DNA of 64,000 nt. Origin: Melioribacter roseus. GTDB lineage: Bacteria > Bacteroidota > Ignavibacteria > Ignavibacteriales > Melioribacteraceae. The translations under genes were made by a program, and so were the position numbers. Under the pieces are notes generated by a model. The model searched no databases. It was not told the origin of the DNA and saw only the letters and a program-made list of their open reading frames with translations. Where the stretch lies: contig DYLK01000001.1 in the NCBI GenBank assembly GCA_020722065.1, positions 80,387 through 144,386 of the forward strand, in the 5' to 3' direction. Position 1 is the stretch's first letter; each line of letters starts with the position of its first letter. This document shows positions 1-64,000 of the stretch, piece after piece.

Positions 1-1425
1 AAAGCAAAATTTACATATAGTCGCTATAAACCAATAATTCTAAGTAAAGAACTTGAATTTGAAGAAGTTAATAAATTAATTGAATATCAGAATGAAATTC
101 CAGGGTTAAATGTTTCGATAAAATTTATTCGAGATTATGGTTACGGAGTAAATGGTAGTCATATTTTTGGGTATTTAAATGAAATTTCATCTACTCAGTT
201 AAAAATTAATCCAAATTACGAAGCTGGTGATGAATATGGGGCTTCGGGAATTGAAAAAAGTTATGAGAAATATTTACACGGGGAAGAAGGGAAAAAATTT
301 GCAGTTGTTGATTCAAAACAAAGATTTATCAAATTTCTGACAGAAAATGAGTTTGATGTTGCTGCTATAAAAGGGAATGATTTAGTTCTAACAATTGATA
401 AACAATCACAAATTGCAGCTGAAAAAATGATGGAAGGGAAAAAAGGATCAGTTGTTGCACTAGATCCAAAAACAGGTGAAATAATTGCACTTGTAAGTTC
501 GCCATCTTTTGATTTGAAAACAATTTCAACATTAAATAAAAAGGAATGGCGAGAAATTGTTAATCATCCCGAAAAGCCACTTTTTAACCGTGCTACAATG
601 TCTATTTATCCTCCAGGTTCATCTATCAAACCAATTGAAGCTCTTGCAGCATATAACGAAGGTTTCATTACAAAAGACACAAGATTTCATTGTTCAGGCG
701 GAATTACTTATGGAAATCACTTTTTCGGTTGCGATCACATTCACGGTAGTATGGATTTGCTAAGTTCAATTGAAAAATCTTGCAATACTTACTATTACGA
801 AGTTTTTCTAAAAATGGGATATCCGACATGGTTAAAATATTTTAAAATGTTCGGGTTCGGTCGCAAAACAAACATTGATATTTTAGAAGAATCTCGCGGA
901 ATTTTACCGGATTCCAACTACTTTAATAGATATTTAGGAAAAGGGAAATGGAACACGGGAATGCTCTTGAGTTTAAGTATTGGACAAGGAGAACTTGCTG
1001 TAACACCAATTCAAATGGCACAATATGTTGCTTTAATTGCAAACAACGGAAAAACAATTCAACCGCATTTTGTTAAAGGAATTATTGATTCTAAATCAAA
1101 TAAATACAATGAATTAAGATTCCCAGAAATTAAAATTGACGTTGACCAACAAAAACTAAATGTAATTAAAAAAGGAATGGAATTAGTAGTAAATGGAGCG
1201 GGAACAGCAACAAACATCCATTCCGATTTGGTTAAAATTGCTGGAAAAACTGGAACTGCTCAAAATCCACACGGGAAAAATCACGCAATATTCGTATCTT
1301 TTGCTCCATCTGAAAATCCAGAAATTGTTGTAGTTGTGGTAGTTGAAAATGCAGGTTATGGTTCAACACACGCAGCTCCAATCGCCAAAAAAGTTATTGA
1401 TACATTTTTAAGGTTAAAAGAATGA
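1..1425 (+). CDS. mrdA: Penicillin-binding protein 2 (5' end cut off by window)
   Basis: The reading frame is open from base 1, so this is the C-terminal 474 residues of a longer protein. PBP2 is the transpeptidase of the elongasome and cross-links peptidoglycan during side-wall growth in the periplasm. The visible part holds the end of the dimerisation region (with the typical YGxxGxGIEKxYE-type segment near codons 80-90) and the whole transpeptidase domain. The three catalytic motifs are present: SSIK with nucleophile Ser at codon 207 and Lys at 210, SCN at 260-262, and KTG at 416-418. It overlaps rodA by 4 bases, the usual PBP2-RodA pairing; mreBCD would be expected upstream but lies outside. 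The first ATG in view, at 427, is internal and not the true start. Confidence 0.96.
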   Translation, partial: KAKFTYSRYKPIILSKELEFEEVNKLIEYQNEIPGLNVSIKFIRDYGYGVNGSHIFGYLNEISSTQLKINPNYEAGDEYGASGIEKSYEKYLHGEEGKKFAVVDSKQRFIKFLTENEFDVAAIKGNDLVLTIDKQSQIAAEKMMEGKKGSVVALDPKTGEIIALVSSPSFDLKTISTLNKKEWREIVNHPEKPLFNRATMSIYPPGSSIKPIEALAAYNEGFITKDTRFHCSGGITYGNHFFGCDHIHGSMDLLSSIEKSCNTYYYEVFLKMGYPTWLKYFKMFGFGRKTNIDILEESRGILPDSNYFNRYLGKGKWNTGMLLSLSIGQGELAVTPIQMAQYVALIANNGKTIQPHFVKGIIDSKSNKYNELRFPEIKIDVDQQKLNVIKKGMELVVNGAGTATNIHSDLVKIAGKTGTAQNPHGKNHAIFVSFAPSENPEIVVVVVVENAGYGSTHAAPIAKKVIDTFLRLKE

Positions 1426-2651
1426 AAATCAAAGAAAATCTGATTGACAAAATAGATTATTGGTTAATTCTTCCAGTAATCGGACTTGTAATTTTTGGTT
1501 TACTTTCCTTAAAAAGCTCAACTTCTGAAAATTTGCTTGCATCGGGAAATTTTAATAAACAAGTCGTTTTCATCATAATTTCATTAGTAGTTTTTTTTAT
1601 TTTTGCATTCATTCCATCACGATTATTCCGATTATTTTCAATTCCATTTTATGTTATTTCTTTACTTTCTTTGGTTTTAGTTCTGATTCTCGGTAGAACA
1701 GTCTCTGGGGCAAAAAGTTGGATTGATTTCGGTCTCATTGGTTTTCAGCCAGCAGAATTAAGCAAATTAGCTTATGTCTTATTCATGTCATTTTGGCTTT
1801 CCAAAAAAAATGTGGATATCAACCAACCAAAATATTTAGCAATTACCACTTTATTTTCAATTATTCCAATATTTTTAATACTTGCTGAACCAGATTTAGG
1901 TACTGTAATAATATATTCTATTCTTTTTATTGGGTATTTATTTTGGGCTGGAATAAATATTTTTGGTCTTTTTGTGATTATTTCACCGCCACTTATACTT
2001 TTTATTTCATTTTTTGGCACTTTTGCTATGATGATTGGCTTAATTCTGATAATTATTGCGTTATTTTATTTCAGGAAAGATGTTTTTGTCAGTTTGTCAA
2101 TTTTCATATCAAATATTGCTGGAATTTTACTATTTGAATTTGCTATAAAACTACTTCGTCCGCATCAACAACAAAGAATATTAACTTTTCTAAATCCAGC
2201 AGCTGATCCACTTGGGTCAGGTTATAATGCATTGCAAGCACAAATTGCTATTGGTTCCGGTGGATTATTCGGTCGTGGTTTTATGGAAGGAACACAAACC
2301 CAATTGAGATTTATTCCAGAACAATGGACTGATTTTATTTTTAGCGTAATTGGCGAAGAATTTGGTTTTTTAGGTTCGATTATTGTCGTAATTCTATTCG
2401 CGATAATATTTTTTAGATTATTAACACTTGCCCAAAAATTAAAAAATCGCTTTGAAAGTTTTGTAACTTTAGGAGTTTTATTAACACTTTTCTTCCATTT
2501 TTTGATTAACATTGGAATGAATATCGGTTTAGCTCCAATTATTGGAATTCCTTTGCCATTTATCAGTTATGGTGGGACAGCATTTTTAACCTATTCGGCT
2601 ATGATGGGATTAATTATCAGTTTTTATAGAACAAATAACGAGCATGTTTAA
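1422..2651 (+). CDS. rodA: Rod shape-determining peptidoglycan polymerase RodA
   Basis: This is a SEDS-family glycosyltransferase of 409 residues that polymerises lipid II into glycan strands together with PBP2. About ten hydrophobic membrane segments are visible. Family landmarks include GAKSWIDFG followed by QPAE, EPDLGT, the loop with QRILTFLNP and GSGGLFGRG, and PEQWTDFIFSVIGEE, whose Asp corresponds to the catalytic residue of SEDS proteins. The C-terminal PLPFISYGGT motif is also present. The start overlaps the PBP2 stop (ATGA), so the two are translationally coupled. RodA rather than FtsW is favoured by the PBP2 neighbour. Confidence 0.96.
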   Translation: MKIKENLIDKIDYWLILPVIGLVIFGLLSLKSSTSENLLASGNFNKQVVFIIISLVVFFIFAFIPSRLFRLFSIPFYVISLLSLVLVLILGRTVSGAKSWIDFGLIGFQPAELSKLAYVLFMSFWLSKKNVDINQPKYLAITTLFSIIPIFLILAEPDLGTVIIYSILFIGYLFWAGINIFGLFVIISPPLILFISFFGTFAMMIGLILIIIALFYFRKDVFVSLSIFISNIAGILLFEFAIKLLRPHQQQRILTFLNPAADPLGSGYNALQAQIAIGSGGLFGRGFMEGTQTQLRFIPEQWTDFIFSVIGEEFGFLGSIIVVILFAIIFFRLLTLAQKLKNRFESFVTLGVLLTLFFHFLINIGMNIGLAPIIGIPLPFISYGGTAFLTYSAMMGLIISFYRTNNEHV

Positions 2652-3466
2652 TGAAATCTACAGAAAAATTAATCACTAAAATTTTACAGCAAAAACATAT
2701 TTGTGTTGGACTTGACACGGATTTTAATAAAATTCCAAAATCTATCCAATATGAAAAGAATCCTATATTTGAATTTAACAAACGAATAATCGAACAAACG
2801 TATGAATTTTCTGCCGCTTATAAAATTAATCTTGCTTTTTATGAAAAATTAGGAAGTTTAGGTTTTGAAATTCTATCGCAAACGATGGAAATAATTCCCA
2901 AAGATATTTTTGTAATAGGTGATGCAAAGCGTGGCGATATTGGAAATACTGCACAAATGTATGCCGAAAGTTTATTTGAACATTTTAATTTTGATGCATC
3001 TACAATTAATCCATTAATGGGAATCGATTCTGCTGAACCATTTCTAAATTATTCTGACAAATTGCATTTCGTTTTAACTTTGACAAGTAATCCAAGTGCA
3101 AATGATTTTCAGAAAATAAAACTGGAAAATGGAAAATATCTTTATGAAGAAATAATTTCCAAAGCAATAAAATGGTCAGAAAATGTTGGATTTGTTTTTG
3201 GAGCAACGAATTTTGAACTACTGAAAAAAACGATTCCGCAATTTGAAAACAGATTTGTTTTACTTCCTGGAGTTGGAACACAAGGCGGTTCGTTAAAAGA
3301 TGTTGTGGCGGAATTTTATTCGCGAGAAAATCGTAATTTTGTTATAAATGTAAGTCGAGACATAATTTATGCTGGCAACGATAATAATTTTGATTTGGCG
3401 GCAAAAGAAAGAATTATTTTTTATAATGATGCTGTAAATAAAATAATTGATGAAATAAATGGATAA
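2651..3466 (+). CDS. pyrF: Orotidine 5'-phosphate decarboxylase, type 2
   Basis: This enzyme decarboxylates OMP to UMP, the last step of de novo pyrimidine synthesis, in the cytoplasm. The 271-residue protein is of the longer type-2 subfamily found in Bacteroidota, Myxococcota and Actinomycetota. The N-terminal CVGLDTD segment and the catalytic DAKRGD motif (Asp91, Lys93, Asp96) are present, as is a C-terminal phosphate-binding PGVGTQGG loop. The start shares one base with the rodA stop (TAATG), indicating coupled translation in a cell-wall/pyrimidine operon. Confidence 0.96.
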   Translation: MKSTEKLITKILQQKHICVGLDTDFNKIPKSIQYEKNPIFEFNKRIIEQTYEFSAAYKINLAFYEKLGSLGFEILSQTMEIIPKDIFVIGDAKRGDIGNTAQMYAESLFEHFNFDASTINPLMGIDSAEPFLNYSDKLHFVLTLTSNPSANDFQKIKLENGKYLYEEIISKAIKWSENVGFVFGATNFELLKKTIPQFENRFVLLPGVGTQGGSLKDVVAEFYSRENRNFVINVSRDIIYAGNDNNFDLAAKERIIFYNDAVNKIIDEING

Positions 3467-4934
3467 AAATCATCAGATATATGAAAAATACTTATATCCG
3501 ATTTGGGAAAAGCAAGAATTTACTGAAGAAATAAAAACTGCAGATGGAAAAGAAATAAAAATCCTTTCAGTTGGCGAACGCAATTCAGATTCTGGTCCAG
3601 ATTTCAAAAACGCAAAAATTTTAATAAATAACATAATTTTTATTGGCGATATTGAAATTGAAATTGATTATTCAGCCTGGAAATCACACGGACACAATAT
3701 TAACAAAAACTACAATCACGTCATCCTTCATCTTTCGATTAATAATCCAACAAATTTAACGCACGTTTATGCTGAAAATGGGCGGAAAATCCCTTCGGTT
3801 AATATCAGTAAATATCTATCAATGGATTTTATTGATACAATTAAAAACCAAGAATTTTCTGAAAATAAAGATAAAATCCATCTAAAATGTGAAGATAAGG
3901 TGGAAAATGTAGATTATTTTATCAAAGAAAAATTTGTTGCCGAGTTGGGTTTTGAAAAATATCAGCAAAAAATTAGTAGAATGAAACATCGTTTGTTAGA
4001 ATTGAAATTTCTATCAGAAAATCAGATTAAGGAACCAAAAATTAATTATGAATTACCAGCAAAATACTATGAGTCGGATTTTCTTCCAGTTGATTTCAAA
4101 CAATCGCAACTTTGGGAACAGTTATTCTATGAATATTTAGCAGAATCACTTGGTTTTATGAAAAATCGAGAACCGATGAGAAAATTGGCAATTCTTTTGA
4201 ATTTGGATTATTTGAGAAAAATCGGGAAAGATGAAAATCAAATTATTAGAATTCAATCTATGTTGTTTGCGATAAGTGGCTTATTGACAAATTTTAGCGA
4301 GACCGAAATTCCCGAATCCGATGATTATCAAAGGGAATTATTGCAAAATTGGTCAGAAATTAAAACTATTTACGATAGTGAATTTATGAACGAGTTAGAT
4401 TGGCAATTTTTCAAGATGAGACCACAGAATTTCCCGACAATCAGAATTGCTGCACTTTCTAAATTTGTATCGCAAATATTGAATGAAAATCTAATCAAAC
4501 AACTTTTCCGTGAAATCAATTCCGAAAAGAAAATAGCAGAAATAATAAATAATTTACAAGGGCAATTTATTCAGAAATCATTTGGATTTTGGAAAAATCA
4601 TTTCACTTTTTACAAGCCAGCAAAGACAGAAATTAAATATTTTGTGGGACAATCTCGAGCTAATGAAATAATAATAAACGTTGTTTTACCTTTTTTTGGA
4701 TTGTATTCTGAAATATTTGGATTGAGTGATTCGAATGCAAAAATCTTGAAAATTTTAAATATTTACAAAATGCGAAATGAATATCAAGTTGTAAACGAAT
4801 TATCTAACAAAATTGGACTTGATAAATTGATAAATCGAGGATTATTTTCACAAGGAATTTTATTTTTATATAAAAATTATTGCACAAAAAATCGTTGTAA
4901 AGAGTGTAAAATTGGAAAGGAAGTATTTAGTTGA
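3459..4934 (+). CDS. DUF2851 family protein of unknown function
   Basis: This 491-residue protein matches my recollection of the DUF2851 family, largely restricted to Bacteroidota and relatives. The N-terminal 130 residues carry the recognisable pattern: IW near residue 15, SGPDFKNAKI, GDIEIEI, SAWKSHGH and NYNHVILH. The middle is helical and basic. The C-terminus has a cysteine cluster (CTKNRCKECK) that could bind a metal. There is no signal peptide, so it is probably cytoplasmic. Its start overlaps pyrF by 8 bases. The function is not known to me; co-transcription with pyrF is conserved context at best, not proof of a link. Confidence 0.85.
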   Translation: MDKNHQIYEKYLYPIWEKQEFTEEIKTADGKEIKILSVGERNSDSGPDFKNAKILINNIIFIGDIEIEIDYSAWKSHGHNINKNYNHVILHLSINNPTNLTHVYAENGRKIPSVNISKYLSMDFIDTIKNQEFSENKDKIHLKCEDKVENVDYFIKEKFVAELGFEKYQQKISRMKHRLLELKFLSENQIKEPKINYELPAKYYESDFLPVDFKQSQLWEQLFYEYLAESLGFMKNREPMRKLAILLNLDYLRKIGKDENQIIRIQSMLFAISGLLTNFSETEIPESDDYQRELLQNWSEIKTIYDSEFMNELDWQFFKMRPQNFPTIRIAALSKFVSQILNENLIKQLFREINSEKKIAEIINNLQGQFIQKSFGFWKNHFTFYKPAKTEIKYFVGQSRANEIIINVVLPFFGLYSEIFGLSDSNAKILKILNIYKMRNEYQVVNELSNKIGLDKLINRGLFSQGILFLYKNYCTKNRCKECKIGKEVFS

Positions 4935-4994
4935 AAAGTTTGTTATAAGAAAATTGTAAATTAACACATTGAATCTTATTTAATTAGAGCTGAA

Positions 4995-6374
4995 ATGGAA
5001 AAGAAAAAATACGATGTAATTGTGATTGGTAGCGGTCCTGGTGGCGAAGGTGCAGCTATGAAATTGGCAAAATCGGGAAAATCTGTAGCGATGTGCGATT
5101 ATTTTTCGAACATTGGAGGAAATTCAACACGGAAAGGAACAATTCCAAGTAAAGCATTAAGACATGCAACAGAAATTTTTGATGATGAAAATAAATTATC
5201 ACATCGTAACTTCAAAGATTTATTGAAAAAGGCGAATGATGTAATAGCAAAACAACAAACTTTACGGCGTTCATTTTACGATAGAAATTGGATTGACATA
5301 CTTGATGGACATGCAAAGTTTGTGAATTCAAATACTATTGAAGTTACTCTTACAAATGGAAATTTAGAACAATATGAAGCCGATTATTTTGTAATTGCTA
5401 CTGGCTCTCGTCCATATCATCCTGAAGATGTAGATTTTTCGAATCCCAGAATTCTTGATAGCGATACAATTCTTGAACTCGAAGAACATCCGAAATCAAT
5501 AACAATATACGGAGCTGGCGTAATTGGTTGTGAATATGCTTCAATTTTTCGTGGTTTACGCACAAAAGTAAATTTAATTAATAATCGATCTCAGCTTTTA
5601 TCTTTTTTGGACGATGAAATTATAGATGCATTAAGTTATCACTTACGAGAAAATGGAGTTTTGATAAGGCATAATGAAGAATATGAGAAAGTGGTCCCTG
5701 ATGAAACTGGAGTTACAGTTTTTCTAAAATCAAATAAGCAAATAAAAGCTGATTATCTTTTCTGGGCACAAGGAAGAACAGGAAATTCTCAAAATATGGG
5801 TTTAGAAAAATTGGGAATAGTTGTAGATTATAAAGGTTCAATTAAAGTTAATGAACATTTTCAAACAGAAATTGACCATATTTATGCCGTAGGCGATGTA
5901 ATAGGTTATCCGAGTTTAGCAAGTGCTTCTTATGACCAAGGTAGGTTTGCAGCTAGTCATATTGTTGATGGAAATAGAGTCGAAGAAACAAAATTAACCA
6001 AATTTATCCCTACAGGAATTTATACTTTACCTGAAATAAGTTCAGTCGGTTTAACCGAAAAGCAATTGACTGAAAAGAAAATTCCTTATGAATCTGGGAG
6101 AGCATTTTTTCGTACTTTAGCAAGAGCACAAATAACAGGAAAAACTACTGGAATGCTAAAAATATTATTTCACCCTAAAACGTTCGAAATTTTTGGAGTA
6201 CATTGTTTTGGTAGCGGAGCCTCTGAAATTATACATATCGGGCAAGCTATTTTATCGCAAGATAATGGTGGAAATAAACTTACATATTTTATAGATACAA
6301 CTTTTAATTACCCAACAATGGCTGAAGCTTATAGAGTTGCGGCTTTGAACGGGCTAAATAGGATTTCACATTAA
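4995..6374 (+). CDS. sthA: Soluble pyridine nucleotide transhydrogenase
   Basis: This flavoprotein reversibly transfers hydride between NADPH and NAD+ in the cytoplasm. The 459 residues align along their whole length with my recollection of E. coli SthA. Landmarks are an N-terminal FAD site [22 protein letters not shown], the NAD(P) site [16 protein letters not shown], the second FAD motif [15 protein letters not shown], and a C-terminal dimer interface ending in [18 protein letters not shown]. Related dihydrolipoyl dehydrogenases carry a redox CxxxxC pair just before IPSK. Here that stretch is [13 protein letters not shown], with no cysteine at all, which fits a transhydrogenase rather than a disulfide reductase. 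The start is the ATG after a 60-base gap. Confidence 0.93.
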
Positions 6375-6424
6375 ATAAAAAATGCTTGCATATATTCAAA
6401 TAACAAATTATTTTTCGATAACCA

Positions 6425-6443
6425 ATTGTTCATTTCGAACAAT
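6425..6443. repeat. Short inverted repeat upstream of rho
   Basis: ATTGTTC and GAACAAT form a perfect 7-base inverted repeat around a 5-base loop, about 70 bases before the rho start codon. It could be an operator or a leader hairpin. No T-tract follows, so it is not a standard terminator. Function is a guess. Confidence 0.25.
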
Positions 6444-6511
6444 ATCATTTAATCAAATTATTTTCCCATGATTTACTGAAGTTTATTATTAAAATAGGAA
6501 CATGTCAGCCG

Positions 6512-7759
6512 ATGGATATTTCTGCACTCCAATCAATGAAACTCGCCGATTTATATGAAATCGCAAAAAACTTAAATTTAGACCACTACCGAGACCTTAG
6601 AAAACAAGATTTGATTATTCAAATACTTGAGGAACAATCCAAAAAAGATGGAATGACTTTTTCTAAAGGTGTTCTTGAAACAATGCAAGATGGCTATGGA
6701 TTTTTAAGGTCAGCTGATTACAATTATCTTGCATCGCCAGATGATATTTACATTTCTCCATCTCAAATCAAAAGATTTTATCTAAAAACTGGTGATTTGG
6801 TAAGCGGTCAAGTTCGTCCTCCTAAAGATGGTGAAAAGTTCTTTGCCCTTCTAAAAATTGAAGCAGTTAATGATGCTCCACCAGAAAAAGCCAAAAATCG
6901 TACTCTTTTTGATAACTTAACACCACTTTATCCAACAAAAAGATTGAAATTAGAATCAGCCCCTGGCGAGTATTCGATGAGAATTGTAGATTTACTTTCC
7001 CCAATTGGGAAAGGACAAAGAGGTTTAATAGTTTCACCTCCTAAAAGTGGCAAAACAATACTTTTGCAAAAAATGGCAAATTCCATTTTAAGGAATAATC
7101 CCGAAGTAAAATTGATGATGTTGTTGATTGATGAACGCCCTGAAGAAGTAACGGATATGAAAAGATCAGTAAACGCTGAGGTTATCAGTTCTACTTTTGA
7201 TGAACCAGCTGAAAGACACGTTCAAGTTGCAACAATGGTTATTGAAAAAGCAAAACGTTTGGTTGAAGTAGGTAAAGACGTAGTTATTTTGTTAGATAGT
7301 ATTACAAGATTAGCAAGAGCTTTTAATACAGTTATGCCTCATAGCGGAAGAATTCTTAGCGGTGGTGTCGATTCAAATGCACTTCACAAACCAAAAAGAT
7401 TTTTTGGTGCAGCAAGAAATATTGACGAAGGTGGAAGTTTAACTATCATTGCCACTGCATTAATTGAAACCGGCAGTAGAATGGATGAAGTTATCTTTGA
7501 AGAATTCAAAGGCACTGGAAATATGGAACTTGTGCTAAATCGTGATTTAGCTGATAGACGAATTTTCCCTGCAATTGATGTAAATAAAACTGGTACGAGA
7601 AAAGAAGAATTGTTAATGACTGAAGATGAACTAAACAAAGTCTGGATTTTACGTAAATTCTTGAGTGATTATTCGCCAGTTGAAGGTATGGAATTTATGA
7701 TGGACAGAATGAAAGGTACAAAATCCAACAAAGAATTCCTCCAAAATATGAACTCTTAA
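6512..7759 (+). CDS. rho: Transcription termination factor Rho
   Basis: Rho is the hexameric RNA helicase/ATPase that ends transcription at Rho-dependent sites. The 415-residue protein is a compact Rho without a long N-terminal insertion. An N-terminal Rho_N helix bundle (residues 1-45) is followed by the cold-shock-like RNA-binding domain with DGYGFLRS (about 53-60). The RecA-like motor domain contains the Walker A region SPPKSGKT (about 175-182), the Walker B region [16 protein letters not shown] and the Q-loop/R-loop segment [20 protein letters not shown]. It is a single gene with a 137-base upstream gap and its own intrinsic terminator. Confidence 0.97.
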
Positions 7760-7792
7760 TAATTCATTTATTTAAATGTTTATCTAATAAGA

Positions 7793-7830
7793 AAAAAAGC
7801 AGTTTAGTAATACAGACTGCTTTTTTGTTT
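7793..7830 (+). terminator. Intrinsic terminator after rho
   Basis: AAAAAAGCAGT (7793-7803) and ACTGCTTTTTT (7816-7826) form a perfect 11-base stem with a 12-base loop, ending in a T-run. This is a clear Rho-independent terminator, placed between rho and pdxA. Confidence 0.85.
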
Positions 7831-7843
7831 TAACTAAAAAAAT

Positions 7844-8806
7844 ATGATAAAATTAGCTTTAACTTGCGGAGATATTAATGGGATTGGTCCAGAAATTATT
7901 TTAAAATCAATTCCATATTTTTTGAGTAAAAAAGATATTCACTTCACTGTAATTATTCCTAAAAACGTTGTCGATTTTCAGAAAAGAATACTAAGTCCAG
8001 TGATTTTTGCACAAATTGAAAAATCAGAACAAGTTGAATTTAATTTTATTGATGATACCAAAATTGAAATTGGAAAACCAACTTCAGAAAGTGGGAATAC
8101 AAGTTATAACGCAATTCTAATTGCACATAAAATGGCTATCTCAAAAAAGGTGGACGGAATTGTAACATCACCAATTTCAAAAGAAGCTTTTCATTTAGCC
8201 AATATAAATTATAAAGGTCATACCGATTTACTGGTTGAACTAACTTCTGCTAAAAATCACATGATGGTTTTTCTTTCAGATAATCTAAAAACTGGACTTG
8301 CAACAATTCACGTTCCGATTAAAGAAGTTAGCTCATCAATTGATTTTGATTTGATAAAAAATAAATTGTTACTTGCAAAGCAATTTCTCAATCACAATTT
8401 GGCTTTAGAAAATGGTAAAATAGCAGTTCTAGGATTGAACCCACATTCAGGTGAAAATGGAATTTTAGGAAACGAAGAAATTGACAAAATTATTCCAGCA
8501 ATAAAAAGTTTCGGCAAAAATTCAAACATTTTCGGTCCTTTTGTGCCAGATGCATTTTTCGGGACAAAGAATTATCAAAACTATGATTTTATTTTAGGAA
8601 TGTATCACGATCAAGTCTTAATTCCATTCAAGCTACTTAATTTTAATAATGGTGTTAATTTTACAGCTGGGTTACCATATATTCGAACTTCTCCCGATCA
8701 TGGTACAGCTTTTGACATTGCTGGGAAAAATATTTCTGATGAAAGTAGTCTTGTGGAATCAATTAAATGGGCTATTAAATTAATCGAAAAAAGAAATGGC
8801 AAATAA
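7844..8806 (+). CDS. pdxA: 4-hydroxythreonine-4-phosphate dehydrogenase
   Basis: PdxA oxidises 4-phosphohydroxy-L-threonine in the DXP-dependent pathway to pyridoxal 5'-phosphate. The 320 residues show the family landmarks: N-terminal TCGDINGIGPEI, TSPISKEAF, the metal-site GHTDLL, GLNPHSGE, and the C-terminal MYHDQVLIPFK and RTSPDHGTAFDIAG. The His and Asp residues in these segments are the metal and substrate ligands in the family. The gene follows the rho terminator and overlaps the next gene by 11 bases. Confidence 0.96.
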   Translation: MIKLALTCGDINGIGPEIILKSIPYFLSKKDIHFTVIIPKNVVDFQKRILSPVIFAQIEKSEQVEFNFIDDTKIEIGKPTSESGNTSYNAILIAHKMAISKKVDGIVTSPISKEAFHLANINYKGHTDLLVELTSAKNHMMVFLSDNLKTGLATIHVPIKEVSSSIDFDLIKNKLLLAKQFLNHNLALENGKIAVLGLNPHSGENGILGNEEIDKIIPAIKSFGKNSNIFGPFVPDAFFGTKNYQNYDFILGMYHDQVLIPFKLLNFNNGVNFTAGLPYIRTSPDHGTAFDIAGKNISDESSLVESIKWAIKLIEKRNGK

Positions 8807-9524
8807 TTCATATTCAATTGTTAGTTTGTTTTACAAAGAATTAATGAAAGATATTGATTATGCACTTTGGACTGAATATTTACTGGACATACTTTCTGAT
8901 AATAATCTAAAACCAAACAAAATTCTTGAGTTAGCTGCCGGGAATGGGGAAATCTCCAGAATTTTACAGAAAAAAGGTTTTGATTTAATTTCAAGTGATT
9001 TATCATTAGAAATGCTAAAAAATGGAAATCAAGAGAAAAAAATATGTTTTAGCTTCTATCAAATTCCACTTAAAACTAAATTCGATTTCATTTTTGCAAC
9101 ATTTGATTCATTTAATTATATATTGCAAAAGAAAAAATTCATTCATACTTTGAACGAAATATCAAACATTTTAGATTATAATGGAATTTTTACTTTTGAT
9201 GTTAGTTTGGAAAGTAATAGCATAAATAATATTGAATTACTTAATCGAAAAGGAAATTTGTCAATTGGAAGTTACAAACAAGTCAGTATTTACGACTCCA
9301 AAAAAAAGATACATACTAATAAATTTGAATTTATTACCGAAGGGAAAAAGTTGATTGAAATTCATAAACAACGAATATTCCCGTTTTATGATTATTTTGA
9401 GATGATAGAAAGAAGTGAATTATATATTGCTAATTGCTTCCAATCTTTTTCATTTATAAATGCTAATCCAAATGACGAACGAGTTCAATTTATTCTAAAA
9501 AAGAGAAAAAATGCTAAAATTTGA
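8796..9524 (+). CDS. Class I SAM-dependent methyltransferase
   Basis: This 242-residue protein has a Rossmann-type methyltransferase core. The motif I segment ILELAAGNGEIS lies at about residues 44-55, an acidic residue follows beta-2 in SSDLSLEML, and FIFATFDSFNYI matches the post-motif strand. The substrate cannot be read from the sequence. It resembles the small-molecule or ubiE-like group more than rRNA or DNA methylases. It overlaps pdxA by 11 bases and ftsE by 14 bases, so the three are probably co-transcribed. There is no signal peptide. Confidence 0.8.
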   Translation: MANNSYSIVSLFYKELMKDIDYALWTEYLLDILSDNNLKPNKILELAAGNGEISRILQKKGFDLISSDLSLEMLKNGNQEKKICFSFYQIPLKTKFDFIFATFDSFNYILQKKKFIHTLNEISNILDYNGIFTFDVSLESNSINNIELLNRKGNLSIGSYKQVSIYDSKKKIHTNKFEFITEGKKLIEIHKQRIFPFYDYFEMIERSELYIANCFQSFSFINANPNDERVQFILKKRKNAKI

Positions 9525-10179
9525 AAATGTAAACTATTCTTATAATAATAATCCGCTACTATCAAATATTAGTTTTACTGTCAAACAAGGAGAATTCGTA
9601 TTTATGATAGGGAAAAGTGGAAGCGGAAAATCGACAATTTTAAAACTTGTAAATCTAATAGAAAGACCAACTTCTGGCGAAATTGAATTTGATATTTATA
9701 AATACAAAGAAGTTCGCACACGAGAAATTCCGAAAATCAGAAGAAAAATTGGGATGATATTCCAAGACTTCAAGTTCCTTTCAGATAGAAATATCTTTGA
9801 TAATTTATCTTATATTCTTGAAATAACAGGCACAAAATCTGGTAAAGTAAAGAAAAAAGTAATGGAAATTTTAACTGAAGTGGGGATTGCACATCGCCAA
9901 AAAGCAATGATAAATGAACTTTCCGGTGGAGAATTGCAGCGGGCAGCAATAGCAAGAGCAATGCTAAATCAACCTAAATTGTTAATCTGCGACGAACCCA
10001 CAGGGAACTTAGATAATGAAACATCAGAAGAAATTATGCAACTTATTTATAAAATAAACCAAAAAGGAACAACTATTTTATTTACAACGCATAATTTGTT
10101 GTTAATAACGAACAATTCAAGAGTTTTGGAGTTGAAAAATGGGACTATTCTTGAAAAATTAGACACATACTTTGACTAA
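9511..10179 (+). CDS. ftsE: FtsE-like ABC transporter ATPase
   Basis: This 222-residue ABC nucleotide-binding domain has Walker A GKSGSGKST (about 34-42), Q-loop IGMIFQDFKFL, signature LSGGELQRAAIARA, Walker B LLICDEPTGNLD and the H-loop TTHN. The Q-loop surroundings (RRKIGMIFQD..FL.DR.IFDN) are those of FtsE, which with FtsX controls peptidoglycan hydrolases at the septum. No ftsX is next to it; downstream is the convergent adk. Another lipoprotein- or MacB-type ATPase is possible. It overlaps adk tail-to-tail by 21 bases. Confidence 0.8.
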   Translation: MLKFENVNYSYNNNPLLSNISFTVKQGEFVFMIGKSGSGKSTILKLVNLIERPTSGEIEFDIYKYKEVRTREIPKIRRKIGMIFQDFKFLSDRNIFDNLSYILEITGTKSGKVKKKVMEILTEVGIAHRQKAMINELSGGELQRAAIARAMLNQPKLLICDEPTGNLDNETSEEIMQLIYKINQKGTTILFTTHNLLLITNNSRVLELKNGTILEKLDTYFD

Positions 10180-10818
10180 TTCGTTCATAATATCGTGATT
10201 AACCTTATTCAAGTCTTGTTGACCATTAATAGTAATCATTTTCAAACAATTATTTTCACGATAAAAATCTAAAATTGGGCTAGTTATTTCTTTATAGATT
10301 TTTAATCTATTTGAAACAACATCAAAAGAATCGTCATCTCTTTGAATTAGTGAATTTTTTGTACCGCATTTTGGGCATGTAGTTCTATCTTTTGAATCGT
10401 CAACGTTTACTATTGAATTACATTCTGCGCATAATCTTCTTTTGGTTAATCGTTCAATAATAACTTCAAAAGGCACTTGAATTTCTAAAAGACAGACGTT
10501 ATCGTAATTCAATTCTTTACAAATCTGATTGAAAATATAAACTTGGTCAATTGTACGCGGATAGCCATCCAAAATAAAACCATTCTGATCTTTTAATTTA
10601 TACAAACGTTCTTTAATAACTTTGCCCATCAAATCATTTGGCACTAACTCACCTTTAGCCATAATTTCTTGAACTTGCAAACCGAGTTCACTTTTTGAAG
10701 AAACTGCCTCTCTAAGAATATCGCCAGTTGAAATATGAGGAATATCTAATTTTTCAGAAAGGATTTTTGCTTGAGTTCCTTTCCCAACTCCAGGAGCTCC
10801 GAATATCACTATTTCCAT
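10159..10818 (-). CDS. adk: Adenylate kinase
   Basis: Adk catalyses ATP + AMP to 2 ADP. The 219-residue long-form enzyme has P-loop GAPGVGKGT (residues 7-15), the AMP-binding region with STGDILR, DGYPRT, and a LID domain with a four-cysteine zinc site (Cys130, Cys133, Cys148, Cys151). Zinc-type LIDs are common in Bacteroidota and Gram-positive bacteria, whereas enterobacterial Adk uses a hydrogen-bond network instead. The gene lies 46 bases downstream of tadA on the same strand and converges on ftsE with a 21-base overlap. Confidence 0.97.
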   Translation of the reverse strand: MEIVIFGAPGVGKGTQAKILSEKLDIPHISTGDILREAVSSKSELGLQVQEIMAKGELVPNDLMGKVIKERLYKLKDQNGFILDGYPRTIDQVYIFNQICKELNYDNVCLLEIQVPFEVIIERLTKRRLCAECNSIVNVDDSKDRTTCPKCGTKNSLIQRDDDSFDVVSNRLKIYKEITSPILDFYRENNCLKMITINGQQDLNKVNHDIMNELVKVCV

Positions 10819-10864
10819 TAATTCTCCAAAATAATATTCAAAAATTAAGTAGAATTAGAATTTA

Positions 10865-11341
10865 TTACAACTTTATTTCAGTTAGCCTATTCTTTTTAAA
10901 AAATTTTTCCATCAATTCGGTACTCTCTTTCTCAAAAATCCCTGAATATGTTTTAATAGAATGGTTGTATTTTCCATCGTTACTAATATTATAGATAGAT
11001 CCGCAAGCTCCAAATTTTGGCTCATTAGCTGAAAAATATAATGTTTTTATTCTTGCTAATTTTAAAGCTCCAACACACATCAAGCATGGCTCGATTGTAA
11101 CGTAAATGTCGCAATCTATCAAGAATTTTGATTGTAGGGAGTTCATCGCTGCAGTAATTGCAATTATTTCGGCATGGGCTGTTGCGTCCTTTAATTTTTC
11201 TGTTTGATTATGACCTTTTCCGATTATTCGATCATTTTTGACAACAACTGCTCCAATTGGTACTTCTCCTTCATCAAAAGCTTGTTCAGCTTCGATTAGA
11301 GCTTGATACATAAATTTATAATTTTGTTCAGAAAATTGCAT
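10865..11341 (-). CDS. tadA: tRNA-specific adenosine deaminase TadA
   Basis: TadA converts A34 to inosine in tRNA-Arg(ACG), allowing one tRNA to read CGU, CGC and CGA. The 158-residue cytidine-deaminase-fold protein carries the zinc and catalytic residues His56 and Glu58 (HAE) and Cys86 and Cys89 (PCLMC). The N-terminal half has the typical GEVPIGAVVV segment. Its start codon lies only 19 bases past the end of a tRNA-Arg gene, and the second tRNA upstream is tRNA-Arg(ACG), its own substrate. A guanine deaminase-like paralogue is the main alternative, but the context favours TadA. Confidence 0.94.
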   Translation of the reverse strand: MQFSEQNYKFMYQALIEAEQAFDEGEVPIGAVVVKNDRIIGKGHNQTEKLKDATAHAEIIAITAAMNSLQSKFLIDCDIYVTIEPCLMCVGALKLARIKTLYFSANEPKFGACGSIYNISNDGKYNHSIKTYSGIFEKESTELMEKFFKKNRLTEIKL

Positions 11342-11360
11342 TAGGGGATTTAATTTGTTG

Positions 11361-11434
11361 TACGCCCGGAAGGATTCGAACCCTCAACCCTTTGATCCGA
11401 AGTCAAATGCTCTGTCCAGTTGAGCTACGGGCGC
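11361..11434 (-). tRNA. tRNA-Arg (anticodon UCG)
   Basis: The reverse complement folds as a complete 74-nt cloverleaf. The acceptor stem is GCGCCCG/CGGGCGT with a G1-U72 wobble, the D-arm carries GGA (A20, an Arg identity base), the anticodon stem TTTGA/TCAAA encloses loop CTTCGGA giving anticodon UCG, and the T-loop is TTCGAAT. Discriminator is A; CCA is not encoded. It would read CGA and CGG. Confidence 0.93.
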
Positions 11435-11458
11435 AAAAAAAACAATGTGAAAAACAAG

Positions 11459-11532
11459 TACACCCGTAGGGATTCGAACCCCAAACCTTCTGATCCGTAG
11501 TCAGATGCTCTATCCAATTAAGCTACGGGTGC
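11459..11532 (-). tRNA. tRNA-Arg (anticodon ACG)
   Basis: The reverse complement is a 74-nt cloverleaf. The acceptor stem is GCACCCG/CGGGTGT, the D-loop GGA, and the anticodon stem TCTGA/TCAGA encloses loop CTACGGA giving anticodon ACG, which becomes ICG after TadA. The T-arm loop is TTCGAAT. Discriminator is A; CCA is not encoded. It is 24 bases upstream of the UCG tRNA and very similar to it. Confidence 0.94.
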
Positions 11533-11555
11533 AAATAATTATAAAAATTAGGATA

Positions 11556-11586
11556 TAAATTTAGGCATTTTTTTTGTTTGTACAAA
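11556..11586 (-). promoter_or_regulatory. Candidate promoter of the tRNA-Arg/tadA unit
   Basis: On the minus strand TTTG (11586-11583), a 19-base spacer and TAAATTTA (11563-11556) match the Bacteroidota pattern TTTG-N19-21-TAnnTTTG except for the final base. Transcription would start near 11550, about 18 bases before the first tRNA. In such AT-rich DNA chance matches are frequent. Confidence 0.4.
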
Positions 11587-11608
11587 TAATTATAAAATAA
11601 TAGATTTA
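11577..11608 (+). promoter_or_regulatory. Candidate promoter of the motor/barrel operon
   Basis: TTTG (11577-11580), a 20-base spacer and TAGATTTA (11601-11608) match the Bacteroidota promoter pattern except for the final base. It interleaves with the divergent tRNA promoter and sits about 25 bases before the first gene of the operon. Confidence 0.35.
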
Positions 11609-11631
11609 GTTCTTAAAAAAACAAATTGAAA

Positions 11632-13194
11632 ATGTTATCTAAAATAAAAACTATTATTTGGTTAAAGCCCCTTTCTTTTTTAACAGCAATTAGTTTGATT
11701 GTTTTCATTGTAAATAGAATAATTGATGCTACTTATTATACTCAAATCCAATTCATTTTCTCAAAATATATTTATCCAAATGATATCAATTTTCTTTTCG
11801 GTGCATTTACAAATATGGGAGAAGTGGTTACTGCTTTGTTGGGAATTGAAATAACAGCTGTTGCGATTATTGTTCAATTGTCTGCTAATAAATATTCTTC
11901 AAAGATTATGGAATTGTTTATTGCTGATAGGGTGAATTTTTATGTGTTTTCTATTTATGTAGTAACTGGTGTAAATACTATGATGCTTGTATTCACTTCA
12001 GGGAACGTATTAATACCTTATTTTAGTATTTTTATTAATAATATTTTCCTAATTTTAAGTTTAATAATAGTAATTCCACATTTTGCTTATGTTTTTAATT
12101 TCTTGCGTCCAGAGAATTTTCTTCAAATTATTGAAGATGATGCTAAAAAAATGTTTAGAAAAATACGAATCGAAAATGAACTCAAATTTATATCTTATAA
12201 AAAGCAATTAGCTTATAACATAGATTTTATTGGTGATGTAGCTCTGAATTCTGTACATAATAGCGATAGAGCAATTGCACTTTTGTGTATTGTAACACTT
12301 AAAAATATTTCTAATAATTACATTTCTCAAAAGAAGTTATTTCCAGAGAATTGGCATAAATTAAGCGGCGATGAAAATGTTGACCCGGATTTCGCTAATT
12401 ATTCTTCATTTGTGTTGAAAAAAATTGAAGAAAACAAAGTCCTTTTTGAAAGAAAGGTATTAAGATTATTTGAAATTGTGTTTAATCTGACTAAAACAAA
12501 TCAAAGAGATATTTCTTCAGGAATTTTAATGAATACTCGAAAAATTTTTGAACAAGCAGTTAATTCTGATGATTATGGTGTACAATGGACAGTAATTAAG
12601 TATTTCAATTCATATTTACGAATTTCAATTTCATCTAAAGACCCACGTTCGGCATTTAATACAATGGAACATTATAGAATAATTGGTGAAATTGTTATGG
12701 AAAAAAATAATAATATGTTGTTTTCAATTTTTAAGAATTTCAAATATTATGGGCAGGAAGCTAATAAAAATAATATTTTGTTCATATTGGAAACTGCTGC
12801 TTATGATTTATATTTGCTTATAAAATTATTACACGAAAAGAAAATCCAAAATTTTGATGAATTTCTTGAACTTTATTTAACACTTGATGAACCAATTGAT
12901 TTTGTGGAAAAATCAAAATTTGATAAAAGAGAAATGAGTTTATTAGGAGTAAGAATTGCTCAAGTTAAATTAGCTGCATATTTTATAATAAAAAACGAAA
13001 AGCAACTTGCACAAAGAATATACGAAGATATGAAAAACGAACCAAAAGATAGAATTGAAAAAATTAAAAAGTTGATTTCGGACACAACAGAAGAAGAATT
13101 TTGGGAAATCACACCAAGAGGAATAAATTTTTATTATCTTAACGATATTGAAAAGCAAGCATTAAAAGAATTTTTTATATTATTTACATATTAA
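11632..13194 (+). CDS. Multi-span membrane protein, DUF2254-like
   Basis: This 520-residue protein has about four or five hydrophobic helices in its first 160 residues. A long helical, charged and probably cytoplasmic region follows, without a motif I recognise. The membrane part (ALLGIEITAVAIIVQLSANKYS followed by an aromatic-rich helix) resembles DUF2254 membrane proteins, whose function is unknown. I chose the ATG at 11632; a TTG two codons upstream (11626) is possible. It ends only 25 bases before the GldL-like gene and is the first gene of that run, so it may belong to the same machinery, perhaps as an accessory membrane component. That role is inference. Confidence 0.6.
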   Translation: MLSKIKTIIWLKPLSFLTAISLIVFIVNRIIDATYYTQIQFIFSKYIYPNDINFLFGAFTNMGEVVTALLGIEITAVAIIVQLSANKYSSKIMELFIADRVNFYVFSIYVVTGVNTMMLVFTSGNVLIPYFSIFINNIFLILSLIIVIPHFAYVFNFLRPENFLQIIEDDAKKMFRKIRIENELKFISYKKQLAYNIDFIGDVALNSVHNSDRAIALLCIVTLKNISNNYISQKKLFPENWHKLSGDENVDPDFANYSSFVLKKIEENKVLFERKVLRLFEIVFNLTKTNQRDISSGILMNTRKIFEQAVNSDDYGVQWTVIKYFNSYLRISISSKDPRSAFNTMEHYRIIGEIVMEKNNNMLFSIFKNFKYYGQEANKNNILFILETAAYDLYLLIKLLHEKKIQNFDEFLELYLTLDEPIDFVEKSKFDKREMSLLGVRIAQVKLAAYFIIKNEKQLAQRIYEDMKNEPKDRIEKIKKLISDTTEEEFWEITPRGINFYYLNDIEKQALKEFFILFTY

Positions 13195-13219
13195 AATCTA
13201 AAAATTATATGGAGAAAAA

Positions 13220-13741
13220 ATGAAACACAAAAAAGCAAATGAACCTCAAACCGCATTTGGTAGATTTATGGTTTATACTTTTATACCAAATTATGCGAAT
13301 AACGTAAATGGTATTGTTTATTTTGGAGCAGCATTCTTAATCATCATTGTTGGATTAAGAGGATTAGGCAGGGAAGCAGGAACTATTTCGGCTATTCCTA
13401 AATTTTTATTGAACGATGTAGGCTCTATTAATCCAAATTGGGTAATTGCAGCTATTTTGTTGGAATTTTTCTTATTAACATTGTTGGCTACTGTAACATT
13501 TTTTACACCTGAAGAAAATCATCACCAAGAAAAAGCAGTTGAAGATGAAATAAAAGTACCACAACGTCCCAAAGTTGATATGGAAAGAGAATTAAATGAT
13601 TTACGAGATTTAGTTGAAAAAGAAGTGAAAATGGTTAATGAATATCTTGATAAGTATGAAGCGATTGCCGAAAAACTTAACAAAATGCAAATGAAAAGTG
13701 TAAAAGCTATTCAAGAAATGAAAGACGCAATTAAATCATAA
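13220..13741 (+). CDS. GldL-like motor protein (two-helix inner-membrane stator candidate)
   Basis: The protein has 173 residues with two membrane helices near the N-terminus (about 31-50 and 73-96) and then a soluble, highly charged, probable coiled-coil tail (about 115-170). This is the layout of GldL/PorL, which with GldM forms the proton-driven 5:2 motor of T9SS and gliding. GldL carries one functional glutamate in its second helix; here Glu82 sits in the second helix (ILLEFFLLTLLATVTFF), followed by TPEE where GldL has a similar FEP-type turn. It is shorter than F. johnsoniae GldL (about 215 residues). The start has a GGAG ribosome site. It lies 33 bases before the GldM-like gene. The family call rests on topology, the glutamate and context, not on an alignment score. 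Confidence 0.6.
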   Translation: MKHKKANEPQTAFGRFMVYTFIPNYANNVNGIVYFGAAFLIIIVGLRGLGREAGTISAIPKFLLNDVGSINPNWVIAAILLEFFLLTLLATVTFFTPEENHHQEKAVEDEIKVPQRPKVDMERELNDLRDLVEKEVKMVNEYLDKYEAIAEKLNKMQMKSVKAIQEMKDAIKS

Positions 13742-13774
13742 TTTATTCACAAACAAAATAAGAGGAAAAATTCC

Positions 13775-14380
13775 ATGAAAAAGAACATGGTTTATTTCAT
13801 TTTATACATAGTTCTTATCTCAGAATTGTTGATGGTAATTGTTGAAAGAGATGAATTAATTGCCAAAGAAGAAGAAGTTAGAAATAAAATGCTTGCAACA
13901 ATAGCTGAACAATATAAAGAACCATTGTTATTAAATGTACCAGAAAAAACTTCAGATTATTCAATTAAAAAAGATTCACCAAAAATTGTAGTTATGAATC
14001 CTATTGGATTGGTTTCAGAAAATGAAAAAAGCAAAGTACAATATGTAGTTAAAATATCTCCAAAGTCGAAATCACGTCCCTCAGATTTCCCTTCAAATGG
14101 ATTATCAAACACGTCAAAAAACGATAAATATTTCGTGAAAGTAAATCCAGATGGAAGTGCTGAATTCAATGGGAAATTTACTTCTCCAGGTGAATATACT
14201 TTTTCCGCTCAATTTTTTGTAGAACGTGAATTACCAGACTATCTTCCAGAATATTTATTAAATGATTTAATGAAAATGGTTGGAGAAAATCTGAATGGAA
14301 AAAGCAAAGTTGTTGAGTTTACTGTAAATGCCAAAAATATTGGCGGTTTGGAGAAAAAAGAAGTACAAATTTCATGGTAA
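13775..14380 (+). CDS. GldM-like single-span periplasmic protein
   Basis: The protein has 201 residues. A short cytoplasmic N-terminus precedes one hydrophobic helix (about 5-24) that contains a buried Glu17. A charged helical linker (24-45) and then a beta-rich periplasmic domain follow. GldM/PorM has the same arrangement, with its N-terminal helix inserted in the GldL ring, but is about 510 residues and has four periplasmic domains. Here only one or two such domains fit, and the next gene encodes another periplasmic beta protein, so the GldM role may be divided between two genes. A GAGG ribosome site precedes the ATG. There is no lipobox or cleavable signal, so it is probably anchored by the helix. 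Confidence 0.5.
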   Translation: MKKNMVYFILYIVLISELLMVIVERDELIAKEEEVRNKMLATIAEQYKEPLLLNVPEKTSDYSIKKDSPKIVVMNPIGLVSENEKSKVQYVVKISPKSKSRPSDFPSNGLSNTSKNDKYFVKVNPDGSAEFNGKFTSPGEYTFSAQFFVERELPDYLPEYLLNDLMKMVGENLNGKSKVVEFTVNAKNIGGLEKKEVQISW

Positions 14381-14390
14381 AGGTAAAAAA

Positions 14391-15473
14391 ATGATTAGAA
14401 ATATTTTATACGTTTTAATTCTACTTTTTAGTTTTATTCAAGCTCAAGAATCAATTACTATTCTTGATACAATAGATGTTGTTACATCTCAAGCATTTAA
14501 AGTGCCGGCGGAAAAAAATATTGTTTTTGCCAATTTATTGAAATTTGAAGGTAAAGCAGTACTACTTGATAGAAATTTAAATCAAATTCACGAAGCAAAT
14601 GAATATTTCCGAAGTCCAGACGAAAAAACTATGGATAAAGAAGTTAAAACAGGCAGAGGAGCAAATGTACAATTTCATGTAAAGGATAAAATTGATGAAG
14701 TTGGTGAATACCTTATGAGAATAGATGTACGCTTGATGGGCGAAAATCGTCAGATTCAACAACACTCAGCGTATTATTTAATTCGAGTGAGTAACCCACA
14801 TATTGCATCAATTGTAGATCTTAAACCCGAATATTTCTACTCTGAAACGAAAACTTTTAGCTTTGCAACACAAGAATATTCTAATGTAAATTTATATTAT
14901 TGGGATGTTGAAGACCAAAGTGGTAATAAATTGCTTTCTGGAAAGGGTCCAGTAGTAACGCTTGATACATTATTTTCCAATCTAAGTTTAATTGATTCCA
15001 AATTGAAAATTAAAGGTTATTATGCAGATAAAGTTTTTGAATATTTAGAAAATGGAAATACAACACCAAAAAAATCAGAGTGGGAAATATTTATAAAAAA
15101 ACCAACTCTAAACGAATTTACTGATTGGAAAAATGAAGAAAAAAATAATGACCCAAAAGCATATTTTATAAGTGTTTATAGCCATCAAGCAATGAAAATC
15201 CTTTATACATATACAGGAAAAACAGAAAGTGGCTTTGTGGTCGTAAAACCAGATATTCGCTCACTTAGTTTAGTCTCGGAACCAGAAAATCTTATAAAAT
15301 CTTATAAATCTTCTAAAAGTGGAAGTTGGGTATTTATAACATTCGAACTAAATCAAGAATATTTAGATTCACTTGAAGAATATGCAGAGATTGCAGCAAA
15401 ATTAAAAGTGAAATTTAAGACACAATTTAACGAAACAATACAATATGATTATTCTGCAACTTTATATAAGTAA
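14391..15473 (+). CDS. Exported periplasmic beta-rich protein of the motor operon
   Basis: The protein has 360 residues with a cleavable signal peptide (cleavage after FIQAQ, about residue 18) and no further membrane segment. The mature part is rich in alternating hydrophobic residues typical of Ig-like or GldM-type beta domains, with roughly three segments (about 25-140, 140-240, 240-360). No enzyme motif is visible and I do not recognise a family. I chose the ATG at 14391 because it gives an intact signal peptide. It starts 10 bases after the GldM-like gene. It might extend the periplasmic part of the motor towards the barrels encoded next. Confidence 0.7.
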   Translation: MIRNILYVLILLFSFIQAQESITILDTIDVVTSQAFKVPAEKNIVFANLLKFEGKAVLLDRNLNQIHEANEYFRSPDEKTMDKEVKTGRGANVQFHVKDKIDEVGEYLMRIDVRLMGENRQIQQHSAYYLIRVSNPHIASIVDLKPEYFYSETKTFSFATQEYSNVNLYYWDVEDQSGNKLLSGKGPVVTLDTLFSNLSLIDSKLKIKGYYADKVFEYLENGNTTPKKSEWEIFIKKPTLNEFTDWKNEEKNNDPKAYFISVYSHQAMKILYTYTGKTESGFVVVKPDIRSLSLVSEPENLIKSYKSSKSGSWVFITFELNQEYLDSLEEYAEIAAKLKVKFKTQFNETIQYDYSATLYK

Positions 15474-15477
15474 AACT

Positions 15478-17025
15478 ATGAAAAAGTATATACTACTAAT
15501 ATTAATTCTACTAAATCTACCGATATTTGCACAAAAAACAGATGATTTAATAGATATGATAAACATCAAACTTGAGAAGGATAAAAAATATCTGAATATA
15601 CATTCAATTCCTATGTATTTGGATAAAAACAAAAATGCTGAGATTCTAACTTTGCCACGAACTGATGGGAAAATCCCTTTTGAATTTAAGTTGAGTGATA
15701 ACTTTACTTATCGCCTAGTTTTTATTAAAACGGGAATTGAACTTGATTCATTAATTTTACTTTATATTAATGAAATTAAAGACAACTCAAGTTCAGCTGG
15801 GGATGAATTTATGACCAGTGCTGTTGTAAATGACGATACTAATATGGTTGTAACATTTAAGGATCTTTTTTATCTTAAAAAAGAAAATAAAGCTAAATAT
15901 CAGCAACTTTATAGTTATTTAACTAATTATCTTCTCCAAAATGATGAAGAAAGCATAACAGGACTTTTACAAATAAAACCAGATGAAAAACTAAACCGTA
16001 GCTTTGGTTTTTCTTCTCGAGATAATCGGGATTTTCTTCGTTACATGATTGCAAATACTTCATCACATTGGTATCCAAGAAAAGTAGAAGAAATTACAAC
16101 TAGTGGAAGAACTAAAAAAGTTGAAAAACTCCCATTTCAAGTTGATGCAACTTTATACTCATTAAGTTTTGCACATAATATTATGGGATTTGGAGCTAAA
16201 AACGATAGAGGCGGAGCAAGTCTTGAATTAGATGTTTATGAACCTTTATTGAACCTTTTACCAATCGAAGCAATGACTTTTAATGCTGGCTTTAGAGCTG
16301 TATTTCTTTTAGAAAAAGCCGAAACAAGAGAAGAAAGTTCATATATTGACGCAAAATTTCAGGTTCGAGCAAATATGGCAAGAAGTTCTTTCATGGATGG
16401 AGACTATATTTTTAAGAATAATCCATTCGCTTTTGTTGATCAGGGTCGATTAAATATGAACACTGGTTTGCTTGGTGATATTGAAGTTACAAGACCATTT
16501 ACACTACCAAATCTAAGAATATATTTCACAGTTATGGGCGATGATTTTAGCGATGCAAATATATATCTAACTGGAAACCCATCAATAAATAATGGTGGAC
16601 TTTACGCTTATTATTCGATTTCACAGTTTTTCACTACAATGTCTTTTTATTGGAACATTGATGAATCTGTAGAACATTCATTTAGATTTGATTTAGGTAC
16701 TGGCTATTACGACATTTGGTTAGCAAATTACAATGGTTGGGCAAATTTCAGAAATAGCAAGTTGATAAAAGATGGTTTTCAGCCTTTATTAACAATTGGT
16801 TATACTTTTGCTCCAGATGAAAATCCTTTTACAAATCTAAAATTGAAATATTTTGATAGCAGAATTACTATTGATAGTTGGTTACGGGTTTTCAAAACAA
16901 AAGATATGGTTCACGAATTTAGATTTTACGTTAATTATATTACACCTCCAATTGCTCGAAATATTTACGATTGGGAAACTCAAGGTGGTTTATCACTTAA
17001 TTTAGGTTACAGATATGGCTTATAA
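15478..17025 (+). CDS. Outer-membrane beta-barrel protein A1 (paralogue of A2)
   Basis: The protein has 515 residues with a signal peptide (LPIFAQ, cleavage near residue 20). A mixed N-terminal domain (about 20-200) and a C-terminal half of amphipathic strands rich in Tyr, Phe and Gly follow, ending in LNLGYRYGL; this is the pattern of an outer-membrane beta-barrel. It is clearly related to the protein at 18422. Shared points are the YLN.. segment near residue 40, DEFM/DEMF, FKD, the FYWN motif and a common ending. The start at 15478 was chosen over an in-frame ATG at 15445 because it begins the signal peptide. It is 4 bases after the preceding gene and overlaps B1 by 11 bases. The function is unknown. 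Confidence 0.75.
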   Translation: MKKYILLILILLNLPIFAQKTDDLIDMINIKLEKDKKYLNIHSIPMYLDKNKNAEILTLPRTDGKIPFEFKLSDNFTYRLVFIKTGIELDSLILLYINEIKDNSSSAGDEFMTSAVVNDDTNMVVTFKDLFYLKKENKAKYQQLYSYLTNYLLQNDEESITGLLQIKPDEKLNRSFGFSSRDNRDFLRYMIANTSSHWYPRKVEEITTSGRTKKVEKLPFQVDATLYSLSFAHNIMGFGAKNDRGGASLELDVYEPLLNLLPIEAMTFNAGFRAVFLLEKAETREESSYIDAKFQVRANMARSSFMDGDYIFKNNPFAFVDQGRLNMNTGLLGDIEVTRPFTLPNLRIYFTVMGDDFSDANIYLTGNPSINNGGLYAYYSISQFFTTMSFYWNIDESVEHSFRFDLGTGYYDIWLANYNGWANFRNSKLIKDGFQPLLTIGYTFAPDENPFTNLKLKYFDSRITIDSWLRVFKTKDMVHEFRFYVNYITPPIARNIYDWETQGGLSLNLGYRYGL

Positions 17026-18406
17026 TAAATTAAAATTCTCGTTTTTAATATATTTATTTCTTTTCACTTCAATATTTGCTCAAAGTAGTACAGATTCCAC
17101 TGATGCAAAAGATTTGCAAGTTATTTTCTCAAATTTGGAATATAACACTATTGCTTATAATGATTTGAAGGTCAAGTGGGTTGTTAGTGATCCAGATTTA
17201 GTTAGAGATGTTTTCAACAGATTTGTGGTAAATGATGCTTTACGATTAAATGGGAATAGAATCACAAAGCAAATACTTCAGAAAAAAGCGGAAGAAATCT
17301 TTGAAGGAAACGTTGTACTCGATTTAAGAAAACGTTATTATGATGATGAAATAGAATTCTTTGCATTTATTACAGAAGAAGAATTGAATAATAAGGACCC
17401 AAAGTATCTTTTTGACCCAGTTGTAGATGCCTATTATTTAAGAGAAATTATTAATGGTAAACTATATTCACTTTTGCAGAATAAAGAGTATTATTTTCAA
17501 GATATTACAAAGAAAAGTTATGATGTAAAACCTGGATATTATTTTGATATAAATCTCAATCTCACAAATCCTGAACTAATGTTTTGGGCAACAACTTCAG
17601 ACTATCGAAATAAATACTTACTTTCACTAATAGGTGAATGGGGAAACAACGATATTTATCTTCCAGGTTGGTATAATTCAGATTATTTTGGAGCTGTCCA
17701 ACTTAAATATTATGATTTTCTAAAAAGCGATCCCAATGATCACACTTACAAAGTTGCAATTGGTACAGGATTCAAATCTGGAACTCCGTACATTTCTGTT
17801 TTACCAGAATCTCCGTTAGTAAAATCTTCTGAAAACTTGTTCTTTAACATAAATGGAGATGTTTTCAAAAATATTCATCCATCTCTATCAGGCTACTATC
17901 TTGATTTTACAGGAGCTTTAGCTTTTCGTGATTATGAAATGAAAGATTTCAATTTTGATGATACTACAAATTTCTATTCCATTCCAGACTTTTTTTCAGT
18001 TTCAGTAACTAAAAGAAAAATTTTCAACATCTTTGATTTTGGAAATTTGCTTGCCGGAGGAGGAATTTCTACACACTCCGAAAAGTATTATAGATTTATT
18101 CCAGGTGCAAATTCATTAATAGATATCTACAACAAGGATTTTTTCGATACTTTTAATCATACTATTTTCGCAAAAGTTGGAGTTGAAAAATACGGGGGTC
18201 TAGTTCAGCATCATATAATTTTCAATTTAGGTTATGGTTTAAACCAAGAATACTTTGCTTTTGGAATCGATATGAAAATGATGTTGAGTGATTTAATTGG
18301 ACTCTCTGTAAAATATAATTCAATTTCAGGTTATAACGAATCACGTTATCCTTACAGAACAGATACTCAAATTATTTTTTCACCAATTCTAAGAATAAAC
18401 TATTAA
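17015..18406 (+). CDS. Outer-membrane beta-barrel protein B1 (paralogue of B2)
   Basis: The protein has 463 residues with a signal peptide ending SIFAQ. The N-terminal domain (about 25-170) is helical and shares with B2 the pattern NLEYNT.A.NDLK..W..DP.L.RD.FNR and the segment LRKRY(Y/F)D. It is followed by a beta-barrel-like region with PELMF and a C-terminal SPILRINY ending in an aromatic residue, the usual outer-membrane assembly signal. The start lies inside A1 (11-base overlap), so A and B are translationally coupled and probably form a complex. I do not recognise a named family; it does not look like PorP/SprF. Confidence 0.75.
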   Translation: MAYNKLKFSFLIYLFLFTSIFAQSSTDSTDAKDLQVIFSNLEYNTIAYNDLKVKWVVSDPDLVRDVFNRFVVNDALRLNGNRITKQILQKKAEEIFEGNVVLDLRKRYYDDEIEFFAFITEEELNNKDPKYLFDPVVDAYYLREIINGKLYSLLQNKEYYFQDITKKSYDVKPGYYFDINLNLTNPELMFWATTSDYRNKYLLSLIGEWGNNDIYLPGWYNSDYFGAVQLKYYDFLKSDPNDHTYKVAIGTGFKSGTPYISVLPESPLVKSSENLFFNINGDVFKNIHPSLSGYYLDFTGALAFRDYEMKDFNFDDTTNFYSIPDFFSVSVTKRKIFNIFDFGNLLAGGGISTHSEKYYRFIPGANSLIDIYNKDFFDTFNHTIFAKVGVEKYGGLVQHHIIFNLGYGLNQEYFAFGIDMKMMLSDLIGLSVKYNSISGYNESRYPYRTDTQIIFSPILRINY

Positions 18407-18421
18407 TTTTGTTAAAATACT

Positions 18422-19927
18422 TTGAGGAGAAAAATATTATTAATATTGTTAATTGCGTTTAGCTTCAATTATGCACAAGAAATTGATCATATTTATCATC
18501 TAATTTCTGAGAAAATTGAAGCTGACCAAAAATACTTGAACGTATTTGCAATCAAACTTCCTACAGATAGATTAATAACTATCAAAAATATCCCAAAATT
18601 TACAAAAGGAAATCAACCAATTAATTTTAAAAATGAGGAAGGAATTTCTTATTTCGCACTATTTTTAGGCGAAAGTGTGGAAACCGATTCAATAATTGTT
18701 TTATCAATTTATGAAGAAAAAGACCCGAGTTTATCAGAAAGTGATGAAATGTTTGCAACGGCAAATTCCGCAATTATTTACGATACAACACAATTTTTAT
18801 CTTTTAAGGATGTTCAGGAATTATATTTTTCAAATAGAGATTTCTATAATCAATTTTATAAAATAATTTTTGAAGAAATTGTAATGAATGATGTTGAGCC
18901 AGATTGGTTGTTGCAAGATGGAATTCAAGATGAATCGTTGATGCGAAGTAAAGGTATTTCTGGGAAAAATAATCAGGATTACTTGAATGATGTTTGGGTA
19001 AATTCAGAGCATTTCTATCCAAAACCAATTGTACAATTAAAATCTGGGGGAAGAAAATCAAAAACTGAAACTTCGGAATATTATCTCGATGCAAATTTTA
19101 GCAGAATAACATTCTATCAAAGTGAGTATTTTGCACTTGATAGCAAAAAAATGAATATAATTGGACTTGAATTAACTGCCGAAGATAAAGCACTAAACTT
19201 ATTGCCTTGGCAATCAATGACGATGGCATTTGGTTTACGTACTTTTTTGTCTATTTCAGATGTTGTTCAAAATGTTTATGACGATTTTTTAATTAATGCT
19301 AAAATTTTAGGAAGATTTCGGCTAAATACTTCAGGATTTTATAAAGCTCCTTTCATTTTTAATGAACAACCAAAACTCAACGTAACTTCTGGAATTATTC
19401 TTGAATTAAACACAACACGAGCCTTTGGAATGCCTTTTTTGAATTTTTATTATTCTGGTGGAGTACAAAATTTTTCAAATCCTTATGTATATTTTGGACA
19501 TGGGGATTCAACTTGGTCATATTTTACTACAAATCAGTGGTTCGCAAATATGTCATTTTATTGGAATACTAACGAACTTTTGTATTCAAGATTCAAATTG
19601 GATATTGGTTTAGGAGCTTATGATGTTGTAAAAGCAATCAATTATAATAACTCATTAACAACAAAAAATTCCTATTATCAAATTCAGCCATACTTAGGAT
19701 TTAATTTTACTTTTGTTCCAAACAAAATTGAATTATTCAGTTTGCAAGCCAGATATTTTGATAATGTAATAAAAGGCAATATTTGGTTGAAAATATTAGA
19801 ATTTTCAAAAATTCATACAATACGTTTTCAAGTGAATTTCATTTCTTCTCCATTTTTCAGGAATCAATTTGAATGGGAAAATGACGGTGGTACTTCGGTT
19901 CAACTAAATTATAGATTGGGATTTTAG
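18422..19927 (+). CDS. Outer-membrane beta-barrel protein A2 (paralogue of A1)
   Basis: The protein has 501 residues. The start is a TTG that directly begins a good signal peptide (RRKILLILLIAFSFNYAQ); no ATG fits. The N-terminal domain (about 20-190) and barrel-like C-terminal half match A1 in order and in short motifs, although overall divergence is large, so the duplication is old. The protein ends in NYRLGF, a terminal-aromatic outer-membrane signature. It starts 15 bases after B1, and its stop overlaps the GTG start of B2. Confidence 0.74.
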   Translation: MRRKILLILLIAFSFNYAQEIDHIYHLISEKIEADQKYLNVFAIKLPTDRLITIKNIPKFTKGNQPINFKNEEGISYFALFLGESVETDSIIVLSIYEEKDPSLSESDEMFATANSAIIYDTTQFLSFKDVQELYFSNRDFYNQFYKIIFEEIVMNDVEPDWLLQDGIQDESLMRSKGISGKNNQDYLNDVWVNSEHFYPKPIVQLKSGGRKSKTETSEYYLDANFSRITFYQSEYFALDSKKMNIIGLELTAEDKALNLLPWQSMTMAFGLRTFLSISDVVQNVYDDFLINAKILGRFRLNTSGFYKAPFIFNEQPKLNVTSGIILELNTTRAFGMPFLNFYYSGGVQNFSNPYVYFGHGDSTWSYFTTNQWFANMSFYWNTNELLYSRFKLDIGLGAYDVVKAINYNNSLTTKNSYYQIQPYLGFNFTFVPNKIELFSLQARYFDNVIKGNIWLKILEFSKIHTIRFQVNFISSPFFRNQFEWENDGGTSVQLNYRLGF

Positions 19928-21294
19928 TGAAAAAGATTCTGATATATATTGCCATTTTTTATACAACTATTTTTAGCCAAACTGCAGATTCTACTAAAGC
20001 CGAAAGATTGCTGAAAATTTACCGAAATCTTGAATATAATACATTAGCTTTTAACGACTTAAAAAGTACTTGGGATATTACTGATCCAATTTTAATTCGT
20101 GATATTTTTAATAGATGCATTGTTGTAAATGCACTTAAAATTAATGGTAAAAAGCCAACTTTAGAAGAAATTAAAGAAAGAGCATACGATATTTACGATG
20201 GAAAAGTTTTCATAGAATTGAGAAAAAGGTATTTCGATAACGAAATTGAATTAATGAGATTTTACACAGAATCTAAATTTGATTCTACTAAAGAAGATTA
20301 TTTTTTTGATGAAATTCAAGATAACGTTCAGATAAGGAAAGTTCTTGGTACAAACATTTATGAAGATATTAAAAGTCAATTTTATGCTTTAAATGATTTA
20401 ACAAAAACATATTACGATAATAAAGACGCTTATTCTTTCGATGTAAATCTACAAATGTTTCGCCCTGAACTTATGTTTTATTCAATTACGACAGTAAATA
20501 AAAACAAATTCCTACTTTCTTTTACAGGGAAATGGGGCGAAGATTATATTGTTCAACCAGGTTGGTATTCACCGCACTATATAATTTCATCAAAAATTAC
20601 CTTTATTGATAGAATTACTAATTTTAATCCGCATAAAACCTATTCCTTCGAAGTTGGTGTTGGAGTAACTACCCATCAACCTAATTTAGGGAATTCTATA
20701 GTAAATAATCAATTTTATAGTAGTGGAATTCCGATTTATTTCTCTTTTAACGGAAATCCGTTAACACTTTTCTCGAAAAATTATAATTTGGAAAAATTCA
20801 ATTTCGGACTTTCTTTTGCTTTAGCTTTAACCCAATTTCAAACATCTGACTATGATGTGGATTATTTATCTAAATTTTATTCAAATAGAAATTATTTTAC
20901 TGTGATGGCAGAATATAAAAACTTTTATCATTTTATGGATATTGGTTGGTTAAATGCTGCTGCAGTAATTTCGGGATACGATGTTTATAGTTACTTCCTA
21001 AATCCAAAATACAAGGAATTGCTATTAATTGATGATAAATTCAATTACAATCTTAATCTTGAAACATATTTATCTAACCCAACTGGTTTATTAAGTTACA
21101 AAGCAGGAGCTTTAGTTAACTTTAATTTTTCTGAAGGAACAAGTTATTTAGGAATTAAAACTTTGTTTATGATAACGAACCGTTTCGGTGTCGATTTTAG
21201 ATTTTTTACAGGTTTTGCTTTCAGTGGCGATTTACCATATTATCGCAATTCCACATATCTTCTTGTTTCTCCAATAATTAGGATAAATTACTAG
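19927..21294 (+). CDS. Outer-membrane beta-barrel protein B2 (paralogue of B1)
   Basis: The protein has 455 residues. The GTG start overlaps the A2 stop by one base (TAGTG), which indicates tight coupling. The signal peptide ends near TIFSQ. It shares with B1 the N-terminal NLEYNTLAFNDLK and ELRKRYFDNEIEL segments, PELMF, PGWY and the C-terminal SPIIRINY. It directly precedes the giant surface protein gene with a 46-base gap, so this barrel is the best candidate for a dedicated secretion or anchoring partner of that protein. This is inference from position, as with sprF next to sprB in flavobacteria. Confidence 0.74.
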   Translation: MKKILIYIAIFYTTIFSQTADSTKAERLLKIYRNLEYNTLAFNDLKSTWDITDPILIRDIFNRCIVVNALKINGKKPTLEEIKERAYDIYDGKVFIELRKRYFDNEIELMRFYTESKFDSTKEDYFFDEIQDNVQIRKVLGTNIYEDIKSQFYALNDLTKTYYDNKDAYSFDVNLQMFRPELMFYSITTVNKNKFLLSFTGKWGEDYIVQPGWYSPHYIISSKITFIDRITNFNPHKTYSFEVGVGVTTHQPNLGNSIVNNQFYSSGIPIYFSFNGNPLTLFSKNYNLEKFNFGLSFALALTQFQTSDYDVDYLSKFYSNRNYFTVMAEYKNFYHFMDIGWLNAAAVISGYDVYSYFLNPKYKELLLIDDKFNYNLNLETYLSNPTGLLSYKAGALVNFNFSEGTSYLGIKTLFMITNRFGVDFRFFTGFAFSGDLPYYRNSTYLLVSPIIRINY

Positions 21295-21340
21295 TGATAT
21301 TCATCATTTCATTAAAATATAAAATGAATAATTTCGCATT

Positions 21341-24300
21341 ATGAAACTGAAAATAAACTATATATTATTTTTTATACTTTTGTTAGCTGGCACTGCGTTT
21401 GCACAGAAAACAATTTCAGTTACTTATCCAAATGGAAATGAAAGAATAAAAATTGGTAATACTATTAATATTTTGTGGACAAGTAATCAGGTCGCAAATG
21501 TTAATATTTATCTTTCTTATGATGGTGGCTCAAGTTGGTCGGCAATTGCAACAAATGTACAAGCAAGTTTGGGAAGATACACTTGGTTTATCGATTCAAC
21601 TTCCATAAACCCAAGTCAACAAGCAAAAATTCGCATTTCTGATGTTTCGCAAGCTTCTATTCGAGATGAAAGCAACAATAATTTTACTCTGTCTAAAATC
21701 CATATAAACTATCCATTTTCAGATGAAATAATTCAACGAAATTCTGCAACATCAATAAATTGGGAAACAAGTAACGATATTTCTTTATTAACTTTACAAT
21801 TTTCGGGAAATGGTGGAGATTCATGGCAAACTATTGAAACAAATATCAATAGTTCGAGCGTGAATTCTTACATCTACAATTTTGATGGAAATCCAACGAC
21901 AGAAGCAAGAATTAAAATTTATGACCAATCTGACCCAAGTAATATTTTTTACGAAACTGGAAATTTTACTATTGCTGAATTGGAATTAACATCGCCAAAC
22001 GGTGGCGAAATTCTTGAAGTTGGTGATGTTTTTACAATAACTTGGCAATCTGAAAATATTCCATTCGTAAATTTGGAATATTCAATTGATGGTGGTGATT
22101 GGACTACAATTGAAAATTCAGTAAATGGTGGTTTGCAAAGATATTCGTGGGAAGTGCCCGATGTTCTTTCATCGCAAGTACTTGTAAAAATTAGTAATTC
22201 AGATAATCCTGAAATTTTTGATATTTCCGAATCAGATTTCACTATCGAAAATCTACAAATTGTTGAACCAAATTCAGCTGATTTTTGGGAAATTGGCGAA
22301 ATTGCAAATATTACTTGGAATTCTAATATAAATGGAAATATTGATATTGAACTTTCGATTGATGGCGGAAACACTTTCCCAATCAGTATCGCCGAAAATA
22401 TAGATGCAACTTTAGGTTTTTATCAATATACTGTCCCAAATAATCCAACAAATCTTGCAAGAGTGAGAATTTTGCAAAATTCTCAAACGATTGACGAAAG
22501 TGATGGAGATTTTACAATTGGAGCAATTTCAATACAAAATCCATTAGGTGGCGAAAATTGGGTTGCTGGAACTTACAACACAATTAGTTGGACAAACACT
22601 GAAGGAATTGAAGTTGTTACGATTGATTATTCAACCGATGGTGGAAATAATTGGAATACAATCATAAGTAGTTATTCTACAACTAATTCTGGCGGAAGTT
22701 ATAGTTGGTATATTCCTTATGGAGTTTGGGCAAATTCTGCAATTATTCGTGTGTATGATGCAGTTACTTCGCTTGGAAAAACTACAAATATCTCTAATCC
22801 ATTTTCAATTGCCTCAATTCAAATAACTTCGCCGTTGAATGCAACTATTTATAATTGGGGTGATATTTTACCAATAACTTGGACTGCCAGTCCGAATATT
22901 ACAGATGTTAGAATCGAATATTCAACAGATTGGGGAAATAATTACGTACTAATAGAAAGTGGAATTCCATCAGCAAGTGGGAATTACAATTGGACAATTC
23001 CAAACGGAATTTCTTCTTCTGGGATGAAAATTAGAATCACTGCTGAAGAAAATTCAAACTATTCATCAACGAATGATGGATATTTTACAATTGGGAATGT
23101 ACAACTTCTTACTCCAAATGGTACTGAAGAAATTATTGGCGGAATTTCTTATCCAATCACTTGGACAGCAACAAATAGCGTAGCTTTTATTCGATTAGAA
23201 TATTCTATTGATGGTGGAAATAATTACACAAATATCCCAGGTGCGGCTTTTATTAATGCTGCAGATGGAACATATTATTGGACTGTTCCTTTTATCTTAA
23301 CAACTCAGGCAAGAATTAGAATTTCTGATTCCCAAACTGGGAATTTGGTTGATGCTTCCGATTCTGATTTTTCAATTGGACTTTTACAAATCACAAATCC
23401 AACAAGTGGGCAAGCCTTTTCACCAAATCAAGCTATAAATATTACTTGGAATGCTGAAAATGTTTCGAATGTAACTTTGGAATTTAGCAGCGACGGTGGA
23501 ATTAATTGGGAAACAATTGTTGCAGGAATTGATGCTAATCTTGAAACTTATTCTTGGGAAATCCCAAATTCTTATACTAATAATGCCGTAATTAGAATTA
23601 GCGATTTTGGTAATTCATCTAATTATCAACTTTCTGGATACTTCAGGATTACAAATTTGGAACTAACTTATCCAAATGGCGGGGAAATTTTCCAATCTGG
23701 CAAAGAATATCAAATTACATATAATTATAGTACAGCTACTTCATCAGTCAACTTCGAACTTTCGCTTGATGCCGGTTTGTCTTGGATGCCAATAGAAAGC
23801 AATGTTGCTGCAAACGGAATTTATTCTTGGAATGTTCCAAATGTCGCAACAAATCTCGGAAGAATTAGAATAGTTGACTCACAAAATTCATCAATATTAG
23901 ACGAAAGTGATGCAAATTTTACAATAAAGCAACTTCAAATAACATTCCCGAATGGGGGAAATTACTTTTTAGTTGATAGCAACACTACAATAAATTGGAT
24001 AAGTCAGCAAGTAAATAATATCAAAATCGAGTATTCTACTGATAACGGCGGAATTTGGTACGAAATTGAATCTTCTGTCCCTGCAGCATCTCAATCTTAT
24101 AATTGGATTGTTCCGAATACATCAACTCAACAAGCACTTATTAGATTAACTGATGCAGATTATCCACAATATGATATTGCAGATACTTCAGATAATACTT
24201 TTGAAATAAATCAATTTTATGTTACAAATCCAAATGGCAGCGAAAGCTATGTTGTGAATGAAAATGTTACAATTCAGTGGCACGCTCATCCTTCGGTTGC

Positions 24301-27300
24301 AACTGTCAGATTGGATTATTCAACAAACAACGGAAATTCGTGGGCTTTGATTGCCAACGGAGTTCAAGCTTCGGATTTGGAATATATTTGGAATACGCCA
24401 AATGTTGTTACAACTCAAGCACTTGTAAGAATTGTTAACGAGGCTGATATTGATATTTTTGACATAAGTAACGCTAACTTTTCGATTGGTTCGATAACTT
24501 TAACAAGTCCAAACGGTGGCGAAAAATGGCAACTTGGTTCAACTCAATCTATTCAGTGGCAAAATATTCCTTCAATTTCAAATATTGATATTCTCTTTTC
24601 TGAAGATAATGGTTCAAATTGGACAACAATTGCTTCGAATGTTAATGCAAATTTGGAAAGTTGGGATTGGCTTGTTGATGGAAACACAACAGGGCAAGCA
24701 TTAATTCGGATTCAAAATTCTACAAATTCTGAAGTTTATGATGAATCAGACTCAACTTTTTCTGTTGCAGATATTAATATAACTTCACCAAATGGTGGGG
24801 AAGATTTCCAAACAAATCAAGATTTGGCTATTTTGTGGAATTCTTCAAATGTAAACTTGGTTACAATTCAATATTCAGACAATAACGGTACTGATTGGTT
24901 TGATATTGCTTCTGGCGTTGCTGCTTCAAGCGGTGAATATCATTGGACAATTCCTTTGAATTTGGTTACCACAGATTTATTAATCCGAATTTATGATAAT
25001 GCTTTCCCATCAGTTTTTGATATTTCGGATGCAATTTCTTCTACTCACAGATTAGTTCTAACAACGCCTATAAATGCTGAAGGTTGGACTCGTGGCGAAA
25101 ATTATAATATTGAGTGGGAAGTTGGAAATATCGATAGAATAAACTTGGATTATTCTTTTGACGGCGGCGAAAGTTGGAACTCGATAACTACAAATTATCT
25201 TGCAAGTAATTTATCTTACAATTGGTTGGTGCCAGATACTTTAATTACAAGAGAAGGTTTAATTCGAATTTCTGATACAAATCTTCCAGAAATAAAAGAT
25301 TCAAATGTAACCTATTTTAGAACTGGTAAAATTGAAGTAACTTTGCCAAATTCATCAACTATTGCACAAGGTGGAAGTGTGCAGCAAGTTACTTGGGTTG
25401 CAGATTCCAGCATAACAAATGTGAAGATTGAATATACTGTAGATAATGCAAATTGGTCAGAATTGGAAAGTTCATATACAGCAAGTGTTGGAGTTTATTC
25501 TTTCGTTCTACCAAATACTTCAACTTCAGTAGCAAAAGTTCGAATTACAGATGCAGCACAAAATTCAGATATTTCAGATGAAAGCGATTTCTTCACAATT
25601 AATAATCTTCAGTTAACTTACCCAACTTCTTCATCACTTTGGATGAATGAAAATAGTTATGATATTACTTGGACAAGTTCTAACATAATAAATGTTGGAT
25701 TACAACTTTCGGTTGATAACGGAAATTCGTGGCAAACAATTACAAATTCTACTTCGGCGGCAACAGGAAGCTATTCTTGGTTCGTTCCAGATTCTATAGA
25801 TTCCCGCGAAGTTCGAATTAAAATTTACGATGCCGATAATACTTCTGCTTTTGATAGCTCAGACGCTTTCACAATTGGCTCAATTAAAATAAATTCTCCA
25901 GAATTGTCAGATGTTTGGCAATATAATAGTGATTATCAAATAAAATGGAATTCATCACAAAATCTCGGACAATTACGGTTAGAATATTCCACAGACGGCA
26001 CAAATTGGAATTTTATGTCTTTTGTAAATTCTACAGATAGCGTTTATAATTGGAGAATTACACAAATTCAGCAATCTGCAAGTGTTTATTTGAGATTGTA
26101 TGATTCTGATTCCGACCTGAATTCCGATGATTTTATTTTGGATGTTTCCCCAATTTTTGGAATTGTAAATCTCGATTTGCAAATCCCAGGTTCAACTACT
26201 CAATGGCAAGCAAATTCCACACAACAAATCACTTGGGGAAACTATCCTAATAATGGTTTGCTAAATACTGTTTCATTATTAGTTAGTTGGAATAATGGGA
26301 ATTCGTGGGAAACAATTGCAAATAATGTTAATTATACTGATTATTCTTATGATTGGACAATTCCAGATACAACATCGAACCAAGTTCGAGTAAAAATTGT
26401 AAGTAACGATTATCCAACAATTTCAGATTCGGTTGCTTCTGCTTTTCGAATTAGCGATTTGGAAATTACAAATATTACTACTGAAACCGAATTTCAAGCA
26501 AATAGAAGTAATCAAATAACTTGGGATTATGATTTTGTTAATCGAATTACTTTGAGTTATTCGCTGGATAATGGGAATAATTGGAATACAATTATTCAAA
26601 ATTTGCAAGCAAACACAAATTCTTATAATTGGCAAATTCCAGCTGGAATTTCAACAAATCAAGCAATTATCAGAATATTTGATAGCCAAAACTCGAATAT
26701 CATAAATTTATCAGAAGTTTTTACGATAAAAAATCTTGATTTAACTTCACCAAATGGAAGTGAAACTTGGGATAATGATAATCCTCATTCAATTAATTGG
26801 AATTTTGGATTGGTAAATCGAGTTAATCTTTCATATAGTTTGAATAGTGGACAAACTTGGACAGATATTGTCTTGAATCAAGATGCAACTTTAGGAACTT
26901 ATTCGTGGTTAATTCCAAGTGATTTATCATCTTCTTCGGCTTTGATTAGAATTATCGATTCAGAAAACCCAGAAATTCGCGATTCAAGTCAACAAGTTTT
27001 TAATATCGTGAATTTTGAACTAACAAATCCAGTTGGTGGCGAAAAATGGCAAGTTGGAAAAACTTATCCAATCTCGTGGCAAATTGATAATTCCGTTTCT
27101 TCCGTAAGTTTACAATATTCTATCAATGGTGGAATGAATTGGAATGAAATAGTTGGAAATATTAATCCAAGTACTACAACAACATATAATTGGGAAATTC
27201 CAGCTGGTTCGAGTACAAATCAAGCTCAAATACGAATTTCAGATAATTCAAGTGGAGTTTATTTCGAAAGTGGATTTTTTACAATCGCCGATTTAACAAT

Positions 27301-30300
27301 TCAAACTCCAGCAGTTAGTGAATATATCAATTCGAAATTCAATTACGAAATCACTTGGACATCTAATTACATTGATGACGTCAAAATTCAATATTCAACA
27401 GATAACATAAATTGGAACACGATTGTTGATTCTGTTTCTTCGGCTTTGGGAAGCTATATTTGGGTAATTCCAAGTAGTTTGTCTTCAAATACAACTTATT
27501 TGCAAATAGTTGATATTGATAACGCAAATATTTTCACGAGAATGAATTCTCCATTTACTGTCGGACAAATTGAAGTTACTTCTCCAAATGGCGGTGAAGT
27601 TCTACAAAGTGGACAAACTCACACGATCACTTGGGATTATTCAAGTTCAATTTCAAGATTTAATATAAAATATTCAATTGATAACGGAACAAATTGGGAA
27701 AATATTGCTACAGGAACAACTGCAACTGGAAGTTATGATTGGCTTATTCCAAGTTCGCTTTCTGAAGATAGTATTTTAATTCGAATTTTAGATGCAAATT
27801 CAGGCGGAATAATTGCCGATACTTCTGATTCGTATTTTTCTGTAAACACTCTCGCAATCACTTCGCCTGTTGGAAATGAGAATTTACAAGTCGGCAAAAC
27901 ATTGAATATAACTTGGAATTCTGGAACGAATGTTACGAATGTAGATTTAGAATATATAACTTCATCAAATTTAACTTGGCAGTCAATTGCTTCAAATTTA
28001 ACTGCAAGTGATGAATCATATAGTTGGGTAATTCCAAATATTGCAGATGATAATGTTCGAATTCGGTTAAAATCATCAACAAATTCACAAATTGCAGATA
28101 CTTCAGAGATTTTCCGCATCGCAAATGTATCGATAACAGAACCAAACTCATCAGAGAAATGGCAAGTTGGTGATGTTCACACAATCGAATGGACAAAAAC
28201 ATCGAATGTAAGTTCTGTGAATTTGTATTATCAAACAGAAACAAACGAATGGAAAGAAATTTCGTTAAACTACCAATCTACGAATAATCAATATTTGTGG
28301 ACAATTCCAAATGATGTTTCAGAACACGTAAATATTTTATTGGAAGATGGACAATCAGCAAACATTTTTGATACACTTGAAACGGAAATAGTGATTTCAA
28401 ATCTCGCAATTACAAATCCAACAAATGCAACAAATTGGCAAAGTGGAAAAGTTGGAACAATACGTTGGACAAACTCTGATGATGTTCGCAAAGTTGCGGT
28501 TGAATATTCAATTAATTCTGGAAATAGTTGGGAAGTAATTACAGATTCAGTTTTGGCAACAGACAATCAAATAAATTGGACAATTCCAACAAACGTGAAT
28601 GGAAATTCGATTTTAGTTAGAATGTTTGATATTGATTCGCCAACATTGGACGACACAAGTTCAGCTTTCCGCATCGCAAATGTATCGATAACAGAACCAA
28701 ACTCATCAGAGAAATGGCAAGTTGGTGATGTTCACACAATCGAATGGACAAAAACATCGAATGTAAGTTCTGTGAATTTGTATTATCAAACAGAAACAAA
28801 CGAATGGAAAGAAATTTCGTTAAACTACCAATCTACGAATAATCAATATTTGTGGACAATTCCAAATGATGTTTCAGAACACGTAAATATTTTATTGGAA
28901 GATGGACAATCAGCAAACATTTTTGATACACTTGAAACGGAAATAGTGATTTCAAATCTCGCAATTACAAATCCAACAAATGCAACAAATTGGATTGCAG
29001 GAACAACTCAAAATATTAATTGGACAAAGACTTCAGACATCAGAAAAATTGCAGTGTTTTATTCGATAGATAATGGAAATAATTGGATTACAATTTCAGA
29101 TTCTACAAATTCAGGCGGTACTTTGGAGTGGAATATCCCGAGTTCAATTTCAAGTGATTTAGTGAAAATTAGAATAAATGATATCGATTTCCCTGAAGTT
29201 AATGATACTTCGGAAGTTTTTTCTATTTCAAGTGCTTCTTTAAGTTTAATTTCACCAAATGGAAATGCTTTTTGGCAAGTTGGGAAAGAATATCAAATTA
29301 GTTGGACAGCAACTTCAAATATTTCTTTAATTAATTTGTATTATTCGTTAGATGGCGGTAATAATTGGACACTTGCCACTTCAAATTTGGCTGCTTCATT
29401 GCAAAATTATCAATTTGAACCAACTTCGGGAATGATTTCAGATTCATTCAAAGTGAAAATTGAAGATGCAACGAATACTTTTCTTTCTGATAGCAGCAGT
29501 AATAATAATTTTGTTCGTGATATTAAAATTTTGTCTCCACAACTTGGCGAACATTTGCAAGCAAACCGAAATGAAGAAATTACGTGGCAAAATTCAGTAA
29601 ATGTTACAAATGTTTTAATCCAATATTCTGCTGATGGAACAAACTGGGTTACTTTGCCAAATACTCCAATTGCAAGCAACACTTCTCCTTATAATTGGCT
29701 TGTTTCGAATATTCCAACAACTTCTGGTAGAATTCGTATTTCTGATGCACAAAGTAATTTTGCAATTGTTGATACTTCAGATATATTTTCTGTGAGTTCA
29801 TTAACATTTTTAACACCAAATTCCTACGATATTTATCAAAATGGCGATTCAGTTCGGTTTACTTGGCAAAATAGTTCGGATATTCAATCTCTTCAATTTT
29901 CCTATTCGTATGACCGAACAAATTGGAATTTGATTGATAATCAGCCAATTTCATCTTCATTAAGTGAATATTGGTGGAATATTGACGAAAGTATTTGTGG
30001 CGATTCTGTTTGGTTCAAAATATTTGATTCTAATTATCCTTCTGTATATGATAGCTCAACAACTGCAATTAGTGTTGAACAAATTCAAGTGATTTCACCA
30101 AATTCAGATGATAATTGGCAAGTGAATACAAATCACATTATAAGTTGGACAACTTGCAACGTCGATTCAATTTCGATAAAATATAGTACAAACGGTGGAA
30201 ATTCTTGGTTTAAAATTGCTGATTCAATTGATGCAAATTCTGTAAATTCATACACTTGGCGTGTTCCAAATATTGAAACAGATTCAGCTTTAATAAAAAT

Positions 30301-33300
30301 ATATGATATCAAAAATCAAGAAATTGAAGTTTTTTCAGAGTATTTTGGAATATACAATCCAACTTTGGAATTGATTTATCCAAATGGGAACCAACATTTT
30401 CAAGCAGGAAAAACTTATCCAATTATTTGGAATTCGCAATTAGTTGACCAAATTTCAATTGAATATAGCTTGGATAATGGAACAAATTGGACAACTATTT
30501 CTCTTGCAACTGAAGCAAATCTTGGTAAAATAGATTGGCAAGTTCCTGACACAATTTTTTCGAGCACAGCAAAAATTAGAATAATCAATTTATCATCACC
30601 ATTTATTCGCGATAGCAGTTCAACAAGTTTTAAGATTACACAAATTAATTTGTTAAGTCCGAATGCAAACGAATATCTTGAAGCTGGAAAAACATATAAA
30701 ATTAAGTGGAACGCAAGCGATACTTTCAATAGAATGAAAATTTTATATTCAACAGATGGTGGAAATATTTGGAATATAATTTCAGGCGGGACAAATGTAA
30801 ATCAAGCATTAGATAGTTTAAATTGGACAGTTCCAAATAGTACTGCTTCAAATCAAACACAGATAAAAATTCAAGTTCAAGATGCAGATTCAATTAATTC
30901 AATTTCATCGAATTTTAATACTGGTTGGGTGAATTTACTTTCACCAAACGGTGGAGAAATTTATTTAAATGGGAAAAATCTTGAAGTTCAATGGCAAAAT
31001 GGAAATTCAACAAGTGAAATATTAGTAGAAATTATCGATAAAACCGATAGAACAATTATTGCCTCAAAATCTGATTCTGCTAATTTCGGCTTTACAAACA
31101 TACTTATTCCACCAACTTATATTGGCGATTCGCTATTTGTTCGAATTAGTGATTTTGCTTCGGATTATGAATTTTCAGATTCATCAAATTCTGTTTTTTC
31201 AGTAACTCATTTAACCGTTATTAAACCAGAAGAAAACACAAATTGGAGTTCGGGGTCAAAACAAGTTATTGAATGGCAAAATGGTAATTATATCGATTCA
31301 TTAGATTTTGAATATTCATTAGATAACGGACAAACTTGGACAACAATCGCAACAAAAATTCCAAGTAATCAAGATACTTTACATTGGATTTTGCCTGACC
31401 AAGTAAATTCGCCAAATTGTTTAGTTCGTGCTTTCGAATCAGATTTTAATGAACTTGCTGATACATCAGAAAAATTTGCTATTTATCAAGCTACTTTGGA
31501 GTTGTTTTCATTAGATGGAAATGAAAAAATTAACGCTGGCAAACCTTATCAAATCAATTGGGGAAGTCAGTTTATTACAAATATTATGATTGAAGTTTCA
31601 TATAATGCAGGTAGAAATTGGGATACTCTTTCGACAAGCATTATTGCTACAGATTCAAATTGGACTTGGAATGTTCCCGCAGGAATTTCAACTGATTCTG
31701 CTTTGATTAGAATTAGCGATGTAACAAATTTTTCACTTCAAGATGAAAGTACAAATTATTTCTCAATTGGATGGATAGATATTCAAAATCCAGTTAATGG
31801 CACAAATTGGCTTGCCGAAAGAACACATGAAATCACTTGGACACATAGTCAAAGTGTTAGAAGAGTAAATTTGTTCTATTCATTAACAAATTCAACATTA
31901 GATGAAGATTTAGTGCCAATTGCTACAAATATTAATGCAACAGATTCAAGCTATTTGTGGGAAATCCCACATATTTTTAGCTCGAACGCAAACATTGTGA
32001 TAAAAGACGCTGAATCAGGCGAAAATCTTTTCGATTCATCTGATAGATTCATAATTAGTATATTAAACATTTTAACACCAAACGGTGGTGAGTTTATTCA
32101 AAGTGGAACTAATTACGAAATTACTTGGGAAGTTAGCGATCAAATTTATAGATTTTTAAATATTGCTTATTCACTAAATGGCGGGAAAAATTGGTTAACT
32201 ATTGCAAATAATGTAGTTAGTTCAGATAGTAATTATTTATGGGCAATTCCAGAAGGAATTTCGTCAGATTCTGCTACAATTCGAATTTCAAATTCATCAA
32301 ATTCAAATATTTATGATACGAGCTCATCATTTTTTAATATTGGTGGTCTAGAACTTACTTCACATAATTCTTTTGATAAATATCTTGAAAATTCATACAC
32401 GGATATTACATGGTCGGCTTCATCTAATATTTCAAAAGTTGATATTCATTACAAAACAAACGAAAATGTTTGGAAACCGATTGTTTTAGCACTCGATGCA
32501 AATCTTCAAACATATCATTGGAAATTGCCTGAAGATACTGGAGATTCGTGTTATATTAGAATAAGAGATAATAGTAATCCGTTACTTTATGATTATTCTA
32601 ATTCTAATTTTGCTATTACAAAACTGAAATTATTATCATTAAATAACGGTGGAGTTTTCCAACTTGGTAAAGATTTAGATATTTATTGGGAAAGCGAATA
32701 TTTGGATTATCTTACTTTTGAATTTTCAACAGATTCAACAAATTGGACACGAATTAACACAAGTTCAATCGAAGCTGATTCTGGACATTACGTTTGGAAT
32801 TTGCCTGATGAAATTAGTTATGCTTCCCCAAATTATATTGTTCGTCTTGTTGATGAAGATTTTCCAAATGTTGCAGATACATCAAACAAAATTTTCACTT
32901 TGAGTTACTTGAAATTAATTTCTCCGAATGGTGGAAGTGAACAACAAATTGGAACTTCGTACGAAATATTGTGGAGTGCAAGCGAAAATACAATTTCTAC
33001 AGTAAATCTTTATGTTGAAATAAACCAAACTTGGGTCCCAATTCAGGCATTAATTCCAACTACAGAGAATACTTATAATTGGGTGATAAACACCGATGCT
33101 TCGCCTTCATCTCGAATTAAAATTGAAGATTCGCAAAATAATTCCATTTTTGATGTAAGCGATTCTACATTTGTCATTTCGCATCTCGAAATTATCTTCC
33201 CAAATGGTGGAAATGCTCAGAAATTACAAGTCGGAAGGACTTACGAAGTAACTTGGGAAAGTACTTATATCAACAATTTGATTTTACAATATTCAGCAAA

Positions 33301-35248
33301 TAATGGATCGCAATGGAATCCAGTTGGTGTTTCGCCAGCAGAGAATAATAGTTATTTGTGGACAATTCCAAATAGTCCATCTCTAAATGCTTTATTTAAA
33401 ATCACCGATTTGAATTACAATTCTGTTTATGATGAAAGTGATAACAATTTCTCAATTGTTTCTTTACGCGTAACTTCTCCAAACACTTACACAGCATATA
33501 ATATTGGGACAACACATTCAATAACTTGGGAAAGTACTAATTTGGATAGCGTTCGAATTCAATTATCAATTGATGGTGGAAATACATATCCAATCGAAAT
33601 TGCTAAACTTAGTGCAAATCAACAAAATTATAATTGGACAATCCCAAATATTTCTAGTTCAAATGCAAGAATTAGAATTACAGACATTTATGATAATTTA
33701 GTTTATGACGAAAGCGACACGACTTTCTTAATGGGAACTTTCCCTGTGGTTATTCCAGAAAGCGAAAAGCAAAGCAAAACTATTAATTTACTATACGAAT
33801 TGCCTAATGTTGGTGAAGAATTAAGAATTGAAAGATTTTATTTCAGGAGTTTAACAGGGAATAATGTTGATGGAAAAACTTATTTATTAGAAGATTATTC
33901 GAATTTGGTTGCTCCAGCTCGTGATACTATAAAATGGAATTCACTCGGACAATTACCAAATTTTGAAGGAAATATTATTTTCCAAATACGTTTCCAATCA
34001 AATTATGGTGTCTATTATGATGTAATAGTTGATACATTATTAATTGATAACAAAGCTCCAACATTCAACAATTCCAGCTTTGTAATTTCACAATCACCAG
34101 AAATTTATGGTTGGGATGTTGCACTAGTAAATTGGGAATCGGCAGTTGATTCCTCTCAACCAGTTTTATATGATTTGTATGTTTCTGAAAATACAACTTT
34201 CCCTGAAGTTCCATTAGTTTCAAACTATGGTGAAACAGGATTTATTCGAAATCTGGCAAATTATTCGACTTATTATTTCAAAATTGTACTTACAGATTTG
34301 TTTGGCAATACAACATCGTTTACAAAATCATATAAAACAAAAATTTTAGCAGATTATGATGGTTTGGGAAATGTAGATGCAATCGATTTGACGAATTTTG
34401 TTACACTTTGGTCAAGTGGAGATTCCACACAAGGTGTCGATTTGTACCCATACACTGGAACAATTCCGCAACCAACTATAAATCCAGATGACATACTGAA
34501 TGCATTTGATTTATTAGTCTTTAGAGATATGTGGATTTATGATAAATTCAATAATTTGTTACCTAAATCAAATTATTCTACTAAAATGTTTGATAGGAAC
34601 GACTTAGCAATTAGTGGCAAGCAAGAATCAGTAGATTTTAATTTTGAAATTAATTCATTAGCTATTGGTGGTTCTGTTGAACTACTATACAATCCCGATA
34701 TGTTCAATTTAGATTCAATTAGATTTTTATCCGAGTTTAACGAATCAGATTTGTTTGTACTTACATTTGTAGATACAGCACAAGGACGAATATTATTCGA
34801 TTTTGCATCACTTTCTGGAGAATTGTTTTCAAATAAATATTCAATTCACGCAAGTATCAATTCAAATTTGAGTAGGGAAGTTAAAACAGATTCAATACTT
34901 TTTGTATATAAATCTATTACAAAAGATCGACAAATAACTACTGAAGGAAAAGTGTTTAATTTGAATTATGTCCCCGATAAATTTAAATTATATCAAAATT
35001 ATCCTAATCCATTTAATCCATCTACAACAATTGAATTTGATATTGCGAAAAAAACCAAAGTAACGCTAAAATTATATAACATTTTAGGCGAAGAAATCTT
35101 TACAATTGTAAATAAAGAATTAAATGCTGGAAATTATAGAGAAATTGTAGATTTGAACAGACTAAAAGGTTTAGCAAGTGGCGTTTATTTCTATCGAATT
35201 GTAGCTGATAATTTTGTCCAAACAAAAAAAATGATACTTCTTAAGTAA
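21341..35248 (+). CDS. Giant T9SS-exported surface protein with about 44 Ig-like repeats
   Basis: The protein has 4635 residues. The signal peptide (1-21, ending AFAQ) is followed by about 44 tandem repeats of roughly 92 residues (22 to about 4130). Each has the plan L.PNGGE.W..G....I.W, then S.DGG..W..I, y.W.vP, .irI.D and DeSd..F.I, which resembles Kre9/KNH-type (Ser-Thr-rich GPI) Ig-like domains. Next come a non-repeat beta region (about 4131-4330), a dockerin-like pair of calcium loops starting near Asp4338 with DYDGLGNVDAID, a cohesin-like domain (about 4420-4540) and a type-A T9SS sorting domain (about 4545-4635; NYPNPFNPS at 4553-4561). It is therefore probably carried across the outer membrane by T9SS and attached to the surface. 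A long fibrous adhesin, in the manner of SprB, is the likely role. Repeats 25 and 27 are encoded by identical DNA. Confidence 0.9.
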   Translation: MKLKINYILFFILLLAGTAFAQKTISVTYPNGNERIKIGNTINILWTSNQVANVNIYLSYDGGSSWSAIATNVQASLGRYTWFIDSTSINPSQQAKIRISDVSQASIRDESNNNFTLSKIHINYPFSDEIIQRNSATSINWETSNDISLLTLQFSGNGGDSWQTIETNINSSSVNSYIYNFDGNPTTEARIKIYDQSDPSNIFYETGNFTIAELELTSPNGGEILEVGDVFTITWQSENIPFVNLEYSIDGGDWTTIENSVNGGLQRYSWEVPDVLSSQVLVKISNSDNPEIFDISESDFTIENLQIVEPNSADFWEIGEIANITWNSNINGNIDIELSIDGGNTFPISIAENIDATLGFYQYTVPNNPTNLARVRILQNSQTIDESDGDFTIGAISIQNPLGGENWVAGTYNTISWTNTEGIEVVTIDYSTDGGNNWNTIISSYSTTNSGGSYSWYIPYGVWANSAIIRVYDAVTSLGKTTNISNPFSIASIQITSPLNATIYNWGDILPITWTASPNITDVRIEYSTDWGNNYVLIESGIPSASGNYNWTIPNGISSSGMKIRITAEENSNYSSTNDGYFTIGNVQLLTPNGTEEIIGGISYPITWTATNSVAFIRLEYSIDGGNNYTNIPGAAFINAADGTYYWTVPFILTTQARIRISDSQTGNLVDASDSDFSIGLLQITNPTSGQAFSPNQAINITWNAENVSNVTLEFSSDGGINWETIVAGIDANLETYSWEIPNSYTNNAVIRISDFGNSSNYQLSGYFRITNLELTYPNGGEIFQSGKEYQITYNYSTATSSVNFELSLDAGLSWMPIESNVAANGIYSWNVPNVATNLGRIRIVDSQNSSILDESDANFTIKQLQITFPNGGNYFLVDSNTTINWISQQVNNIKIEYSTDNGGIWYEIESSVPAASQSYNWIVPNTSTQQALIRLTDADYPQYDIADTSDNTFEINQFYVTNPNGSESYVVNENVTIQWHAHPSVATVRLDYSTNNGNSWALIANGVQASDLEYIWNTPNVVTTQALVRIVNEADIDIFDISNANFSIGSITLTSPNGGEKWQLGSTQSIQWQNIPSISNIDILFSEDNGSNWTTIASNVNANLESWDWLVDGNTTGQALIRIQNSTNSEVYDESDSTFSVADINITSPNGGEDFQTNQDLAILWNSSNVNLVTIQYSDNNGTDWFDIASGVAASSGEYHWTIPLNLVTTDLLIRIYDNAFPSVFDISDAISSTHRLVLTTPINAEGWTRGENYNIEWEVGNIDRINLDYSFDGGESWNSITTNYLASNLSYNWLVPDTLITREGLIRISDTNLPEIKDSNVTYFRTGKIEVTLPNSSTIAQGGSVQQVTWVADSSITNVKIEYTVDNANWSELESSYTASVGVYSFVLPNTSTSVAKVRITDAAQNSDISDESDFFTINNLQLTYPTSSSLWMNENSYDITWTSSNIINVGLQLSVDNGNSWQTITNSTSAATGSYSWFVPDSIDSREVRIKIYDADNTSAFDSSDAFTIGSIKINSPELSDVWQYNSDYQIKWNSSQNLGQLRLEYSTDGTNWNFMSFVNSTDSVYNWRITQIQQSASVYLRLYDSDSDLNSDDFILDVSPIFGIVNLDLQIPGSTTQWQANSTQQITWGNYPNNGLLNTVSLLVSWNNGNSWETIANNVNYTDYSYDWTIPDTTSNQVRVKIVSNDYPTISDSVASAFRISDLEITNITTETEFQANRSNQITWDYDFVNRITLSYSLDNGNNWNTIIQNLQANTNSYNWQIPAGISTNQAIIRIFDSQNSNIINLSEVFTIKNLDLTSPNGSETWDNDNPHSINWNFGLVNRVNLSYSLNSGQTWTDIVLNQDATLGTYSWLIPSDLSSSSALIRIIDSENPEIRDSSQQVFNIVNFELTNPVGGEKWQVGKTYPISWQIDNSVSSVSLQYSINGGMNWNEIVGNINPSTTTTYNWEIPAGSSTNQAQIRISDNSSGVYFESGFFTIADLTIQTPAVSEYINSKFNYEITWTSNYIDDVKIQYSTDNINWNTIVDSVSSALGSYIWVIPSSLSSNTTYLQIVDIDNANIFTRMNSPFTVGQIEVTSPNGGEVLQSGQTHTITWDYSSSISRFNIKYSIDNGTNWENIATGTTATGSYDWLIPSSLSEDSILIRILDANSGGIIADTSDSYFSVNTLAITSPVGNENLQVGKTLNITWNSGTNVTNVDLEYITSSNLTWQSIASNLTASDESYSWVIPNIADDNVRIRLKSSTNSQIADTSEIFRIANVSITEPNSSEKWQVGDVHTIEWTKTSNVSSVNLYYQTETNEWKEISLNYQSTNNQYLWTIPNDVSEHVNILLEDGQSANIFDTLETEIVISNLAITNPTNATNWQSGKVGTIRWTNSDDVRKVAVEYSINSGNSWEVITDSVLATDNQINWTIPTNVNGNSILVRMFDIDSPTLDDTSSAFRIANVSITEPNSSEKWQVGDVHTIEWTKTSNVSSVNLYYQTETNEWKEISLNYQSTNNQYLWTIPNDVSEHVNILLEDGQSANIFDTLETEIVISNLAITNPTNATNWIAGTTQNINWTKTSDIRKIAVFYSIDNGNNWITISDSTNSGGTLEWNIPSSISSDLVKIRINDIDFPEVNDTSEVFSISSASLSLISPNGNAFWQVGKEYQISWTATSNISLINLYYSLDGGNNWTLATSNLAASLQNYQFEPTSGMISDSFKVKIEDATNTFLSDSSSNNNFVRDIKILSPQLGEHLQANRNEEITWQNSVNVTNVLIQYSADGTNWVTLPNTPIASNTSPYNWLVSNIPTTSGRIRISDAQSNFAIVDTSDIFSVSSLTFLTPNSYDIYQNGDSVRFTWQNSSDIQSLQFSYSYDRTNWNLIDNQPISSSLSEYWWNIDESICGDSVWFKIFDSNYPSVYDSSTTAISVEQIQVISPNSDDNWQVNTNHIISWTTCNVDSISIKYSTNGGNSWFKIADSIDANSVNSYTWRVPNIETDSALIKIYDIKNQEIEVFSEYFGIYNPTLELIYPNGNQHFQAGKTYPIIWNSQLVDQISIEYSLDNGTNWTTISLATEANLGKIDWQVPDTIFSSTAKIRIINLSSPFIRDSSSTSFKITQINLLSPNANEYLEAGKTYKIKWNASDTFNRMKILYSTDGGNIWNIISGGTNVNQALDSLNWTVPNSTASNQTQIKIQVQDADSINSISSNFNTGWVNLLSPNGGEIYLNGKNLEVQWQNGNSTSEILVEIIDKTDRTIIASKSDSANFGFTNILIPPTYIGDSLFVRISDFASDYEFSDSSNSVFSVTHLTVIKPEENTNWSSGSKQVIEWQNGNYIDSLDFEYSLDNGQTWTTIATKIPSNQDTLHWILPDQVNSPNCLVRAFESDFNELADTSEKFAIYQATLELFSLDGNEKINAGKPYQINWGSQFITNIMIEVSYNAGRNWDTLSTSIIATDSNWTWNVPAGISTDSALIRISDVTNFSLQDESTNYFSIGWIDIQNPVNGTNWLAERTHEITWTHSQSVRRVNLFYSLTNSTLDEDLVPIATNINATDSSYLWEIPHIFSSNANIVIKDAESGENLFDSSDRFIISILNILTPNGGEFIQSGTNYEITWEVSDQIYRFLNIAYSLNGGKNWLTIANNVVSSDSNYLWAIPEGISSDSATIRISNSSNSNIYDTSSSFFNIGGLELTSHNSFDKYLENSYTDITWSASSNISKVDIHYKTNENVWKPIVLALDANLQTYHWKLPEDTGDSCYIRIRDNSNPLLYDYSNSNFAITKLKLLSLNNGGVFQLGKDLDIYWESEYLDYLTFEFSTDSTNWTRINTSSIEADSGHYVWNLPDEISYASPNYIVRLVDEDFPNVADTSNKIFTLSYLKLISPNGGSEQQIGTSYEILWSASENTISTVNLYVEINQTWVPIQALIPTTENTYNWVINTDASPSSRIKIEDSQNNSIFDVSDSTFVISHLEIIFPNGGNAQKLQVGRTYEVTWESTYINNLILQYSANNGSQWNPVGVSPAENNSYLWTIPNSPSLNALFKITDLNYNSVYDESDNNFSIVSLRVTSPNTYTAYNIGTTHSITWESTNLDSVRIQLSIDGGNTYPIEIAKLSANQQNYNWTIPNISSSNARIRITDIYDNLVYDESDTTFLMGTFPVVIPESEKQSKTINLLYELPNVGEELRIERFYFRSLTGNNVDGKTYLLEDYSNLVAPARDTIKWNSLGQLPNFEGNIIFQIRFQSNYGVYYDVIVDTLLIDNKAPTFNNSSFVISQSPEIYGWDVALVNWESAVDSSQPVLYDLYVSENTTFPEVPLVSNYGETGFIRNLANYSTYYFKIVLTDLFGNTTSFTKSYKTKILADYDGLGNVDAIDLTNFVTLWSSGDSTQGVDLYPYTGTIPQPTINPDDILNAFDLLVFRDMWIYDKFNNLLPKSNYSTKMFDRNDLAISGKQESVDFNFEINSLAIGGSVELLYNPDMFNLDSIRFLSEFNESDLFVLTFVDTAQGRILFDFASLSGELFSNKYSIHASINSNLSREVKTDSILFVYKSITKDRQITTEGKVFNLNYVPDKFKLYQNYPNPFNPSTTIEFDIAKKTKVTLKLYNILGEEIFTIVNKELNAGNYREIVDLNRLKGLASGVYFYRIVADNFVQTKKMILLK
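28111..28438 (+). repeat. Identical direct repeat, copy 1, inside the giant gene
   Basis: These 328 bases recur without a difference that I can find at 28666-28993, 555 bases (exactly 185 codons) downstream. The copy covers one Ig-like repeat and the first dozen residues of the next. All other repeats in the gene are diverged. Confidence 0.95.
28666..28993 (+). repeat. Identical direct repeat, copy 2, inside the giant gene
   Basis: This is the second copy of the 328-base block at 28111. The 227-base sequence between the copies belongs to a diverged repeat. The 185-codon offset keeps frame, so recombination between copies would add or remove two domains without breaking the protein. Confidence 0.95.
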
Positions 35249-35280
35249 TTAGCAATGTTTGACATTATATTTATGCAATA

Positions 35281-35307
35281 GGTTGACTAAAAATGAAAAA
35301 GTCAACT
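35281..35307 (+). terminator. Hairpin after the giant gene
   Basis: GGTTGACT (35281-35288) pairs with AGTCAACT (35300-35307), 8 bases with one G-T pair and an 11-base A-rich loop. No T-tract follows, so termination here is only suggested. The rest of the 290-base gap up to nqrA holds no gene I can support. Confidence 0.35.
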
Positions 35308-35503
35308 ATAACAAACTAAAGATGCAAGAAATATTACCCAAAGAAAGATCTAATTAATTATAATTTTCAATGAAATTCAAAAAGGAAGTAGTAAATAAAG
35401 TTCTGTCTGAGGAATTAATAAAAACATTTATCTTTCTAAATAAATCAAATCAATTCTCTGAAATTTTTTTATGAAAATATTTTTATAAAGTATTTCTTCT
35501 TTG

Positions 35504-35511
35504 TATGTTTG
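35504..35511 (+). promoter_or_regulatory. Candidate -7 promoter element of the nqr operon
   Basis: TATGTTTG matches the Bacteroidota -7 consensus TAnnTTTG exactly; the -33 region is only TTTT at the right distance. Transcription would begin around 35518. This argues against a TTG start at 35509 and for an ATG at 35533 or later. Confidence 0.45.
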
Positions 35512-35538
35512 GATTTTCAAAATAAGATAATAATGTTT

Positions 35539-36876
35539 ATGGCTAAAATGAAAATCAAAAAAGGTTTAGACCTTCCAATAAACGGCTCACCAAAACAAGA
35601 TATTTCAAATACAATTTTAACAAAAAAAGTGGCTTTACTCGGGGATGATTACATCGGGTTAAAACCAACTATGCTTGTTAATGTTGGGGATGAAGTAAAA
35701 AAAGGACAACTTCTTTTTACTGATAAGAAGACTCCTGGAGTTAAATTTACTTCGCCAGCAGCTGGTAAAGTTATTGAAATTAATAGAGGTGAGCGAAGAG
35801 CTTTTAAATCAATTGTTATTGAAAAAAGCGGAAACGACGAAGTAACGTTTAAAAGTTATTCAGAAAAAGAATTAGATAGCTTAAATTCGGAGCAAATTAA
35901 AGAGAATTTGATTGAATCGGGTTTGTGGACTTCAATTAGAGTTCGTCCTTTTTCAAAAGTTGCTAATCCAGCAACAACTCCACATTCAATTTTTGTTACT
36001 GCAATGGATTCAAACCCACTTGCACCACAAATTGAAAAAATTATTGCTGGAAAGGAAAAAGCCTTTGAAAATGGTTTAAAAGTCCTAAATAATTTAATTG
36101 AAGGAAGTATTTTTCTTTGTAAAGCACCAAACACCAATATTCCAACAATTAGCTCGCCAAAACTAAAAGTTGAAGAGTTTGAAGGACCACATCCAAGTGG
36201 TTTGGTTGGAACTCACATCCACTTTTTAGACCCAGTTAGTTCGTCAAAAAAAGTTTGGTACGTAAATTTGCAGGATGTAATTGCAATTGGAATGCTTTTT
36301 ACAACTGGAAAAATCTTTACCGAAAGAGTTATCTCGCTTGGCGGCTCGCAAGTGAAAAATCCAACATTAATTAAAACAGAAATTGGTGCTTCTATTGATG
36401 AACTTGTTAAAGGTTTATTAATTGAAGGCGAAAACCGAGTTATTTCTGGTTCGGTGCTAAGTGGATTTCACGCAACTGGCAGTTTAGCTTATCTTGGTAG
36501 ATTTCATCAACAAATTTCGGTTATTAAAGAAGACACTAAACGCGAATTTTTAGGTTGGGTAAATCCTTTTGGAAATAGATTTTCGGTTAAATCCGTGTTA
36601 TTTCCTAAAAAACAACTAGATTTTTCAACATCTACACATGGTGGTCTTCGTTCAATTGTTCCAATTGGCAGTTATGAAAAAGTAATGCCTTTGGATATTC
36701 TTCCAAATTATTTATTACGTTCATTAGCAATAAATGATATTGAAGAAGCAGAACAACTTGGTTGCTTAGAGTTAGATGAAGAAGATTTAGCATTATGTAC
36801 TTTTGTATGTCCATCAAAAATAAATCATGGTGAAAATTTAAGAAACAGTTTAAATAAAATAGAAAAAGAAGGTTAA
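35539..36876 (+). CDS. nqrA: Na+-translocating NADH:quinone reductase subunit A
   Basis: NqrA is the peripheral quinone-side subunit of the six-subunit sodium pump. The N-terminus [13 protein letters not shown], followed by [40 protein letters not shown] and [15 protein letters not shown], is near-identical to my recollection of family members. The length of about 445 residues is normal. I chose the ATG at 35539. The ATG at 35548 (MKIKKGLDL) would fit homologues equally well, and a TTG at 35509 lies on the likely promoter. It opens the operon nqrABCDEF; the next start is 4 bases on. Confidence 0.95.
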
Positions 36877-36880
36877 TTAA

Positions 36881-38080
36881 GTGAAATTCCTTAGAAATTT
36901 TTTAGATAAGCAAAGCAAAAATTTTGAAGCTGGAGGGAAGTTTCCTAAACTATACCCTCTCTTTGAAGCGGTTGATACTTTGCTTTACACGACTGGCAAA
37001 GTTACATCTAAAGGACCACACGTTCGCGATGCGTTAGATCTTAAGCGAATGATGTTAACTGTAATTTATGCCTTAATTCCAGCTATAATAATGGCTTTAT
37101 ATAATACTGGCTACCAATCAAATCTTGGAATTACAGGTATTTCAGATTATGAACCAACTGGCTGGCAACAACAATTTTTTATGATGTTAGGACTAACATT
37201 CGATTCAACTTCAATTTTAAGTAACATGGTTTTAGGAGCACTTTACTTCTTTCCTGTTTATCTTGTTACAGTTGTAGTTGGTGGTTTTTGGGAAGTCCTT
37301 TTTGCAGTAATTAGAAAACACGAAATTAATGAAGGCTTTTTTGTTACAAGCATGCTTTTCCCTCTAATTTTACCTCCTGATATTCCTTATTGGCAAGTTG
37401 CTATAGGAATTTCTTTTGGTGTTGTTATTGGGAAAGAAGTTTTTGGCGGTGTTGGAATGAATATTCTAAATCCAGCTTTAACTGGAAGAGTATTTTTATT
37501 CTTTGCTTATCCTGCACAAATTTCTGGCGATAAAGTTTGGGTTGCCGTTGATGGAATGAGTCAAGCTACTCCATTAGCTCAACTTGCTGATTCTTCAATG
37601 CACTTAACTTATTCTTGGTGGGATGCATTTATTGGCTTAATTCCTGGCTCAATGGGTGAAACTTCAACACTTGCAATTTTAATTGGAGCATTTATTTTAA
37701 TAGTAACAAAAATTGGCTCTTGGCGAATTATGGCAAGCATTCTTTTGGGAATGACACTTATGTCGCTTACTTTTAATTTAATTGGAAGTTCCACAAATCC
37801 GATGTTTGCAGTTACACCAATTTGGCATTTAGTTCTTGGTGGTTTTGCTTTTGGAACTGTTTTTATGGCAACTGACCCCGTTACAGCAGCTTTAACTGAA
37901 AAAGGTAAATTCTATTATGGATTATTTATCGGAATTTTGGTGGTTTTAGTTCGTGTTGTAAATCCTGCATTCCCCGAAGGAATGATGTTGGCAATATTAT
38001 TTATGAATGTATTTTCACCAATTATTGACCGATTTGTAATTAAAAGTAACATTAAGAGGAGGCTAGCAAGAAATGTCTAA
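36881..38080 (+). CDS. nqrB: Na+-translocating NADH:quinone reductase subunit B
   Basis: This integral membrane subunit binds a covalent FMN and riboflavin and forms part of the sodium path. The 399-residue protein starts with GTG, preceded by AAGAAGG. It has about ten membrane helices and family landmarks such as [46 protein letters not shown] and [16 protein letters not shown]. The flavinylation site reads DGMSQATPL (Asp224 to Thr230), where the usual consensus has Gly in place of Gln228. Thr230 is the expected FMN attachment residue. It overlaps nqrC by 8 bases. Confidence 0.96.
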
Positions 38081-38870
38081 TGATAGCACTAAAAAGACTT
38101 TATTAGTTGCACTTGTAGTTTGCTTTGTTGCTTCAATTTTAGTTTCAACAGCAGCAGTTGAGCTTAAACCAGTTCAAACACTTAATAAAGAACTTGATTT
38201 GAAAAAGAATATTCTTTCTGCTGGGGATTTATACCACGAAGGAATTGATATAAATTCAGTATTTAAGGAAAAATTAAAAGCACAAATTATCGATTTAGAA
38301 ACCGGTGAAGTTATTCCCGAATCAAAATATGACGATGTGTTAAATATTGAAAAATTTAATGTAGAAACAATCGCTTCTAGTCCCAAATGGGGTAAGAGTA
38401 TTCCAGCAAGTAATGATATTGCAGGAATTAAAAGAATGCCAAAAGCAATGGCAATTTATACTGTAATTGGCGACAGTGATAAAGTTGATAAATATATTTT
38501 CCCAATTTATGGAAAAGGACTTTGGTCAACACTTTATGGATTTATTGCTGTTGATAAAGATTTAAAAACAGTAAAAGGATTTACTTTTTACCAACATGGC
38601 GAAACTCCTGGTCTTGGTGGGGAAGTTGATAATCCAAAATGGAAAAGTTCGTGGATTGGTAAACAACTTTTTGACCAAAACGGTGAGTTGAAAATTGAGG
38701 TTATAAAAGGTAAAAGTGATAGGAATAGTGATAATGCAAAATATCAAATTGATGGATTATCTGGTGCAACTTTAACAACACGTGGAGTTAATAATTTGGT
38801 TCGTTTTTGGTTAGATAAAAATGGATATGGTCCTTTCTTAAACAAATTGAAAGGGAAAAACAATGGCTAA
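38073..38870 (+). CDS. nqrC: Na+-translocating NADH:quinone reductase subunit C
   Basis: NqrC is anchored by one N-terminal helix (about 9-28) and exposes an FMN-binding domain to the periplasm. In the 265-residue protein the C-terminal motif SGATLT (230-235) is a perfect flavinylation consensus with Thr235 as FMN acceptor. The segments [15 protein letters not shown] and [11 protein letters not shown], the latter close to the flavin site, have family form. It overlaps nqrB and nqrD by 8 bases each. Confidence 0.96.
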
Positions 38871-39486
38871 TAAATATAAAGAAATATTAATTGACCCAAT
38901 TCTTAAAAACAATCCAATAACATTACAAGTTCTTGGAATATGTAGTGCACTTGCGGTTACTACAAAAATGGAAACAGCTGTAGTTATGGCTCTTTCTGTT
39001 ACGCTTGTTACTGCGTTTTCAAGTTATTTTGTTAGTTTAATAAGAAATCATATTCCGAGTAGCGTTCGTATTTTGGTTGAAATGACAATCATTGCATCAC
39101 TTGTAATTATTGCAGACCAGCTAATTAAGGCTTATGCTTATAATATTAGTAAACAATTATCAGTTTATGTTGGTCTTATTATCACAAACTGTATTGTAAT
39201 GGGAAGAACTGAAGGTTATGCGTTAAAAAATCCACCAGTTGAAAGCTTTTTGGATGGAATTGGGAATGGAATGGGTTACGCAGTAATTCTATTAACTGTT
39301 GGATTTCTTCGTGAATTGCTCGGTGCTGGCAAGTTCTTTGGAATAACAATATTGCCTTTAACTACTGATGGTGGTTGGTATCAAGCTAATGGTTTAATGT
39401 TGCTTGCTCCAAGTGCGTTTTTCCTAATTGCTATGTTTATTTGGGTTCTTAGAACATTCTATCCAGAACAAGTAGAGGAGGAATAA
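38863..39486 (+). CDS. nqrD: Na+-translocating NADH:quinone reductase subunit D
   Basis: The protein has 207 residues and six predicted membrane helices. With NqrE it forms the symmetric pair that carries the intramembrane iron-sulfur centre. Family landmarks are [23 protein letters not shown] (containing the conserved NP..LG.CSALAVT), [13 protein letters not shown] with its conserved Cys, and [10 protein letters not shown]. It overlaps nqrC by 8 bases and ends 2 bases before nqrE. Rnf subunits D/E are related, but NqrA and NqrF settle the complex. Confidence 0.96.
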
Positions 39487-39488
39487 TT

Positions 39489-40100
39489 ATGTTAGAACAT
39501 TATTTAAGTTTGTTTATTAAATCAATATTTATCGAAAATATGGCTCTCGCATTCTTCCTTGGAATGTGTACTTTTTTAGCAGTTTCAAAAAAAGTTGATA
39601 CTTCAATCGGACTTGGAATAGCAGTAATTTTTGTTCAAGTTATCACAGTTCCAGTAAATAATTTAATTTATCAAAACGTGTTAAAAGAAGGCGCGTTAGC
39701 TTGGGCTGGTTTAGAAGGTGTTGATTTAACATTTCTTGGCTTAATTACTTATATTGGCGTTATTGCTGCTATAGTTCAAGTTTTAGAAATGATTTTGGAT
39801 AAATATGTACCATCTCTCTACAATTCACTCGGAATTTTTCTACCATTAATTACTGTAAACTGTGCAATTCTTGCTGGTTCTCTTTTTATGGTTGAACGAA
39901 ATTACGATTTTGGTGAATCAATTGTTTACGGATTTGGTTCTGGTTTTGGTTGGGCTTTAGCTATTGTTGCTTTGGCTGGTGTTCGTGAAAAAATGAAATA
40001 TAGTAATGTCCCAAAAGGGTTAAGAGGACTTGGAATTACATTTATCACAGCAGGCTTAATGGCTATGGCATTTATGTTATTTTCTGGAATTAAATTATAA
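39489..40100 (+). CDS. nqrE: Na+-translocating NADH:quinone reductase subunit E
   Basis: The protein has 203 residues and six predicted membrane helices, and is paralogous to NqrD with inverted topology. Landmarks include [23 protein letters not shown] with the conserved Cys, [20 protein letters not shown] with the second conserved Cys, and [18 protein letters not shown]. These cysteines bind the intramembrane iron-sulfur cluster in the family. It lies between nqrD and nqrF with very short gaps. Confidence 0.96.
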
Positions 40101-40109
40101 GGTTTTAAT

Positions 40110-41345
40110 ATGGATGGTACTAACTTAATTATATTAGGCGTGGTGATGTTTATTGTCATCGTAATTGCCTTAGTATTAATAATTCTGTTTGCAAAATCGA
40201 AGTTAATTTCTGCGGGTACTGCTAAAATTGAAATAAATGAAGACCCTGAGAAATCTATTGTAGTCCCAGTTGGAGATAAACTTCTGTTTACTCTTGCTAA
40301 TCAAGGGATTTTCCTCCCTTCTGCTTGTGGTGGAAAAGGAACTTGTGGCGAATGTAAATGTCGAGTTTTAGAAGGGGGTGGTGATATTCTTCCTACGGAA
40401 ACTTCTAAACTTTCTCGTGGACAAATAAAAAATCATTACAGACTTTCTTGCCAAGTGCCTGTTAAATCGGATATTAAAATTCAAGTTCCTGAAGAAGTTT
40501 TTGATATTAAAAAATGGGAATGTACAGTTCGTTCAAATAATAATGTTGCTACATTTATTAAAGAACTTGTTCTCGACCTTCCACAAGGCGAAAATGTTGA
40601 TTTTAGAGCTGGTGGTTATATTCAAATTGAAGCTCCTGCTCACACTGTAAAATATTCCGATTTTATTATTGGTGAAGAATACAAAGGCGATTGGGATCGT
40701 TTTAATCTCTGGAAATATGTTTCTAAAGTTGAAGAACCAGTTCTTCGTGCTTATTCTATGGCAAATTATCCCGAAGAAAAAGGAATGGTAATGCTTAATG
40801 TGCGTATAGCTACTCCTCCACCCAAAATGCCAGATGTTCCTCCAGGAAAAATGTCTTCATACATTTTTAGCTTAAAACCTGGTGATAAAGTTACTATTTC
40901 TGGTCCTTATGGCGAGTTCTTTGCTAAAAAAACCGAAGCCGAAATGGTATTTATTGGGGGTGGTGCTGGAATGGCTCCTATGCGTTCGCATATTTTTGAC
41001 CAATTAAAAAGATTAAATTCCAAAAGAAAAATATCTTTTTGGTATGGTGCTCGTAGCTTACGTGAATCTTTTTATAAAGATGAATTTGATGATTTAGCTG
41101 CAAAACATAGTAATTTTACTTGGCATTTAGCTCTTTCTGAGCCTCAACCCGAAGATAATTGGACTGGAATGACAGGATTTATTCATCAAGTTCTCTATGA
41201 TAATTATCTTAAAACTCATCCCGCTCCTGAAGATTGCGAATTTTATATGTGCGGACCTCCTATGATGAACTCTGCTGTTATCAAAATGCTCGAAAATCTT
41301 GGCGTTGAACGTGAAAACATTATGCTTGACGATTTTGGTGGTTAA
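40110..41345 (+). CDS. nqrF: Na+-translocating NADH:quinone reductase subunit F
   Basis: NqrF is the NADH-oxidising entry subunit. In 411 residues it shows an N-terminal membrane helix (about 5-28), a ferredoxin-type [2Fe-2S] domain with Cys73, Cys79, Cys82 and Cys114, an FAD domain with RAYSMANYP, and an NADH domain with [15 protein letters not shown] and the C-terminal [10 protein letters not shown] followed by [15 protein letters not shown]. An extra Cys84 sits beside the cluster ligands. It is the last gene before a hairpin terminator. Confidence 0.97.
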
Positions 41346-41362
41346 TTTTTTTATATAATTTT

Positions 41363-41402
41363 AGCGGAATTACTCTATAATTCCGCTATTATCTTTTCTT
41401 TT
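41363..41402 (+). terminator. Intrinsic terminator between nqrF and apbE
   Basis: AGCGGAATTA (41363-41372) and TAATTCCGCT (41378-41387) form a perfect 10-base stem with a 5-base loop, followed by a T-rich run (ATTATCTTTTCTTTT). It should end most nqr transcripts, with apbE expressed by read-through or from its own promoter. Confidence 0.75.
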
Positions 41403-41424
41403 ATCATTCACTATCATAATTTTT

Positions 41425-42441
41425 ATGAAAAAAATAATTTTAGTTTTAATTCCATTTTTATTATTTAGTTTTAGTTGCACTAATTCAAATGAAGACGAAG
41501 TTCACTTAATCAGTGGTGAAACTATGGGAACTACTTTTTCAATTAAATTTACATCAAAAACTCCTATTGATATTGAAAAAATTGAAACTGAAATTAATAA
41601 CATCCTCAAAACTGTTAATCAACAAATGTCCACATATATACCAACTTCCGAATTGTCCAGTTTTAACACGTCTTTAGATACAAATTGGATTAATGTTTCA
41701 CCCGATTTAGCATTTGTTGTTAGCGAAGCTCAAAAAATAAGTAAACTTTCAAATGGAAAATTTGATATAACTATTGCTCCTTTAGTTAATCTTTGGGGCT
41801 TTGGACCAGACGATAAACCAGAAACAATTCCAACACAAGAAGCAATTGATGAATTAAAACAATTTGTTGGTTACAAAAACATTGAAGTACGCCTTTCTCC
41901 TCCTTCAATAAAAAAACACAATCCAAAAGTTACTTGCGATTTATCCGCAATTGCTAAGGGTTTTGGGGTTGATAAAGTGTCTGAATATTTGCTTTCAAAA
42001 GGAATTAACAACCATCTTGTTGAAATTGGTGGTGAACTAAGAGCAAGTGGTAAAAAGTTTAATAACGATTGGATTGTTGGAATTTCTACTCCAAATCAAT
42101 CAGCTACTGTTCAAGAAAAAATTAAATTGAATAATCTTTCAATGGCTACTTCTGGCGATTATTGGAATTATTTTGAAGAAAATGGAATTAGATATTCGCA
42201 CACTATTGATCCAGCAACTGGAAAGCCAATAACTCACAATCTTGCTTCTGTTACTGTTGTTGCCAACACTTGTGCCGAAAGTGACGCTTTTGCTACAGCA
42301 ATTGATGTAATGGGACCGGAGGAAGGGCTTCAATTTGCAAAAGATAATGAACTTAAAGTTTATTATATTGTAAAAGATAAAAATAAGTTTAACTCATTTT
42401 ATACAACACAATTTGAAAATTTAATATACAAAGGAAATTAA
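41425..42441 (+). CDS. apbE: FAD:protein FMN transferase (lipoprotein)
   Basis: ApbE attaches FMN covalently to Thr in NqrB and NqrC, using FAD. The 338-residue protein has a lipoprotein signal with lipobox Cys18 (LFSFSC), so it is anchored in the envelope facing the periplasm, where NqrC's flavin domain lies. Family landmarks are GETMGTTFSI, TYIPTSELSSFN, VNLWGFG, DLSAIAKGFGVDKV and the C-terminal YSHTIDPATGKPI, then TCAESDAFATA. Its position right behind nqrF and before a NqrM-like gene fits a maturation role for this complex. Confidence 0.95.
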   Translation: MKKIILVLIPFLLFSFSCTNSNEDEVHLISGETMGTTFSIKFTSKTPIDIEKIETEINNILKTVNQQMSTYIPTSELSSFNTSLDTNWINVSPDLAFVVSEAQKISKLSNGKFDITIAPLVNLWGFGPDDKPETIPTQEAIDELKQFVGYKNIEVRLSPPSIKKHNPKVTCDLSAIAKGFGVDKVSEYLLSKGINNHLVEIGGELRASGKKFNNDWIVGISTPNQSATVQEKIKLNNLSMATSGDYWNYFEENGIRYSHTIDPATGKPITHNLASVTVVANTCAESDAFATAIDVMGPEEGLQFAKDNELKVYYIVKDKNKFNSFYTTQFENLIYKGN

Positions 42442-42443
42442 GA

Positions 42444-42671
42444 ATGACACAATATATAGTTGTTTTCGCATTTTTTACAATTGCATTGATTCTAATGCTT
42501 GTTTCACTAAAATTTAGCAAATATAAAGAACGTCCGGAAAGTTGTTGCGGTGGTGGTCATTGCTCAGCTGGGCATTCACATGGTGATGGTGAATGTCATC
42601 ACGGTGAATGCAGAAATAATGAAGAAATTTCAAGTAAATTTATCATTAAAGTGGATAAACTTAAATTTTAG
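42444..42671 (+). CDS. Small Cys/His-rich membrane protein, NqrM-like
   Basis: The protein has 75 residues: one N-terminal membrane helix (about 4-23), a short basic stretch, then five cysteines (34, 35, 40, 51, 56) interspersed with histidines (39, 44, 46, 52, 53). NqrM, needed for inserting the intramembrane iron centre of Na+-NQR, is likewise a small one-helix protein with a C-terminal cysteine cluster and is encoded after nqrF or apbE. The CCGGG segment resembles the NqrM Cys-Gly-Gly motif. The His-rich insertion is unusual and suggests metal binding. The assignment rests on position and layout; sequence identity is limited. It starts 2 bases after apbE. Confidence 0.6.
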   Translation: MTQYIVVFAFFTIALILMLVSLKFSKYKERPESCCGGGHCSAGHSHGDGECHHGECRNNEEISSKFIIKVDKLKF

Positions 42672-43032
42672 AGTCAATTTGTATCAAATATTGTGCAGTG
42701 AAAAATAAACGTAACTAAGGGAATAAAGGCATCCCTAAACCTTTTTTTCATTAAAATCATATATCTTATAAACCTCTTCGTTTCTTAAAAGATAAATTTC
42801 TTTGTATTTATTTTCAAGATTTCTAATTGTTTTTTTGATAAATTTAATAAGTTTTTTTTTCTCACTTGTTCCATAAATGAATTCAAAACATAGCATTTTT
42901 ATTCAAAAATAATAAATTAAATGAGTTTTAAGGTAATTATGAATTATTATGACGCGAATTTGATTTAAAACATAATTATTTAAAAACAAAGTATTAATTT
43001 ATAGAAACAAAGAAAATGATTTTGTTAAAGAA
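42672..43032. other. Intergenic stretch of 361 bases
   Basis: This gap follows the NqrM-like gene. A weak hairpin (AGGGA, 9-base loop, TCCCT, about 42718-42736) followed after a few bases by seven T is a possible terminator. The only open frame of note is a 53-codon minus-strand ORF, listed separately. No RNA gene is recognisable. Confidence 0.5.
42735..42896 (-). CDS. Possible small protein of 53 residues
   Basis: The minus-strand frame starts with ATG at 42896 and ends with TAG. It encodes a Lys/Ile-rich peptide beginning MLCFEFIYGTSEKKK and ending in NEKKV, with mixed hydrophobic and charged residues like a soluble helical protein. A perfect TATTTTTG (-7 type) sits at 42911-42904, but there is no ribosome-binding site. 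It may be a gene remnant or chance in AT-rich DNA. I do not recognise a family. Confidence 0.22.
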   Translation of the reverse strand: MLCFEFIYGTSEKKKLIKFIKKTIRNLENKYKEIYLLRNEEVYKIYDFNEKKV

Positions 43033-43878
43033 ATGAAAAATTTAAGAAACACATATTTTGCTATTTATTTAGTTTTAACGTTAATTTTTCTAAATTCTTG
43101 TGATGGAGGCGTTGTAGATAATCCACCACCATTTTTAGAAATAATTGATGGACCGGAAGAAAATTCTACACTTACGGTTAACTATGTTTCATTTGCTTGG
43201 ATTGGCTCGGATAACGGTTTTGAATTCAAATATAGACTTGTGGCATTAGATGAAGATAATTTCCCTACAAATTATCTCGATTGGTCTGATTATTCAAAAG
43301 AAACTGAAGTAACATTTGAAAATCTTGATGAAAGTCGTTACAGATTTGAAGTAATGGCAAAAAGCCAAGGTTTTGAAGAAGGACCAAAAACAAGAATATT
43401 CGAAATTGATGCTTTCAGAGGACCATCTTTATCTTTCTTCAAAAGTGAGACAGAAATTCCACTCGGAGCAACAGATTCCATTTCAGTCTGGTTAGAAGAT
43501 GTTCAAGAATTAATTGCAACACATGCAGTACTTTCTTTTGATGAAAGTAAATTGCAACTTGTAGGTTTTTCAACGGGTGATTTTGTTTCTAAGAAAGGAT
43601 TTAGATTAATGACAGTGCCATATTTATTGAATTCTTCAATTTTGCAAGAAATAAATTCAACTGGGAAAATTGAATTTGAATCTGTGCTTTTACCCGAATA
43701 TTCTTATCCAGAAATGAGTATTTCAGGTTCGGGAGCATTTATTACGTTGGAATTTGAAGCAATTGCAATAGGAACATCAAAAATTCAATATACTTTGATT
43801 GAATTCTATAAAGAAGATGGAAGTGTCGAAAATCCAAATACTCCACGCGAAGGAAAAATTACTGTTGTGGGGAAATAG
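43033..43878 (+). CDS. Surface lipoprotein with a cohesin-like domain
   Basis: The protein has 281 residues with a lipoprotein signal (lipobox Cys23, LNSCDGG). Residues about 35-125 form a fibronectin/Ig-like module containing FEFKYRLVALDEDN and YRFEVMAKSQGFEEGP. Residues about 130-275 look like a cohesin-type beta-sandwich, with SVWLEDVQELIATHAVLSFDESKLQLVGF, which matches the early strands of cohesins, and SGAFITLEFEAIAIGTSKIQYT near its end. Cohesin-type modules bind dockerins. The next gene upstream with a dockerin-like module is the giant surface protein, but binding between them is speculation. It precedes another surface lipoprotein gene by 83 bases. Confidence 0.72.
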   Translation: MKNLRNTYFAIYLVLTLIFLNSCDGGVVDNPPPFLEIIDGPEENSTLTVNYVSFAWIGSDNGFEFKYRLVALDEDNFPTNYLDWSDYSKETEVTFENLDESRYRFEVMAKSQGFEEGPKTRIFEIDAFRGPSLSFFKSETEIPLGATDSISVWLEDVQELIATHAVLSFDESKLQLVGFSTGDFVSKKGFRLMTVPYLLNSSILQEINSTGKIEFESVLLPEYSYPEMSISGSGAFITLEFEAIAIGTSKIQYTLIEFYKEDGSVENPNTPREGKITVVGK

Positions 43879-43961
43879 AATAATTCCAAAATTTTCAAAT
43901 TGGACAAAAGTTCGCAATTCATTCAAATTTTATTATTTTTAATTATCAAAAAAATAATGAA

Positions 43962-45497
43962 ATGAAAAAAATACTTCTATTCTTTACACTTATAATTCTA
44001 TTTGTAGGTTGTTCGCTAACATCAACTAATAATGATGATGTGGATAATCCATCAAATGAATATTTTCGCAATCCAACACCAATAAATAATTCAACGGAAC
44101 AATCAACATCAATTACACTTTCTTGGGAAACAGATGAGAATTTCATCTTTTATGATATTTATTTCTCAAGATATTCACCACCAACAACTCTTATTGCGAA
44201 TAATCTAACAGAAAAATCTTACACTAAAAGCGGTTTGTCTTACGAAACTACATATTTTTGGAAAGTTGTTGGACACTATGAAGATGGCACTACAAAGGAA
44301 AGTCCGATTTGGTTCTTCACAACCCGAAATCAAACTGCACAAGGCGAAGGTTTACTATTTATTGACCATGGTACAACGACAGAAACACCAAATTTTGTGA
44401 AAATGCTATTTCAAGCAGTAGATGAAACTGGAATTGGAATTCAGGATTTGCAAACGACTGATTTGGAAATTTTTGAAGATGGCGAAAAAATCTCTCAAAC
44501 AGAATCTTATTTGTTGTTCGAGCAATATTTAGCTAATCAATTTATTATCAAAATTGCTCTTGTTCTAGATGTTAGTACAAGTTTGCGTGAAGAAGTTGAC
44601 CAAATTAAAGCTGAAGCAATAGATTTTGTAAATAATACCGCAGATGAATATCATCAAATTGCAATTTACGAATTTTCAGAAAATGTAAATTTAGTTCAAG
44701 ATTTTTCTTCTGATGTTTCAACTTTGGAATCTGCAATAAATTCGATTGTTGTTGGAATGCCTACTACAGATTTATATGGAGCTACAATTGTTGGAGCAGA
44801 ATCGTGGGAAGAAAATATTGATGCAAGTACAGGAATAGAAACTGGAGCGTTAGTGATTTTTACGGATGGAACAGATACACAAGGTTCGCATACTTTAGAA
44901 CAAGCAATTTCTTCAATTAGCGGAAAACGTGTTTATACAATTGGCCTCGGAAACGAAATATCACCTCAAATTCTTGAACAAATAGGAAGAAATGGCTTCT
45001 TTTCAATTTCAGAAGCAGATGAATTAAGTTTGGTTTTCGACCAAATAAGAATTGACCTTGAAAAATTTACAAAATCTTTTTATTGGTTAACTTATGCAAG
45101 TCCGAAAAGAGGAAATAATTACCACACACTTATTGTACGAGGAATTGCTTCAACTTCTAATTCTTATATTTCGGGAAGTTATTCAAGTGAAGATTTCTTT
45201 TCGAGTTCCGAAGGTTTGCACGTTAATGCTACCGCACAATTTCCAGAAGGGATAGATGAAATATCGCTTGCAATTAACAATTCAAAAACACTCGAAGCAT
45301 TTTCATTTTATTATCAAAATCCAACATATAATTGGACAATTCTAAATGGAAATTCTCTTTTATCTTTAACAAATGAAGGCGAAAATAATCAAATTGCTGA
45401 GATTTCTGCTGGAAATACAACAGGTGAAGCGGAAATTAGGGTGGAAGATATTGAAAACAATCTCACAAAAAATATTTTAATTCACATAACTAATTAA
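43962..45497 (+). CDS. Lipoprotein with fibronectin-like and von Willebrand A domains
   Basis: The protein has 511 residues. A lipoprotein signal (lipobox Cys17, LFVGCS) is followed by a fibronectin-like domain (about 35-125: TLSWETDENFIFYDIYFS, ETTYFWKVVGH). A vWA domain lies at about 195-375 with MIDAS residues DVSTS (Asp203, Ser205, Ser207) and FTDGTDT (Asp302), so metal-dependent ligand binding is likely. The C-terminal part (about 420-511) is another beta-rich domain. It is probably exposed on the cell envelope. It ends one base before kdsB. Confidence 0.82.
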   Translation: MKKILLFFTLIILFVGCSLTSTNNDDVDNPSNEYFRNPTPINNSTEQSTSITLSWETDENFIFYDIYFSRYSPPTTLIANNLTEKSYTKSGLSYETTYFWKVVGHYEDGTTKESPIWFFTTRNQTAQGEGLLFIDHGTTTETPNFVKMLFQAVDETGIGIQDLQTTDLEIFEDGEKISQTESYLLFEQYLANQFIIKIALVLDVSTSLREEVDQIKAEAIDFVNNTADEYHQIAIYEFSENVNLVQDFSSDVSTLESAINSIVVGMPTTDLYGATIVGAESWEENIDASTGIETGALVIFTDGTDTQGSHTLEQAISSISGKRVYTIGLGNEISPQILEQIGRNGFFSISEADELSLVFDQIRIDLEKFTKSFYWLTYASPKRGNNYHTLIVRGIASTSNSYISGSYSSEDFFSSSEGLHVNATAQFPEGIDEISLAINNSKTLEAFSFYYQNPTYNWTILNGNSLLSLTNEGENNQIAEISAGNTTGEAEIRVEDIENNLTKNILIHITN

Positions 45498-45498
45498 T

Positions 45499-46254
45499 AT
45501 GAACATAGTTGGAATTATTCCCGCAAGATACGCTTCATCTCGTTTGGTTGGAAAAGCTTTAGCAATAATTGGTACCAAACCAATGATTCAACATACTTAC
45601 GAAAATGCTTTAAAATCGAAATTACTTACTGATTTAATTGTCGCGGTTGATGATAAACGAGTTTATGAAGTTGTTCGCAGTTTTGGCGGAAAAGTGATTA
45701 TGACAGACCCATCTTTTGAAAGTGGTTCGGATAGAATTGCTTTTGTAGCTAAAAACTTACCAAATGCGGATATTATTGTAAACATACAAGGTGATGAACC
45801 TTTTATAGCTGGCAAAATGATTGACCAAGCAATTGAACCTTTTATTTTTGATAAAAAAGTTAAAGTCTCAACATTAGTAAAGAGAATTTATGATATAAAA
45901 GAAATTTATTCAGAATCTACGCCAAAAGTTGTTTTTGATTTGAATAATAATGCTCTTTACTTTTCTCGTTCACCAATACCTTTCGTTCGCGATGCAAAAA
46001 CAAAAATGGATATTTCTGAAAAAGGAGAATTTTACAAGCATATCGGACTTTATGTTTACAAAAAAGATGTTTTATTAAAATTTTCTAAAATGAAGCCAAG
46101 TGATTTGGAAAAACTTGAAAAATTAGAACAACTTCGGTTGCTCGAAAATGGGATACCAATAAAAATTGTTGTAACTGAATTTGAAACTTTTTCTGTCGAT
46201 ACTCCTGAAGATTTGAATAAAGCAATTCACTACTATAAAAAAATCTCAAAATAA
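45499..46254 (+). CDS. kdsB: 3-deoxy-manno-octulosonate cytidylyltransferase
   Basis: KdsB activates Kdo as CMP-Kdo for LPS core synthesis. The 251-residue protein has [11 protein letters not shown] at the N-terminus, the segment [10 protein letters not shown] that holds a metal-binding Asp, an SPIPF segment, KHIGLYVY and a C-terminal SVDTPEDL. In most KdsB proteins the N-terminal loop reads RLPGKPL; here it is RLVGKAL (Val17, Ala20), an uncommon change next to the nucleotide-binding loop. The rest is typical in length and order. It indicates a Gram-negative envelope. Confidence 0.93.
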
Positions 46255-46280
46255 TTGAAAAGTCAATTTTAGAGGAAAAA

Positions 46281-46688
46281 ATGGATAAAAAAATAAGAGT
46301 TTTAGTTGCAAAAGCTGGTTTAGATGGTCACGATCGCGGAGCAAAAGTAATTGCTGCAGCATTAAAAGATGCTGGAATGGAAGTTATTTACACTGGTTTA
46401 CGTCAAACACCAGAAATGATTGTTGAAGCAGCAATACAAGAAGATGTTGATGCAATTGGAATTAGTGTTCTTTCAGGAGCACACATGACAATATTTCCTT
46501 CAGTAAAAAAAATGCTTGAAAGTAGAGAAGTTGATGATATTTTACTTTTTGGTGGTGGAATTATACCAGATGAAGATGCTGCGAAATTATATGAACTTGG
46601 AATTGGAAAGTTATTTACTCCAGGTGCTTCAACGTTTGAAATAGTTGATTATTTGAAGACTTGGGTTGAAAATCATCCCAAAAAATAA
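46281..46688 (+). CDS. Stand-alone B12-binding subunit of methylmalonyl-CoA mutase type
   Basis: The protein has 135 residues and consists only of the cobalamin-binding domain of methylmalonyl-CoA mutase-like enzymes. The cobalamin motif DxHxxG is Asp15-Gly-His17-Asp-Arg-Gly20, with [11 protein letters not shown] and [11 protein letters not shown] further on. In split mutases this subunit pairs with a separate catalytic subunit of about 550 residues, which is not in this window. It has a ribosome site GAGG. Other B12-domain roles cannot be excluded. Confidence 0.88.
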
Positions 46689-46700
46689 GGAAATCTTAAA

Positions 46701-47273
46701 ATGATTAACAAAAAAGCACAGAACGAATATCCAATTTTAGATTTAATTGCCAAAAGATGGAGTCCGCGGGCTTATTCTGAAAAATCTGTAGAAAAGGACA
46801 AGTTACTTTCACTCTTTGAAGCTGCAAGATGGACTGCATCATCATTTAATGAACAACCTTGGAAATTTATTGTTGGAAACAAGGAAGATTCAATAAAATT
46901 CAACAAGATGTTAGAATTGTTGAACGATTTTAATAAAATCTGGGCTAAAAAATCTCCAATAATAGTTCTTGCTTTAGCCAAAAAATATTTTGATCACAAC
47001 GGGAAAGAAAATAAACATTCTTTTTTTGATTTGGGAGCAGCAATAAATTCTCTTTCTTTACAAGCTATTTCGATGGATTTATATATTCATCAAATTGCTG
47101 GTTTTGATGAGCAAAAATCTATAGAGCTTTTCAATATTTGCAAAGATTGGCAACCAGCAGTTGTTTTTACGATTGGTTATTTAGGAAATGTTTATGATTT
47201 ACCAGAAAATCTTCAAAAAAGTGAATTAAAAGAAAGAACGAGAAAACCGTTAGAATTAATTGTCGAGTTTTAA
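46701..47273 (+). CDS. Nitroreductase family protein
   Basis: This 190-residue FMN-dependent oxidoreductase of the nitroreductase superfamily has the opening RWSPRAYSEKSV (phosphate-binding Arg-Ser-x-Arg pattern), the segment ARWTASSFNEQPWKFIVG, and GAAINSLSLQAISMDLYIHQIAGF typical of the central helix. The substrate is unknown. It lies 12 bases after the B12 subunit gene and converges on bshC with a 6-base gap. Confidence 0.9.
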   Translation: MINKKAQNEYPILDLIAKRWSPRAYSEKSVEKDKLLSLFEAARWTASSFNEQPWKFIVGNKEDSIKFNKMLELLNDFNKIWAKKSPIIVLALAKKYFDHNGKENKHSFFDLGAAINSLSLQAISMDLYIHQIAGFDEQKSIELFNICKDWQPAVVFTIGYLGNVYDLPENLQKSELKERTRKPLELIVEF

Positions 47274-47279
47274 TTTTTG

Positions 47280-48908
47280 TTAAAGCTCAATAATTTGATG
47301 TTCAAAAAGTGTGATTTTTGCTTCTGAAAACAATCTTTCAAATAAATATTTGCCATATTTTGAATAGAAATAAGGTAAGCCGATAATTTCTTCTTGCAAA
47401 TGTTCGTTTGGGTGAAAATAGTTGTGAATTATTTTTGAATGCCGAATTACAGATTCTGATTTTGAATTTCTCTTTTTCTGAACGTTATCCAATAGAATTT
47501 GCAAAAGCTGGTTGATTCCACTTCTAATTTCATCATTTTCTTTTTTTAATAAAATATCAATCGCAAATAATTCTTCCGAAAGTCTATCCAAAGTGTAATT
47601 TATCTCATTTCTTGCCTTTTCGAAAATATTCTCAACTTCAGAAATTCCTGTAGAATTAGTCATTTGGTTCAACAATTCTTCTTCTGATAAATGGAAAAGA
47701 TTAAATTCGTTTAAGTTGTAATGGGCAATTTTTTTAGTTAGAAATTTTTCAGTTAACGTCATTGATAATCGCGGGTAAAGTAAAGGACTTGGCAAACCAA
47801 AATAATCGTAAAATGGGAGAACTTGCGGATAATAATTCATCTCATTTTTACCAGCAACGTATATTGCAGTGGGAAGTATAGAATCTTGTAAAATTGGTCG
47901 CAATATTACATCTGCACTAAATTTTTCGGGTTGAGAGTTTATTAAATCTTTTATTTCATTTTTTGTGTAATTCTTTCGCTTATTTCCTATTCTTATGAAT
48001 TCTTCATAAGGTTCTAAACGTAATCTTTGGTTTTCAGTCAAATAGAAAACATTTATTGGATGAATTTTTACTTGTACGTGATAACTTTTCTCGAGTTTGG
48101 CACTTTTTTGAATTGCTAAAACAGAAAGTGTTTCGTAATTCTCAATTGCTTCATCAAAAATTGGTTTTAGTAAGAATTTTATAGATTTATTATCGGGATT
48201 AAATATTATCAAACCGTATTTATCAAATATTCTAAAAAGTAGATTGAAAAAGGCTTCTCCGAATGTAGAATTTTCAGAAAATGAACTTTTTATCAAATTA
48301 TCGAAGTCAGAGAAATGTTCGAAATCGCCAAAGTTTTGCCCGATTTGCTTGTAAAGTGAATTAATTTCATTTGTTATATTCAAATCGCCCAAATGTCCAA
48401 TTCTGTCATTCTCATTAAAACCGTGTTGATAATTAATTTTGATAACATTGCTTTCTTTACTGAAAGTATGAATTGATTCAATATTCTCAAACTTGTGATC
48501 TTCGCTCTCCAACCAAAAAATTGGCACAAAATTATATTCTGGATAATTTTCATTTAATTGTGCAGAAAGTTTTATGGCAGTGATAATTTTGTAAAAATAA
48601 CTTAAAGGTCCGCCGAGCAAACCAATTTGTTGAGCAGTAACAACAGCAAGCGTTTTTTTTGAAAGAAGGGAATTAATATTTTTTTTTGTTAATTGCGAAG
48701 CATCTTTTGTAGAATATTTTTCCTTTATTATTTCAACTAACTTTTGGCGATGAAGTAGAGAACGAGTCGAAAGTAATTCAAAACGTTCAGCTAAATTATT
48801 GTTATCTCGGAAATTGTTGCGATAAAATGCTTCCACATTTTGGAATTCATACAGAAAATCCAACATTAGATTTTTTTGTTTGGGAATATCACTATGACTT
48901 ATTTGCAT
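47280..48908 (-). CDS. bshC: Bacillithiol biosynthesis cysteine-adding enzyme BshC
   Basis: BshC is the putative ligase that joins cysteine to GlcN-malate in bacillithiol synthesis. The 542-residue protein has the diagnostic N-terminal half: VVTAQQIGLLGGPLSYFYK, AIKLSAQLN, and VPIFWLESEDHKFENIESI, with further landmarks including VDFILRP-like ADVILRPILQDSILPTAIYVAGKNE and FPRLS-like YPRLSMTL. The motif usually reads TGQQ, here TAQQ. I chose Met at 48908 because a good promoter match at 48927-48959 would place transcription start downstream of the longer alternative (48929). No bshA or bshB is nearby. Confidence 0.92.
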   Translation of the reverse strand: MQISHSDIPKQKNLMLDFLYEFQNVEAFYRNNFRDNNNLAERFELLSTRSLLHRQKLVEIIKEKYSTKDASQLTKKNINSLLSKKTLAVVTAQQIGLLGGPLSYFYKIITAIKLSAQLNENYPEYNFVPIFWLESEDHKFENIESIHTFSKESNVIKINYQHGFNENDRIGHLGDLNITNEINSLYKQIGQNFGDFEHFSDFDNLIKSSFSENSTFGEAFFNLLFRIFDKYGLIIFNPDNKSIKFLLKPIFDEAIENYETLSVLAIQKSAKLEKSYHVQVKIHPINVFYLTENQRLRLEPYEEFIRIGNKRKNYTKNEIKDLINSQPEKFSADVILRPILQDSILPTAIYVAGKNEMNYYPQVLPFYDYFGLPSPLLYPRLSMTLTEKFLTKKIAHYNLNEFNLFHLSEEELLNQMTNSTGISEVENIFEKARNEINYTLDRLSEELFAIDILLKKENDEIRSGINQLLQILLDNVQKKRNSKSESVIRHSKIIHNYFHPNEHLQEEIIGLPYFYSKYGKYLFERLFSEAKITLFEHQIIEL

Positions 48909-48926
48909 AACTCGATTTTTTTTAAG

Positions 48927-48959
48927 CAAAAATACAAGATTTATCAGAAACTGAGCAAA
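48927..48959 (-). promoter_or_regulatory. Candidate promoter of bshC
   Basis: On the minus strand TTTG (48959-48956), a 21-base spacer and TATTTTTG (48934-48927) fit the Bacteroidota consensus TTTG/TAnnTTTG at every defined base. Transcription would start near 48921. Confidence 0.5.
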
Positions 48960-49072
48960 ATAAATTCTAAAGCACAGCTTTTTTGCCGAAAAATATGCTT
49001 TCTGACAATTTTCTAAAAGATATTTCTCAAGCTAAAATTCTTATCTTTACACTTCAATTTTTAAGAAAAACA

Positions 49073-49930
49073 ATGAAATTCAGATTATTATTTACATTAT
49101 TCTCACTTTTCAATCTTTACTTTTCGCAAAGCAATGTGAAGATTTCTCTTTTCCCTGAACAGCTAAATTATTTACCAAGCAAAGCGAATTATGATGAACC
49201 TCGTTTCGGAATAAATTATCTTGTAAAAACGAACAACCTTAAAGTTGATATTGGAAACAGTATGGATATTGTTGGAATAACTTTTGACGATTATTACGCT
49301 ACTTTAGGAATTGATTTTTTTGCTTTTGCTTTGGCTACAAGTTACAGTGGTAATCGTTTGCAAATTGATGCACTTGATGGCTTTTTTGGCGGAAGTGGTG
49401 TGATTTCAAGAAAAATTGAGAATGACAAAATGCAAGTGAGATTAAGAATTTTGCATAATAGTGCCCATTTTGTTGATGGACATTGGGAATTTTCTACTCA
49501 TTCTTGGATGAATAATGATGTTCCAATTCCATATACACGCGATTTTGGTGAACTAACTTTTGCTTACAATTTTGGATTATCGGATAAAAATCTGAAATTA
49601 TATTCCTCAGTCTCGTATTCAACTCTTGTTCGTCCGAATTCAATAAAAAAATGGTTGGGAAATTCTGGCTTTGAGTGGAATTCAAAAATCAAAAATCTGT
49701 CTTTATTTGGTGAAGATTTGAATTATTATATTTCATCGCATTTCTTTTTGGATTCTACCGATAAATATAATTTCAACTCAAATTCGCAAGTTGGAATCAA
49801 AATTGGGAATTGGTGGCAAAAAGGCGTAGCTTTTTATCTAAATTATTACAAAGGAAATCACTTTTTGAGTGAATATTATCAAGAAAAAGTGGAACAATTT
49901 GGAATCGGGTTCTCGGTTGATTACGAGTAA
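49073..49930 (+). CDS. Exported outer-membrane protein, DUF1207-like
   Basis: The protein has 285 residues with a signal peptide (cleavage near LYFSQS). The mature part is rich in alternating strands with aromatic residues and ends in IGFSVDYE, like a small beta-barrel. The order DEPRFGINY, LGIDFFAFAL, MQVRLRILHNSAHFVDGHW resembles DUF1207 family proteins, in which a similar His-Ser-Ser-His segment occurs. Function unknown. The start at 49073 was chosen because the signal peptide begins there; an in-frame ATG at 48983 is upstream. It runs straight into the next gene with no gap. Confidence 0.65.
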   Translation: MKFRLLFTLFSLFNLYFSQSNVKISLFPEQLNYLPSKANYDEPRFGINYLVKTNNLKVDIGNSMDIVGITFDDYYATLGIDFFAFALATSYSGNRLQIDALDGFFGGSGVISRKIENDKMQVRLRILHNSAHFVDGHWEFSTHSWMNNDVPIPYTRDFGELTFAYNFGLSDKNLKLYSSVSYSTLVRPNSIKKWLGNSGFEWNSKIKNLSLFGEDLNYYISSHFFLDSTDKYNFNSNSQVGIKIGNWWQKGVAFYLNYYKGNHFLSEYYQEKVEQFGIGFSVDYE

Positions 49931-50875
49931 ATGATGAAGAGAAATCTTTTTATTTTCGTTAAAATTACTTTTTCTGTGATAATTATACTTTTTCTAATAC
50001 ATCAAATTGACTACAAACTTTTATTCAAAAATGTAATTTCAGCTGATTTTCAATTCCTCATTATTTCAATGTTGCTCTGGATGTTTAATCTTTACTTCTC
50101 ATATTTAAGATGGGAAATTTTAAGTCAGAAAACGCTAGAAATAACAAACAAATCACTTATTATAAAATCATTTTTTGTTGGAATTAGTTCTGGATTAGTA
50201 ACTCCATTACGAAGTGGTGAATATCTTGGGAGAGCGTTGCCTTATGGAAAGGAAAGATTAGTTTCTTCAATAGCAGTTACATTTTATGATAAATTCCTAA
50301 CATTATTTCTAACTACAGTTTTTGGTGGAATTGTTGCTTTATTTGTTTATAAAAATCAGCTTGTAATTTCAGTCCAAACAATAATTTTGATAATTCTACT
50401 TATTATTTTATTTATCATTCTGTTGGGAATCTTCCTTTTTTCGCCTAAAATCAATAGAAAGTCGCTCATAAAAAGAATAATTTCCGCAAAAATATTTGAT
50501 AAAATAAATTCAAAAATTGGAATGATTAGAGTGATTTCAAATGAAATTAAACTTCAAATATTGCTTTTGGCGATTCTTAATAAAATACTTTTGTTGTTAC
50601 AATTCTCAATATTAATTTATGCTTTTGGTGGGAATGGGAATATTTTCAATTTTTTTATGGCTGGTTTATTGGTACTTTTTGCAAAATCGTATTTCCCGCC
50701 AATTACAATTGCAGATTTGGGCGTAAGAGAAAGTGCTTCAATTTATTTTTTTGGAATGTTTGGAATTTCGAGCCAAATTGCGTTTAATGCTTCAATTTCT
50801 TTATTCTTTTTCAACTTACTTTTACCATCTTTTATTGGCGTGTATTTTATACTTAAAAAGGGAAAAAATGTTTGA
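49931..50875 (+). CDS. Flippase-like membrane protein (UPF0104 / LPG synthase TM family)
   Basis: The protein has 314 residues with about eight membrane helices. Landmarks are FSYLRWEIL after the second helix, SGLVTPLRSGEYLGRALPY, and the late segment YFPPITIADLGVRESASIYFFG, all typical of the lysylphosphatidylglycerol synthase transmembrane (UPF0104) family. Such proteins are found with glycosyltransferases and are thought to move or shield lipid-linked intermediates. It overlaps the next glycosyltransferase gene by 8 bases, supporting a role in that pathway. Confidence 0.85.
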   Translation: MMKRNLFIFVKITFSVIIILFLIHQIDYKLLFKNVISADFQFLIISMLLWMFNLYFSYLRWEILSQKTLEITNKSLIIKSFFVGISSGLVTPLRSGEYLGRALPYGKERLVSSIAVTFYDKFLTLFLTTVFGGIVALFVYKNQLVISVQTIILIILLIILFIILLGIFLFSPKINRKSLIKRIISAKIFDKINSKIGMIRVISNEIKLQILLLAILNKILLLLQFSILIYAFGGNGNIFNFFMAGLLVLFAKSYFPPITIADLGVRESASIYFFGMFGISSQIAFNASISLFFFNLLLPSFIGVYFILKKGKNV

Positions 50876-52019
50876 AATAACTTTCTCAAATTTGATAATA
50901 TTATTTTCTTTTGCTTCTTCTGTCTTCTATTTCGGATTCCTTATTTGGATTGCCAACGGAATTGAAAATGGGAAAAAGGAACTAAAATCTGCAAAACAAC
51001 AACAAATAAATCGTTTTATCTCAATAATTACAGTTTTTCGAAATGAAGAGAAGAATCTTAAAAATCTGATTGATAGCATTTTGTCTTTGGAATATCCTAG
51101 AGAAGATTTTGAAATAATTTTTGTCGATGATAATTCAAGCGATAATTCAGTCGAGGTTATCCACAAAAAATGTTCTGATTTACAATACACAATCATTGAA
51201 AATGATAAGAAGTTGATGCAATCTTTCAAAAAAGTTGCAATTACAAAAGCTGTTTTGCAAGCAAAAGGCGAAATTATTGCAATTACCGATGCCGATTCAA
51301 TTCTTCCTGCCGAATGGCTGAAAATTGCGAATGAATCTTTTTCTGAAAAAGTTGATTTTATCTCCGGATTAGTAACATTTGATTCTGACAGGAATGATTT
51401 CTTTTCACAAGCACAAAAGTTGGAATTTGCGGGTTTAATTTTGACTGGTGGCGGATTGATTGGCAACAATTTCCCAATTATTTGTAGCGGAGCAAATATT
51501 TTTTTTAGACAATCTGCTTTTCAGCAAGTTGATGGTTATTCTGGGAATTTACATTTGACTTCGGGAGATGATGAATTCTTGATGCAAAAAATTGCAAAGT
51601 TGCGAGACGGGAATATTTTATTCAATTGGGCAGAAAATTCCGTTGTTAGAACAAATCAAAACAATAACTTATCAGAATTTATGCAGCAAAGAAAACGATG
51701 GGCAAGTAAAGGTTTGTTCTATAATTCCAAAATTGTTTTACTTTTGTTCGGCTTATTTCTATTCTATTTCTCATTATTTGTACTTGGAATATCAGCTTTT
51801 TTTGTAAAAAGTAATGCTATTGCGTTTCTTTTAATATTTTCATTCAAAATGATTTTTGAATACAATGTCCTGTTACACGGTAAAAACCTACTTTTTGATT
51901 CGAAAACACTAAATAAACTCGTTTTCGTTGAATTTCTACAAATACCATATATTATTTTTGCTTCAATTAGCGGAACATTCGGTAATTTTATTTGGAAAGA
52001 AAGAAAATTAAAAAGATGA
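50868..52019 (+). CDS. Membrane glycosyltransferase, family 2 (first)
   Basis: The protein has 383 residues. One N-terminal helix is followed by a GT-A domain (about 45-290) and two or three C-terminal helices. Catalytic motifs are DDNSSD (UDP-binding region), TDADS (metal-binding DxD-type), GDDEFL (acid) and QQRKRW, the QxxRW motif of processive beta-glycosyltransferases. The start at 50868 is the ATG inside the end of the flippase-like gene. Sugar specificity cannot be read. It shares a 4-base ATGA overlap with the deacetylase gene. Confidence 0.9.
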   Translation: MFEITFSNLIILFSFASSVFYFGFLIWIANGIENGKKELKSAKQQQINRFISIITVFRNEEKNLKNLIDSILSLEYPREDFEIIFVDDNSSDNSVEVIHKKCSDLQYTIIENDKKLMQSFKKVAITKAVLQAKGEIIAITDADSILPAEWLKIANESFSEKVDFISGLVTFDSDRNDFFSQAQKLEFAGLILTGGGLIGNNFPIICSGANIFFRQSAFQQVDGYSGNLHLTSGDDEFLMQKIAKLRDGNILFNWAENSVVRTNQNNNLSEFMQQRKRWASKGLFYNSKIVLLLFGLFLFYFSLFVLGISAFFVKSNAIAFLLIFSFKMIFEYNVLLHGKNLLFDSKTLNKLVFVEFLQIPYIIFASISGTFGNFIWKERKLKR

Positions 52020-52651
52020 AATATTTATACAATCCGCCAAAAATACTTAAACTCGTGTTTCATAAATATATTTGGGAAAGTAGAATAGATGAAATATTGC
52101 TAACTTTTGATGATGGACCAAATCCGCAAACGACTGAAAAAATTCTTAATAAATTGAAAGAATTAAATCTGAAAGCAATTTTCTTTGTTGTTGGGGATAA
52201 TGTTAGGAAATACCCAGAATTGGCTAAGTTGATTTTAGAAAATGGGCACAGTTTGGGAAATCATACATTTAATCATAAAATATTAACTAAAATCGACAGA
52301 CATTCCCGAATAAATCAAATTAAAAAAGCACAAGAAGAAGTTCTAGAAGATTTGAATTACAAAATGGAATATTTTCGAACTCCGCATGGCAGATTTTATC
52401 CGAAGTTGGCTAAAGATTTAGCGGGAATTAATTTGCAAAATGTAATGTGGAGTTTACTTACTTACGATTATAAAAATGACTTCAAGTTCATTAAAAAGGC
52501 AATTGACAACAATTTGAGATCAAATTCAATTGTAGTATTTCACGATAGTATTAAATCAAAAGATGTAATTTTGCAATCATTAGACTATATTTATGAAAAA
52601 GTAAATGGAAAAAAATATGTTTTTGGAGATCCAAATAGATGTTTGAAATAG
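52016..52651 (+). CDS. Polysaccharide deacetylase (NodB domain)
   Basis: The protein has 211 residues comprising essentially one NodB/CE4 domain. LTFDDGPNPQT supplies the catalytic Asp pair, GNHTFNHKIL the HxxxH zinc histidines, RTPHGRFYP the Arg/Pro groove residues, and VVFHDS the distal His. CE4 enzymes remove acetyl groups from N-acetylglucosamine polymers or glycolipids. There is no clear signal peptide, so it may act in the cytoplasm on lipid-linked sugars. The start is the ATG in an ATGA overlap with the preceding GT; it overlaps the following GT by 13 bases. Confidence 0.9.
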   Translation: MKYLYNPPKILKLVFHKYIWESRIDEILLTFDDGPNPQTTEKILNKLKELNLKAIFFVVGDNVRKYPELAKLILENGHSLGNHTFNHKILTKIDRHSRINQIKKAQEEVLEDLNYKMEYFRTPHGRFYPKLAKDLAGINLQNVMWSLLTYDYKNDFKFIKKAIDNNLRSNSIVVFHDSIKSKDVILQSLDYIYEKVNGKKYVFGDPNRCLK

Positions 52652-53727
52652 TTTTTCTTTTTATAACTGTTATTTACTTCATGGTTGGCGTTTTATTACT
52701 AATCTTTTCTGGGAAAAAATTCAAATCAACGAATGAAAGTCAGAAAATATCTATAATAATCGCCGCAAGAAATGAAGAAGATAACATAATTAATTGCTTG
52801 GAATCTATAAATGCTCAAAATTTTCCATCAGAAAATATGGAAGTTATAATTGTTGATGATTTTTCAACGGACAAGACAAACAAACTTATTAGCGATTTTA
52901 TAGCGGATAAACCTAATTTCAAAGTAATAAATCCAAGTAAAAAAATGACTGAAAAGCCAGGGAAAGCTAACGCATTAGCTAATGGAATTGAGATTTGTTC
53001 GAATGAAATTGTTCTAACAACTGATGCTGATTGTGTGGCAAATCCGAATTGGGCAAAATCAATGGCAAGTTACTTTACGAATGAAAAAGTTGGTTTTGTA
53101 GGTGGTTATACAAATCAAAACTCGGAAACCCCATTTTTTGAAATGCAATCCATTGATTTTATGTTTCTACTGACTATCGCCTCTGGAACAATGAACGCAA
53201 AGTTGCCAGTAAGTTGCATAGGTAATAATATGGCTTTCAGAAAAAAAGTATATGATGAAACTGGTGGTTTTGCAAAAATTCCATTTTCAGTTACTGAAGA
53301 TTTTGCACTAATTACAAACATAGATAATCTAAAAAAATATGATTTGATTTATCCTTTGGATTCCAAGAATATTGTAACTTCTAAACCATTACTTAAATTG
53401 AAAGAAATATTTTGGCAGAAAAAAAGATGGTCAGTTGGCGGAATGAAAATGGATTTTATTGGCTTAACAATAACTGGGATTGCATTTTTAACAAACACTC
53501 TCTTAATTCTCTCGCCGATTTTCATTAATTCCAATGTAATTTCACTTATCTTTTTTAAGATTTTAACTGATTATCTTTTTTTGTACTCAACACACAAGCA
53601 ACTTAAATTAAAAATCACTTGGAAAGGATTTCTTGCGTTTGAATTGTATTTTATGCTTTACATTTTGACTATGCCATTTATAATCACATTTTCGCAAAAA
53701 GTTAAATGGAAAGGAAGGGAATTTTAA
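52639..53727 (+). CDS. Membrane glycosyltransferase, family 2 (second)
   Basis: The protein has 362 residues with the same plan as the first GT2: an N-terminal helix, a GT-A domain with DDFSTD, TDADC, VTEDFAL (TED) and QKKRW (QxxRW), and C-terminal helices. It differs enough in sequence to be an old paralogue with a possibly different sugar. It is the last gene of the coupled set of flippase-like protein, GT2, deacetylase and GT2. Confidence 0.9.
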   Translation: MFEIVFLFITVIYFMVGVLLLIFSGKKFKSTNESQKISIIIAARNEEDNIINCLESINAQNFPSENMEVIIVDDFSTDKTNKLISDFIADKPNFKVINPSKKMTEKPGKANALANGIEICSNEIVLTTDADCVANPNWAKSMASYFTNEKVGFVGGYTNQNSETPFFEMQSIDFMFLLTIASGTMNAKLPVSCIGNNMAFRKKVYDETGGFAKIPFSVTEDFALITNIDNLKKYDLIYPLDSKNIVTSKPLLKLKEIFWQKKRWSVGGMKMDFIGLTITGIAFLTNTLLILSPIFINSNVISLIFFKILTDYLFLYSTHKQLKLKITWKGFLAFELYFMLYILTMPFIITFSQKVKWKGREF

Positions 53728-53912
53728 TAATTTTGATGATGAAAAAACAAAACTCAATTATAAGTTGATAAGTTAAACAAATGGATTATTCAATAATTTA
53801 GATAATGAAAAAAAGATTTAAATATTTTTCAAAATACAAATGATATTCTTTATTTTTCAAAAGATAAAATATATTTATCTATTTATGTAGTCTTTAATTT
53901 TAAAGGGAAATT

Positions 53913-54773
53913 ATGGCAAAAATATTACACAAAGAACAATTATCTGAAAATGTAGTTTTAATGAAACTCGATGCTCCGCTAATTGCAGAAGAAAGAAAAG
54001 CTGGACAATTTATAATTTTACAAGTCGATGATGACTATGGCGAAAGAATTCCGCTAACAATTGCTGATGGAAACAAAGAAGAAGGAACAATCACAATCAT
54101 TTTTCAAATTGTTGGAAAAACAACAGATGAATTATCAAGGATGAATGTTGGTGAAGATGTGCCCGTTTTGGTTGGTCCGCTTGGAAAACCAACACACATT
54201 GAGAATTTTGGTAGAGTCGTTTGTGTCGGTGGTGGAATTGGAGTTGCTCCACTTCATCCTATAGCACAAGCATTAAAACAAGCTGGCAATGAAGTAATTA
54301 CAATTATTGGTGCAAGAAATAAAGAATTAGTGATTTTAGAAGAAGAAATGAAATCGATTGCTGATGAATTTATTGTCTGCACAGATGACGGAAGTTATGG
54401 AAGAAAAGCTCTTGTAACTCAACCACTAAAAGAAGTTTGTGAAAGAGAGAAAAAACCAGATATGGTAATTGCAATTGGTCCGCCAATAATGATGAAGTTT
54501 TGCGCCGAAACAACACGTCCATATAAAGTATTTACTCAAGTTTCACTTAACACAATAATGGTTGATGGAACTGGAATGTGTGGAGGTTGCAGAGTTAACG
54601 TAGGAAATGAAATTAAATTTGTATGCGTTGATGGTCCTGAATTTGACGCACATTTAGTCGATTTTGATAATATGATAGCAAGATTAAATTCCTTTAAAGA
54701 AATAGAACATGAAAAACATCATTGTTATATTGATAAATTAGCCGAAGAAAAAATAGCTGGAGGAATTAAATGA
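53913..54773 (+). CDS. nfnA: NADH-dependent ferredoxin:NADP+ oxidoreductase subunit A
   Basis: This is the FAD and [2Fe-2S] subunit of NfnAB, the electron-bifurcating transhydrogenase. The 286-residue protein has RIPLTIAD (FAD site), VCVGGGIGVAPLHPIAQAL (nucleotide site), AIGPPIMMKF and a C-terminal cluster segment GTGMCGGCRVNVG with a third Cys in FVCVDGPEFDAH; the family uses three Cys and one Asp. Sulfide dehydrogenase beta subunit (SudB) and HydG-type hydrogenase gamma subunits are relatives, but the nfnB neighbour fixes the complex. It overlaps nfnB by 4 bases. Confidence 0.92.
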   Translation: MAKILHKEQLSENVVLMKLDAPLIAEERKAGQFIILQVDDDYGERIPLTIADGNKEEGTITIIFQIVGKTTDELSRMNVGEDVPVLVGPLGKPTHIENFGRVVCVGGGIGVAPLHPIAQALKQAGNEVITIIGARNKELVILEEEMKSIADEFIVCTDDGSYGRKALVTQPLKEVCEREKKPDMVIAIGPPIMMKFCAETTRPYKVFTQVSLNTIMVDGTGMCGGCRVNVGNEIKFVCVDGPEFDAHLVDFDNMIARLNSFKEIEHEKHHCYIDKLAEEKIAGGIK

Positions 54774-56263
54774 GCCACTTAAATGCAAATGTACTTTTAG
54801 AAGAAGCTGAGAATCTTTATAATGATATTTTACCACGCATAAATGAGTTAAAAGTAAAAGATAGAATAAAAATTCCAGTGATGGAAATGCCCACTCAAGA
54901 ACCAGAAATACGAATTCAGAACCTTGATGAAGTAGCAATTGGATATACTGAAAAACAAGCTATTGTTGAAGCCAATAGATGTATTCAATGTCCAACTCAA
55001 GAATGCGTTAGCGATTGCCCAGTGGGAATTAATGTCCCAGTATTTATTAATCACATTGCACACAGCAATTTTCAATTAGCAATAGATACAATCAAAGAAA
55101 CAAGTTTACTTCCGTCAATTTGCGGTAGAGTTTGTCCGCAAGAAACACAATGTCAATTGCATTGTTCTGTTGGAAAAGTATTCAAAAGTGTAGAAAAATC
55201 AGTCTCAATTGGGAGATTAGAAAGATTTGTTGCCGATTGGGAAAGAAAAAGCGGAGGAGTTAAAATCCCAACAGTAAAACCCGCAACTGGGAAAAAAGTA
55301 GCAGTTGTTGGAAGTGGTCCTTCGGGTTTAGTTGTTGCCGCCGATGTTCGCCGCGAAGGACATGAAGTAACAATTTTTGAAGCATTTCACAAACTTGGTG
55401 GAGTTATGCGATATGGAATTCCAGAATTCCGTCTTCCAAATGATATTGTTGATGAAGAAATTGAAACATTAAAGAAAATGGGTGTTGAATTCAAAACGAA
55501 CTTTGTCGTTGGGAAAACACGTTCACTAATGGATTTGCTCGAAAAAGATGGTTATGATGCTGCTTTTGTTGGTACGGGAGCAGGATTACCAATATTCATG
55601 GGCATAGAAGGTGAAAATCTAATCGGTGTTTTTTCTGCTAATGAATATCTAACAAGAGCAAATTTGATGCGTGCATTTGAAAAAATGAAAGCAGATACAC
55701 CAATGTATCGTTCCAAAGTAGTTGCAGTACTTGGCGGAGGAAATGTTGCAATGGACGCTTCGAGGATGGCAAAAAGATTAGGTGCCGAGAAGGTTTATGT
55801 AGTTTATAGAAGAACTGAAAAAGAAATGCCCGCAAGAGTTGAAGAAGTCGCCCACGCAAAAGAAGAGGGAATTGAGTTCCTTTTCCTTAATAATGCTAAA
55901 AGAATTCTTGGTGATGAAACTGGACACGTGCAATCAATGGAACTTCTTCGTTATGAACTTGGTGAACCAGATGCTTCAGGAAGAAGAAAACCAATTGTTA
56001 TTGAAGGAAGTGAATATATTCTTGAAGTTGATACAGTAATTGTTGCAATTGGTAACGGAAGTAATCCGCTAATTAGTCAGACAACCAAAGGAATTGCTGT
56101 AAATAAATGGGGGAATTTGATAGTTGATGAAAATCAAAAAACATCTATTGATAGAATTTACGCTGGCGGAGATATTGTACTTGGCGCCGCAACTGTAATT
56201 CTTGCAATGGGTGAAGGAAGAAAAGCTGCAAAATCTATCAACCAATTATTAGCAAATAGTTAG
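54770..56263 (+). CDS. nfnB: NADH-dependent ferredoxin:NADP+ oxidoreductase subunit B (GltD-like)
   Basis: The protein has 497 residues of the glutamate-synthase small-subunit type. The N-terminal [4Fe-4S] region has RCIQCPTQECVSDCPVGINVP and CGRVCPQETQCQLHCSVGK. The FAD site is VVGSGPSGLVVAADVRREG, the NADP site VLGGGNVAMDASRMAKRLGAEKVYVVYRR, and the C-terminal FAD motif is YAGGDIVLGAATVILAMGEGRKAA. With NfnA it couples NADPH oxidation to reduction of ferredoxin and NAD+, or the reverse, by flavin-based bifurcation. The absence of a large glutamate-synthase gene argues against GltD. A hairpin follows the gene. Confidence 0.93.
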   Translation: MSHLNANVLLEEAENLYNDILPRINELKVKDRIKIPVMEMPTQEPEIRIQNLDEVAIGYTEKQAIVEANRCIQCPTQECVSDCPVGINVPVFINHIAHSNFQLAIDTIKETSLLPSICGRVCPQETQCQLHCSVGKVFKSVEKSVSIGRLERFVADWERKSGGVKIPTVKPATGKKVAVVGSGPSGLVVAADVRREGHEVTIFEAFHKLGGVMRYGIPEFRLPNDIVDEEIETLKKMGVEFKTNFVVGKTRSLMDLLEKDGYDAAFVGTGAGLPIFMGIEGENLIGVFSANEYLTRANLMRAFEKMKADTPMYRSKVVAVLGGGNVAMDASRMAKRLGAEKVYVVYRRTEKEMPARVEEVAHAKEEGIEFLFLNNAKRILGDETGHVQSMELLRYELGEPDASGRRKPIVIEGSEYILEVDTVIVAIGNGSNPLISQTTKGIAVNKWGNLIVDENQKTSIDRIYAGGDIVLGAATVILAMGEGRKAAKSINQLLANS

Positions 56264-56284
56264 TTGAAACATATAAATTTAGAA

Positions 56285-56318
56285 TAAACCTTCGAGATAG
56301 TAATTTCTCGGAGGTTTA
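56285..56318 (+). terminator. Hairpin after nfnB
   Basis: TAAACCTTCGAGA (56285-56297) pairs with TCTCGGAGGTTTA (56306-56318): 13 base pairs with one G-T and an 8-base loop. No strong T-run follows, so it may be a weak terminator or an mRNA-stabilising 3' hairpin. Confidence 0.55.
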
Positions 56319-56567
56319 TAAATATTGGAAACGTAAAATAATGTACCGTTAAATTCCAATGAATTATTATAACTATAAATGAAAATTTTTCAGGGAGACC
56401 TTGACCTAAGTTTTCCACGATTTTGATTAGAAATTTTATATTTCTATTGGAATAACACAATTCGTGCTTCGTAATATTTATTAAAATAAGTCAAATGACT
56501 TATTGTAAAATTCTACAGTTCTCGTTAGTTTAACCTACACGTTTCTAAAATTAAACAGGAGTTATAT

Positions 56568-56700
56568 ATGAGAATCAAATTTGTACTTTTTTTATGATTC
56601 TTTTTTTTGTTTGCTTTTTGGGAAAAACACACATGAGACAAAAATTATTCAGAAGAATTTTAATATTTTGCAAAATATATTTGAAATAAACATTTTTAAT
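56568..56700 (+). pseudogene. Possible frameshifted short exported peptide gene
   Basis: AGGAG sits 6 bases before ATG 56568, the best ribosome site in this gap. The frame begins MRIKFVLFL and stops after nine codons, inside a run of seven T. One extra T would continue it as a hydrophobic signal-like peptide of about 40 residues containing MILFFVCFLG. This could be a remnant, a sequencing error in the T-run, or a slippage-controlled gene. Confidence 0.25.
56676..56683 (+). promoter_or_regulatory. Candidate -7 promoter element
   Basis: TATATTTG matches TAnnTTTG exactly and lies 31 bases before the start codon at 56715. No TTTG is at the right distance upstream, so support is partial. Confidence 0.35.
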
Positions 56701-56714
56701 AAAATTGGATTGTT

Positions 56715-59700
56715 ATGAAAAGAGGTTTATTATTTTTTCTGCTGATAACCACGCAAGTATTTTCTGTTTCGAATGTTAAATTTAATTTAATAATTCCGTC
56801 AAATTCTACAACAGTTAAATTTGAAAGTTTAGTCGATTTTGCAATTGATAAAGCTGGTAATATTTATTTTTTAGATGAAGATTTGGCTAAAATTACTTGT
56901 TTTGATAAAGACGGAAATTTACTTTCAGACAAAGCTCAACTTAAACCAAGTTTCCTTAAAGAACCAGTTTCTATTGAAATTGCACCATCTGATAATATTT
57001 ATATACTTGATAATTCTCTCAGAAAAGTACTAATATATGATTCCGAAGGAAATTTTATAAAATCTTTTGGAAATTCGGATGGTTATTTTGGAAGTTTTAG
57101 ATCACCAATAGATATGGCAATGGATAAAAATTCCAATTTATACATTGTGGATGAAGGAAACGAATATTTGTTGAGATATAACTCGGAAGGTCTTTTTAGA
57201 GGCGGATTAAAAGTTACAGAACCAATTTCAGTTGATGTTGATAAAAAAGGCAATATACATGTCCTTTCCAAAATACGAACTGGATATGTAATTGATGTTT
57301 ATACCGAAAATTTCTTAAAAATTAGAACAATTCCTTTATCACAAATGGCAATGCCAAGTCACTTCTCAATTAATTCTTTTAATGAATATTACATTATTGA
57401 CACCGAAAGAGGAAATGCTGCTTATTTTGATAGCACTGGACGAGCTTTAGAAAATGCGATTGGAGTAAAAAGTTCAAATAAAGGTCGTCTTCAGTTTAGC
57501 AAACCAACTCGAATTTTATCTCGCCAAATTAGTGCTACTGACGATTTAATTTTCATAATGGATAATGATTTTAGCGAAATTCAAAGTTTTACGGTTTCGC
57601 AAGATAAACCGCGAGTAGAAATTAAGCAATTAATACCCAAATATGATTTGAAAATTATTAAAGATGTTACAAGAACTCCTGCAATAGATATTGTTTTTGA
57701 CAAGGGAAATGAATATTCAATTACTTCAAATGGTGTTGTTATTTGCACCGAAAAAGGAGTCTTGAAATATTCTATAACTTCACAAAGCGTTGCAGCAAAT
57801 GGAATAAAGCTATCGGAACCAGTTGCTTTGTCCGTTTTTGGCGACAAACTTTACGTTTTAGATAAGGATGAAAATAAAATTTTAGTGTTCAATTCTGCTG
57901 ATGGAAGTTACTCTTTTGCGTTTGGTGAATCGGGAAATACTAAAGGCAAATTTGACTCACCGACAGATATTGTCTGCGACCAAAACGGAAATATGTACAT
58001 TGCCGACCAAGAAAATGTTAGGATAAATGTGTATTCGAACGATGGAATTTTTAAGCATGAAATAAAATTACCAAACACGCCTCCATATTTGCTTTCATTT
58101 AGTGACGATAAACTCTACATTCTAACCGAAGACCAAGACCAAATTTTTAGTTATAATATTATTGATAATAAATTCACTATTTTCCCTGTAAATAAAATTA
58201 CAACTGAACCGCAAATATCAGCTATTGCTTCTCTGAACGGTGGTTTTTTCTTCTTTTATAATGAAGATAATGGAACAGGCTATTTATGTAAAGACGAAAA
58301 ACTTTATGCACAGTTTTTAGCAAAAGGTAACGAACCAGAGACATTTTCAAAGGTTTCAGCTCTTGGATTCGACCAACAAAGGAATCATTTTGTATTTTTT
58401 AATAATAAAACTCAGAAGCAACTTACTATTAAATTTTCCATTGCTCCTAAAATTCCAACAAATCTTAAATTTGCAGTTAATGATTTAGGCGAGGGATTTC
58501 TATCGTGGGAAAATAAAGACATAAACACAGCTTCGTACACAATTTTAAGAAAAAAAACTGATGACGCAAAGTTCAATTCATTGGCTGAATTAGATACAAA
58601 TTATTACAAAATTGATTATAAAAACTCTGAATCTATTTTTGAATATGCCATCCAAGCAGTTTCCGCTGATAGCTTTTGCAGTGAATTATCGCAAAGTGTT
58701 GTTGATGAATATTCCTATTTCTTAAAACTAAAAGAAACTGATCCGCAAAAAAGTATTGAAAAGCTAACTTCTGTAAAATCGCTAAACGAAAAAGCTGTTT
58801 TAAACGAGATTTTGAACATTTATTCCACACTTTTAAGAAAAGCTAATAACGAAAATAATTTTGATTTGGTCTTAAAATATTACGATGAAATGAAAATAAT
58901 TACACCAATGGACCCAAATATTTATCTTGATGAAAGTAATATCTATAAAAAATTGTTAAAATTTAGTGAAGGTGCTCTTAAATTAGAGGAAAGTATTAAA
59001 GTAATTCCAGATAATTTGAAAATATGGTCGCAGTTGGTTAGATTAAAATTATTAGCAAAAGATTATCAAGGTGCAGAAATTTCGTGTAATCAAGCGTTAA
59101 AATTATTCCCAGAAGATGAAAAATTATGGGTCAATTTGGCTGAAAGTTATGTAAAACTAAATAAATATATTGAAGCGAGTAATATCTATAAAAATCTTGC
59201 AATGAAACACGGTTTGGAAGATTATTACATTCAAGCTGGGAATTTACTGGTTGACGCTAACCAAGTTGAAAGTGCAATTGAACTTTATCAACTTGCAGAA
59301 AATAATGGAATTGAGGGGGCAAAACTTTACGCCGCAAGAGGAAAAGCACTTATCGAAAAAGGCGATTTTGCAAATGCTGAATTCCAAATTGAGAAATCGA
59401 TTAAAATGGATGATACAAATGCCGAAAGTTATTATTACCTCGCTTTGGCTAATTCGAAAAAGAGGAATCTCAAAGCAGCAATTAGTGCTTACGAAAAATC
59501 TGTTAAGTTAGATAACACAAATTATAAAGTCTTTTTTGATTATGGAACAGATTTAGTTAAAATAAACAAATACGACGATGCAATTTTGATGTTTGAAAGA
59601 GCTTTGGAACTTAATCCAAATAGTGGCGAAATTGCTCTCAATCTTGGAAGAAACTATGCCCGCAAGAAGAATTTGGATTTAGCAGTTAAACACTTATCAA

Positions 59701-61256
59701 CTGCTAAAAAACTTTTCCCAGATAACAAAGAGATTGAAACAGAATTAAATAATGCATTATTGGCGCGTGAAAAATATAATGCAAGCCGTCCACCAATTGA
59801 AATTGCAAATATAGATTTCGACAACATTTTCCCTTCGTTTTTAGATTATTACAATTTACAACCTATTGGTGCAATTTCAATTTTTAACACTAAAAATGAT
59901 GTATTTGACGATATTTCAATTACGGTTAATATACCGGGATTAGTTAGCGAACCATCACTTATTACTGTTCCAATTATTTATCCCAACGAGATTAGTGAAA
60001 ACTTGGTTTATCTGCAAATTGATAAATCTGTTTTAAACAGTGTTTTAACTGAGGATAAAAATTTTGATGTTATTGTTAAAATATCTTATCTAAAAGAAGG
60101 TAAAAATAAAACTCTCGAACAAAAAACGACATTAAAAGTTTACCAATTAAACTCAATTTCTTGGGATGATAAGAAACATCTTGCTAGTTTTATAAATCCA
60201 AGAGATGAAAATTTAAGAAATTTTGTTACCTCAGAAATTATTGCAAAAACTAGTTTTACGGATGATAAATTTAGTGAAATTCCTAAACCAATTTTACAAG
60301 CAATTCAAGTTTGGGAATATTTGCGACAAATGAATCTAAATTATGTTCAGGACCCAAATCGGTCGTATGAAATAGTTTCAAAATCGAGTGCAATTGATTA
60401 TGTGCAATTTCCAACCCAGACTTTAGCTAAAAAAGTTGGTGACTGTGATGATTTGGTTACACTTCTTTCCAATTCTCTTGAAGTGCTGGGAATTGAAACA
60501 GCGTATATTGATGTTCCAGGACACGTATTTTTAGCATTTAATACAGGACTTATTCCAAATCAACTTGAAGAAAATGGACTTTCGGATGAACAAGTTATTA
60601 TTAAATATAATAAAGTCTGGTTGCCACTTGAATCAACTGTTATTGGAAAAAATTCATTTGTGGAAAGCTGGAAATATGCAACTGCTCGATTTGCAAAGGA
60701 GAGAGAAGCAAATAGTCCAATAGAAATTGTGGAAATTCAAAATGCTGCAATCACATATCCACCAATAAATTTCCCAACAAAAATCCCAATTGTTGGCAAT
60801 AATAACATAGAAATAGTTAAAACCGAATTATTAAAGGATTTAGAAAGTTTTAAACAAACGAGTAACCAAACTTATGAAGAAGAATTGCGAAAAGTTTTGA
60901 ATTTATATCCAACAAATATTCACACATTTAATAAATTAGGACTTTATTACGCCCAAAAAGGTGATTATGAAAATGCCGAAATTTACTTTACGAGAACGCT
61001 TCAATACGATAAAGATAATGTTGTGGCACTTACAAATCTTGGTAATTTAGGCTTTTTGAGAAAAGATTACGATTACGCAGAGCGAAAATATTTAATGGCT
61101 CTTAAGTTTGATCAACAAAATGTTGGAATTTTAGCAAACTTAGTGCGTTGTAATTATAAGCAAAATAAATTGGAAACGGCAGTAGAATATTATCAAAAAA
61201 TTGAACAAATTGACCCTGAATATGTAAAAAATATTAAAGAAATTAAAAAGAAATAG
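56715..61256 (+). CDS. Large exported protein: NHL-type propeller, TPR and transglutaminase-like domains
   Basis: The protein has 1513 residues with a signal peptide (about 1-18). Residues about 40-560 contain repeated NHL-type blades with phrases like AIDKAGNIYFLD, KSFGNSDGYFGSFRSPIDMAMD and DIVCDQNGNMYIADQENVRI, so a propeller is likely. About 583-670 is a fibronectin-like module. TPR helices span about 680-1035 (PNSGEIALNLGRNYARKK) and again about 1395-1500. Between them lies a transglutaminase-like core with Cys1244 (GDCDD), His1270 (PGHVF) and Glu1306 (WLPLEST) as candidate triad. It may act in the periplasm as a protein-modifying, protease-like or scaffold protein. It is 9 bases ahead of the FecR-like gene. 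Confidence 0.82.
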   Translation: MKRGLLFFLLITTQVFSVSNVKFNLIIPSNSTTVKFESLVDFAIDKAGNIYFLDEDLAKITCFDKDGNLLSDKAQLKPSFLKEPVSIEIAPSDNIYILDNSLRKVLIYDSEGNFIKSFGNSDGYFGSFRSPIDMAMDKNSNLYIVDEGNEYLLRYNSEGLFRGGLKVTEPISVDVDKKGNIHVLSKIRTGYVIDVYTENFLKIRTIPLSQMAMPSHFSINSFNEYYIIDTERGNAAYFDSTGRALENAIGVKSSNKGRLQFSKPTRILSRQISATDDLIFIMDNDFSEIQSFTVSQDKPRVEIKQLIPKYDLKIIKDVTRTPAIDIVFDKGNEYSITSNGVVICTEKGVLKYSITSQSVAANGIKLSEPVALSVFGDKLYVLDKDENKILVFNSADGSYSFAFGESGNTKGKFDSPTDIVCDQNGNMYIADQENVRINVYSNDGIFKHEIKLPNTPPYLLSFSDDKLYILTEDQDQIFSYNIIDNKFTIFPVNKITTEPQISAIASLNGGFFFFYNEDNGTGYLCKDEKLYAQFLAKGNEPETFSKVSALGFDQQRNHFVFFNNKTQKQLTIKFSIAPKIPTNLKFAVNDLGEGFLSWENKDINTASYTILRKKTDDAKFNSLAELDTNYYKIDYKNSESIFEYAIQAVSADSFCSELSQSVVDEYSYFLKLKETDPQKSIEKLTSVKSLNEKAVLNEILNIYSTLLRKANNENNFDLVLKYYDEMKIITPMDPNIYLDESNIYKKLLKFSEGALKLEESIKVIPDNLKIWSQLVRLKLLAKDYQGAEISCNQALKLFPEDEKLWVNLAESYVKLNKYIEASNIYKNLAMKHGLEDYYIQAGNLLVDANQVESAIELYQLAENNGIEGAKLYAARGKALIEKGDFANAEFQIEKSIKMDDTNAESYYYLALANSKKRNLKAAISAYEKSVKLDNTNYKVFFDYGTDLVKINKYDDAILMFERALELNPNSGEIALNLGRNYARKKNLDLAVKHLSTAKKLFPDNKEIETELNNALLAREKYNASRPPIEIANIDFDNIFPSFLDYYNLQPIGAISIFNTKNDVFDDISITVNIPGLVSEPSLITVPIIYPNEISENLVYLQIDKSVLNSVLTEDKNFDVIVKISYLKEGKNKTLEQKTTLKVYQLNSISWDDKKHLASFINPRDENLRNFVTSEIIAKTSFTDDKFSEIPKPILQAIQVWEYLRQMNLNYVQDPNRSYEIVSKSSAIDYVQFPTQTLAKKVGDCDDLVTLLSNSLEVLGIETAYIDVPGHVFLAFNTGLIPNQLEENGLSDEQVIIKYNKVWLPLESTVIGKNSFVESWKYATARFAKEREANSPIEIVEIQNAAITYPPINFPTKIPIVGNNNIEIVKTELLKDLESFKQTSNQTYEEELRKVLNLYPTNIHTFNKLGLYYAQKGDYENAEIYFTRTLQYDKDNVVALTNLGNLGFLRKDYDYAERKYLMALKFDQQNVGILANLVRCNYKQNKLETAVEYYQKIEQIDPEYVKNIKEIKKK

Positions 61257-61265
61257 GAGGATATA

Positions 61266-61940
61266 ATGAAAGCTAAATTATTATTTATTTCCGTAATTAT
61301 TTTAACTAACATTATTTTTGCACAAACTAAAGTAGGTGAAGTTAGCTTTTTGCTTGGGAAAGTTGAGTTTACTGTTGAAAACACAAATAATTGGAAACCA
61401 ATGGATATTGGCACCAAAATACTTTCCAACTGGGTAATACGTGCAACTGGCGATGCCGAACTTGAAATTACTTGGAATAATGGAGTTGTAAGCGAATTAA
61501 GCAATTTGAATTCAGTAAAGGTTGTTGATTTAATGAAAAAAGCTAATTTAAAGACAGATTGGCTTGATAGAATGAAGAACAAAATTGGTGTTATGTTTGC
61601 TGAAAACGAAGCTTCAAAAGTGCAAGGTGTTGCTGGAATTAGACGCACCGAAGTAACAATTGAGAAAAAAGATTCCATTTACTGGGCAGAACCTAAATCT
61701 GCTAATTTTAACGAAGGATATTCTGCATTTCAAAATGGCGATTATGATAAAGCAATTCCAATTTTTGAACAAGTTGTTTTGCAAGACCCACTAACTAAAA
61801 AAGGCGAATTAGCTCGTAGTTGTTTGATTATTATGTACACAAATAAAAACGATAAAACTAAGGCTGATGAGCATTTGCAAATATTTTTAAAGGATTTTCC
61901 ACAAAGTGAATTAATTAATATTATGAATGAGAACAAGTGA
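61266..61940 (+). CDS. Exported FecR-like protein with a TPR-like tail
   Basis: The protein has 224 residues. A signal peptide (cleavage after IIFAQ, about residue 19) is followed by a FecR-type domain (about 22-125) with the pattern GEVSFLLGKVEFTVE, then W.PMDIGTKILSNWVIRATGDAELEI, and GVAGIRRTEV. A helical-repeat segment (about 143-215; GYSAFQNGDYDKAIPIFEQV) follows. The start has a full AGGAGG ribosome site. In this setting, between a TPR/transglutaminase protein and a CHASE2 cyclase, it is probably a periplasmic sensor or partner rather than an iron-transport anti-sigma factor. Confidence 0.8.
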   Translation: MKAKLLFISVIILTNIIFAQTKVGEVSFLLGKVEFTVENTNNWKPMDIGTKILSNWVIRATGDAELEITWNNGVVSELSNLNSVKVVDLMKKANLKTDWLDRMKNKIGVMFAENEASKVQGVAGIRRTEVTIEKKDSIYWAEPKSANFNEGYSAFQNGDYDKAIPIFEQVVLQDPLTKKGELARSCLIIMYTNKNDKTKADEHLQIFLKDFPQSELINIMNENK

Positions 61941-61976
61941 TTCTCGATTATTAATTTAATATAAAGAAGTTGAAAT

Positions 61977-64000
61977 TTGAAAGGAAAGTACTTTTTAGTC
62001 TATGGTTTAATAATCACGTACGCCATAGTTTCAATTCTGTTTCTTCAATTAGCGCCTGTTAATGGTGGAATAAATAAAATAAACAAGTTTATTTATGACT
62101 TGAAATTTAACATTAGCATTGCTGGGAAAGAAGAAACAAAAATTAAAGATATTGTGGTTATAGATATTGATGAAAAAAGTATTCAAAAGTTAGGTAGATA
62201 TTCAAGTTGGCCAATTGCCTATTATGGAGAAATAGTTAAATATATTTCAGAAGGAGGTGCAAAGGCAATAGCATTTGATATGTTTTTTACCGAAGCTGAC
62301 AGTCTTAGTCCAGAAATTGTTAAATATTACACCGAAGATGTTTCCCAAAAATTGAATTTGGATAAGAACAAAATCTACTCTGTTATTCAATCATTAAATA
62401 CAGAAGCAATATTTGCCGATGCGCTTCGAAAATCCCAAATTACAACACTTGGTGCGTTTGATAATTATTTTAGAGATGATTTAATAGAAATTGAACTTCC
62501 TTCAAATATGTTAAAAATTCCAACAAGTAATTTTAAGAATTTGCCAAAAATTAAACAGATAACTAATCCAAATCTTCCAATTAAATCGTTAAGTGAAAAT
62601 GCTCACAGAGTTGGATTTGCCCATATTTCACCAGATGATGATGGAACAACACGGCATTATGAGCCTTTTTTTATTTATAATTCGCAATTAGTTGTTAATT
62701 TTAGCTTCCAATTGGTTTTGGATGCTTTAAATGTTGATTCAATTTCATTTAGCAATAATTATTGCGAATTATTTTCCAAAAGCGAAAAAGTTCTAAATAT
62801 TCCAATTGATGAAGAAGGAAAAACCTATCTCAATTTTTATGGTGGAAAAAAGTCGTTTAGGTATATCTCATTTTCCGATATAATTCAGAAAAGAATCCCT
62901 CAAAAGTTTTTTAGAAATAAAATTGTATTTGTTGGCTCATCTGCAATTGGTTTGCACGATTTGAAAACTATTCCAATTGACCAAAACTATCCTGGCGTTG
63001 AGCTTCACGCCACTTTTGTTAAAAATGCACTGAATAATGAGTTTATTCATCCAGTGGATACACAATTGCAAATCATAATTATGATTTTGCTGGTTCTAAT
63101 CTCGTTTTATCTATTTAGCCGATTTAACATTGCACTTACAATTATCTTTTTTCCAGTAATACTAATTTTAGCTTTTATTGGGGATTATCTAATTTTTACC
63201 ACATATCAAATTTTAATTAATTATGGATTGATAATATATTTTTCTACCACTTCATTTATTGCAATTGTGTTGTATAGATATAAAACTGAATTACAAGAAA
63301 AAATGAAAGTTAAAAAGACATTTGGTCACTATTTGCCTTCATCAATAATGAACGAAATGTTGAATAATCCCGATAAACTAAAACTTGGTGGCGAATATAA
63401 AAACGTAACCGCTCTTTTTACTGATATTAAAGGGTTTACAAGCATTTCTGAACATGTTGAACCGAGCGAACTTACTAAATTCCTTAAAGAATATATGACT
63501 GAATTAACAGCATCAGTTTTTAAACATGATGGAATGTTGGATAAATATATCGGCGATGCAATTGTAGCTTTATTTGGCGTTCCTTTGGAATTGGAAAAAC
63601 ATGCACAAAAAGCATGTATTGCAGCGATTGAGATGCGAAAATTGTCTCATAAAATTTCAGATAAATTTTCATATATTAAGCATTTTAATGGATTGATAAC
63701 AAGAATTGGCATAAATACTGGTGGGATGATTACTGGTAATATGGGCTCTGAACAACTTTTTGATTACACGGGAATTGGCGATAATATGAATCTTGCTGCA
63801 CGACTTGAATCGCTAAATAAATATTACAATTCCGAAATTCTTATTTCAGAATCGACAAAAAGTGAGTTAGATAGTAATTTTATTTTTAGAGAAGTTGATA
63901 ATGTTGCAGTAAAAGGGAAGGAAAAGGGAGTTAGAATTTTTGAATTAGTCGATTTGGCTTCAAATTTAAGTAATGTTGAAATAGAAAAATTGAAAATCCA
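61977..64000 (+). CDS. CHASE2-domain adenylate/guanylate cyclase (3' end cut off by window)
   Basis: The frame is open from a TTG at 61977 to the end, at least 674 residues. It has an N-terminal membrane helix (about 5-24), a periplasmic CHASE2 sensor domain (about 40-350; IVVIDIDEKSIQKLGRYSSWP, GAKAIAFDMFF, FVGSSAIGLHDLKTIP, GVELHATFVKNAL), three further helices (about 364-445) and a class III cyclase domain. The metal-binding aspartates are Asp483 (LFTDIKGFT) and Asp527 (KYIGDAIVALFG). The segment GIGDNMNLAARLES supplies the transition-state Asn and Arg. The product is probably cAMP, but specificity is not certain. No ATG fits the start. It forms an operon with the two genes upstream. Confidence 0.9.
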   Translation, partial: MKGKYFLVYGLIITYAIVSILFLQLAPVNGGINKINKFIYDLKFNISIAGKEETKIKDIVVIDIDEKSIQKLGRYSSWPIAYYGEIVKYISEGGAKAIAFDMFFTEADSLSPEIVKYYTEDVSQKLNLDKNKIYSVIQSLNTEAIFADALRKSQITTLGAFDNYFRDDLIEIELPSNMLKIPTSNFKNLPKIKQITNPNLPIKSLSENAHRVGFAHISPDDDGTTRHYEPFFIYNSQLVVNFSFQLVLDALNVDSISFSNNYCELFSKSEKVLNIPIDEEGKTYLNFYGGKKSFRYISFSDIIQKRIPQKFFRNKIVFVGSSAIGLHDLKTIPIDQNYPGVELHATFVKNALNNEFIHPVDTQLQIIIMILLVLISFYLFSRFNIALTIIFFPVILILAFIGDYLIFTTYQILINYGLIIYFSTTSFIAIVLYRYKTELQEKMKVKKTFGHYLPSSIMNEMLNNPDKLKLGGEYKNVTALFTDIKGFTSISEHVEPSELTKFLKEYMTELTASVFKHDGMLDKYIGDAIVALFGVPLELEKHAQKACIAAIEMRKLSHKISDKFSYIKHFNGLITRIGINTGGMITGNMGSEQLFDYTGIGDNMNLAARLESLNKYYNSEILISESTKSELDSNFIFREVDNVAVKGKEKGVRIFELVDLASNLSNVEIEKLKI

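Follow-up and report, generated by a model that had tools for sequence, protein, structure and literature searches.

A candidate accessory GldLM-type motor module associated with paired envelope proteins and a giant T9SS-tagged protein in Ignavibacteria

GldL and GldM (PorL and PorM) constitute the 5:2 motor of the type IX secretion system (T9SS) and of Bacteroidota gliding, and in models of both processes GldLM turns the GldKN ring. A gene cluster of a Melioribacteraceae-like Ignavibacteria genome, in which GldL/GldM-like genes precede two pairs of exported proteins and a giant T9SS-tagged protein, raises the question of what a motor of this type might act on when its neighbors are other than GldK and GldN. 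The cluster lies within the window, i.e., the whole analyzed stretch of 64,000 nucleotides, and had been interpreted from its nucleotide sequence (the sequence-only reading) as a second motor dedicated to one giant fiber. Within a partial coverage of the literature, GldLM-like motors were not found to have been described for Ignavibacteria.

The window's genome (2.38 Mb, 69 contigs, estimated 100% complete) had only one relative among the named genomes, a MAG that bears the label Melioribacter roseus (Ignavibacteria, Melioribacteraceae) and carries the same genes at 79-96% identity. Families are labelled as in the genome collection (f1, f2, etc.), f1 being the window's own family.

Organization and conservation of the gene cluster

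The ORF lists and translations showed that nine co-directional genes (+ strand), one fewer than originally counted, fill window positions 11632-35248, separated by gaps of at most 46 bases, as had been claimed, or by small overlaps. The multi-span membrane protein described at the start of the cluster is a DUF2254 protein (520-522 aa; 11632-13194; Pfam DUF2254, E 3e-7, above the cut-off), encoded by what we treat as an associated gene. It is followed by (i) L (13220-13741), a GldL-like protein of 173 aa with transmembrane (TM) segments at residues 26-51 and 70-98 and Glu82 in TM2, and (ii) M (13775-14380), of 201 aa, with one N-terminal TM helix and a periplasmic domain, as judged from the alignment and a profile match to the fused M protein of other families; in both cases the initial description of a two-helix protein with a helix-2 glutamate and of a one-helix protein was confirmed. 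The next gene, beta (14391-15473), encodes a predicted exported periplasmic protein of about 360 aa, which also matches the fused M profile. Its signal-like N-terminus agrees with the periplasmic location proposed earlier, but the start of the reading frame had to be moved and is probably the ATG at 14391 (MIRNIL...) rather than 14328. Two tandem pairs of predicted exported proteins follow: A1 (15478-17025; N-terminal domain and strand-rich C-terminus), B1 (17015-18406; helical N-terminal domain and strand-rich C-terminus), A2 (18422-19927) and B2 (19927-21294). The last gene (21341-35248) encodes the giant secreted protein, whose length of 4635 residues, repeats and T9SS tag had all been read correctly.

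Pfam and NCBIfam named only the DUF2254 protein and the repeats and T9SS tag of the giant; the proteins encoded from L to B2 had no family above the cut-off. Scanned for promoters and terminators, the operon showed no more sites than shuffled sequences.

The arrangement L-M-beta-A-B, constant in order and strand, was found in neighborhoods from other genomes of families f1, f2 (a second family of the same taxonomic order) and f14, and a second A-B pair is usual in the f1/f2 loci. Of 11 related f1/f2 loci, 8 have a homolog of the DUF2254 gene immediately before L, with gaps (19-450 bp) mostly larger than in the window. Because order and short gaps recur in other genera and families, the gene set is not a chance assembly. 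In four f2 modules (L037, L039, L040 and L146), T9SS-tagged proteins of 1018-1133 aa are encoded directly upstream of DUF2254; the two that were scanned (L040 and L146) are subtilase-like.

Other families have, in place of M and beta, a single fused protein of 450-535 aa, which is the size of GldM. In f4 the pair of L and fused M is followed by genes of two large exported proteins with weak resemblance to A and B, and the L-M pair occurs without A or B in f6, f9, f16, f17, f21 and others. The separation of L and M from the barrels in related genomes had been named beforehand as a finding that would speak against the proposed system, and it applies in part, to these other families. On this comparison of neighborhoods and profiles, the operon of the window is one branch of a class-wide L-M family. 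At four further loci (L049, L051, L052 and L053), L-family proteins of greater length (about 450 aa) are encoded beside genes of PorU/PorU2-like C25 sortases. The C25 peptidase beside the longer L, in families other than that of the window, matches PorU/PorU2 models, which suggests that one branch of this motor family is linked to T9SS.

Relationship of L, M and beta to GldL and GldM

The TM2 glutamate of L is invariant in all 71 relatives that cover the column. Its counterpart in GldL, E49, shows strict conservation and is required for the motor to function (PMC8986121). Comparison of L with canonical GldL (hhalign) gave weak probabilities of 9-19%, against 0.8-2.2% for reversed decoys; the alignment is collinear and places glutamate on glutamate. 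Searches against PDB sequences yielded nothing below E 0.9 for L (hmmsearch) and nothing significant for profiles of L, M, A, B, fused M and the lipoprotein described below.

The evidence for M is stronger than for L. M carries an invariant ERD at the end of its helix, and the fused M proteins matched both M (98.6%, E 7e-16) and beta (91.7%, E 8e-7) in hhalign comparisons, so that M corresponds to the N-terminal part and beta to the C-terminal part of fused M. When 45 full-length M-family proteins were compared with 20 GldM proteins by profile-profile alignment, the two families matched with 86.7% probability (E 4.3e-6) over 182 columns, all collinear and located in the C-terminal half, and a second alignment, overlapping the first, reached 76.1%; decoys (reversed GldM and eight other profiles) gave 5.2% or less. 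The canonical GldL and GldM loci came from other families of the phylum and were confirmed by their curated models. This link runs via the fused relatives and not via the window's own split proteins, beta alone having no match to GldM (0.2%).

The module thus resembles GldL/GldM in that a two-TM protein with an invariant TM2 glutamate precedes a one-TM periplasmic beta protein, and in the GldM match of its M family in the fused form. It differs from them in several respects. No protein of the window's genome matched the curated models TIGR03513 (GldL) or TIGR03517 (GldM) above the cut-off, although both models recognize the canonical proteins. The gldK-L-M-N arrangement is absent from the locus: GldK does not precede L and GldN does not follow M, the neighbors of L being DUF2254, M, beta, A and B, and in f1/f2 M is split into two genes. 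With curated cut-offs and operon context both against it, the module falls outside the canonical GldLM family. We nevertheless consider it likely that the operon encodes a divergent GldLM-type motor; the motor part of the sequence-only reading therefore stands, distant GldLM homology being supported for M and consistent for L.

Two further candidates in the genome were rejected. Matches to TIGR03513 at C46 lay far below the cut-off and covered only the C-terminal part of the model, and matches of this type also arise in unrelated control genomes. A weak match at C26:21583, considered as a second L, lies in an ORF that by eye resembles a PAP2-type phosphatase.

The A and B pairs, the giant protein and its probable lipoprotein partner

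A1 and A2 share 33% and B1 and B2 31% identity. In the trees of both conserved families the first and second copies form separate clades (support 0.993 for A2 apart from A1 and 0.981 for B2), each with members from f1 and f2; since each clade holds both families, the duplication of the A-B pair is placed by these trees before the f1/f2 split. The two tandem pairs recognized initially are therefore present and paralogous, whereas their description as barrels is plausible rather than proven. The A family shows strand alternation, and the amphipathic-strand count of A (28) exceeds that of shuffled sequences (20 +/- 2.8), while that of B (20) is not above its shuffles (19.5). A2, B1 and B2 end in an aromatic residue; A1 ends in leucine. 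AF2 models of A1 and B1 built from four sequences (window and L056) were unusable (pLDDT 33 and 29). We consider A1 a probable and B1 a possible outer-membrane barrel, and it is plausible that both families are of this type. A weak match of the B profile beside SprA (L103, E 2e-4) was taken as chance barrel resemblance.

Pfam/NCBIfam searches gave no PorP/SprF match for A or B. A1, B1 and A2 are devoid of cysteines and B2 has one, and by these counts the twin-cysteine tail of the PorP/SprF type was not found in either family. SprF and PorG are disulfide-linked to GldK (PMC12635249). Such a link seems not to be available to A1, B1 and A2, and as GldN was not found either, a coupling other than the GldK disulfide would be needed.

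In the giant protein, a unit of about 93 aa is repeated 44 times. The conserved end of the protein spans 480 aa and includes Fn3-like, dockerin-like and cohesin-like regions; these precede a T9SS sorting domain of type A, which was recognized by TIGR04183 (E 4e-11) and, above the cut-off, by Por_Secre_tail. Orthologues are encoded directly after B2 in two other genomes: G099 of f1 (5413 aa, 52 repeats) and G165 of f2 (5237 aa, 50 repeats). The locus recalls SprB-SprF, in which a giant T9SS-exported surface protein likewise occurs beside probable outer-membrane proteins and a motor, but the giant of the window bears a type A and not a type B tag, and its repeats match no SprB repeat family. A dedicated SprF-like carrier is therefore not predicted by the tag. 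The giant gene also contains a perfect 300-nt direct repeat (28111-28410 and 28666-28965, spacing 555), which may be either a recent duplication or an assembly effect.

Dedication of the motor to one giant fiber, as initially proposed, is only partly borne out. The giant stands behind B2 in the window, in the near-identical MAG and in two other genera, yet it accompanies only four of about 12 f1/f2 modules, two of these four being near-identical. Several modules have neither giant nor lipoprotein nearby, and others flank different T9SS-tagged proteins or none.

The system probably extends past 35248 to a predicted lipoprotein (43033-43878, + strand; lipobox LNSC) with Y_Y_Y-like and cohesin-like domains, because orthologues of this lipoprotein directly follow the orthologous giant, at a distance of 1-8 bp, in G165 and G099. 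G066 has no giant at this place, and its lipoprotein gene comes immediately after B2. The cohesin and dockerin assignments of the window's own proteins lie below the Pfam cut-offs (for the lipoprotein, cohesin PF00963, E 0.0045, 17.6 bits against a gathering score of 24.1); a related lipoprotein (L170) exceeds the cohesin cut-off (26.0 bits, E 1.1e-5). Within the order, strong lipoprotein matches were found in 4 of 10 module-bearing and 0 of 22 module-less genomes (Fisher p 0.006, not corrected for relatedness). More distant lipoproteins of module-less families adjoin other T9SS-tagged proteins, which suggests that the lipoprotein goes with the cargo and not with the motor; the lipoprotein of the window probably partners the giant. 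The combination resembles cohesin-dockerin attachment in that a cohesin-like lipoprotein occurs beside a T9SS cargo with a dockerin-like region, and differs from it in that the scores are mostly below cut-offs and the cargo appears to be a structural giant instead of a cellulosome enzyme. Genomes that lack the motor also pair cohesin-like lipoproteins with T9SS-tagged proteins (L170, L172, L173 and L179), and those of the tagged proteins that were inspected are dockerin-like. Such a lipoprotein and its T9SS-tagged neighbor may represent a general surface-anchoring pair.

Proposed role of the module and its relation to T9SS

The reading that we prefer, with a probability of about 0.5, is that of an accessory GldLM-type motor that acts on the cell surface via outer-membrane partners of unfamiliar type and has the giant among its loads. 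L would form an ion-driven inner-membrane ring with the invariant TM2 glutamate as the ion carrier, M and beta would form a periplasmic shaft (from split genes here, from one fused gene in other families), and A and B would form outer-membrane pairs to which the force passes with no GldK/GldN ring in between. By virtue of its type A tag, the giant would leave the cell via the ordinary SprA T9SS; it would then be retained on the surface, possibly via a dockerin-cohesin contact with the partner lipoprotein, and the A-B pairs would carry or move it as one load among others. MotAB, ExbBD, TolQR and AglRQS are 5:2 motors (PMC9389320), and the module would share with them, by analogy, an ion-driven inner-membrane ring and a shaft; the hmmsearch of L against PDB sequences found no match to them. 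Points against the accessory-motor reading are the weak link of L alone to GldL, the missing GldM match of the window's own beta, the lack of a fold assignment for A and B, the occurrence of L and M without A/B in other families, the small share of f1/f2 modules that adjoin a giant, the type A tag of the giant, and cohesin and dockerin scores below the Pfam cut-offs in the window's own proteins. A bolder version, in which the class uses its own branch of GldLM-like motors that pass force straight to A-B pairs without a GldK/GldN ring, one of them driving a T9SS-exported fiber of 4600-5400 residues over the surface, is tentative and in our estimate rather doubtful.

A "second" motor, as originally suggested, is not what this genome contains: SprA and a single L-family protein are present, and canonical GldL, GldM and GldN were not detectable. 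The module could instead stand in for GldKLMN as the general T9SS energy chain of the lineage and drive the SprA export of every type A cargo. That its L is the only L-family gene of a genome with SprA and without detected canonical GldL, GldM and GldN would fit this explanation, as would the T9SS connection given to the L family by the longer L beside PorU/PorU2-like sortases. A core part should, however, track SprA, unless other motors are too divergent to be detected. Of 197 genomes of the class, 195 yielded SprA and 83 an L-family match, which is marginal in a few cases; within the order the figures are 32/32 for SprA and 10/32 for a strong L match, leaving 22 genomes with SprA and no strong L-family gene. 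Among 395 genomes drawn from the phylum outside the class no strong L-family match was obtained. Profile searches of the 197 class genomes gave no canonical GldM and no GldN above the cut-off, absence from an HMM search being no proof of absence. Because of this distribution the module is probably not an obligate part of the T9SS core, a conclusion that holds unless the other 22 genomes have a motor beyond detection. The general energy chain is thus unlikely, and the earlier concern that the gene set might prove to be the normal T9SS core of the lineage is probably unfounded.

The class therefore combines near-universal SprA with canonical GldM and GldN that were not found, about two fifths of its genomes carrying a divergent LM family, in some cases with new envelope partners. 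Whether the ring is dispensable, what else the motor drives and what powers SprA in module-less genomes become testable.

Slightly less credible than the general energy chain is a Ton/Tol-like energizer, in which the motor would serve uptake, efflux or envelope integrity by acting on A-B channels, the giant being no more than a neighbor. The A-B pairs are indeed duplicated and constantly accompany L-M in f1, f2 and f14, whereas the presence of the giant varies, and no family assignment of A or B speaks against such a role; on the other hand, M resembles GldM in a profile comparison whose motor-shaft reference was GldM, many modules are flanked by T9SS-tagged proteins, and orthologous giants stand directly behind B2 in three genera. 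An adjacency by chance of unrelated DUF2254, motor and giant genes, for which the absence of the giant near most modules and the Nqr operon parting the window's lipoprotein from the giant could be cited, is very improbable given the identical order, with the lipoprotein appended, in two other genera from two families and the co-occurrence of lipoprotein and module within the order.

The genes between the giant and the lipoprotein (35509-42441) form an Nqr operon (NqrA to NqrF) with ApbE. Since giant and lipoprotein are adjacent in two other genera, this Na+-translocating NQR operon and ApbE seem to have been inserted between them. Directly behind the lipoprotein, the window encodes a VWA and Fn3 protein (43962-45497), which was not seen beside the lipoprotein in the other genera.
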